From an uncultured Anaerolineaceae bacterium (GTDB lineage Bacteria > Chloroflexota > Anaerolineae > Promineifilales > Promineifilaceae): 32,850 nucleotides of DNA. Numbering within the stretch: position 1 is the first letter of the stretch; every line of letters starts with the position of its first letter. The translations under genes and the position numbers were made by a program. Shown in pieces: positions 1 to 32,850 of the stretch. The stretch covers positions 1 through 32,850 of the forward strand of contig CALBTC010000520.1 in the NCBI GenBank assembly GCA_937967805.1. Direction: 5' to 3'. The notes under the pieces were generated by a model. It was not told the DNA's origin. It was given only the letters and a program-made list of their open reading frames with translations, and searched no databases.

Positions 1-72
1 ATTATCAACATCAGTTAGCCTTAACTTGATGTCCATTAAAATGGGGGAAGGTCAAATACTGGCAATGTACAA

Positions 73-2457
73 TTGGAAGAAGCATTTACAAAATTGATCC
101 CATCTTTACCGGAGCAATTCCTGAGGGATGCTTTGGCAATAGCAAGTACATTAGGTTGGTATTCACTGCAACCTCTGATCGAAATTGCAAAACGCTGGGC
201 TGAGTTAGGTTACATGGAACAAGCATTTTCAGCCGCTAGAAGTGTCCAAATACAGTACTATGAAATCGAGGCTCTGATAAATTTGATTCCCTATCAGCAG
301 GAGGAAGAAATCCCTTCTTACATTTCCAAAATTAGAGAACAAATACTTTCTTTACAACTTGGTGAACAATTACAGGCTTATATTCATTTAATTCCGTATC
401 TTACTGCAACCGAGCAGTCCGCAATTGCTAGCACAACACTCTCACTTTCTCAAGCTCGTGAACCCAATTTTAACTTTTTTGCAGACCCAGACTTGAATCT
501 TGATGAATCTGAACAGATAAGGCGCGCTGAGAGCCAATTAATACAATCAAGGAGTAAAGTAGCAATAGAATTACTACCTTACCTGCCTGAATCAGAAAAA
601 CTTGAGATTATTCCAGAAATAATCGAAGCCTCTGAATCATTTGCGCAGCCGCAAGATCGGACAAAGTATTTATCCAAGTTGATAGACAATCTTGTATTTA
701 CCCCAAGAAACTTTCCTCGGAATTTACTTCGCATTGCTAATAGGCATATCGAAATCTATATTGCTCTGGCTTGTCGATTGGCTCAGCAAGGTTATTATGA
801 AGAATCAATAGGTTATGCTAGAAGTGTGGTTGATGTGAGCCACAGAGTTACAGTCCTTGCAAAACTCGTTCCTCATGTACCTGCTGAATTACGGACCAAC
901 TTGCTCGAAGAAATCCTGACTTATTTGCAGGCTATCGAGGATGAAAAAATTCATTCTGAAATCTTGATTGAAATCGCTCAATATTTGGGGGATTCTCAGT
1001 TAGTTCAGGCTTTTGAAATCGCAAAAACGATTAGTTATGAGTCACTGCGTGCTGGCACTCTGTCTGCAATTGGGGTCTGCAGTTCGCAGCCATTAAAGGG
1101 TTCGGTTTTAGATACGGCATTAAATGCGGCCCGCGCTATCAAAGATGAATATTGGCAAGTAGAAACCCTGATGACTTTGGTTACATATTTGTCCGATAGT
1201 GATTACAAGGCGAGAATAATTGATCATGTTTATGAACTTTCTCAAAGGATAAAGCGTCAAAGTTGGCGCGCCAAGTCCTTCGCTTTGCTTTCTTCTCACA
1301 TAGTCGGACCACAGCTAACTCAAGTTTGTGACGCTGGGCTCCAGGCGGTTGAGAACTGTGGTGATCATGATCTTGATATAAATAGCTTTGCATTACTTGC
1401 TGAAAATTTACCTCCAAGTCTTCATCAACGAGCAGAGCAAGTTGCTTATTCCATACAAAATAATTTGAGAGCACATTTGTTAATCATTTTGGCTGCTAAT
1501 ATGAATGGCTCGGACCAAACAAGAATAAGCCGGGATGCTCTACGAGAAATTTTGCCATATGGGTCATTTCTACAGCTACAATTGCTAGAGTATGCGTTTC
1601 CGATTATTCCTGATTCTATGCTTAGGGAAGTAATGGAGTTTGCAAATCAGTTGCCAGAGCAGGTAGAAGATATTGGGAGAGTTAGATACCCGTATGTTGA
1701 GGCATTAATTTCTACTGCTTTTAGATTGCCAGAGTCTGAGAGACTACAACAATTAAGAGAGGCCTTGATTCTTGCACGAAATTTAGGGGGGGATCACTAT
1801 TGGATCCAAATATTTTCGACGCTTCAAGAACATTTGCCTGAGTTACAAGCCGATGAAGCAATTGACGAAGCACTCAATGTTGCTGAACAGATCGAGAATG
1901 AACTTTCTCAAGCAGCCATGCAAGCGCAATTATCATTTTATTTGCCAGGCTCCAGAAGGACGCCCATTTGCAATGAAGTACTAGAAAAAATCAACAGTAC
2001 CAGAGGGCAGGGACGTTCTCATTTTGAGATAGTTGGTGCGATTAATTCAATCTTACCTTTCTTGCCAGTAAATACACTTTCACAAGTCCAATTGATTCTG
2101 AACGAGCTTCCAGAGAGCAATCAAAAGACACTTGCCAGAATTGCTTTGGCGATGCGATTTGAAGGCCATGAAAAAGAGCGTCTAATTCAGGATTTGGCTT
2201 CTGTAACATTACAAGGAAGTAATTTTTTCGAACGAAGGGATCTTTTGACTAATTTGATACCGCTTTTATTAGAAACTGAATCGGTTGACTTAAATTCTTT
2301 GTTGCCTCAAATTCTCACACGATCCGCAAAACGTGGGCGACAGGCTTTACTGGTGGATTTACAATTTTTTGCGCCTGTTATCTTAAGGTTGGGCGGCACA
2401 GAAGCTATCGTCCAAACGGCGGAGGCAGTAAAAGAAGTAAATGAATGGTGGCCATAG
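73..2457 (+). CDS. all-helical repeat protein, AT-rich, possible C-terminal part of a larger protein
   Basis: A 794-residue protein of degenerate helical repeats of roughly 35-40 residues. The recurring pattern is an alanine-rich helix, then Arg-Ala or similar, then a helix ending in Leu-X-Pro (AARSV...LIPY, YARSV...LVPHVP, AARAIKDEYWQVETL). I see no catalytic motif, signal peptide or membrane segment. Such arrays are known as C-terminal scaffolds in Chloroflexota and cyanobacterial proteins with NTPase or protease N-termini, but no such domain is present here. The frame is open only from about position 40 and the sole usable start is TTG at 73 with no clear Shine-Dalgarno, so the real N-terminus may lie upstream in another frame. 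The gene is visibly AT-richer than everything after it and has no ACGGCCGT copy, which suggests acquisition. Function unknown; protein-protein interaction is only an inference. Confidence 0.7.
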   Translation: MEEAFTKLIPSLPEQFLRDALAIASTLGWYSLQPLIEIAKRWAELGYMEQAFSAARSVQIQYYEIEALINLIPYQQEEEIPSYISKIREQILSLQLGEQLQAYIHLIPYLTATEQSAIASTTLSLSQAREPNFNFFADPDLNLDESEQIRRAESQLIQSRSKVAIELLPYLPESEKLEIIPEIIEASESFAQPQDRTKYLSKLIDNLVFTPRNFPRNLLRIANRHIEIYIALACRLAQQGYYEESIGYARSVVDVSHRVTVLAKLVPHVPAELRTNLLEEILTYLQAIEDEKIHSEILIEIAQYLGDSQLVQAFEIAKTISYESLRAGTLSAIGVCSSQPLKGSVLDTALNAARAIKDEYWQVETLMTLVTYLSDSDYKARIIDHVYELSQRIKRQSWRAKSFALLSSHIVGPQLTQVCDAGLQAVENCGDHDLDINSFALLAENLPPSLHQRAEQVAYSIQNNLRAHLLIILAANMNGSDQTRISRDALREILPYGSFLQLQLLEYAFPIIPDSMLREVMEFANQLPEQVEDIGRVRYPYVEALISTAFRLPESERLQQLREALILARNLGGDHYWIQIFSTLQEHLPELQADEAIDEALNVAEQIENELSQAAMQAQLSFYLPGSRRTPICNEVLEKINSTRGQGRSHFEIVGAINSILPFLPVNTLSQVQLILNELPESNQKTLARIALAMRFEGHEKERLIQDLASVTLQGSNFFERRDLLTNLIPLLLETESVDLNSLLPQILTRSAKRGRQALLVDLQFFAPVILRLGGTEAIVQTAEAVKEVNEWWP

Positions 2458-2528
2458 CTTGGTGATTTTTCCTTTTCAACCTCTGCGCTTTCTTAAACCA
2501 ACAGCTGATCCTCGGGTTGTTTGAATAT

Positions 2529-2556
2529 TTTGCACCCTCTCCACTGCTGCTATAAT
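2529..2556 (+). promoter_or_regulatory. promoter of polX, probably leaderless
   Basis: A perfect TATAAT at 2551-2556 ends seven bases before the ATG at 2564, with TTTGCA at 2529-2534 sixteen bases upstream as a weak -35. The expected transcription start falls on or next to the ATG and there is no Shine-Dalgarno, so the mRNA would be leaderless. Confidence 0.55.
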
Positions 2557-2563
2557 CGCGCCC

Positions 2564-4291
2564 ATGAATAATCGTGAGGTTGCCAAGATTTTTGCCGACG
2601 TGGCCGATATGCTGGCCATCCGCGGCGATATTATCCATCGCGTCCTCTCTTACCGGCGGGCGGCCGAAGCCATTCAGGAGCTGGGCCGCGACATTAACCA
2701 GGTGTATGAAGCGGGCGAGCTGACCGACATTCCCGGCATTGGCAAAACGCTGGCCGAAAAAATTGAAGAGATGCTCACCACGGGCAAGCTGACGTTTTAC
2801 GAGAAGCTAGCTGAGGAAATTCCGCCAACGCTGGTGGAAATGCTCAAGGTGGACGGTTTGGGACCTAAGCGGGTGAAGCAGGTGTATGAGACGCTGGGCA
2901 TCACCACTCTGGCGGAGCTAGATACGGCAGCCCAGGCGGGCAAGCTGCGCGATCTGCCAGGACTGGGTGCCAAATCCGAGGCTAAGCTGGTGAAAGCGAT
3001 TGAGGCGCTGGCCCGGCACGGCGATGATCGCACGCCGATTGGCGAAGCGTGGCCATTGGCCCAGAAAATATTGGCTGAGCTGGAACAGTTGCCGGGCGTG
3101 CAGAAAACGGCCGTTGCCGGTTCCCTCCGCCGCATGAAAGAAAGCATAGGGGATGTAGATTTACTCGTAGCCGCTGATGAAGCTGCGCCCATCATGGACA
3201 CTTTTGTCAATATGCCCCGCGTCGAGTCCGTTTCCGGGCACGGACCGACCAAATCCAGCGTGGTGCTGCACAACGGGATGCAGGTCGATTTGCGCGTGCT
3301 GCCTTCCGAGCGCTGGGGAACGCTGCTTTCCTATTTTACCGGCAGCAAAGACCACAACGTGCGCCTGCGCGAACTGGCCCTGAAGCAAGGGCTCAGCCTG
3401 AACGAACACGCCTTCACCCCTACCGATGGCGGCGAAGAAATCTTGTGCGCCAGCGAAGAAGAACTTTATCAGGTTCTTAATCTACCTTACATTTTGCCCA
3501 CCTTGCGCGAAGATCGCGGTGAAATTGAGGCGGCGCAAAAAGGTCATCTACCGGACGTGATCCAAATCGAGCAGATTGTGTCCGATTTGCACATGCACTC
3601 CACCTGGTCCGACGGCAAAATGACGATTTTGGAGATGGCTCAGGCCGCTCAGGCACGCGACCTACAATACATCTGCATCACCGACCATTCCCAAAGTTTG
3701 GGCATCGTCAACGGGCTCACGCCGGAGCGGCTGTGGCAGCAAGCGGAGGAGATTGCTGCGGCCAACGAAAAAATGGGACCAGATTTCCGTATCCTGCACG
3801 GCACGGAGATGGAAATTAAGGCCGATGGCTCGCTGGATTATGAGGATGATGTGTTGGCCCGGCTGGACTTAGTCATTGCCAGCCTGCACGTGAGCCTGAA
3901 CCAGCCACGCGAGCAGGTAATGATGCGCATTATGAACGCGCTGCAAAACCCGCACGTGGACATGATTGGCCATCCCACGGGCCGCCTGCTGCCGGACCGT
4001 CCGGGGGCGGATTTGGACATGGAGCTGGTGTTGGAGACGGCCGTTTCTACCCAAACCATCATTGAGATCAACGCCAACCCGTACCGGCTAGACCTGCGTG
4101 ACAGCCACGTGCGCCGTGCCGTCGAGCTGGGCGTAACGCTGGCCATCAACACCGACGCCCACCACGCCGACCACTTTGACTTGCTGCACTACGGTGTGGC
4201 CACTGCCCAACGCGGCTGGGCCACGGCCGAGCAGATCGTCAACACCTGGCCGCTGTCCAGGCTGCTGGCGTTTTTGGAGAGTAGAGATTAG
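2564..4291 (+). CDS. polX: DNA polymerase X with C-terminal PHP domain (polymerase/3'-5' exonuclease)
   Basis: A bacterial family X polymerase of 575 residues, the usual length. It fills short gaps in base-excision repair and has a PHP domain for 3'-end trimming. In order: an N-terminal helical domain (about 1-80) with helix-hairpin-helix DIPGIG at 55-60; further HhH elements (DGLGPK near 97-102 and DLPGLG near 130-135); the palm with GS at 186-187, GDVD at 196-199 and a third acidic residue at D242 (MQVDLRV); then the PHP domain from about 338 with HMH at 343-345, ITDH, GTEMEI, SLHV, GHPTG and NTDAHH, the metal ligands of the family. All key residues are present, so both activities are likely retained. 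It starts from a leaderless-looking promoter and stands alone. Its stop lies in an A/T-rich GAGATT-type string. Confidence 0.95.
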   Translation: MNNREVAKIFADVADMLAIRGDIIHRVLSYRRAAEAIQELGRDINQVYEAGELTDIPGIGKTLAEKIEEMLTTGKLTFYEKLAEEIPPTLVEMLKVDGLGPKRVKQVYETLGITTLAELDTAAQAGKLRDLPGLGAKSEAKLVKAIEALARHGDDRTPIGEAWPLAQKILAELEQLPGVQKTAVAGSLRRMKESIGDVDLLVAADEAAPIMDTFVNMPRVESVSGHGPTKSSVVLHNGMQVDLRVLPSERWGTLLSYFTGSKDHNVRLRELALKQGLSLNEHAFTPTDGGEEILCASEEELYQVLNLPYILPTLREDRGEIEAAQKGHLPDVIQIEQIVSDLHMHSTWSDGKMTILEMAQAAQARDLQYICITDHSQSLGIVNGLTPERLWQQAEEIAAANEKMGPDFRILHGTEMEIKADGSLDYEDDVLARLDLVIASLHVSLNQPREQVMMRIMNALQNPHVDMIGHPTGRLLPDRPGADLDMELVLETAVSTQTIIEINANPYRLDLRDSHVRRAVELGVTLAINTDAHHADHFDLLHYGVATAQRGWATAEQIVNTWPLSRLLAFLESRD

Positions 4292-4332
4292 AGATTTAAG
4301 ATTGCTTGTTTTTTAAGAAGATCATTGAGATA

Positions 4333-4414
4333 GGTGTCATTCCGCGAAGGCGGGAATCCATCCACCTGGGCTCCTACCAGCCTGCCCCCGCGAAGGCGTG
4401 GGGCAGGGGTGACA
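4333..4414. repeat. structured intergenic repeat (GTGTCATTCC...GGGGTGACA)
   Basis: The gap between polX and the phosphatase gene holds a repeat with the unit CGCGAAGGCG twice. One copy sits near 4343-4352 and the other is the loop of a perfect 8-bp stem (CCTGCCCC at 4381-4388, GGGGCAGG at 4400-4407). Its ends TGTCATTCC and GGGGTGACA roughly pair. A related shorter copy in opposite orientation lies at 15762-15789. Confidence 0.65.
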
Positions 4415-4433
4415 AATAAGGTTTCAATAAAAA

Positions 4434-4463
4434 TTGTAATAAACGAGTTTTGAAGTGTAGGGT
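4434..4463 (+). promoter_or_regulatory. possible promoter of the SpoIIE phosphatase gene
   Basis: TTGTAA at 4434-4439 and TAGGGT at 4458-4463 are separated by 18 bases, and the ATG at 4470 follows six bases later. No Shine-Dalgarno precedes the ATG, so a leaderless arrangement like that of polX is possible. The -10 match is poor. Confidence 0.25.
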
Positions 4464-4469
4464 ATTTTC

Positions 4470-5705
4470 ATGGATGCAGGAACAACGGCCGTTATTCGTC
4501 AGGCACTCACCGGATTAGATGAAGAAACGCTCCAACTGCTACGCCAGGTGGCCAAGCGCGTCGACTATCCCCCCAACACCACGCTGTGCCACCAGGGTGA
4601 AGTGGAGCACGTCTTTTACGTCGTGGTTAAGGGCAACGTCGCCGTGATTCGGGTGCTGGATGATGGCGAGGAGCGCATTCTCAATATGGTGGGCAAAAAC
4701 GGCTACTTTGGCGAGATGGGCCTCATCGACGATTCACCACGCGCGGCCAACTGCGTTACCATCACGCCCACCACCGTACTGGAAGTGACCGAAGAGGCGT
4801 TTGACGACTTTGTCAAAAACAGTCCGCCGCTGGCCAATCTGCTATTGCAGCGCATTTTGTCCAATGCGCGTAATCTGGACCGCATTTATATTGAAGATTT
4901 GCAGGCCAAAAACGAAGCGCTGGAAAAAGCGTACACCGATTTAAAAGCAGCCCAGGCCAGGCTGGTGGAGAAGCAGCGGCTGGAGCGGGAGCTGGAGCTG
5001 GCGGCACAGGTGCAGCGCAATCTGTTGCAGCAAGATTTGCCCCAATTCCCTGATTATGGCTTTGCTGCTTATCTGGAACCGGCGCGCCAGGTGGGTGGTG
5101 ATTTTTACGATGTATTGGAAATTGATGAGGAACACGTTGGCGTGCTTATTGCCGACGTGGCCGATAAGGGGTTTCATGCCGCCCTGTTCATGGCCGTCAC
5201 GCGCACCCTCTTTTTACGCGAGGGGCAGCAGTCGCTCTCCCCGGCAGAAGTGGCCCTGGCGGTGCACAAAGGCATGTTCGACATTGCCAACAACGATGAG
5301 GTCTTTTTGACGGCGTTTTACGGCGTATTGCATCGTCCCAGCGGCAAGTTAACCTACATTCGGGCAGCACACGAACGGCCGCTCCTCCTGCGCCCCGGTC
5401 GTGAAGTGATGCCCTTGCCCGGCGGCGACCGCTTCCTGGGCATGATGCCCGATTTGACCCTGACCGAAGAGATGATTGACCTGGAACCGGGCGACCGGCT
5501 GATCATGTTCAGCGACGGCGTGCCCGATGCCGTCAATGAAGCGGAACAGGGCTATTCCAACCAGCAGTTGGCCGCTGCCGCTGCTGCCTGTGAACAAAAA
5601 ACGGCCGCACAAATTGTGGACCACATCATCAAAGATGTGGCCCAATGGCAGGGCAACGCCGCTGCCTTTGATGATTTAACTTTATTGGTTTTAGAAGTGA
5701 AGTAG
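4470..5705 (+). CDS. cyclic-nucleotide-binding domain / PP2C-type SpoIIE phosphatase
   Basis: A 411-residue cytoplasmic signalling protein. Residues 15-130 are a cNMP-binding (CAP-family) domain with the phosphate-binding-cassette-like FGEMGLIDDSPRAA at about 80-93. Residues 140-185 look like a coiled-coil linker. Residues 185-411 are a SpoIIE/RsbU-type PPM phosphatase with the metal-binding motifs GGDFYD (209-214) and ADVADKG (228-234) and a C-terminal FSDGVPDA. Family knowledge: such enzymes dephosphorylate anti-sigma-factor antagonists or similar Ser/Thr phosphoproteins, with a ligand-controlled sensor domain. No partner anti-sigma or STAS gene lies in this window. The stop TAG directly abuts the ATG of the SH3b gene, so the two are co-transcribed. 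Confidence 0.92.
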   Translation: MDAGTTAVIRQALTGLDEETLQLLRQVAKRVDYPPNTTLCHQGEVEHVFYVVVKGNVAVIRVLDDGEERILNMVGKNGYFGEMGLIDDSPRAANCVTITPTTVLEVTEEAFDDFVKNSPPLANLLLQRILSNARNLDRIYIEDLQAKNEALEKAYTDLKAAQARLVEKQRLERELELAAQVQRNLLQQDLPQFPDYGFAAYLEPARQVGGDFYDVLEIDEEHVGVLIADVADKGFHAALFMAVTRTLFLREGQQSLSPAEVALAVHKGMFDIANNDEVFLTAFYGVLHRPSGKLTYIRAAHERPLLLRPGREVMPLPGGDRFLGMMPDLTLTEEMIDLEPGDRLIMFSDGVPDAVNEAEQGYSNQQLAAAAAACEQKTAAQIVDHIIKDVAQWQGNAAAFDDLTLLVLEVK

Positions 5706-6290
5706 ATGGCCCGATACCAGATTCCCCCAGACCCTAGAGATTCTAAGCGAAAAGATTCGCCAGAAAAGCGTCCCCGTCGCCTGCGTCAAGATAGCCAGGA
5801 ACCGATTCCCTGGCGCTGGCTGGGTCTGGGCGTGTTGGTCACCGTTGTCAGCATTGCCATTGCCCTGGCGCTGGTCAACTCGCTGCTGGACCGGGCGCCG
5901 CTGGAAGCCGCGCCCGTCGAGCCGACGCTGATCATCCTGACCGCGCCACCCAGCCCGATTCCCTCACCTACCTCGCCGCTGCCCACGCCCAGCCCCATTC
6001 CCACCTTCACGCCGATACCGACGCCGGATACGGCCGTTGCGCCACCAGAAGTCACCGTCGGCTACTATGCGCAGGTAGCCAACACCGACGGCTTTGGCAT
6101 CAATTTACGCGGCGGTCCCAGCACCAGCAATGCCCAAATTACGGTGGTCGATGAAGGTACGCTGGTTTTGGTCATCGGCGGGCCAGAAGTTGATGAAGCC
6201 AACGACCGGCTCTGGTGGCAGCTCCAGCTGGACGACGGCAGCGAAGGCTGGGCGGTTGGCGACTTTTTGATCCCTGCTGCCGGACCATAG
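5706..6290 (+). CDS. membrane-anchored SH3b-domain protein
   Basis: A 194-residue protein with a basic cytoplasmic N-terminus (about 1-35), one membrane helix (about 38-62, LGLGVLVTVVSIAIALAL), a Pro/Thr/Ser-rich linker (about 75-115) and a bacterial SH3-like domain (about 120-190; INLRGGPSTSNAQI and WWQLQLDDGSEGWA are typical SH3_3 signatures). The domain should face outside and may bind cell-wall glycan or peptide. Its ATG follows the phosphatase stop with no gap, which suggests a shared sensing role, but this is inferred. Confidence 0.85.
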   Translation: MARYQIPPDPRDSKRKDSPEKRPRRLRQDSQEPIPWRWLGLGVLVTVVSIAIALALVNSLLDRAPLEAAPVEPTLIILTAPPSPIPSPTSPLPTPSPIPTFTPIPTPDTAVAPPEVTVGYYAQVANTDGFGINLRGGPSTSNAQITVVDEGTLVLVIGGPEVDEANDRLWWQLQLDDGSEGWAVGDFLIPAAGP

Positions 6291-6308
6291 TGAATTGTGA
6301 ATTATGGA
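6289..6308. repeat. short tandem string (GTGAATTGTGAATTATGG)
   Basis: Two tandem GTGAATT units start at the stop codon of the SH3b gene. They resemble other short tandem strings in this window (19457-19482, 28899-29014, 31784-31815). The rest of the 119-base gap holds one ACGGCCGT palindrome (around 6322) and no convincing promoter. Confidence 0.4.
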
Positions 6309-6409
6309 TGGGGGATTTTTAACGGCCGTTCCCCAACCAACTATTTCGGCATAATTAACACGCACCATGTTGCAGTACCTGACGAAATTATACGCAAAGG
6401 CAACGTCTT

Positions 6410-6955
6410 GTGGACGACCGTAAACGGGCCATTGACGCCACGCAAGCTACCATTCATACTCTTCGTAAGATTGCCTACACACAGAAGGTGCATGAATTGT
6501 CGTCCTTGTCTTTGCCCGAAATTGATAAGCTGGTGGCCGCCATTGCCAGGCACGCCCCTGCTGGAAACGTTCCCAGCGTGATCCTCAACGGCTTGCTGCG
6601 CTTGCCCAGCCGCAAGCCGCCGGCCAAAACCGTCAAACGGGACATTCATCTACTCTTCAAAGGAATAGACCAGGCGTTGTTAGATAAAGCGGTGTACGGT
6701 ACGTTTTTTGCCGGCCCGGCGGCCGTCCTATGGGCGTACCAAAATTTGCTCAAGCTGGCCGGTAAAGAGGTAGATGCGTCCTTCCCCGAAGGCATCTGGC
6801 AGTTTTACATCGATTATGCCTTGCGTGATGACACCGCCCGCCACGCCTGCGAAACCCATGGCTTCGACACCACCCTGCGCCAACATGGCATCCGGCTTTC
6901 CCCAGTAGACCGGGTCACAGCCTGGGCTATGACGGCCGTTTACTGCCTGCACTAA
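6410..6955 (+). CDS. unknown protein, N-terminal part of a gene split by in-frame TAA
   Basis: A 181-residue soluble, helix-rich protein from a GTG start with no clear Shine-Dalgarno. I do not recognise the family with confidence. Recognisable stretches are YGTFFAGPAAVLWAYQNLL (about 98-116), WQFYIDYALRDDTARHACE (about 130-148) and a C-terminal DRVTAWAMTAVYCLH. The stop TAA at 6953-6955 is followed after three sense codons, in the same frame, by the next open frame, which begins LLDNTWRERIY. The two halves read as one continuous protein, so this is probably the N-terminal part of a product of about 800 residues broken by a nonsense mutation or an assembly error. It could also be a genuine separate subunit. 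Confidence 0.6.
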   Translation: MDDRKRAIDATQATIHTLRKIAYTQKVHELSSLSLPEIDKLVAAIARHAPAGNVPSVILNGLLRLPSRKPPAKTVKRDIHLLFKGIDQALLDKAVYGTFFAGPAAVLWAYQNLLKLAGKEVDASFPEGIWQFYIDYALRDDTARHACETHGFDTTLRQHGIRLSPVDRVTAWAMTAVYCLH

Positions 6956-6964
6956 TATTACATT

Positions 6965-8836
6965 TTGTTGGATAATACATGGCGCGAGCGGATCTACACC
7001 ACCACGCTGCGCGAACTCACTGCTAAACTGCCCAACAGCGTCCGCTTTGCCGATTTGTACACCCGCTGGGAACGGTTACGGCCGTACGGCCGTGGTGCCG
7101 ACGTACAGCCACAAGAAGATTATCCCGCCTACCGCCGCCGCAAATTTGACGCCTTCCTGGCGCCTGCCCTGGCTGAGCTGCCCGCTGCCGTACTTGCCGA
7201 GTGGCAAAAGAAAATTGCCACCGCTGAAGCGGAGGCATTGCCTGCTTACCAGCAGCAGCTCAGCATTCGCGCTTATCTGGAACCGGCGCTGTACGGTGAA
7301 GAGCGCAGGCCGATCCCACTGGAACAGCTGCAAATCGGCATCATCCACCAGGGCCGCTACTATTTAATTCCCGCTTGTTCCGATAAAAACGGCCGTCCGC
7401 AAAACGTGGCCACCATGCGCGGTTACATTGCCAACCTGATGAACAATCCGGCCAAGACGCCTCCGGCCCAGCTGGCCGAGCTGGCCCAAATGAAACGAGC
7501 TGTCCTGCCGGAGTTTCTGGCCGGCACCAGCGAAGGATTGCGCCAGGAAATCACCAGCCTGCGCCTGGCCCCCATCTGGATCAACACCGATCAGCAGTCG
7601 CGCCATCAGCCGCTGGCCGGTCTGCGCCAGGCGGAGCGGGCTGTTGGCGACCAACCGTTGACTATCTTCGACACCGGCGAGACGTTTGTTTTTGATTTGT
7701 CCCACATCTTTTTTGACGGCATTTGGGGTGCGGCCGTGGCCGAGATTCTCACCAACGAGGCATTGGCCTGGGCCGTGCATCTGCACAGTTTGCCGGCGGT
7801 GACCGGGCCGCAAAATCGGCCTTATGCGCCTGAACTCACGCTGCGTCCCGCCGACCGGCAGCGAATTCAGGCCGCGCCTCATGTTGCCCAAGAAGTGAGT
7901 GCCGAAACAACGGCCATCAATTTGCCCGCCATTCTGGAACTGCGCGAGCTGTTTAAGCAGCGCAACGATTTGCTGCGTATGACGGTTAACGATTTGCTGG
8001 TGCTGTATCGTACCGTTCACAGTCTGGTTTACCGCCCGGCACCGGAACTGGTGGAGCAGTTGGGGGCACTGCTGGCCGACGGCCGTACCCGGCCAGCCGC
8101 CCAAGCGGCCCTGGCAGCGCTGCAGAGCCAATCAAACAACCCCGTCATTCTCATCCCGGTTGATGCCAGCCGGCGCAATCCACGCGACCGCGTCTACCCG
8201 ATGACGTTTGAGGTGCCGCTGGCTAACCTAGACTTGATTGGCGAGCATCAGCGGACGCTGGCGGCGCTGCGCAACTACGACCGGGCCAAGCGCAACCGGC
8301 AGCATATTTTTGGTCAGTTTGAGAAGCTGCAAAAATCATACCTCACGATGCTGGCCGGCTTTGGTGAGGTTTTGAACCGGGCCAAGATACAGGCCGGCAC
8401 CGGCGAAAGCATCAGCGTCGATACCATCCGGCTGCTGGCCCATTTGCCCGTGCCCTTGCAGCGTCTGCTGGATAAAATTCCGGGACAGTTTGATGTGCTA
8501 AATGATCTGATTAAAGGACGTGAAGTGTTTTCCAACGTGGGGCGCGTCTCCCCCAGCAGCAGCCTGACCCGCTTTATGACGGCCAAGGACGACAACGAAA
8601 AGAAGGAGCTGGCCTGGGGCGTTTTAACCGATGCCGATGATGTGATGCACGTAACGGTGCGCGATTTTCGGCCGCATGTGGGGATGTTAACGGCCGTTGG
8701 CCGCCAGGATTTAGCCGTACGCATCATTGCCGATCAGCTAGACTCCTTTGCCACCGGTTTGAACCAATACGTGCACGACTTAAATCGCATTGTCAGCACG
8801 TCCTACGAAAAACGTGGATTGATTATTAAGCGATAG
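6965..8836 (+). CDS. unknown protein with HxxxDG motif (acyltransferase/condensation-like), C-terminal part of split gene
   Basis: A 623-residue protein whose only start candidates are TTG codons (6965 or 6968) with no ribosome-binding site, in the same frame as and three codons after the preceding TAA. Its middle carries FDLSHIFFDGIWG with H247-x-x-x-D251-G252, the active-site pattern of the CoA-dependent acyltransferase superfamily (condensation domains, WS/DGAT, carnitine acyltransferases). A later SNVG (within EVFSNVGRVSP) resembles the second conserved motif of that fold. I infer an acyltransferase-like fold; substrate and reaction are unknown. No membrane segment is evident. The kinase gene follows after 36 bases. 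Confidence 0.6.
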   Translation: MLDNTWRERIYTTTLRELTAKLPNSVRFADLYTRWERLRPYGRGADVQPQEDYPAYRRRKFDAFLAPALAELPAAVLAEWQKKIATAEAEALPAYQQQLSIRAYLEPALYGEERRPIPLEQLQIGIIHQGRYYLIPACSDKNGRPQNVATMRGYIANLMNNPAKTPPAQLAELAQMKRAVLPEFLAGTSEGLRQEITSLRLAPIWINTDQQSRHQPLAGLRQAERAVGDQPLTIFDTGETFVFDLSHIFFDGIWGAAVAEILTNEALAWAVHLHSLPAVTGPQNRPYAPELTLRPADRQRIQAAPHVAQEVSAETTAINLPAILELRELFKQRNDLLRMTVNDLLVLYRTVHSLVYRPAPELVEQLGALLADGRTRPAAQAALAALQSQSNNPVILIPVDASRRNPRDRVYPMTFEVPLANLDLIGEHQRTLAALRNYDRAKRNRQHIFGQFEKLQKSYLTMLAGFGEVLNRAKIQAGTGESISVDTIRLLAHLPVPLQRLLDKIPGQFDVLNDLIKGREVFSNVGRVSPSSSLTRFMTAKDDNEKKELAWGVLTDADDVMHVTVRDFRPHVGMLTAVGRQDLAVRIIADQLDSFATGLNQYVHDLNRIVSTSYEKRGLIIKR

Positions 8837-8872
8837 GGACGCAGAGAGGACTGCCAGTCCTAGACTTCTTAA

Positions 8873-11089
8873 ATGGCGAACTTAAACCAGGACCCGTTAA
8901 TTGGGCAGCAGTTAGATGAATACGAACTCGTTTCCCTGTTGGGCCACGGGGGAATGGCCCGCGTTTATCGCGGACGCGACGTGCGCCTGAAGCGGGACGT
9001 GGCCATCAAGGTGATTGACGCTGTCTATCGCGCGGACGATGATTACCGGGCCCGTTTTGAGCGAGAGGCGCAGGCGATTGCCCAGTTGGAGCATCCCCAT
9101 ATTGTGCGGCTGTATCGTTATGGCGAGGTGTCTGGCCTTTTTTACATGGCCATGCAGTATATTCCTGGCCGGGATTTGTATAGCTATCTGGCGGAGCTAA
9201 AGGCGCAGGAAGAGAGGATGCCGGCCCTGGAAGCGGCTCGCTACGTGCGTGAGCTGTGTGGCGCGCTGGATTATGCCCACAGCAAGGGGATTATCCACCG
9301 GGACGTGAAGCCGTCCAACATTTTATTGGGAGAAGACGGCCGTTCCTACCTCACTGATTTTGGTTTGGCCCTGCTGTCTGACAGTGAAACGAAGGGCGAC
9401 ATTTTTGGCTCGCCCCATTACGTTGCGCCGGAGCAAGCTATTTCCTCGGCCAGCGTGGTTCCGCAAAGCGATTTGTACGCCGTGGGCGTGATCTTGTATG
9501 AGATGTTTACCGGGCAACGGCCGTTTGCAGGGGCCGCGCCGTTAGAAATCGCCATGAAGCAGATGGGCGAACCGCCGCTCTCGCCGCAGAAAATTCGCCC
9601 CGATTTAAGCCCGGCACTCACGACCGTTATCCTCAAAGCGCTGGCCAAAGAGCCGGTAGACCGTTACGGCAATGGTAATTTGTTGGCAACGGCCGTTGAG
9701 CAGGCCATCGAGCAGCCTGAAGAAGTAGCCATTGCCAAATTTGATATGGCCAATGATGATCCGGACTCCGTGGCTGCACCGCTTGTAAAGCCTCCACCAC
9801 CCCCGGCTGTGTCTGGTCCACCGCTTTCCACTGCACCGCGTGACTTGCCTCCGCCACCGGCGGCTGTGGCCATGGGGCAGGCACAGCACGTCGTGGTGCC
9901 CACGCCCAGAACAGAGAAAGCAAAAACGAGTAACGGCCGTTCTTGCTTCTATGTCTTGCTCTTTTTGCTCATCATCGGCAGTTTGGCCGTTGCGGCAGGC
10001 TGGTTCTTCTTTTGGGAGGGTCATTCACCCAATGATCTGGTTTATCTGGCGCAGAACGGCCGTTTGCCGCCAACAGCCACGGCAACCGCCACAATGGTCC
10101 CGACCGAAACGCCGACCATCGAGCCGACGTTGACGGCGACAGCCGTTCCCACAGAAGTTATTGTGGTAACGGATACGGCCGTTCCACCCATCACGACGCC
10201 CCTGCCCAGCCCAACCCCTTCGCCAACCAGCACGCCCACGCCGTTGCCCACGGCCACCGCCACCGCTACCAGAACTCCATCACCAACACCGACGATAGTG
10301 CTGACACGTGGGCAGGACGGGATGCCGCAGGTCGTTATTCCCGCTACCACCTTTATGATGGGCGCGCGCGACGAGGATGAACTGGCCGAACCGGACGAAC
10401 GCTCCCGCCACGAAGTAACGGTTGATGCCTTTGCTATCGACCTGTATGAGGTCAGCGTGGCACAGTACGCCGCTTTCCTCAATACACTCGGGCAGTACGT
10501 TAGCGCCTGCAACGGCTTTACCTGCCTTTCTACCCGCTTCGAGACCACGCGGAGTTACCTCACTGATACTGAGACGGAGTACATTCCTGTGGTTGGTTTT
10601 GGCGATTATCCAATTAACAACGTGAGCTGGCACGGGGCCAACGCCTACTGCCAATGGGTGGGCGGACGGCTGCCTACGGAAGCAGAGTGGGAATTGGCGG
10701 CGACGGGGGGAGACGGCCGTTTCTATCCCTGGGGCGACGAATTAGAAATTGATGCCGACGGCACCGTTCCGGCCGTATTTGCCGGGACCTTCGACAACTT
10801 GCAGCCGGTTGACAGCCTGCCCGAAGGGACCAGCCCGTTCGGCCTGCATCACATGGCGGGCAACGTCTGGGAATGGGTAGCCGACGGCTACGATCCTATT
10901 TATTATGACCGCAGCCCCGCCGAAAATCCCACCGGCCCCGAAGTTAGCGTGACAGACGATTACGTCATGCGCGGCGGCGGCTATGACAGCCCTGCCGCAG
11001 CGCTGCGCAGTACCAACCGCGCCGGCGAGCGCGCACCCGAATTTCGCCAGGTCCCCAGCACCGGCTTCCGCTGCGTAACAATTCCTTAA
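8873..11089 (+). CDS. transmembrane Ser/Thr protein kinase with extracytoplasmic FGE-like domain
   Basis: A 738-residue Hanks-type kinase. The kinase domain covers about 16-275, with glycine loop GHGGMARVY (24-32), catalytic K46, HRD (142-144), DFG (162-164) and APEQ; all active-site residues are present. A Pro-rich juxtamembrane segment (about 305-345) leads to one membrane helix (about 358-381), then a long Thr/Pro/Ala linker (about 399-475). From about 485 there is a formylglycine-generating-enzyme-type domain (VVIPATTFMMG, VSWHGANAYCQWVGGRLPTEAEWE, GNVWEWV, MRGGGYD, STGFRCV). The segment after RGG lacks the paired catalytic cysteines of true FGE, so the domain is more likely a sensor or binding module. 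The ATG at 8873 has no Shine-Dalgarno. Confidence 0.93.
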   Translation: MANLNQDPLIGQQLDEYELVSLLGHGGMARVYRGRDVRLKRDVAIKVIDAVYRADDDYRARFEREAQAIAQLEHPHIVRLYRYGEVSGLFYMAMQYIPGRDLYSYLAELKAQEERMPALEAARYVRELCGALDYAHSKGIIHRDVKPSNILLGEDGRSYLTDFGLALLSDSETKGDIFGSPHYVAPEQAISSASVVPQSDLYAVGVILYEMFTGQRPFAGAAPLEIAMKQMGEPPLSPQKIRPDLSPALTTVILKALAKEPVDRYGNGNLLATAVEQAIEQPEEVAIAKFDMANDDPDSVAAPLVKPPPPPAVSGPPLSTAPRDLPPPPAAVAMGQAQHVVVPTPRTEKAKTSNGRSCFYVLLFLLIIGSLAVAAGWFFFWEGHSPNDLVYLAQNGRLPPTATATATMVPTETPTIEPTLTATAVPTEVIVVTDTAVPPITTPLPSPTPSPTSTPTPLPTATATATRTPSPTPTIVLTRGQDGMPQVVIPATTFMMGARDEDELAEPDERSRHEVTVDAFAIDLYEVSVAQYAAFLNTLGQYVSACNGFTCLSTRFETTRSYLTDTETEYIPVVGFGDYPINNVSWHGANAYCQWVGGRLPTEAEWELAATGGDGRFYPWGDELEIDADGTVPAVFAGTFDNLQPVDSLPEGTSPFGLHHMAGNVWEWVADGYDPIYYDRSPAENPTGPEVSVTDDYVMRGGGYDSPAAALRSTNRAGERAPEFRQVPSTGFRCVTIP

Positions 11090-11091
11090 AA

Positions 11092-11157
11092 AACGCGGAG
11101 ACGCAAAGAGCGCAGAGAATTACTGAGATAACTTCGCGTTCTCTGCGCCCCTACGGT
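11092..11157. repeat. inverted repeat of the CGCGGAGACGC type between convergent genes
   Basis: A perfect 10-bp inverted repeat, GCGCAGAGAA (11110-11119) and TTCTCTGCGC (11139-11148), follows an extra CGCGGAGACGC. It fills the whole gap between the kinase stop and the convergent methyltransferase stop, so it could act as a bidirectional terminator, but there is no U-tract. It belongs to the same repeat family as 22752-22831 and 30139-30198. Confidence 0.65.
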
Positions 11158-11162
11158 AAAAA

Positions 11163-11819
11163 TCACCCAAATTGGATTTGGTAGATGGCAATGCCAAAAG
11201 CGACGGCCACGTTGAGCGAGTTTTTGACGCCGCTCATGGGCAGGGCAAAGGTACAGTCGGCCATCTGCTGGATTGCTGGATCGACGCCCACTTTTTCGTT
11301 GCCGATGACCAGGAGGATGGGTTGGTTGGCATTGTCTGGTAACGTGGCGGTGAAGAGGTTTACGGCCACTTCGGCGTCGCTCAGTGCAGGCGTTTCCCCC
11401 TCTTCCAATACCCAAATTTCATATCCGGCCGCTTTCATTTCTCTGGCAGCCTGAACGCCGTTGCGATGCTGCGTCCACGGCAGGGCACCCTCTGCGCCAA
11501 GCGCGGTTTTGGCCAGTTTGGGATGTGTCGGCGGCGCGGTGATGCCGCCCAGGTGCAGATGCTTCACCCCCGCGCCGTCGGCCGTGCGCATGATGGCCCC
11601 CACGTTGTACACACTGCGAATATTATCCAGCAGCAGTTCCAGATGTGTGAAGCGCGGCGCAAATTGGGGAAAGGGCGTCTCGGTAATCTGCGGCGTGGCG
11701 GCAACGGCCGTTGGTTCGCCGCAGTACGGGCAGCGCAGTCCTGCCGGATCACCCACCGTTACCGGAAAGCGAAACTGGCACGCCACTGCCTCACACTGCC
11801 GGATTTCATACTGTTGCAT
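11163..11819 (-). CDS. TrmH/SpoU-family RNA 2'-O-methyltransferase with N-terminal zinc ribbon
   Basis: A SPOUT-class methyltransferase of 218 residues. The ATG at 11819 gives a start with MQQYEIRQCEAVAC; a longer frame to 11906 exists but would overlap the upstream GNAT gene. The N-terminus holds a four-cysteine ribbon (C...C, then CPYC). The SPOUT motifs follow: NIRSVYNVGAIMRTADG (motif 1), LVIGNEKVGVDP (motif 2) and ALPMSGVKNSLNVAVAFGI (motif 3, with the knot Ser-Leu-Asn-Val). These enzymes methylate a ribose in tRNA or rRNA; the target cannot be told from sequence. It lies 35 bases after the GNAT gene on the same strand. Confidence 0.88.
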   Translation of the reverse strand: MQQYEIRQCEAVACQFRFPVTVGDPAGLRCPYCGEPTAVAATPQITETPFPQFAPRFTHLELLLDNIRSVYNVGAIMRTADGAGVKHLHLGGITAPPTHPKLAKTALGAEGALPWTQHRNGVQAAREMKAAGYEIWVLEEGETPALSDAEVAVNLFTATLPDNANQPILLVIGNEKVGVDPAIQQMADCTFALPMSGVKNSLNVAVAFGIAIYQIQFG

Positions 11820-11854
11820 ATTTGATGTGCTCTCAGATTGGACCAATCTAGCTC

Positions 11855-12358
11855 CTAGATGCCCACTGTTTGACTGCGTCGCTCCAGAAAGAGGACGTCG
11901 CGCCAACGGCCGTTCTGCTGCCCCAATCGCTCACGTCGTCCCACCACGCGAAAGCCACACCGTTCGTGCAGCTTCACGCTGGCTTCGTTTTCGGGGAAGA
12001 TGCCTGCTTGCAGCGTCCAGATGCCTTCGGCCTCAGAGCTTTTCACCAGGGTTTGCAGCAGCCGCTTGCCCACGCCTTGGCCCCAGGCGGACGCCGCGAC
12101 GTAGACGCTCACTTCGGCTACGCCGGCATACACACACCGGCTGGAAACGGGCGACAGCGCCGCCCAGCCGACGACATCACCGGCTTCAGTCCGGGCCACA
12201 AAACGGCTGTTGGGCAGATGGCCGCTGTCCCATATTTCCCAGGTGGGCACGGCCGTTTCAAACGTCGCGTTTCCTGTGGCAATCCCATCGGCATAAATTT
12301 GGGAAACGGCCGTCCAGTCCGCCGCTTCCATGGGGTGTATCGTGATCTCGATTTGCAT
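11855..12358 (-). CDS. GNAT-family N-acetyltransferase (phosphinothricin/YncA-like)
   Basis: A 167-residue acetyltransferase of the phosphinothricin/L-amino-acid N-acyltransferase type. Characteristic stretches are IYADGIATGNATFET near the N-terminus, VVGWAALSPVSSRCVYAGVAEVSVYV, the acetyl-CoA loop AWGQGVGKRLLQTL, and PENEASVKLHERCGFRVVGRRE. Length and motif order are normal. The ATG is preceded by GAGGG at a suitable distance. Such enzymes acetylate amino groups of methionine sulfone/sulfoximine-like amino acids or phosphinothricin; the physiological substrate is unknown. Confidence 0.9.
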   Translation of the reverse strand: MQIEITIHPMEAADWTAVSQIYADGIATGNATFETAVPTWEIWDSGHLPNSRFVARTEAGDVVGWAALSPVSSRCVYAGVAEVSVYVAASAWGQGVGKRLLQTLVKSSEAEGIWTLQAGIFPENEASVKLHERCGFRVVGRRERLGQQNGRWRDVLFLERRSQTVGI

Positions 12359-12394
12359 TTTTCCCTCTTCAATCCATAACCAAAATATGAATCA

Positions 12395-12474
12395 AAGATT
12401 TCGCAGAACCTGTCCTGAGCGCAGCCGAAGGATTGATGGGATAAAAATCTGCGTAATCTGCAAAATCTGTTGAT
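12395..12474. repeat. composite repeat: AGATTTCGCAG arms enclosing a TCCT...AGGA hairpin
   Basis: AAGATTTCGCAGA at the left and AAAATCTGCGTAATCTGC at the right flank an inner element TGTCCTGAGCGCAGCCGAAGGA (12411-12432). The inner element has TCCT (12413-12416) and AGGA (12429-12432) as complementary ends. The same architecture occurs inside a coding gene at 25193-25275. It lies upstream of the GNAT gene. Confidence 0.65.
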
Positions 12475-12511
12475 AAAATTGCGTACCAAATCAGATTGAT
12501 GATGTGGCGCT

Positions 12512-12570
12512 TCGGTAATCGGTAATCCGTTATCGGTCAATTAATCAATTACCGACCACCGATTACTGGT
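12512..12570. repeat. GGTAATCGG-type inverted repeat covering the PPOX gene stop
   Basis: GTAATCGGT (12515-12523, followed by a tandem partial copy) pairs with ACCGATTAC (12558-12566). Between them is a near-palindrome CGGTCAATTAATCAATTACCG (around 12534-12554). The PPOX gene stop codon (12563-12565) lies inside the right arm, so the element could form a terminator-like hairpin at the end of that mRNA. Confidence 0.55.
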
Positions 12571-13114
12571 TATAGTAGAACGCTCCCGGAAAATCATCCG
12601 CCACTTCCTTCTTCTTCCCGCTCCATTCGTGGATGTTGATGCGGTAGACGGCCGTTCGCTTCAGCTCTTCCGGCGTGATGCCGCGATAATGCACGTCGGG
12701 ACGCAGGTGAGGGGCGTATTTGTCCAGCAGCAGTTGCAGGCCGTGTTTGGCTTCAACAGGATCGGTGATGGTAACGGCCGTGCCAAACAGTGTCACCCCG
12801 CTGTACTCGACGCTAAACTCCAGCGCCTCGTCGGCGGGCAGCAGACGGCCCATCTCAAAAACGGTGAAGCAAATTTTGGCTTTGCCGGCCAAATTGGCCG
12901 CCGTCCGGCCGACGCGAGCTGTGTGCATGTAAATGACGTGGGCGGCTTCATCATAAACAAACAGATTGCTGTTGAGAAACGGCTGGTCGTCATGCACCGT
13001 GGCCAAAACGCCAACGGCGGCACGATGCAGCTGATCACGAATCCAGCCTTCATCTTCTACCGCACGGTCGCTGCGACGAACTTCAGTTTTGGGAACTGTG
13101 GTGTAATCTTTCAT
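12563..13114 (-). CDS. PPOX-family flavin-binding protein (NimA-like)
   Basis: A 183-residue split-beta-barrel flavoprotein of the pyridoxamine-5'-phosphate-oxidase-related/Nim group. Signatures: LHRAAVGVLATVHDDQPFLNSNLFVYD (barrel strands), IYMHTARVGRTAANL (flavin-phosphate-binding strand) and the C-terminal WSGKKKE. Members reduce nitroaromatics or bind FMN/F420/heme; which applies here is open. GGAG precedes the ATG. The gene lies 17 bases after PhzF on the same strand and is probably co-transcribed. Confidence 0.88.
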   Translation of the reverse strand: MKDYTTVPKTEVRRSDRAVEDEGWIRDQLHRAAVGVLATVHDDQPFLNSNLFVYDEAAHVIYMHTARVGRTAANLAGKAKICFTVFEMGRLLPADEALEFSVEYSGVTLFGTAVTITDPVEAKHGLQLLLDKYAPHLRPDVHYRGITPEELKRTAVYRINIHEWSGKKKEVADDFPGAFYYNQ

Positions 13115-13131
13115 GGTTGCTCCAATTGTTT

Positions 13132-14019
13132 TTAAATAGTCAATTCACCGCGCATGACGGTAACGGCCGTTCCTCCCACCTTCACCGTTTCAATATCGTC
13201 TGGCGGACCGACAATTTCTACCTGTGCCTGGCCTGGGCGGTTCATCCAGTGGCCCTGTTCGGCGACAAAGGTGGGTTTGTTGAGCAGGCGATGATGCCAC
13301 AGGTAAGCGGCCATGCCGCCTGTGGCCGAGCCGGTGAACGGATCTTCCATCGTGTCCGGCGGCACGCCGAAGTGACGGGCAAAGGTATCGCCCTGGTCGG
13401 TGGCGCCTTGCAGGCAAAACAGGTGCGGGCTGAAAAACCCGGCGCTTTGGCGAAAGGCGGGGTAGGTGGCTGTGTTCAGCCGGGCACGGCTCATTGCTTC
13501 CAAATCCCGCACGGGAATCATGAGCTGCGGCGTGCCGGTGCTTACGATTTGCGGGGGGACATCTGGCAGGCAGTCGGCCGTTTCCAGGTCGAAGTGGGGC
13601 ATCACCTCTTCCGGTGCAAAAGCTGCCAGGAATTCTGGTTTCTTCTGGCTCATCACCACGTGAACGCCGGCTTCGGTAGCGTATAGTTCAATGGGGATTG
13701 GTCCCACTTGCAGTTCCAGCGAAATCTTCGTGTAATCACCGTGAAATTGAATCCGACCTGTTTCTGCCAGGGCATGGATTGTGGCGATGGTAGGGTGCCC
13801 CGCCAACGGAATTTCCTCGGCGGGGGTAAAGTAGCGCGCCCGCACATCGGCCACCGATGATTTCAGCACAAAGGATGTTTCAGACAGGTTCATCTCTTTG
13901 GCGATGGCTAACATTTGGGCGTCATTCAGGGTGTCAGCTTCAAAAATGATAGCGCAGGGATTGCCAGCTAACGGCCGTTCCGTAAAGGCGTCCACTTGCA
14001 TAAAAGGGTAGGTAGGCAT
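13132..14019 (-). CDS. PhzF-family isomerase/epimerase
   Basis: A 295-residue PhzF-like protein with two diaminopimelate-epimerase-type halves. The N-terminus QVDAFTERPLAGNPCAI is diagnostic. The catalytic Glu is within MNLSETSFV, followed by ARYFTPAEEIPLAGHPTIAT; the second half has EDPFTGSATGGMAAYL. All expected motifs are present, so the protein should be active as an isomerase-type enzyme, but its substrate is unknown because no phenazine genes are near. AGGAAAT lies just upstream of the ATG. Confidence 0.93.
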   Translation of the reverse strand: MPTYPFMQVDAFTERPLAGNPCAIIFEADTLNDAQMLAIAKEMNLSETSFVLKSSVADVRARYFTPAEEIPLAGHPTIATIHALAETGRIQFHGDYTKISLELQVGPIPIELYATEAGVHVVMSQKKPEFLAAFAPEEVMPHFDLETADCLPDVPPQIVSTGTPQLMIPVRDLEAMSRARLNTATYPAFRQSAGFFSPHLFCLQGATDQGDTFARHFGVPPDTMEDPFTGSATGGMAAYLWHHRLLNKPTFVAEQGHWMNRPGQAQVEIVGPPDDIETVKVGGTAVTVMRGELTI

Positions 14020-14036
14020 GGTTATTTCCTGTATCT

Positions 14037-14095
14037 AGACCCGAAGGGTTTGTTCTGTCATGACTTGGTTAGCTCGGGACAAACCCTTCGGGTCT
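14037..14095. repeat. perfect 17-bp inverted repeat between cupin and phzF-like genes
   Basis: AGACCCGAAGGGTTTGT (14037-14053) is the exact reverse complement of 14079-14095, with a 25-base loop. Each arm is itself partly palindromic around ACCCGAAGGGT, so alternative hairpins are possible. It starts six bases after the cupin stop and ends before the PhzF ribosome-binding site. It could terminate or attenuate the mRNA, or be a mobile repeat. Confidence 0.75.
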
Positions 14096-14100
14096 GCCGG

Positions 14101-14421
14101 CTAATCCGTCTCTGCCGGCGCAAAAAAGACCAGAATTTTGAGGTCTTCTGTGATGTTGTGGAATTTGTGATGGACGTGGGCTGCCACAAACACAATGCTG
14201 CCTGGCTCCACCGGCCTAGTTTCATCGCCGACAGTAATCTGCCCCTGGCCGCTGACGATGTAATACACCTCATCCTCGTGGTGGGGCTGTTGTGGATCGT
14301 CGCCACCGGCCGGCAGGGCGTAAAGACCTAAACTCATCGAGTCGCGGCGTAGAAATTCCAGATACGGCCGTTCCCCCGCGGCCTGTTCTGCAATTAATTG
14401 TTGAATCAAAAATGCTTCCAT
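14101..14421 (-). CDS. small cupin-domain protein
   Basis: A single-domain cupin of 106 residues. Motif 1 is PQQPHHEDEVYYIVSGQGQI (metal ligands HH, E) and motif 2 is PGSIVFVAAHVHHKFHN (His ligand). The start at 14421 is set by AAGGAG at 14428-14433, six bases before the ATG; a longer frame to 14481 would read through repeat sequence and has no such site. These proteins bind a metal and a small ligand; the function here is unknown. It lies upstream of phzF on the same strand. Confidence 0.9.
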   Translation of the reverse strand: MEAFLIQQLIAEQAAGERPYLEFLRRDSMSLGLYALPAGGDDPQQPHHEDEVYYIVSGQGQITVGDETRPVEPGSIVFVAAHVHHKFHNITEDLKILVFFAPAETD

Positions 14422-14442
14422 CGACGACTCCTTCGAAAATAG

Positions 14443-14503
14443 GACGCAGATTCCCCTGATCTGCCTGATAAAAATGATCATGGGAATCAGGTAAATCAGC
14501 GTG
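14443..14503. repeat. imperfect inverted repeat upstream of the cupin gene
   Basis: GATTCCC near 14449-14455 pairs with GGGAATC at 14482-14488, with further CTGAT/ATCAG matches around them. The pattern (CGCAGATT...AAATCAGCG) relates it to the AGATTTCGCAG family. The remaining 14504-14549 holds nothing I can assign. Confidence 0.5.
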
Positions 14504-14549
14504 CCATTTTAATTCATGGTGGTCAACGACAGTTGGTGTCGTCTCCTTA

Positions 14550-15302
14550 TTAAACCCGCACCAGCTTCACCACATCCCCCACGCGAATCATGCCGGGGTG
14601 TTCGGTGCTGCCGTAGACGCCGGCGCAGTTTTGCCGCGTTTGGGCAACGGTTTTGAGGACGGCCGGCTCTTTTTCTGACGTTTCGGGATCGATGTTGATC
14701 ATCACGCAGCGCTGGATGCGGCGGTTGAGCCGCAATCGCAAGCCATCGGGTTGGCTGCCGAAAACCAAACTGCTGTCCAGCCAGCGTTCTTCTACATACG
14801 GCTGGTCGTCAAATGGATCGATAATAATGTTTTGCCGGAAGCGCAAAGGGGAAATTTTTCCCCCAACGGCCGTACCAATCGCCTCGCTCAATGCCGTTAC
14901 TGTGGCTGTGCTCATCACCGAAATTACCTGGCTGTCAAAGGCACCGCGGCCAATTTTGATTAAGTTGACGGGCCGGCCGTATGCTGCTGCCAGTTCTTGG
15001 TTTAGTTCCGGATCATCAATGGAGAAGGTACGGCCGTCTGGCGCCCGTACTTCCACCGGCGAATCAATCACATTATCCGGCTGCGTGTAGCGGGGCGTGT
15101 ATTGCAGCAGTTGCGGCAGCTCGCGCCCCGTCAGCCAGGGAAACCCGGAACGATTGTCCAAGCGCACAAACGCATACCGCCGGTCTCCATCCAGCCCGTG
15201 CCAGTAGCCATGCGCTTCCTGCAACGCTTCCCCACGCATCGACTTCACCGGAAAGCGATATAGTTCTTTGACAACACCAACTTCTATAAATTCTTCAATC
15301 AT
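14550..15302 (-). CDS. MOSC-domain protein
   Basis: A 250-residue protein with an N-terminal MOSC beta-barrel domain (YRFPVKSMRGEAL...GLDGDRRYAFV) and a C-terminal MOSC domain (about 100-250). The molybdopterin-associated cysteine region is RQNCAGVYG, with RCVMINIDPET upstream. The family includes YcbX-like molybdenum enzymes that reduce N-hydroxylated compounds. The ATG at 15302 is preferred over a GTG two codons earlier because GAGG lies five bases upstream. No other molybdenum-cofactor genes are in the window. Confidence 0.9.
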   Translation of the reverse strand: MIEEFIEVGVVKELYRFPVKSMRGEALQEAHGYWHGLDGDRRYAFVRLDNRSGFPWLTGRELPQLLQYTPRYTQPDNVIDSPVEVRAPDGRTFSIDDPELNQELAAAYGRPVNLIKIGRGAFDSQVISVMSTATVTALSEAIGTAVGGKISPLRFRQNIIIDPFDDQPYVEERWLDSSLVFGSQPDGLRLRLNRRIQRCVMINIDPETSEKEPAVLKTVAQTRQNCAGVYGSTEHPGMIRVGDVVKLVRV

Positions 15303-15325
15303 ATTCACCTCGAAACAGTTTGCGA

Positions 15326-15424
15326 GTATGCAAGTGTGCAGGTGGACAAGTGTGCAAGTGGGTCGCGCTGTCCGATCACCTTGTCACCCCTTCACCTTGT
15401 CACCCCTTCACCCTGTCACCCCAT
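15326..15424. repeat. tandem GCAAGTGTGCAGGTG and CACCTTGTCACCCCTT strings
   Basis: Two low-complexity tandem strings fill the gap between azlD and the MOSC gene. One has GCAAGTG-type units at 15329-15361. The other has about three units of CACC(T/C)TGTCACCCCTTCA at 15377-15424, ending at the azlD stop codon. The second motif recurs at 26313-26370 within the 3' end of the split ligase gene. The units are imperfect and have no unique spacers. Confidence 0.6.
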
Positions 15425-15729
15425 CATCCCAACACCCACAGCAACGCCATCCCCGCCGCCAGCGTCCACAAAATATTCTTGGTGCGCCAGGCAACCAGGA
15501 TGGCTACCAGGCCCGCCAGCAGGCGCGCGTTACCCAACGATAGATCAAACTCGCTGCCGGGCATCATTAATTCGGGCAAGATGATAGCGGAAAGTACAGC
15601 GGCAGGCACAAAGCGCAGCGCCTGCCGCCAGCCAACGCTAATGGTGGCGCGTTCCAGCAGCCAAATCGGCACCAGCCGAATCGCGTAAGTGATGAAGCCC
15701 ATGCCTAAAATTGCAATCCAAAGATTCAA
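15424..15729 (-). CDS. azlD: AzlD-family branched-chain amino-acid exporter, small subunit
   Basis: A 101-residue membrane protein with four predicted helices (ILGMGFITYAIRLVPIWLL, ALRFVPAAVLSAIILPEL, LLAGLVAILVAW, ILWTLAAGMALLWVLG), the AzlD pattern. I chose the TTG start at 15729, behind AAGGAAAG; the frame continues to 15813 but those residues are translated repeat sequence. It pairs with AzlC to export leucine-like amino acids. The azlC stop lies 90 bases upstream and a REP-like hairpin sits in the gap. Confidence 0.85.
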   Translation of the reverse strand: MNLWIAILGMGFITYAIRLVPIWLLERATISVGWRQALRFVPAAVLSAIILPELMMPGSEFDLSLGNARLLAGLVAILVAWRTKNILWTLAAGMALLWVLG

Positions 15730-15761
15730 AATAGCTTTCCTTTTGAGTCCAAATTTACAGG

Positions 15762-15789
15762 TGTCATACCCGCCTTCGCGGGAATGACA
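15762..15789. repeat. REP-like hairpin between azlC and azlD
   Basis: TGTCATACCCGCCTTCGCGGGAATGACA-type palindrome with stem CCCGC/GCGGG over CTTC. On the opposite strand it matches the left half of the element at 4333-4359. Confidence 0.7.
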
Positions 15790-15819
15790 AGATCGAAAAT
15801 TCTGCACCTGCAATTTGCG

Positions 15820-16554
15820 TCAATCTGCGGTTAGGTGCTTTTTTCGGTTCTCCAGCCAGACGCCGATGCCGATGCCGGCGAGCGTGGCGGCCATGAGGCC
15901 CAGCTTGTAGGGCCAGCCAAAGGTGAGTACGGCCACCATCCCGGCGGTGAGCGCGGCCATCGTGTTGGGCCGGTCTTTCAGCGTGGGCACCACAATGCCG
16001 ATGAAGGTCAGCGCCAGCGTGAAATCCAGTCCCCATTCCGGCGGCACCTGCGTGCCCAGCAAAATACCCACGGCCGTACTCACCTGCCACGTACCCCACA
16101 GCGTAAAGCCGGCGCCCAGCCAGAAATAATGTTTATGCGTCAGGGGGATTTGCCTGTTGCCATAATGAACGGCCGTTGCCGCATACGCCTCATCGGTGAG
16201 CAGGTAGGCCAGCAGCCAGCGCCATTTGCGCGACAAATGCTGCACATCTGGCCCCAATGAGGTGCTGTACAGGACGTGGCGCAGATTCACAATAAACGTC
16301 GTCAGCCACAAGATGGGAATAGGCGTGCCTACGCTGATGAGCTGCGCCCCCAGAAATTGAGCAGACCCGGCAAACACAATCGACGACATCGCCTGCGCTT
16401 GCAGCGGGGTGAGCCCGGCAGACAAGCCCAGCACGCCATAAATCATGCCAAAGGGAATGACGCCAATAGTAATGGGCAGTTCGGCCTTGATGCCTTGCCA
16501 TAGGGCCGTTTTGCTGGGGGAACGGCCGTTTCTTACCTGCATTTCAGTTAACAT
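15820..16554 (-). CDS. azlC: AzlC-family branched-chain amino-acid exporter, large subunit
   Basis: A 244-residue multi-pass membrane protein of the AzlC/YgaZ family. Signatures: GIKAELPITIGVIPFGMIYGVLGLSAGL, SSIVFAGSAQFLGAQLI, TTFIVNLRHVLYSTSL and a later LTDEAYA; about seven helices. With AzlD it exports branched-chain amino acids and analogues. The start ATG at 16554 has no strong Shine-Dalgarno; a second ATG lies four codons in. The last residues and the stop come from a CGCAGATTGACG repeat. It follows the MocR gene by 37 bases, which suggests it belongs to that regulon. Confidence 0.92.
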   Translation of the reverse strand: MLTEMQVRNGRSPSKTALWQGIKAELPITIGVIPFGMIYGVLGLSAGLTPLQAQAMSSIVFAGSAQFLGAQLISVGTPIPILWLTTFIVNLRHVLYSTSLGPDVQHLSRKWRWLLAYLLTDEAYAATAVHYGNRQIPLTHKHYFWLGAGFTLWGTWQVSTAVGILLGTQVPPEWGLDFTLALTFIGIVVPTLKDRPNTMAALTAGMVAVLTFGWPYKLGLMAATLAGIGIGVWLENRKKHLTAD

Positions 16555-16568
16555 AACTTATCATTTTA

Positions 16569-16581
16569 AGTGCCAGGCACT
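16569..16581. repeat. AGTGCC-A-GGCACT palindrome upstream of azlC
   Basis: A perfect 6-bp inverted repeat around one base in the 37-base gap between the MocR gene and azlC. It may be a repeat or an operator; there is no T-tract to make it a terminator. Confidence 0.4.
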
Positions 16582-16591
16582 CCAGTTTGAT

Positions 16592-18055
16592 CTACACAAA
16601 AGGCAGCCAATCGCCGTGTGATTGACTGCTGTCTAACTGTTGTTGAATGAGCGTGCTGAGCAGCTTTACCCCGGCTTCAATGCCTTCAGCACTCAGGTTG
16701 CCAAAGCAAAGCCGCAAATATTCGTGGCCGGTGTCTTCCATCATATAGGCCTCGCCGGGGGTGAAGGCGAAGCCGTTTTCCAGGGCCTGCCGGTAGAGCA
16801 GGCCGGGCGGCAGGCGGCGCGGTAATGTGACCCAGCAGCTAAACCCGCCTTCTGGTTCGGTCCAGCGAACGGCCGTTGGCATCCAGCGCCCCAAACTGGC
16901 CAGCAGCGCATCTCGCCGTTCCCGGTAGATGGGGATCACCCGGCGCAGGTGCTTCTTCAGGCCGCCATCTTGCAAAAAGTGGGCCAATGCCCGCTGCAAT
17001 AGTCCTGTGCCGCACAAATCGGTAGCCCGGCGCAGCGTCAATAACTGATCGCGCCAGGCGGGCGGCATCAGCAAATAACCGACGCGCAGCCCCGGCATCA
17101 GCATCTTGGAAAAGCTGCTCAGGTAGAGCACCCGGTCATCCTCGTCTTGCTGCTTGAAGGGTGGCGGCGGCGGGCCGGCAAAACCCAGCCTGCCGTAAAT
17201 GTCATCCTCGATGAGCAGCATGTTGTGTTCCTGAGCCAGCTGCAAAATGGCCTGCCGTTTGGTGGCGCTGATGCTGTAACCGGTGGGATTGTGGAAGTTG
17301 GCCACGGTGTAGTAGCAGCGCGGCCGGTGGCGACTTACGAGTTGCTCCATCTGGTCCAAATCGGGACCGTCTGGCTGCATGGGAATGTGCAACGGCCGTA
17401 ATCCCTGCGCCTTCAAAATATTGAGCACGCCTAGAAACGTGGGCTGCTCTACCAAAACGGTGTCACCCGGTTGGGCAACGGCCGCCGTGGCCAGATAGAT
17501 CGATTGAATTGCCCCGGAGGTGATGAGGATATCGTCCGGCGAAGCCGGGATGCCGTCATCTTGCAGCATCTGGCTTACTTCCACGCGCAAGCCGGTGTCG
17601 CCCTGAATCGGGCCGTAGCTCAGCAGCTGATTGGCGTTTGATTTTAATCGGTCCATCTGCCCCCAAAACGCTTCTATGGGGAAAAGGGCCGGGTCGGCGT
17701 GGGCCATGGCCATGGAGCGCACGCCAATCACCTGGTTGATGGCCAGCATGTCGTTGATGGCGCTGTCCGGCGTGAGGTATTGGCCCACAGCCGGTTGCAG
17801 GCTCATTTGCTGCACGGCCGTACTCACAAACGTGCCGCGCCCCACGGTTGCCTCCACCCAGCCATCGGCTTGCAGCTCGGCGTAGGCGTTTTGCACCGTC
17901 AGGCGCGTGACGCCCAGCGAGCGGGCCAGGCCACGTACCGTGGGCAGGCGGCTGTTGGCGGGCAGACGGCCGTTGCTGATGTGCGTTTTAATCTGCTCCG
18001 CGATCTGGCGGTACAGGGGTGGTTTGCTGTCTCGGTTCACGGTTAAATCGAGCAT
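16592..18055 (-). CDS. MocR-type transcriptional regulator (GntR wHTH + aminotransferase-like domain)
   Basis: A 487-residue PLP-dependent regulator. Residues 1-75 are a GntR winged helix-turn-helix (PPLYRQIAEQIKTHISNG, LPTVRGLARSLGVTRLTVQNAYAEL, GRGTFV). After a linker, residues about 110-480 are an aminotransferase fold type I domain, with NPTG in FHNPTGYSIS and the PLP Schiff-base lysine in SSFSKMLMPGLRVGY. Length is typical. MocR proteins sense PLP or an amino compound and control nearby genes. Here it lies between an aminotransferase gene upstream and azlCD downstream on the same strand, so it plausibly controls them and itself. AGGAACG precedes the ATG. Confidence 0.92.
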   Translation of the reverse strand: MLDLTVNRDSKPPLYRQIAEQIKTHISNGRLPANSRLPTVRGLARSLGVTRLTVQNAYAELQADGWVEATVGRGTFVSTAVQQMSLQPAVGQYLTPDSAINDMLAINQVIGVRSMAMAHADPALFPIEAFWGQMDRLKSNANQLLSYGPIQGDTGLRVEVSQMLQDDGIPASPDDILITSGAIQSIYLATAAVAQPGDTVLVEQPTFLGVLNILKAQGLRPLHIPMQPDGPDLDQMEQLVSRHRPRCYYTVANFHNPTGYSISATKRQAILQLAQEHNMLLIEDDIYGRLGFAGPPPPPFKQQDEDDRVLYLSSFSKMLMPGLRVGYLLMPPAWRDQLLTLRRATDLCGTGLLQRALAHFLQDGGLKKHLRRVIPIYRERRDALLASLGRWMPTAVRWTEPEGGFSCWVTLPRRLPPGLLYRQALENGFAFTPGEAYMMEDTGHEYLRLCFGNLSAEGIEAGVKLLSTLIQQQLDSSQSHGDWLPFV

Positions 18056-18073
18056 CTCTCGTTCCTATTCAGA

Positions 18074-18150
18074 GATTTTTTATCAACAGATTTCGCAGAT
18101 TTTCTTTCTGCAAAAGCTTAAAAAATCTGTTAAATCTGCGAAATCTTTGA
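18074..18150. repeat. AGATTTCGCAGATTT inverted repeat at the aminotransferase 3' end
   Basis: AGATTTCGCAGATTT (18088-18102) is the exact reverse complement of AAATCTGCGAAATCT (18132-18146), with a 29-base loop. The aminotransferase stop codon and last seven codons lie within the right part. It could act as a terminator-like hairpin before the MocR gene. Confidence 0.75.
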
Positions 18151-19341
18151 TTTATTTTCTTGAAGCATCATTTGCTTGATGGCTTGGGCTAGGCGGGTCA
18201 TGCCGACTTCGATCTTTTTGTTGGTGGTGTTGGAGAAGTTCAGGCGCAGGGTGTTGCCGCCGCTGCCATCGACGTGGAACGGTGTGCCGGGCACAAAAAC
18301 CACGTTTTGCTTAGACGCTTCCTCAAACAGGGCCATTGCCGAAAGCTGCGGCGGCAGCGTGACCCACAAAAACATGCCGCCTTCTGGCAGGGTAAAGGTG
18401 ACTTCCGGCGGGAAACATTCCTCGATCATAGCCACCATGATTTCCCGCTGCTGCCTGTAGGCGGCACGAATGGTGGCGATGTGGGCGTCCAGGTCGTTGT
18501 CCTGCAAAAATTGGTGAATGATGAGCTGCGAGACGTAGTTGGAGTGCAAATCGGTGCCCTGCTTGGCGGTCACCAACTTGTCCATCAGCGGCGGCGGGGC
18601 GCAAATCCAGCCCATGCGGAAGCCGGGCGCCACAATTTTGGAAAACGATCCCAACAGAAAGGCGCGCTCCCGGTTGAAGCTGGCGATGGGCGGCAAATCG
18701 CTGCCCAAAAAGCGCAGCTCGCGGTAAGGATCATCCTCAATGAGGAAAATTTCGTTCTCGGCCAGGATTTGGCTGACGACCTGGCGCGTTTGCAAGTTGT
18801 AAGTGATGCCGCTGGGATTTTGGAAGTTGGGCAGGGCATAGAACAGTTTGCTTTGGGGATGGGCGGTTTTTTGGGCGAGCACGGCCGTATCCACCCCGTC
18901 TTCACCCAACGGCACCGTCTCAAATTCCGGCTCGTACATCGTAAATGCCTGGATGCCCCCCAGGTAGCTGGGCGACTCCAGCAGCACGTGGTCGCCGGGA
19001 TCGATGAGAATCCTGGCCACCAAATCCAGCCCCTGCTGCGAGCCGTTGGTAATCAGAATTTCATCCGCGTCAACGGCCATGCCGCAGCGGTCGGCGTACC
19101 GTTGGGCAATGAAGACCCGCAGCGGTTCGTGTCCCAGCGTAGGCGCGTATTGCAGCGCCAGTTTGCCCTGCTGGGCAAAAACGCGATCGGCCGCAGCGCG
19201 CAGCGGCTCGATGGGGAAGTAGTCGGGGTTGGGCAAACCGCCGGCAAAGGAAATGACGGCCGCATTTTGCGTCACCTTCAAAATTTCACGGATAAATGAT
19301 TTTTTGGTGCGGGACATGCGCCGCGCCAATTGACCTTTCAT
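18130..19341 (-). CDS. PLP-dependent aminotransferase, 2-aminoadipate/LysN-like
   Basis: A fold type I aminotransferase of 403 residues from the ATG at 19341, chosen because GGAGG lies five bases upstream; the TTG four codons earlier has none. Signatures: ISFAGGLPNPDYFP, LQYAPTLGHEPLR, ILITNGSQQGLDL, the Asn-Pro of PNFQNPSGITY, the Asp of IEDDPYRELR, and the Schiff-base Lys in LGSFSKIVAPGFRMGW; the C-terminal region has LRLNFSN. The family (LysN, ArAT-like) acts on 2-aminoadipate, leucine or aromatic amino acids; the azlCD neighbours hint at branched-chain substrates. The last residues (NKSKISQI) are encoded by an AGATTTCGCAG repeat, so the native C-terminus was probably replaced or extended. 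Confidence 0.92.
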   Translation of the reverse strand: MKGQLARRMSRTKKSFIREILKVTQNAAVISFAGGLPNPDYFPIEPLRAAADRVFAQQGKLALQYAPTLGHEPLRVFIAQRYADRCGMAVDADEILITNGSQQGLDLVARILIDPGDHVLLESPSYLGGIQAFTMYEPEFETVPLGEDGVDTAVLAQKTAHPQSKLFYALPNFQNPSGITYNLQTRQVVSQILAENEIFLIEDDPYRELRFLGSDLPPIASFNRERAFLLGSFSKIVAPGFRMGWICAPPPLMDKLVTAKQGTDLHSNYVSQLIIHQFLQDNDLDAHIATIRAAYRQQREIMVAMIEECFPPEVTFTLPEGGMFLWVTLPPQLSAMALFEEASKQNVVFVPGTPFHVDGSGGNTLRLNFSNTTNKKIEVGMTRLAQAIKQMMLQENKSKISQI

Positions 19342-19370
19342 AATTGCCTCCAATCGGGTGGAATGGCCCT

Positions 19371-19430
19371 ACTTTACAGAGACAATCTTGTTTTGCAAAG
19401 AGACAATGTGGGGCATTTTATGGAGACAAT
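19371..19430 (-). promoter_or_regulatory. promoter with three GAGACAAT repeats, probable MocR operator
   Basis: GAGACAAT occurs at 19379-19386, 19400-19407 and 19423-19430, spaced 21 and 23 bases, about two helical turns. On the minus strand, TTGCAA (19398-19393) and TAAAGT (19376-19371) form a -35/-10 pair with a 16-base spacer, and the first repeat lies inside that spacer. The aminotransferase ATG is 30 bases downstream of the -10. MocR proteins commonly bind direct repeats overlapping promoters, so the regulator encoded two genes away at 16592-18055 is the natural candidate. Confidence 0.55.
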
Positions 19431-19456
19431 TGGAAATTGTACTGGTTTTTGGGACT

Positions 19457-19482
19457 AATGCGTGATGCGTGAAACGTGATGG
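19457..19482. repeat. GCGTGAT/GCGTGAAAC tandem string
   Basis: Three imperfect units (GCGTGAT, GCGTGAAA, CGTGATGG) lie just downstream of the membrane-protein gene and upstream of the aminotransferase regulatory region. They resemble the AAAGTG strings at 28899-29014. Confidence 0.4.
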
Positions 19483-19497
19483 CTGGGGGCGCGGTTG

Positions 19498-20589
19498 TTA
19501 AGCTGTGAGAAGGTTGGCTGCAAGCCACAGCCAGATGAGGAGGACAGCAATCAAGCAAATATTGGCGGCGTGCGTTTTTGCTTGGAGAAGGACGGCCGTT
19601 CCAAAAAGATAAAACAAAGAAGCCGCACGTAAAAAAGCTAGACTTTCAATCCACACATTTTTTGTCAGTGAAACAAGTAAGAGCGTGTAAAGCAGCCAGG
19701 AGAGTTTGACGTATTTTTGCGCGGTGGAGCATTTAAAGCAAACTCCAGTCACGATCAAGAATGCAAGCAGGAACAAGGCAAAGATTTGCCAGCGAACAGG
19801 TTCGTAGCCAATCAAGTAGCCTTCCACAATGCCGACAAACGGAAGCCCGATATTTTTCGGCGTGGTTTCTGCCAGACCGTACCCCCACCACCAATTTAAA
19901 AAGAGCTGCCATGCTCCATAAACGGCAAGTGGCAAAAGGGCCACCACGCGATATTTTTTCTGGGATGTGAGGGAAACGGCCGTAAGCAATGCCGTCTCTT
20001 TTGCCAAAATGGCCAATGAAAATGAGCCAGAAGCGATAAAAGTTCGCTTTTGAGCTAAGGCAACCAGACCCCATAAAATGAGGCAAGCTTCTGTAATTTC
20101 CACTAAGGCACGGCTGAGGGTATACAAAAAGCCCGGAAAGAACCTGAACGCCAAACCGAAGAGCGCATGTCGCCCGATTAGCTTCGCATAACAACCAGCT
20201 TTATGACCAATTATGACGAGTGCAATGAAGTTGACCAAAATTAAAGAATGAATGGCCAGCTGTGGATGCCCAAATGAAAATAGCCAGGCCAGCAGTGGAT
20301 AAAGCAAACGTTGGTGACGGTAACGAGGGCTTCCAATTTCGATACCAAACTCGGTTTTTTCACGGGTGAAGGGGTTCAGCGCAAGCCGATAATAATATTG
20401 CCCATCGTAGCCAAACGAATCAGGTAACACAACCAGATTAGCGGGCGTTTCAGTGGCGTCTACAAAGTAATCACCCGCTTGGGGGAAGGTGCCGGGATCA
20501 CGCTGGTCGAGCATGAGCGCGAGAAAGATGAAATAGCAAACGGCCGTTATCCAAGCCGCCACCCTAGGATGATTCAAGCGACTGGACAT
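19498..20589 (-). CDS. multi-pass membrane protein, putative glycan-related (GT-C-like)
   Basis: About 363 residues from the ATG at 20589; a TTG start at 20625 would add 12. About nine or ten membrane helices are visible. The first (AAWITAVCYFIFLAL) is followed by an outside loop with DSFGYDGQYYYRLALNPF and SPRYRHQRLLYPLLAWLF. That DGQYYY...RYRHQRLLYPLLAW arrangement is typical of GT-C-like mannosyltransferase or cell-surface glycopolymer proteins, with an acidic residue early and Arg-rich loops. I infer a role in surface glycan transfer, not proven. It is divergent from the flippase operon and less GC-rich than its neighbours but carries three ACGGCCGT copies. Confidence 0.75.
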   Translation of the reverse strand: MSSRLNHPRVAAWITAVCYFIFLALMLDQRDPGTFPQAGDYFVDATETPANLVVLPDSFGYDGQYYYRLALNPFTREKTEFGIEIGSPRYRHQRLLYPLLAWLFSFGHPQLAIHSLILVNFIALVIIGHKAGCYAKLIGRHALFGLAFRFFPGFLYTLSRALVEITEACLILWGLVALAQKRTFIASGSFSLAILAKETALLTAVSLTSQKKYRVVALLPLAVYGAWQLFLNWWWGYGLAETTPKNIGLPFVGIVEGYLIGYEPVRWQIFALFLLAFLIVTGVCFKCSTAQKYVKLSWLLYTLLLVSLTKNVWIESLAFLRAASLFYLFGTAVLLQAKTHAANICLIAVLLIWLWLAANLLTA

Positions 20590-20658
20590 TAGCAGAATTT
20601 TAAACCAGGTGCGCTGTACACCCAAAACAAATCTAAGAATAGGCTTGCTGCGTAAAAG

Positions 20659-20687
20659 TAGACAGTGCGGCAGGAGACCATTACAAT
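20659..20687 (+). promoter_or_regulatory. sigma-70-like promoter of the surface-glycan operon
   Basis: TAGACA (20659-20664), a 17-base spacer and TACAAT (20682-20687), each one mismatch from the consensus. The first flippase ATG is 27 bases after the -10. It lies in the gap from the divergent membrane-protein gene, and eleven downstream open frames follow on the plus strand with short gaps or overlaps. Confidence 0.6.
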
Positions 20688-20714
20688 TCCCTGCTGCATG
20701 AACGGACCCGATTT

Positions 20715-21983
20715 ATGATTGCATCCTTGCTGTTTACCCGGCAGCTCACAACTAATACCCTCCTCAAGCTGGGCGCGGAACTAGGTGGCCGGGCCGCTAC
20801 TTTTTTGCTGCTTTTGCTGGCGGCGCGGCGGCTGACCACGGCCGATTTTGGCAGCTACAACTATGCTCTGGCGCTGGGATTTGTCCTGGTGCAGCTGGCT
20901 GACTTTGGCTTGCAGCTGCTGATTACCCGCGAGGTGGCCCGGCTGGGAATGGCAGCACGACCGCAGATTTTGGCCGCGTTTCATCTGAAGCTGTGGTTGA
21001 GCCTGCCGATTTTAACCGTGCTGGGTGTGTTGGCGCTGAATCAATCGACCCGTGGCCCGGTGATTTTTCTACTGGGATTGACCTTATTGCTGCAAACGTT
21101 TGTGGAGTTTGTAGCTTATATTTTTCGTGGGCAGCAGCGGCTGTGGGTGGAAGTGCAGCTTTTGTTGTGGGTAAGAGTAGGCACGGCCGTTTTCGGTGCC
21201 CTCATCCTCTGGCAAACGGAACAACTGCTGTGGCTGGCGGCTGTCAGCCTGGTGGTGATGATGAGCACCCTGCTGTTTGCCTTGCAGAAGCTGCGGCGGG
21301 CGGGCTGGATTACTGATTTTGCTCAGCTTTGGCCAACAGGATGGCCGACAACGGTCGTTACTAAACAGTTAGTCCAGCAGGCGTGGCCCCTGGGACTCTC
21401 CATTTTCCTCTCGATTGCCTACACGCGGCTGGCCATTTTGCTGCTGGAAGCGTGGGGCGAGGCCGAAGCGGTGGCCCATTACAGCGCCGCCTGGCGGCTG
21501 GTGGAGCCCACCCAAATTTTGCCGGCCTCACTGCTGGCGGCCGTTTTTCCTGCTTTTTCCCTGGCGCTCACCCAAAATCGCCGCCGCGCTGGGCAGCTGG
21601 GGCGGCAGACAAGCTTGCTGTTGGCGCTGGCAGGGGGCACAGTGTCGCTCACCTTCTGGCTGGCTGCACCGTGGCTGGTTGGCTGGCTGTACGGTAGTGA
21701 CTTTGCCGCCAGCGGGCCCGTCTTGCAATTGCTGGGGTTGACGGTGCTGCCCGTCTACATCAACTACAGCCTGACACATTATTTGGTAGCCCGCGGCCAG
21801 CAGCAAATGCTTACGGGGTTAACGGCCGTTACCCTGCTGCTCCACGCCTTTTTCTGCTGGCTGCTCATCCCCAGGCTGGGCCTGCTGGGTCCGGCGCTGT
21901 CGGTACTGCTGGCGGAAAGCGTGCTGCTGCTGGGTTGTTTATGGGCGCTGCGTCAGCCAACTTTGCTGGAGACGGCCGTATGA
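20715..21983 (+). CDS. oligosaccharide flippase (Wzx/MATE-like)
   Basis: A 422-residue integral membrane protein with about 12-14 helices. The N-terminus (LLKLGAELGGRAATFLLLLLAARRLTTADFGSYNYAL) is the classic polysaccharide-biosynthesis flippase start, and the usual inner pattern of helix pairs with few charges follows. It should move a lipid-linked glycan unit across the inner membrane. It is the first gene of the operon and its stop overlaps the ligase ATG (ATGA at 21980). Confidence 0.9.
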   Translation: MIASLLFTRQLTTNTLLKLGAELGGRAATFLLLLLAARRLTTADFGSYNYALALGFVLVQLADFGLQLLITREVARLGMAARPQILAAFHLKLWLSLPILTVLGVLALNQSTRGPVIFLLGLTLLLQTFVEFVAYIFRGQQRLWVEVQLLLWVRVGTAVFGALILWQTEQLLWLAAVSLVVMMSTLLFALQKLRRAGWITDFAQLWPTGWPTTVVTKQLVQQAWPLGLSIFLSIAYTRLAILLLEAWGEAEAVAHYSAAWRLVEPTQILPASLLAAVFPAFSLALTQNRRRAGQLGRQTSLLLALAGGTVSLTFWLAAPWLVGWLYGSDFAASGPVLQLLGLTVLPVYINYSLTHYLVARGQQQMLTGLTAVTLLLHAFFCWLLIPRLGLLGPALSVLLAESVLLLGCLWALRQPTLLETAV

Positions 21984-23896
21984 CCCCCACCAGAACACGC
22001 CACATTGGCTACGCTCTTCTGCTGCTCCTGGCCTTTACGCTGCCGTTTGAACTGGATCGGCCGCTGCTGGCCATCGGTCCGCTGGCGGTGACGAACCTGG
22101 AACTGCTGCTGGGATTGATTTTGCTCGTGGCTGTGGTGACTTGGTTTGGAGATAAGGGCAGCCACAGAGGGCTGCCCCTACCACATCGCGGGGTGGTTTT
22201 GTTGTTGGTGGCGGGGGGATTGTTTGTGGGAACGGCCGTGCTCGCTCCTGAGCAAAACGGCAATGCCCTCAAAGCATCTTTTCGCCTGCTCAGCGGAATG
22301 GCTTTAGCCCTGGCCATCCTTTTATTGGTGCGCACCACCCGCCAGCACATTACTTTGCTGCTGGCAATATTGGCTGGTGGTTTGCTGGTGGCGATCATTG
22401 GCCTGTCTGAAGTGTGGCTGGGGCGTGAGTTTGGCTGGCTGGCGCCGTTCCGCGGCGGCATTACGGTGACGGGTGAATATTTGCGCCTCACCGGACCGCT
22501 CGATTATGCCAACCACGCTGCCATGTTTATCGAAGTCACCGCGCCGCTGCTGCTGGTGGCCGGCTGGCTGTGGTGGAAGAGGGTGGGGAAGACGGCCGTT
22601 CTCTTGCTCGTGGTTTTGGCGCTGCTGCTGTTGCTCCAAGCCAGCTTTGCCACCCTAAGCCGGGCCAGCTTCGTGACAATTGGTGCTGTAGGTATAGGAA
22701 TGATGTTTCTGCTGAGCCAGAGTAATGGATTGAAAAGTGTATGGAGAAAACTAACCGCGGAGAACGCGCAGAGCGCGGAGGAAAAAAGAGGTCAAGGAAA
22801 TCCTCTGCGTCTCTGCGGTTCAATTTTCTTGAGGAATCAGGCGGTGTGGCCGTGGCTGGGGCTGGTTGGGTTGGTAGGCATACTTTTCATTTTTAATACG
22901 CTGGGCAGCGATGTATTCCGCCTGCGTTTTGCCAGCGAAGGGGACAACGGCTGGTACGAGGCCGTCTGGCAGGTGCCGCCGCAGCTGACGCTGGCCGCCA
23001 ACGAAATCCAGCCGGTGCCGATCGTTGTGACCAATGCCGGGGCGTTGACCTGGTCCAGCAACCGGGCCCAGCCGATTAACCTGGGCGGGCGCTGGATTCA
23101 GGCGGAGAGCGGCTTGCAGATGGCCGAACCGCGCTGGCCGTTTGCTCAATCTATTCCGCCCGGTGAAACGGCCGTAATGCAAATCCCCCTGCGCGCGCCG
23201 TCTAATCCAGGGGTGTACACGCTCATTTGGGACGTGGTGCATGAGCAGGTCACCTGGTTTGGCGAGAAGAGCGGCGTTTTTGCCACCAGCACGGTGCGGG
23301 TATTGCCTTCCAACAACCGCTCCCCGTTTCCTGAGCCAGACACGGTAGCCCCTGCCTGGAATTACGCGCTGCCGATTCCGGAGCGGAGTACACTGTGGCG
23401 GCTGGCATTGCAGTTTATTGGGGAACGGCCGTTGCTGGGCATTGGCCTGGATAATTTTCGGTTGGGGTACGGCCGTTTGCTCAACGCCGACAGTTGGAAC
23501 GAAACCATCCACACCAATAACTGGTATCTGGAATTTTTGGTGGGCGGTGGACTGCTGGCGGCGCTGCCGTTTTTTGCTTGGCTCGCCTGGGAAGGGCTGC
23601 TGGCCTGGCGCGTCTTGCGCCGTCCGCCGGTTGATCCCTGGCTGCTGGCCATTTTGGCCGGGCTGCTGGCCTTTCTCATTCACGGCCTGCTCGATTTCTT
23701 TTTGTTGTTCAACAGCACCGGCCTGCTTTTCTGGCTGCTCGTTGGCCTCTGGTGGCAATGGCTAGAAGAACATAAAAATCCGCAGACTGGCGATCATGGA
23801 TCGCGGCAGATTGCGCAGATGGCTTCTCTTCATTCTCTGTGGGTCTCTGTGTCTTCTCTGCGTAACTCTGTGTTCCGCTTTTCAAGGAAGGTTTGA
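21980..23896 (+). CDS. O-antigen ligase/polymerase-like protein with inserted Ig-like domain
   Basis: A 638-residue Wzy/WaaL-type membrane protein, starting at the ATG at 21980 that overlaps the flippase stop. Helices fill about 8-245 and 285-310. Residues about 328-445 are a soluble insert with an NBR1-type Ig-like pattern (LTLAANEIQPVPIVVTN, GALTWSS, PGETAVMQIPLRAPSNPG, VYTLIWDVVHEQVTWFG). The conserved ligase region follows (ERPLLGIGLDNFRLGYGRLL, TIHTNNWYLEFLVGGGL), then more helices. Two in-frame repeats add peptide: about 59-68 (GGGCAGCC hairpin, 22156-22177) and about 256-285 (CGCGGAG repeat, 22752-22831). The last 40 residues or so are also repeat-like. It joins glycan units to an acceptor or polymerises them. 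Confidence 0.88.
   Translation: MTPTRTRHIGYALLLLLAFTLPFELDRPLLAIGPLAVTNLELLLGLILLVAVVTWFGDKGSHRGLPLPHRGVVLLLVAGGLFVGTAVLAPEQNGNALKASFRLLSGMALALAILLLVRTTRQHITLLLAILAGGLLVAIIGLSEVWLGREFGWLAPFRGGITVTGEYLRLTGPLDYANHAAMFIEVTAPLLLVAGWLWWKRVGKTAVLLLVVLALLLLLQASFATLSRASFVTIGAVGIGMMFLLSQSNGLKSVWRKLTAENAQSAEEKRGQGNPLRLCGSIFLRNQAVWPWLGLVGLVGILFIFNTLGSDVFRLRFASEGDNGWYEAVWQVPPQLTLAANEIQPVPIVVTNAGALTWSSNRAQPINLGGRWIQAESGLQMAEPRWPFAQSIPPGETAVMQIPLRAPSNPGVYTLIWDVVHEQVTWFGEKSGVFATSTVRVLPSNNRSPFPEPDTVAPAWNYALPIPERSTLWRLALQFIGERPLLGIGLDNFRLGYGRLLNADSWNETIHTNNWYLEFLVGGGLLAALPFFAWLAWEGLLAWRVLRRPPVDPWLLAILAGLLAFLIHGLLDFFLLFNSTGLLFWLLVGLWWQWLEEHKNPQTGDHGSRQIAQMASLHSLWVSVSSLRNSVFRFSRKV
22156..22182. repeat. in-frame GGGCAGCC hairpin inside the ligase gene
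   Basis: GGGCAGCC (22156-22163) and GGCTGCCC (22170-22177) pair perfectly over a six-base loop, and CTACC follows. It translates as KGSHRGLPLP in a cytoplasmic or inter-helix loop without breaking the frame. A bigger relative with a GGGGCGAGGC start lies at 28926-28987. Confidence 0.6.
22752..22831. repeat. in-frame CGCGGAGAACGCG repeat inside the ligase gene
   Basis: AACCGCGGAGAACGCG (about 22753-22768) and CCTCTGCGTCTCTGCGGTT (22802-22820) form an imperfect inverted repeat. It encodes a charged segment (TAENAQSAEEKRGQGNPLRL) in the hydrophobic protein and keeps the frame. The same family lies at 11092-11157 and 30139-30198. Confidence 0.7.
23776..23890. repeat. repeat-derived 3' end of the ligase gene
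   Basis: CCGCAGACTGG and GCAGATTGCGCAGATGG, then a string of CTCTGTGGGTCTCTGTGTCTTCTCTGCG units, all of the AGATT/CTCTGCG repeat style. It encodes the last 38-40 residues of the ligase, and its 3' end contains the AGGAAGG Shine-Dalgarno of the glycosyltransferase gene. Confidence 0.6.
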
Positions 23897-25020
23897 TGCG
23901 TATTGGCTTTGATGGCACACCGCTGCTTGGGCAGCGCTCCGGCGTAGGGCATTACACGGGCCGCCTGCTGGCTCATTTGGTGCAGCAGCGGCCGGAGTGG
24001 GAATATATGCTGTTCAGCAATCGTCCCTTTGAGCCGCTGGAGACGGAGCTGGCGCATGCCCTGCCCCTGGTCGATAATTTTGGCTTTAGCCGCTTTGTTT
24101 GGATGCAGCTGATGCTGCCCCGCATCATTCGCCAACGGCAGCCGGATTTGTGCCATTTTCCCAACAACACCGCGCCGTTGCACCTCAGCCGTCCTTCGGT
24201 CATTACCATTCATGATGCATCGTTGTTTTTGCACAGCCGGCATCATCCTCGGAGCCGGCTGCTGGCGCTGCGGCTGCTGCTGCCCCATGTGGCCCGGCGG
24301 GCGACGGCCGTTATCACCGTTTCCCACCACGCCCGCCAGGATTTAATGCGCGTCTTGCAGCTTCCCGCCGAGAAAATTCATGTCATCCACGAGGCGGCAC
24401 CAGCCGGCTTCCAGCCGCTGGGTGACCCAATTCAACGCCGCCGGCTCCGCGCCCGGTATAATTTGCCGGAACAGTTTGTGCTGTTTGTAGGCACGATGGA
24501 GCCGCGCAAGAATCTCAAGCGGCTGATTCGGGCGATTGCCCAACTGCGCCGGCGCGGCTGCGACACGCGGCTGGTGCTGGCGGGGCCCGATGGTTGGCTG
24601 ATCAACGGCTCGCTGGACAAGGAGATCGAGACGCTGGACTTACAGGATGTGGTGCAAAATTTGGGCTACGTGCCCCAGGAAGATTTGCCAGGTATTTACT
24701 CACTGGCAACGGTTTTTGCTTTCCCCTCGCTGTACGAGGGGTTTGGCCTGCCGCCGCTTGAGGCGATGGCCTGCGGCACGCCGGTGCTCACCAGCCGCGA
24801 TTCGGCGATGGCCGAGATTTGCGGCGAGGCGGCTTTTCTCGTTGATCCGCTGCAGGAGTTGGCGATTGCCGATGGGCTGGCCTGCCTGCTGGCAGACTCG
24901 GAGCAGCGCGAGCATTTGCGGCAGCTCGGCCTGGCACGGGCGCAGCAATATTCCTGGGAACGAACGGCGGGAGAAACGGCCGTTGTCTATGAAAATGTTC
25001 TCAACGGGAATCACAAATGA
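23896..25020 (+). CDS. family-4 glycosyltransferase (GT-B, mannosyltransferase-like)
   Basis: A 374-residue cytoplasmic GT4 enzyme. N-terminal domain: RIGFDGTPLLGQRSGVGHYTGRLL and HFPNNTAPLH. C-terminal nucleotide-sugar domain: LFVGTMEPRKNLKRLIRAI, then the EX7E motif within PSLYEGFGLPPLEAMACGTPVLTS. This motif order is that of mannosyl- or glucosyltransferases that build surface glycans. The ATG at 23896 overlaps the ligase TGA by one base (TGATG) behind AGGAAGG, and its stop overlaps the next ATG (25017). It makes a glycosidic bond in the glycan unit; donor unknown. Confidence 0.95.
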   Translation: MRIGFDGTPLLGQRSGVGHYTGRLLAHLVQQRPEWEYMLFSNRPFEPLETELAHALPLVDNFGFSRFVWMQLMLPRIIRQRQPDLCHFPNNTAPLHLSRPSVITIHDASLFLHSRHHPRSRLLALRLLLPHVARRATAVITVSHHARQDLMRVLQLPAEKIHVIHEAAPAGFQPLGDPIQRRRLRARYNLPEQFVLFVGTMEPRKNLKRLIRAIAQLRRRGCDTRLVLAGPDGWLINGSLDKEIETLDLQDVVQNLGYVPQEDLPGIYSLATVFAFPSLYEGFGLPPLEAMACGTPVLTSRDSAMAEICGEAAFLVDPLQELAIADGLACLLADSEQREHLRQLGLARAQQYSWERTAGETAVVYENVLNGNHK

Positions 25021-25826
25021 GCCGGATTTTGTTTGGGTTGTGCCTCTTTTTGCTTTTGATTAGCCACGCCTCGGCCAGCGGAGGGCCGTTTGCCTGGCTG
25101 CCGCTGCCTTTGCCAACGGCCGTTGCCGGGCAAGGCTGGCAAATCGGCGTGCTCTCGCTGCTGCCGCTGTTGGTGGTGATAGGAAGAATTTATCCGCAGA
25201 TTACGCAGGCCTGTGGTGAGCGAAGCCGAACCATTTCACAGATTGAAAATAAAAAATCTGTGAAATCTGTGGATTTTTATTTTGGGGAAACGGCCGTAAC
25301 GATTCCCCTGGCGGCATTTTCGCTGCTGGTGCTGCTGCGGCTCACGGCTGAAACTGCTTACCTGGCAGCGATGATCGGGCTGTGTTGGTTTGTTTATCTT
25401 TACCTGGTTAACCATCCAGCCTGGCAGCGAGATTGGCTGTGGCGGGTGTTGGCGATGGTGCTGCTAGTGCAGGGTGCGGTAGCTGTGGCGCAGTTCTTTT
25501 TACAGCGTGAGCTGGGCCTTATCTGGCTGGGCGAGCCAACGTTGGATTTGCTGGTTGAGGGTACCAGCGTGGCTCAGCGAGACGGCCAAAATTGGCTGCG
25601 TGCGTATGGCTTGAACAGCCATCCCAACCAGCTGGGGCTGCTCACGATGGCGCTCTGTCTGCTGCTGTGGCCTAGTCGGCATAGGGTGCAAGGCTGGTGG
25701 CGCTGGCTCTTTTGGCTGGGTCTGGCCGCAGGCATGGCCGGGCTGCTGGTGAGCCTGTCTCGCTCAGCAGTGATGGGGCTGCTGCTCGGTGTTTTGCTGT
25801 TTGGGTTGCATCGTCGCCGGGACTGA
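25017..25826 (+). CDS. second O-antigen ligase/polymerase (Wzy-like), N-terminal part; gene broken by in-frame TGA
   Basis: A 269-residue Wzy-like membrane protein fragment with about seven helices, starting at an ATG that overlaps the glycosyltransferase stop. The motif FFLQRELGLIWLGEP, then GLNSHPNQLGLLTMAL and a helix pair, match O-antigen ligase N-termini. It ends at TGA (25824-25826) after HRRRD. The frame then continues SLLRHEFVLPLALLAAGV in the same phase, so the break is a nonsense codon, not a gene end. About 25 residues (near 60-88) come from the composite repeat at 25193-25275. As a fragment it is unlikely to be active. Confidence 0.75.
   Translation: MSRILFGLCLFLLLISHASASGGPFAWLPLPLPTAVAGQGWQIGVLSLLPLLVVIGRIYPQITQACGERSRTISQIENKKSVKSVDFYFGETAVTIPLAAFSLLVLLRLTAETAYLAAMIGLCWFVYLYLVNHPAWQRDWLWRVLAMVLLVQGAVAVAQFFLQRELGLIWLGEPTLDLLVEGTSVAQRDGQNWLRAYGLNSHPNQLGLLTMALCLLLWPSRHRVQGWWRWLFWLGLAAGMAGLLVSLSRSAVMGLLLGVLLFGLHRRRD
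25193..25275. repeat. composite repeat in frame inside the second ligase gene
   Basis: ATCCGCAGATTACGCAG at the left and AATCTGTGAAATCTGTGGAT at the right flank an inner CTGTGGTGAGCGAAGCCGAACCA (25211-25233) with complementary ends TGGT (25214-25217) and ACCA (25230-25233). This is the same architecture as 12395-12474. It encodes a segment beginning YPQITQACGERSRTISQIE. Confidence 0.65.
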
Positions 25827-25850
25827 TCGCTGCTTCGCCACGAGTTTGTT

Positions 25851-26387
25851 TTGCCGCTGGCTCTTTTGGCTGCCGGTGTGCTGCTCTTTGCCGTTGCCTA
25901 TGGTGATGTTGTGGCCGGGCGGCTGCTGGCGCTGGATTCGCCGCTGGAGAGCCGCTCTCTGTGGGAGCGGCAGCGGGATTTAGGTGTGGCGTGGCAACTT
26001 TTGGCGGAACGGCCGTTCCTCGGCGTTGGTCTTGGCCAATATTTGCCAATGGCGGCTGCGATCAATCCTGAGGCGGCATTGGTGCATAACGTGCCGCTGC
26101 TCATCGGGGCGGAATTAGGGCTGGTGGGGTTGGTGCTGTGGCTGGTTTTCTGGCTGTGGCCCCTGTGGCGATTTGGTCGTCAGGCAAAATATGTTGGAGC
26201 AACGGCCATCTGGCTGGCGATGATTGTGATGGCTCTCATCCATCCCGAACCCACACTCTACCTGCCCAAAGGTGCTGTACTGTGGGGACTGGCCGCCGCC
26301 CAATGGTTTAAGCCGTCACCTTGTCACCAGCGTTCGCAGAACGCCGTCACCCTGTTACCCAGTCATCCTCCCGGGAGCCACCCATGA
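25851..26387 (+). CDS. second O-antigen ligase/polymerase, C-terminal part after the in-frame TGA
   Basis: A 178-residue continuation of the same frame, starting from TTG at 25851 without a ribosome-binding site. It holds the ligase core after the break: SPLESRSLWERQRDLGVAW, ERPFLGVGLGQY, VHNVPLLIGAELGLVGLVLW and about four helices. The last 25 residues (KPSPCHQRSQ...) are encoded by CACCTTGTCACC-type repeat sequence. The stop overlaps the nucleotidyltransferase ATG (ATGA at 26384). Translation on its own is doubtful; it should be read with 25017-25826 as one disrupted gene. Confidence 0.65.
   Translation: MPLALLAAGVLLFAVAYGDVVAGRLLALDSPLESRSLWERQRDLGVAWQLLAERPFLGVGLGQYLPMAAAINPEAALVHNVPLLIGAELGLVGLVLWLVFWLWPLWRFGRQAKYVGATAIWLAMIVMALIHPEPTLYLPKGAVLWGLAAAQWFKPSPCHQRSQNAVTLLPSHPPGSHP
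26313..26370. repeat. CCGTCACC(C/T)TGT tandem string at the ligase 3' end
   Basis: CCGTCACCTTGTCACC and CCGTCACCCTGTTACCCAGTCATCC, separated by GCGTTCGCAGAAC, repeat the motif seen at 15377-15424. They encode the C-terminal tail of the ligase. Confidence 0.55.
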
Positions 26388-27334
26388 AATTAGCCGCGCC
26401 AACCACCCTCACGCAGTTAGAGCAAGCGATCTGGCGCACGGTCGCCTATGTCGATCTGTTCGATTATCCCATGACGGCCGTTGAGATTCATCGCTACCTG
26501 GACGGCGTTCCGGCCGCGGCCAGCGAGGTGGCCAAAAGATTGGTTGACAGTCCGGCATTGGCAGATCATTTAAGCCACCAAGATGGCTTTTTCTGCCTGC
26601 CGCAGCGGGAAGATATTATAGAAATTCGGCAAGAACGTCGGCGGCGTTCCCAGAAGCTTTGGCCGGAAGCAGTACGTTACGGCCGTATCATTGCCCAACT
26701 GCCTTTTGTACGTATGCTGGCCGTCACGGGTTCCCTGGCGATGAACAACGTAGCCGATGATGCCGATATTGATTATTTTGTGGTGACAAAAAACGGCCGT
26801 CTCTGGCTAACGCGCGCCCTGGTGATCGGCATCGTCCGGCTGGCGGCGCGGCGCGGTATCATTTTGTGTCCGAATTATTTTGTGTCCGAATCGGCCCTGA
26901 CGCTGCCGGAGCGTAACATTTACACAGCCCGCGAAATTGTGCAGATGGTCCCTCTGTTTGGCCATGATGTTTACCGGCAGCTGCGGCAAAACAACTGCTG
27001 GGCTAGCCAATTTATGCCCAATGCCGACGGCCCGCCACTGGTGCAAATTCCTGAGCCGGAGCCGGCCACCTGGCCGCAAACGGTGGTCGAACTGCCTTTG
27101 CGTACGCCGCTGGGAGCATGGTTGGAGCAGTGGGAGCAGGCGCGTAAAATAGAAAAGTTGAGCAAGCAGCAAAATGGATCGGGTGAGAGTCTGTTTACGG
27201 CCGTCATCTGCAAAGGCCACTTCCAGGCCCACCAACAACGTACCCTCACCGCCTACCAACACCGCCTTAACACATCCACAGATTTCGCAGATTACACAGA
27301 TAAAAACCAAAATAATCTGCGAAAATCTGCGTAA
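26384..27334 (+). CDS. nucleotidyltransferase-domain protein with N-terminal winged-helix-like region
   Basis: A 316-residue protein from the ATG at 26384, which overlaps the preceding stop and follows GGGAG; a longer frame to 26321 runs through repeat sequence. Residues about 10-75 look like a winged helix (AIWRTVAYVDLFDYPMTAVEIHRYL). Residues about 110-200 are a polymerase-beta-type nucleotidyltransferase core with GS at 116-117 and DADID at 126-130. It is catalytically plausible, since the metal Asp residues are present. Its place among glycan enzymes suggests nucleotide transfer to a sugar or lipid or to RNA, but the substrate is unknown. About 20 C-terminal residues (TSTDFADYTDKNQNN...) come from the repeat at 27274-27343. 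Confidence 0.8.
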   Translation: MKLAAPTTLTQLEQAIWRTVAYVDLFDYPMTAVEIHRYLDGVPAAASEVAKRLVDSPALADHLSHQDGFFCLPQREDIIEIRQERRRRSQKLWPEAVRYGRIIAQLPFVRMLAVTGSLAMNNVADDADIDYFVVTKNGRLWLTRALVIGIVRLAARRGIILCPNYFVSESALTLPERNIYTAREIVQMVPLFGHDVYRQLRQNNCWASQFMPNADGPPLVQIPEPEPATWPQTVVELPLRTPLGAWLEQWEQARKIEKLSKQQNGSGESLFTAVICKGHFQAHQQRTLTAYQHRLNTSTDFADYTDKNQNNLRKSA

Positions 27335-27343
27335 TCTGTGGAT
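27274..27343. repeat. ATCCACAGATT...AATCTGTGGAT inverted repeat spanning a gene end
   Basis: ATCCACAGATTTCGCAGATTAC (27274-27295) pairs with the reverse complement in AATAATCTGCG...GTAATCTGTGGAT (27311-27343). The nucleotidyltransferase stop is inside the right arm, and the radical SAM ATG follows 14 bases after it. Confidence 0.75.
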
Positions 27344-27356
27344 AGATCAAATATTT

Positions 27357-28904
27357 ATGTCTGAGATTCTTTTTGGCCAATCGTATTACCTGAAGTTTGA
27401 TCCCAAGCTGTGGCGAGCCATGCAGCCGTATCCACCGCTGGGCACGCTGTATGCCGCCAGCGTGGCCCGCCAAGAAGGGTACAGCGTCACCTTGTTCGAC
27501 GCCATGCTGGCTGACTCCGAAACCGAGTGGGCAGCAGCCTTGGCCCGGCATCAACCACGCTATGCCATCATCTACGAAGACAGCTTTAATTACCTCTCTA
27601 AAATGTGCCTGCTGGCAATGCGTCAGGCGGCCTTCAACATGATCAAAATGGCGAAGGCTCAGGAGTGCGTTGTCATTTTATGTGGCTCCGATGCGACTGA
27701 CCACACGGAGGCTTATTTGCAAGCGGGAGCCGATTTTGTGCTGCTGGGCGAGGGTGAGGAGACGATGGTTGAGCTGTTGGCGGTGCTGGACGGCCGTTCC
27801 ACCGTTCCCTTCACCCAAATCCTCGGCCTGGCTTACAAGATTGGCGATGACATCTACCAAAACCCGCGCCGCCCCGTCCTCACCGGCATTGATGACCTGC
27901 CGAACCCGGCCTGGGACCTGGTGGACGTGGAAAAATATCGCCGCATCTGGCTAGAGCGGCACGGTTACTACTCCATGAATATGGTCACCACGCGGGGCTG
28001 CCCCTACCATTGCAACTGGTGCGCCAAGCCGATTTGGGGGCAGCGGTACAATGCCCGCACGCCGCGCAGCGTCGCCGCCGAAATGCGTTGGCTGCAAGAC
28101 ACCTACCAGCCCAACCACATCTGGTTCGCCGACGACATCATGGGGCTCAAGCCGGGCTGGTGGTCCGAATTTGCTGATGAGGTGGTAGCACAGGGCGTGG
28201 ATTTGCCCTTCAAATGCCTCAGCCGGGCCGATTTAATCGTGCGCCAGGCGGACAACGTGGCCGCGCTCAAGCGGGCCGGCTGCGACATCATCTGGCTGGG
28301 TGCCGAATCCGGCTCGCAGAAGATTTTGGACGCGATGGAGAAAGGCACGACGGTTGCGCAGATTCGGCAGGCTGCGGCTCAACTGCAGGCGGCAGGGATC
28401 AAAGTTGGCTTCTTCCTCCAGTTTGGCTATCCGGGCGAAACGCGGGCAGACATCGAAAAAACACTCCAACTGGTGCGGGGCTGCCTGCCGGACGATATCG
28501 GCATATCGGTGTCGTACCCGCTGCCGGGCACGCGCTTTCATCAGCGGGTGGTGGCGCAGTTGGGGCCGCAGCAAAATTGGGTCGATTCGGCCGACCTGGC
28601 GATGATGTACCAGGGGCCGTTTCCCACCGAGTTTTATCGCCAACTGCACACTGTTGTACACAAAGAGTTCCGCGCCCGGCGTGACTGGCGCGCGCTGCGG
28701 CAGGTGGCCGCAAAACCAGACCAGTGGCGGCTGGCGCACCTGCGCGAAATGGTGGCGATTGGCTACCGTTGGGCCACGCTGCCCCTGGCCCGCTGGCGGC
28801 TCAACCGGCTGGCCGGGGCCAAACAGGCGCAATTGGTGCTGCCGCACATGCCGCTGGTTGAATCGGCCCGACCCACGCCGCAGCCGGAGGGGAGTGAGAA
28901 GTAA
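27357..28904 (+). CDS. B12-binding-domain radical SAM enzyme
   Basis: A 515-residue radical SAM protein. Residues about 1-150 are a cobalamin-binding-like domain (YPPLGTLYAASVARQEGYSVTLFD, ADFVLLGEGEETMVELL; no DxHxxG is seen, so the cofactor is uncertain). The 4Fe-4S motif CxxxCxxC is TTRGCPYHCNWC (C215, C219, C222), then IWFADDIMGLKPGW, FKCLSRADL, IWLGAESGSQKILDAMEKGTT and FFLQFGYPGETRADIE, the normal core. The start at 27357 was chosen because upstream codons are in the repeat. Its place in the operon suggests modification of a sugar or lipid (methylation, epimerisation or similar); not determinable. Confidence 0.9.
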   Translation: MSEILFGQSYYLKFDPKLWRAMQPYPPLGTLYAASVARQEGYSVTLFDAMLADSETEWAAALARHQPRYAIIYEDSFNYLSKMCLLAMRQAAFNMIKMAKAQECVVILCGSDATDHTEAYLQAGADFVLLGEGEETMVELLAVLDGRSTVPFTQILGLAYKIGDDIYQNPRRPVLTGIDDLPNPAWDLVDVEKYRRIWLERHGYYSMNMVTTRGCPYHCNWCAKPIWGQRYNARTPRSVAAEMRWLQDTYQPNHIWFADDIMGLKPGWWSEFADEVVAQGVDLPFKCLSRADLIVRQADNVAALKRAGCDIIWLGAESGSQKILDAMEKGTTVAQIRQAAAQLQAAGIKVGFFLQFGYPGETRADIEKTLQLVRGCLPDDIGISVSYPLPGTRFHQRVVAQLGPQQNWVDSADLAMMYQGPFPTEFYRQLHTVVHKEFRARRDWRALRQVAAKPDQWRLAHLREMVAIGYRWATLPLARWRLNRLAGAKQAQLVLPHMPLVESARPTPQPEGSEK

Positions 28905-29014
28905 AAAGTGAAAAGTGAAAAGTAGGGGCGAGGCAGGTGGGTAGAACGTTGGCCCAACAAGGCGCCTTACCACCACCTGCCTCGCCCGGTCCAAAGTGAA
29001 AAGTGAAAAGTGGT
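28899..29014. repeat. GGGCGAGGCAGGTGG inverted repeat inside AAAAGTG tandem strings
   Basis: A perfect 15-bp inverted repeat, GGGCGAGGCAGGTGG (28926-28940) and its reverse complement (28973-28987), with a 32-base loop. It is bordered by AAAAGTGAAAAGT strings on the left (28900-28923) and right (28993-29012). This layout suggests a small element inserted into, or flanked by duplicates of, the AAAAGTG string. The gap has no gene; the methyltransferase start lies at its right edge. Confidence 0.7.
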
Positions 29015-29897
29015 AAATAAAAAGAAACAGTCTCCCGTTTCTCCAGTTTCCAATCCTTCGGCAAGCTCAGGACAAGTTCTCCAATTATCGCAGGTGGCGG
29101 CCGCTTTTTCGCGTAAGGCGAGGGTGTATGATGCGTTTGGGCAGGGCCATGCCAATTTACAGCGGATGCGGGCGAAGGTGTACGCGCAGGTGACGCGCTG
29201 GACGCCGGCGGGCAGCCACCTTTTGGAGCTGAATGCGGGAACGGGACTGGACGCGGTGGCGTTGGTCGAGCACGGCTATCGCGTCCATGCTACGGACATC
29301 GCGCCGGGCATGGTTGCGCAAATGGAACTTAAGCGAGCGGAGATGGAACGGAAACGGGAGGAGTTAGAGTTAGACGGCCGTTTCACCCCCCAACTTTGCT
29401 CATTTACCGAACTGGATAAAGTTGAAGCTGGTCCCTTCGATGCCATTTTCTCCAATTTTGGCGGCTTGAACTGCGTGGCGGATTTAACGGCCGTTACCCG
29501 CCATCTGCCCCGACTTTTGAAGCCAGGCGGGGTGCTCACTTGGGTGATCATGCCGCCAATTTGTCCCTGGGAGCTGGCACTGCTGCCCAGGGATTGGCGC
29601 GTGGCCACGCGGCGGCTGCGGCGCGGCGGGGTGGTGGCCAACGTAGAGGGGGTACAGTTCCACACTTTCTATTTTACGCCGGGTCAGGTGCAAAAGGCGT
29701 TGGGGCCAGCTTTTCAGACGCTGGAATTGAGTGGCTTATCCGTTGTCACGCCCACGGCAGACAATGATCGCTTTGCCCGGCGGCATCCCCGGCTGTTTGG
29801 CTGGCTGGTGCGGCTGGATGATTGGTTGTGCAGACGGCCGTTTTTCAACCGCATCGGTGACTTTTTTATTTTGACGGCGCGATATGACCCTGAGTGA
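29010..29897 (+). CDS. class I SAM-dependent methyltransferase
   Basis: A 295-residue Rossmann-fold methyltransferase: motif I HLLELNAGTGLDAVAL (near 70-85), YRVHATDIAPGMVAQM, FDAIFSNFGGLNCV, LLKPGGVLTWVIMPP and C-terminal PLP-free strands. The substrate is unknown; the operon suggests a glycan or its lipid carrier. The frame opens with GTG at 29010 in the AAAAGTG string, and residues 1-28 are repeat-derived, including a TCCTTCGGC...CAGGACA hairpin at 29054-29077. A GTG at 29094 just before AAAFSRKARVYD is a good alternative start. The 3' end overlaps the next gene by 14 bases. Confidence 0.85.
   Translation: MVNKKKQSPVSPVSNPSASSGQVLQLSQVAAAFSRKARVYDAFGQGHANLQRMRAKVYAQVTRWTPAGSHLLELNAGTGLDAVALVEHGYRVHATDIAPGMVAQMELKRAEMERKREELELDGRFTPQLCSFTELDKVEAGPFDAIFSNFGGLNCVADLTAVTRHLPRLLKPGGVLTWVIMPPICPWELALLPRDWRVATRRLRRGGVVANVEGVQFHTFYFTPGQVQKALGPAFQTLELSGLSVVTPTADNDRFARRHPRLFGWLVRLDDWLCRRPFFNRIGDFFILTARYDPE
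29054..29077. repeat. TCCTTCGGC...CAGGACA short hairpin repeat
   Basis: On the minus strand it reads TGTCCTGAGCTTGCCGAAGGA, matching 12411-12432 except inside the loop. Its ends TCCT and AGGA pair. It lies within the doubtful 5' end of the methyltransferase gene. Confidence 0.55.
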
Positions 29898-30876
29898 GTT
29901 CCGCTTTGCCTGCCCGGTCTGCCGCGGGCCGTTGGAGGAGGCTGGCGCAAAGGTGCTGCGCTGCCCGGTGGATGCGCTGACCTTTGGCTGTGAGGCTGGC
30001 ATCTGGCGCTTTTTGCCGCCGGAGCGGGCGGCGGCATTGGCCCGGTTCCGGCAGGAGTACGAGACGGTGCGCCGCCGTGAGGGGCGCGGCAGCGACGATC
30101 CGGCGTTTTATCGGGCTTTGCCTTTTGTGGGAGGGAATGGGACGCGGATGAACGTGGATAACGCGGATTTTTCTTTGCATACTCCGCGTTCTCTACGGCT
30201 AAAATCTGGTTGGGGAGAGCGGGCGCACCGATTTGGGGTGTTGGTGGCGCGGGTGGTACGGCCGTTGGAAGATCAGGTTAAACGGCCGTTAAAAACCCTC
30301 GATCTGGGCGCGGGCAATGGTTGGCTCTCTAACCGGCTGGCGGCGCGGGGGCACGCGGTGGCGGCGGTGGATTTGGGCGTGAACGCCTGGGATGGCCTGG
30401 GAGCGCGGCGCCATTATGCAACGGATTTTGTTTGCCTGCAGGCTGAATTTGATTTTTTGCCATTGGACGATAACCAGGCAGATTTAATAATTTTCAACGC
30501 GTCTTTTCACTACTCGGTGAATTATGAGGTTACGCTGCGAGAGGCGCTGCGCGTGCTGCGAACCGGGGGTAAGGTGGTGGTGGTGGATACGGCCATCTAC
30601 CAACACCAGTCCAGCGGCCAGCAGATGGTGGCCGAGCGGGAAGCAAAATTTTTGCACCAATGCGGTTTTGCTTCTAATGCGCTGCCCAGCGAGAACTACT
30701 TGACACCGGCACGGTTAAATCAGCTTGCTGCTGAATTGGGCGTGCGCTGGTGGCAAATCGAGACGGTGACCCGCTGGCGGCGCTGGATTCGCCGGGCAAA
30801 GGTAGCCCTGCGCCGCCAGCGCGAGCCGGCTCAATTCCCGATTATTCTGTTGGCCACAGAGCGTTTGGAGAATTGA
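29884..30876 (+). CDS. class I methyltransferase with N-terminal cysteine-rich (Trm112-like) region
   Basis: A 330-residue methyltransferase. The N-terminus FACPVCRGPLEE...LRCPVDALTFGC (C10, C13, C27, C36) is a Trm112-like region with a non-standard fourth cysteine. The SAM core starts about 135: LKTLDLGAGNGWLSNRLAARGH, VDLGVNAWDGLG, DLIIFNASFHYSVNYEVTLREALRVLRTGGKVVVVD. Between them, about residues 84-107 (NGTRMNVDNADFSLHTPRSL) are encoded by the repeat at 30139-30198; I infer the family normally lacks this segment. The start overlaps the preceding gene by 14 bases. The stop TGA abuts the next GTG. The substrate is probably a glycan-linked compound. Confidence 0.85.
   Translation: MTLSEFRFACPVCRGPLEEAGAKVLRCPVDALTFGCEAGIWRFLPPERAAALARFRQEYETVRRREGRGSDDPAFYRALPFVGGNGTRMNVDNADFSLHTPRSLRLKSGWGERAHRFGVLVARVVRPLEDQVKRPLKTLDLGAGNGWLSNRLAARGHAVAAVDLGVNAWDGLGARRHYATDFVCLQAEFDFLPLDDNQADLIIFNASFHYSVNYEVTLREALRVLRTGGKVVVVDTAIYQHQSSGQQMVAEREAKFLHQCGFASNALPSENYLTPARLNQLAAELGVRWWQIETVTRWRRWIRRAKVALRRQREPAQFPIILLATERLEN
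30139..30198. repeat. in-frame GACGCGGAT/AACGCGGA repeat inside the methyltransferase gene
   Basis: Three related units (GACGCGGATGAACG, ACGTGGAT, AACGCGGA) are followed by a perfect 8-bp inverted match AACGCGGA (30160-30167) and TCCGCGTT (30183-30190). The translation stays open across the element. Confidence 0.65.
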
Positions 30877-32193
30877 GTGAGGAAAATCAAAGATTTCGCA
30901 GATTTGAATGATGTCTCTTATTTCTCCACGTCCTCCGCGCTCTCCGCGGTTCAATTTTTAAGAATTGGGCGGAATGCGGGCTGGTTGTTTTTGGCCAGGG
31001 TAGGGCAGCAGGGGGTGCTGCTGCTGTTCACGGCGTTGGTGGCCCGGCAACTGGGGGATGTGGGCTTGGGGCAGCTGGCGTGGGTAACGGCCGTTCTCTA
31101 CGTTGGCAATATTTTCAGCACCTGGGGGCTGGATACGGTGCTGCTGCGCCAGATCGGAGCCGAGCGGCAAACGGACAGCGCGCCGCTGGCACCGGCGCTG
31201 CTGTTGGAGCTAATTTTGGCGGCAATTTTTATCTGTGCCCTGCTGCTGCTGCCGTTTTCCCAGCAATCTGCCCAAACGGTGGCCGGCCTGCGCCTCTACG
31301 CCTGGGTGCTGCTGCCGTTGGCTGTGCTCACGCTCACCAGCGCGGCGCTGCGTGGCTTTGAGCAAATGGGATGGCTGGCCGGGTTGACCCTGGGCACGGC
31401 CGTTTTGCAGGTGGTGGGGACGGCCGTTTTGTTTGCCGCCGGTGGTGGGTTTGTGGTCCTGATGGGCTGGCTTTTGGCGGTGCAGTTCATTGCGGCTGGT
31501 GGAAGCTGGTGGCTGTGCCGCCGGGCGCTGCCCAATTTTGGCCTCAACTGGCGTTTGCTGGAGTGGCAAGCGGTGCGGCAGCTGGCGAGGGTTGGTTTCT
31601 GGCTCGCGCTGCTGATGGTAACGGCCGTTCTGCTTCAGCGGCTGGGCATCTTGCTGTTGGGCTGGCTGGGCACCACTGCCCAAACCGGCCAACTGGCCGC
31701 CGCGCTGCGCCTGGTGGAGGCGGCACGCCTGCTGCCGGGGGCGGTGATGGGGGCACTGTTTCCGGTGTTGGCCAGGGAGAAAGTAGCAAGTAGCAAGTGG
31801 CAAGTGGCAAGTGGTGGGCTGGTCACTTACCGGTCGGGATTGGTGGCGTATGGTTTTTTAGCGGCTTTGATGTTGACGTTGCTGGCGAGGCCTTTGGTTT
31901 TTGTTCTGTTTGGCGAGGGGTATGAAACGGCCGTTTCCCTATTGCAAATTCTGGCCTGGGGCGTTGTGCCGTTTACCATTTCGCTGCCGCTTTCCGTGGC
32001 GATGGTGGTGGCCGGGCAGGAAAAACGGGTGCTGCTGGCGACGTTTTTGGTATTGGTGGGAACGGCCGTCCTCACAACAGCCGCTTTTTTCTGGTATGGT
32101 TTACCTGGCGTTGCATTTGGTTTGCTAATCGGTGAGTTTTTATTGGTTGTTGCGCTCTTTTTTACCAGATCAACGATAACTACTTTGGCTTAA
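30877..32193 (+). CDS. second oligosaccharide flippase (Wzx/MATE-like)
   Basis: A 438-residue membrane protein with about 13 helices. The conserved start of the family is NAGWLFLARVGQQGVLLLFTALVARQLGDVGLGQLAW (about 33-69). Residues 1-29 come from AGATTTCGCAGATTT and CGCTCTCCGCGG repeat sequence; the GTG at 30877 abuts the preceding TGA, and TTG at 30904 is another possible start. Near residues 302-315 another in-frame repeat (AGCAAGTGGCAAGT string, 31784-31815) puts KVASSKWQVASGG in a loop after LFPVLAREK. The helix order is otherwise intact. Two flippases in one operon suggest two glycan species or a duplicated step. Confidence 0.85.
   Translation: MRKIKDFADLNDVSYFSTSSALSAVQFLRIGRNAGWLFLARVGQQGVLLLFTALVARQLGDVGLGQLAWVTAVLYVGNIFSTWGLDTVLLRQIGAERQTDSAPLAPALLLELILAAIFICALLLLPFSQQSAQTVAGLRLYAWVLLPLAVLTLTSAALRGFEQMGWLAGLTLGTAVLQVVGTAVLFAAGGGFVVLMGWLLAVQFIAAGGSWWLCRRALPNFGLNWRLLEWQAVRQLARVGFWLALLMVTAVLLQRLGILLLGWLGTTAQTGQLAAALRLVEAARLLPGAVMGALFPVLAREKVASSKWQVASGGLVTYRSGLVAYGFLAALMLTLLARPLVFVLFGEGYETAVSLLQILAWGVVPFTISLPLSVAMVVAGQEKRVLLATFLVLVGTAVLTTAAFFWYGLPGVAFGLLIGEFLLVVALFFTRSTITTLA
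30886..30960. repeat. AGATTTCGCAGATTT plus CTCCGCG repeat forming the 5' end of flippase 2
   Basis: AAAGATTTCGCAGATTTG at the left and TCCTCCGCGCTCTCCGCGGTTCAATTTTTAAG at the right. It sits at the junction of the methyltransferase stop and the flippase start and supplies the first ~28 codons. Confidence 0.6.
31784..31815. repeat. in-frame AGCAAGTGGCAAGT string inside flippase 2
   Basis: Four to five tandem GCAAGT(A/G) units at 31786-31813, similar to the AAAAGTG and GCAAGTGTGC strings elsewhere. The reading frame remains open through it. Confidence 0.6.
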
Positions 32194-32341
32194 ATTTCTC
32201 CAGATCAACTTCTTTGATGATCTTGTAATGTTTGTCGTTTCCGGTTACTAGTGAAAGGCCGTACGAAACGGCCGTTGCGGCAATTAATGCATCGGCAAGT
32301 TGAACTGAGCGGCTAATGATGACATCTGTATCAATCAGCAT
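32180..32341 (-). pseudogene. vapC toxin remnant (PIN domain) with internal deletion
   Basis: A 53-residue frame that begins MLIDTDVII, the exact N-terminal strand of VapC PIN toxins, and jumps directly to RSVQLADALIAATAVSYGLSLVTGNDKHYKII, the C-terminal half with its conserved Asp and Asn. A full PIN domain has about 125-135 residues, so roughly 75-80 central residues are missing and the ribonuclease site cannot form. No vapB antitoxin gene precedes it. It overlaps the flippase 3' end by 14 bases on the opposite strand. Confidence 0.75.
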
Positions 32342-32382
32342 CAAACCGCCCTTTGCAGAGGGATCACAAAAACAGGAAAAAG

Positions 32383-32850
32383 ATGAAAAGGATCGATTTT
32401 TTGGCAAAAAATGAATCGACGCCGATTTTAAAGGCCGTTTCCCGCCTGCAACAACTTCGCCTGCCAGAACCGCCGCAATTGCTCATCTTCTGCCCGCAAA
32501 CGGTCGTGCTGCATCATGCGGTGAAGCGGTGGCGGGGCAAGCGGGTCGATGGCTTTTTTGGCGAGGTGTATTTGTTGGGTAAAACAAAAAATCGTGTGGC
32601 GGTGGCCGGGCAGTTTGGCGTGGGCGCGCCGGTGGTTGGCGTGCTGGTCGAGGAGTTTGCCGCCTGGGGGATGTCTGAATTTGTTTGGCTGGGGATTGCC
32701 GGGGGCGTGCAGCCCTCGCTGACCTGTGGCGATTTGGTTCTGGTGAAAACGGCCGTTCGTGACGAAGGCACCTCGCACCATTATTTGCCGGCGGCAGCCA
32801 TCGTGGCTGCTTCTCCGGCATTGACCGAGCGGCTTGAAAAGGCCGTTCGC
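32383..32850 (+). CDS. nucleoside phosphorylase, 5' part (runs off window)
   Basis: An open frame of 156 codons continuing past the window end. ATG at 32383 follows AGGAAA at a good distance. Signatures of the PNP/UDP family: FFGEVYLLGKT, VAVAGQFGVGAPVVGVLVEEFAAWG, then LGIAGGVQPSLTCGDLVLVKTAVRDEGTSHHYLP, which matches uridine phosphorylase-type enzymes (phosphate and substrate-binding loops). It splits nucleosides with phosphate for salvage. The C-terminal part is not visible, so the substrate type (uridine versus purine) is uncertain. The start lies 42 bases from the divergent vapC remnant. Confidence 0.85.
   Translation, partial: MKRIDFLAKNESTPILKAVSRLQQLRLPEPPQLLIFCPQTVVLHHAVKRWRGKRVDGFFGEVYLLGKTKNRVAVAGQFGVGAPVVGVLVEEFAAWGMSEFVWLGIAGGVQPSLTCGDLVLVKTAVRDEGTSHHYLPAAAIVAASPALTERLEKAVR

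What the first reader, a model, noticed from the sequence alone, without database searches (positions are those of the whole stretch)
3100..32850. ACGGCCGT/AACGGCCGTT palindrome spread throughout the window (HIP1-like signature)
I count about 70-75 copies of ACGGCCGT by eye, one per roughly 430 bases. At about 60% GC, random expectation is about one copy in this length. Copies are mostly inside genes, on both strands and in all frames, giving TAV (acg-gcc-gtt), NGR (aac-ggc-cgt) or ERP (gaa-cgg-ccg). The even spread across unrelated genes resembles cyanobacterial HIP1 (GCGATCGC), which is linked to methylation and repair. Here the core is CGGCCG/GGCC.
Basis: seen in the sequence. Interest (0 to 1): 0.75.

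Follow-up and report, generated by a model that had tools for sequence, protein, structure and literature searches.

The report
Genome-wide repeated palindrome in Chloroflexota
One eight-letter DNA palindrome recurs thousands of times in a group of Chloroflexota bacteria, is kept site by site even where the protein does not need it, and comes in different spellings in different relatives, so a phenomenon best known from cyanobacteria has a counterpart elsewhere in which its cause can be compared.

Summary
The window holds 71 ACGGCCGT against 0.67 expected; synonymous-codon shuffling gives 8.3 against 59 in its ORFs. It is not local: PolX places the window in Chloroflexota near Promineifilales, and 27 of 56 genomes held of the nearest relative's order carry 991-2102 copies per Mb. 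In 400 genomes drawn from the phylum only that relative is dense. Sites are kept: third codon positions inside the octamer are 91-99% identical, those just outside 54-83%. Some relatives carry another octamer instead: TCGGCCGA (2 genomes), GCGGCCGC (1), TGCCGGCA (1), or CGGCCG with any flank. In one gene, 0 of 16 such sites lie where ACGGCCGT sites lie, suggesting turnover rather than rewriting in place. In behaviour this is a HIP (highly iterated palindrome) with a core other than HIP1's. Methylation is not shown and no cognate methyltransferase is identified; a conserved orphan methyltransferase-like gene (25 of 27 dense genomes, 18 of 29 others) is only a candidate. The mechanism is inferred.

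The parts
3107..32756 (.). Field of 71 ACGGCCGT copies. Starts: 3107 4037 4485 6030 6322 6932 7078 7086 7389 8079 8690 9336 9517 9689 9933 10056 10175 10713 11704 11906 12249 12306 12648 12774 13163 13971 14364 14866 15030 16070 16169 16522 16869 17392 17814 17966 18881 19592 19976 20540 21183 21822 21972 22232 22592 23168 23425 23469 24304 24976 25116 25290 26009 26474 26679 26793 27197 27790 29374 29487 29834 30258 30282 31087 31396 31420 31621 31927 32062 32268 32749 (each 8 bp)
   Evidence: exact matches; excess over Markov and synonymous-codon models
1..3106 (.). AT-richer stretch (GC 44% over 1-3100) without a copy; holds one unassigned 794-aa ORF (73-2457)
2564..4291 (+). PolX gene, used to place the host; contains the copies at 3107 and 4037
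   Evidence: NCBIfam NF006375 588 bits; named relatives at 88-90% protein identity in Ardenticatenaceae, Candidatus Leptofilum and Promineifilaceae; 95% (best tblastn segment) in L001

Best explanation
Shown: ACGGCCGT is a highly iterated palindrome of a Chloroflexota order that includes the window's close relatives. It is present 991-2102 times per Mb in 27 of the 56 genomes held for that order, and the DNA word itself, not only the protein it encodes, is kept at individual sites. Some relatives carry another palindrome at similar density, most sharing the core CGGCCG but with another outer base pair. Inferred: a sequence-specific protein reads the word. Most likely an orphan DNA methyltransferase marks the core, and a second reader (a repair or nicking protein, or the enzyme's own flank preference) works best with one outer pair. 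Selection, or repair bias, for marked sites keeps old sites and slowly fixes new ones; when the flank preference changes, the spelling turns over across the genome.
For: Genome-wide density in 27 of 56 genomes. Synonymous shuffle 523 vs 61.5 in G007, 95 vs 8.2 in G001, 255 vs 19.4 in G030 (TCGGCCGA), 119 vs 13.2 in G044 (GCGGCCGC). Retention of 84-100% of sites between loci 84-93% identical, against 28-58% of 8-mers of the same GC (ten pairs of L005-L008, L039); repeated around a second locus. Third-position contrast in all frames; sites outside ORFs 97-100% identical. Core constant while the outer pair switches. In G007 and G001 near-misses are in excess at the outer position (1.9x, 3.1x) and below expectation at the three core positions (0.29-0.83x). 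A conserved methyltransferase-like gene lies, in G009, beside Dus, BipA and LysM genes with no restriction gene among the 7 flanking ORFs scanned.
Against: The candidate gene is also in 18 of 29 genomes that are not ACGGCCGT-dense (three of them carriers of another spelling) and was not found in 2 dense ones, G041 and G042. In several genomes it is seen only in part or in pieces, mostly on short contigs; in G030 the two pieces overlap in different frames. Its target is unknown, and its DPPY motif is commoner in N6-adenine enzymes (recalled) while the core has no adenine. Strong D12 (Dam-like) hits are associated at least as strongly (23 of 27 vs 13 of 29; Fisher 0.002 against 0.010), and kinship was not controlled in either test. 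Genomes with bare CGGCCG (G012, G048-G052) lack the candidate. The outer-position excess of near-misses is absent in G030 and G044 and not clear in the window. Spacing is slightly even in the window and G030 but not in G007 or G001 (cv 1.57). No methylation data were available.
Confidence: 0.4

Rival explanations
1. The octamer is the binding site of an abundant chromosome-organising, segregation or recombination protein; the spellings are co-evolved site preferences, and methylation plays no part.
For: 8-bp unit conserved in genes and outside ORFs; fewer copies closer than 30 bp than random (13 vs 34.9 in G007, 5 vs 13.2 in G030, 3 vs 4.7 in the window), as expected if bound proteins exclude each other; no universal cognate methyltransferase found.
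Against: Density of ~1.5-2 per kb is high for known chromosome-organising sites (recalled); no candidate protein was looked for.
Confidence: 0.2
2. It is a DNA-uptake word that lets competent cells prefer kin DNA; the spellings are uptake dialects, as in Neisseriaceae (recalled).
For: Related genomes differ by a shared core and a changed outer base, and copies are spread over all frames.
Against: Copies are not enriched outside ORFs (2.04 vs 2.46 per kb in the window, 1.68 vs 2.11 in G007), and known uptake words are asymmetric (recalled) whereas this is a perfect palindrome. Competence genes were not examined.
Confidence: 0.12
3. Biased repair of deaminated or mismatched bases (VSP-like) creates the word mechanically, without function.
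For: Such repair can raise one word genome-wide (recalled); core near-misses are scarce, including some C-to-T neighbours on one strand or the other (ACAGCCGT 6 vs 12.5 in G007, TCAGCCGA 1 vs 15.9 in G030).
Against: Scarcity is not specific to C-to-T neighbours: in G007 ATGGCCGT 20 vs 23.3 and ACGACCGT 7 vs 5.1 are near expectation while transversions AAGGCCGT 5 vs 12.7 and AGGGCCGT 4 vs 13.1 are scarce; it does not obviously set the outer A/T, T/A or G/C pair. Vsr was not searched.
Confidence: 0.15
4. Composition or codon-usage artefact.
For: Frame ACG-GCC-GTN (Thr-Ala-Val) is favoured (36 of 59 in the window's ORFs).
Against: Seven-fold or greater excess over synonymous shuffles in five of five samples, all frames, and similar density outside ORFs; none of the 397 sampled genomes of the phylum outside the order's held genomes is dense.
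Confidence: 0.01

Closest known systems
HIP1 (GCGATCGC) of cyanobacteria
   Same: GC-rich octameric palindrome, in the range of 1000-2000 copies per Mb, a CGATCG core with an outer pair (also TCGATCGA) and palindromic extensions, deviations greatest at the first and last positions (Elhai 2015 PMC4390886, sections read; part 1 of 2 of the section on HIP gain); statistical support for selection, as cited in PMC6604393 (passages)
   Different: Core CGGCCG, not CGATCG; Chloroflexota, not cyanobacteria; outer pair A/T, T/A or G/C in different relatives; no cognate methyltransferase identified
Alternate HIPs (GGCGCC, GGGATCCC, rCCGGy, GCsGC) of single cyanobacteria
   Same: A different palindrome replaces the usual one in single genomes, as TGCCGGCA does in G025 and TCGGCCGA in G011 and G030
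   Different: Elhai pairs each with at least one predicted enzyme able to methylate it; here none is assigned, and the spellings mostly share one core within one order
DNA-uptake sequence dialects (Neisseriaceae, recalled)
   Same: Shared core, lineage-specific spelling, genome-wide
   Different: Here palindromic and not enriched outside ORFs

Membership tests
HIP class (Elhai 2015) | by far the most overrepresented palindromic octamer, about 1000-2000 per Mb | tested here: met
   71 vs next 4 in the window; 610 vs 12.9 expected in 300 kb of G007; 991-2102 per Mb in 27 of 56 genomes
HIP class (Elhai 2015) | dispersed through coding and non-coding DNA beyond codon-usage expectation (my criterion) | tested here: met
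HIP class (Elhai 2015) | sites conserved above background between relatives (selection on HIP1 is known to me from a citation) | tested here: met
HIP class (Elhai 2015) | deviations concentrate at first and last positions | tested here: inconclusive
   Met in G007 (1.89x outer vs 0.59-0.69x core) and G001 (3.14x vs 0.29-0.83x); not in G030 (0.83x outer) or G044 (0.56x), and in the small window sample core positions 2 and 4 are as high as the outer one
HIP class (Elhai 2015) | genome carries a methyltransferase that can methylate the sequence | tested here: inconclusive
   m5C family in 14 of 27 carriers; strong D12 hits look GATC-type (motif recalled); candidate of unknown target in 25 of 27
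HIP1 proper | sequence GCGATCGC in a cyanobacterium | tested here: not met
   ACGGCCGT in Chloroflexota
DNA-uptake sequence | preferential uptake of DNA carrying the word | not testable with these tools
   needs an assay
DNA-uptake sequence | asymmetric word (recalled) | tested here: not met
   perfect palindrome

The most novel reading that the evidence does not exclude
HIPs are not a cyanobacterial oddity but a convergent genome-wide signalling layer: a modification enzyme sets a six-base core, a separate reader sets the outer pair, and lineages switch dialect, turning over thousands of sites at new positions, which gives each lineage its own DNA-wide self-mark for repair or exchange.
Probability: 0.3. 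Interest if true: 0.9.

Novelty: new variant of a known kind. Interest (0 to 1): 0.72.

Why it matters
What HIP sequences are for is unresolved, and most cyanobacteria that have one share the same word, so cause and effect are hard to separate. Here one order offers at least five states (ACGGCCGT, TCGGCCGA, GCGGCCGC, bare CGGCCG, TGCCGGCA) plus genomes in which I found none, among relatives close enough to align. It also tests Elhai's model, in which a methylated C preceded by G directs mismatch repair. If the first C of CGGCCG were methylated, only GCGGCCGC would give GmeC; if the first C of GGCC were, the outer pair should not matter. Neither predicts an A/T or T/A outer pair (my inference).

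Tried and rejected
Cognate m5C enzyme (PF00145): 26 of 56 genomes have a match, 14 of 27 carriers. A group shared by G012, G049, G050 and G033 (66-76% identical) is closest in the PDB to 3lx6/3me5 (query: the G050 copy), which I recall as Dcm, so not an obvious CGGCCG enzyme. D12 enzymes (PF02086): 45 of 56 match, 36 strongly; the 29 aligned look like GATC-type Dam of several lineages (motif recalled) and occur also in genomes without the octamer. PF01555: 52 of 56 match, but through many different proteins, with only weak hits in G001, G009 and G041, and the listing was cut. Loss of the candidate gene in genomes without the octamer: G019 and G026 lack it, but G018's fragment ends at a contig end and G033-G040 have it without the octamer, so no causal claim. 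Structure of the candidate (pLDDT 84): Foldseek finds no match at E <= 0.001, only partial matches to SAM-dependent methyltransferases, no help with the target. In-place rewriting between spellings: 0 of 16 in one gene. Even spacing: mixed. Mismatch-repair, Vsr and competence genes were not searched. Only ACGGCCGT, TCGGCCGA, GCGGCCGC, CGGCCG and their reversed controls were counted in all 56 genomes; any other word was looked for only in the samples. Papers: ACGGCCGT is in 196 papers, of which I saw the 20 listed titles, none on this; searches for HIP with Chloroflexi and for methylated motifs with Chloroflexi or CGGCCG listed nothing on such a word in this order (10, 8, 10 and 1 listed). The Chloroflexi genomes in the lake metaepigenome PMC6329791 have GANTC, TTAA and GCWGC methylated (passages); passages of PMC12772301 name no such motif. 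Xu 2018 and Robinson 1995 are not held (known from citations).

Full report
Observation. An exact search finds 71 ACGGCCGT in the 32,850-base window, from 3107 to 32756; 100 dinucleotide-preserving shuffles give a mean of 0.67 and at most 3. The next commonest 8-bp palindrome occurs 4 times, and one-mismatch neighbours are mostly near an order-2 expectation. Of 97 CGGCCG, 71 are inside the octamer. The other 26 are about what an order-2 model gives once octamers are masked (30.5), so here the unit in excess is the octamer. In other samples CGGCCG outside the local octamer is near expectation (G007 311 vs 289.5), below it (G030 84 vs 176, G044 13 vs 37.5) or moderately above it (G001 72 vs 45.4, G011 30 vs 19.3). 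28 of 71 extend to AACGGCCGTT, and G is in excess 3 and 4 bases before the site.

Not codon use. Taking the longest ORFs of 150 aa or more from base 3001 on, 59 copies lie in ORFs; shuffling synonymous codons among genes gives 8.3 on average and at most 13 in 30 runs. The same test gives 523 against 61.5 in 300 kb of G007 and 95 against 8.2 in 100 kb of G001. All three frames are used (36, 13, 10 in the window), and the density outside ORFs is similar (2.04 against 2.46 per kb). ORFs are mechanical calls, not curated genes.

Host and extent. No genome is held for the window. Its PolX (2564-4291) has its best named relatives, 88-90% identical, in Ardenticatenaceae, Candidatus Leptofilum, Promineifilaceae and unplaced Anaerolineae, and is 95% identical (best segment) to that of MAG NAT123, titled Anaerolineaceae (L001); NCBI places Leptofilum in Promineifilales. 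The order of G001, the genome of L001, is not named by the tool. In whole genomes the octamer occurs 11,907 times in 8.1 Mb of G001, and 11,512, 12,866 and 6,888 times in G002-G004. Over the 56 genomes of G001's order, 27 have 991-2102 per Mb (genome sizes rounded to 0.1 Mb). In 400 genomes drawn evenly from the phylum only G001 is dense; by my reading of the table the next outside the order is 95 per Mb (G184), and two more members of the order, G033 and G036, have 110 and 179.

Other spellings. Samples of 20 of the 29 less dense genomes were examined for any palindrome and larger samples of some followed. G011 and G030 carry TCGGCCGA (9,414 in 7.8 Mb, 7,668 in 5.1 Mb). G044 carries GCGGCCGC (12,040 in 8.0 Mb), in 142 of its 157 sampled CGGCCG. 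G025 carries TGCCGGCA (3,665 in 4.0 Mb, seen as the reversed control), with CGGCCG down to 447. G012 has CGGCCG with any flank (231 in 55 kb against 31 expected; 21,019 in 4.1 Mb), and samples of G048, G050 and G052 are similar (36 vs 4.2, 55 vs 7.6, 80 vs 21.1). Several others (for example G018, G026, G033, G056) show no dominant palindrome in their samples, some of them short. The base just outside the octamer also differs by genome: A in G001 (0.58), C in G007 (0.42), A or T in G030 and G011 (0.96, 0.99), C in G044 (0.64). In 200 kb of G030, ACGGCCGT is absent (7.5 expected) and GCGGCCGC is 2 (16.2 expected).

Conservation. Between five related loci 84-93% identical, 84-100% of sites in one are intact in the other, against 28-58% of other 8-mers with the same GC (ten pairs, 22-32 sites each). 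At 70-73% identity 55-75% are kept against 9-13% (fifteen pairs, 7-11 sites each). Around another locus in six genomes the result repeats (82-98% kept at 84.5-94% identity against 33-66%; 56-86% at 73-76% identity against 10-15%). Split by frame, third codon positions inside the site are 91-99% identical, the nearest ones outside 54-83%, and all third positions 70.7% (226,249 compared); sites outside ORFs are 97-100% identical (ordered pairs, not independent). So the DNA word is kept, not merely the protein. Core near-misses are below expectation and outer ones above it in G007 and G001, but the outer excess is not seen in G030 or G044 and the window sample is too small to say.

Turnover of spellings. 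In alanyl-tRNA synthetase, 81 ACGGCCGT sites of 17 genomes fall on 18 alignment columns, one shared by 15. Of the 16 sites of G011, G030, G044 and G025 in their own spelling, none lies on such a column, while G011 and G030 share two columns with each other. This is one gene and 16 sites. Some shared columns encode conserved residues (for example Lys-Arg-Pro-Tyr), so the protein contributes to sharing there. An AlaRS tree of 27 genomes does not join G011 and G030; G011 groups with mixed-flank G012, and G044 lies in a supported clade with ACGGCCGT genomes and two without a dominant word. Deep forks are poorly resolved.

Machinery. Three Pfam families of DNA methyltransferases were searched in the 56 genomes. 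PF00145 is in 14 of 27 dense genomes. Strong PF02086 hits are in 23 of 27 and 13 of 29 others; the 29 proteins aligned look like GATC-type Dam (specificity recalled from motifs). PF01555 matches 52 of 56, but through many different proteins. Its weak hits led to a 650-700 aa protein with motif I near the N-terminus, paired cysteines of zinc-ribbon type and a DPPY motif near the C-terminus, a distant relative of DUF1156 methyltransferases (NF042963, 67-76 bits against a cut-off of 1000). It is in 25 of 27 dense genomes, some only in part, and in 18 of 29 others, G011, G030 and G044 among them (Fisher 0.010 without kinship control; the Dam-like hits give 0.002). In G009 it sits among Dus, BipA, LysM, LacI and GH4 genes with no restriction gene among the 7 ORFs scanned. 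Its target is unknown, and the predicted fold adds only the generic methyltransferase core.

Comparison with what is known. Elhai 2015 (PMC4390886; sections on other oligomers, extensions, other methyltransferases, substitution patterns, nature and loss of HIPs read; first part of the section on gain) describes HIPs in cyanobacteria: GC-rich palindromes at 1000-2000 per Mb, palindromic extensions, alternate HIPs in single genomes, deviations mostly at outer positions, and a putative enzyme able to methylate each abundant word. The present case matches in density, dominance and spelling variants, partly in the near-miss pattern, and leaves the enzyme open; it differs in phylum, core and the range of outer pairs. 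That paper has neither CGGCCG nor Chloroflexi in its main text, and my searches listed no paper on such a word in this order.

Judgement. A HIP-like word in a second phylum, with several spellings in one order, is well supported. That a methyltransferase plus a flank-sensitive reader maintain it is the reading I think likeliest, at 0.4; a structural DNA-binding protein is the main rival.

Noticed in passing
G044, G012 (whole genomes): GCCGGC nearly eliminated: 51 in 8.0 Mb and 132 in 4.1 Mb, while CGGCCG is 13,814 and 21,019; suggests past restriction, and contrasts with G025 where GCCGGC is the palindrome's core.
   Followed up: no
flanks of the sites in the window, G007, G001, G044: G is enriched 3-4 bases before the octamer (0.34-0.55 in the bulk samples), giving GGnnACGGCCGTnnCC; could be codon phase or part of a longer site.
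   Followed up: no
L191-L205 (G007, 300 kb): GGGCCC (5 vs 199) and CCCGGG (5 vs 148) strongly avoided, typical of restriction pressure.
   Followed up: no
L021 1-21725: A more distant Anaerolineales MAG (PolX 61%) has 64 CGGCCG but only 10 ACGGCCGT in 21.7 kb at GC 49%, so a CGGCCG excess may reach beyond the close relatives.
   Followed up: no
window 1-3100: AT-richer stretch with a 794-aa ORF (73-2457) matching no Pfam or NCBIfam family at E 0.001 and no octamer; possibly recently acquired.
   Followed up: partly
window 16592-19353: Two adjacent MocR/PdxR-like aminotransferase genes on the minus strand, the second (18130-19353) without a GntR domain hit.
   Followed up: no
window 20715-32193: Polysaccharide cluster: two Polysacc_synt (flippase-like) proteins, O-antigen ligase-like proteins, a group 1 glycosyltransferase, a B12-binding radical SAM protein and two methyltransferase-domain proteins.
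   Followed up: no
G007 and G030 samples: Copies closer than 30 bp are about 2.5 times rarer than random (13 vs 34.9; 5 vs 13.2).
   Followed up: no
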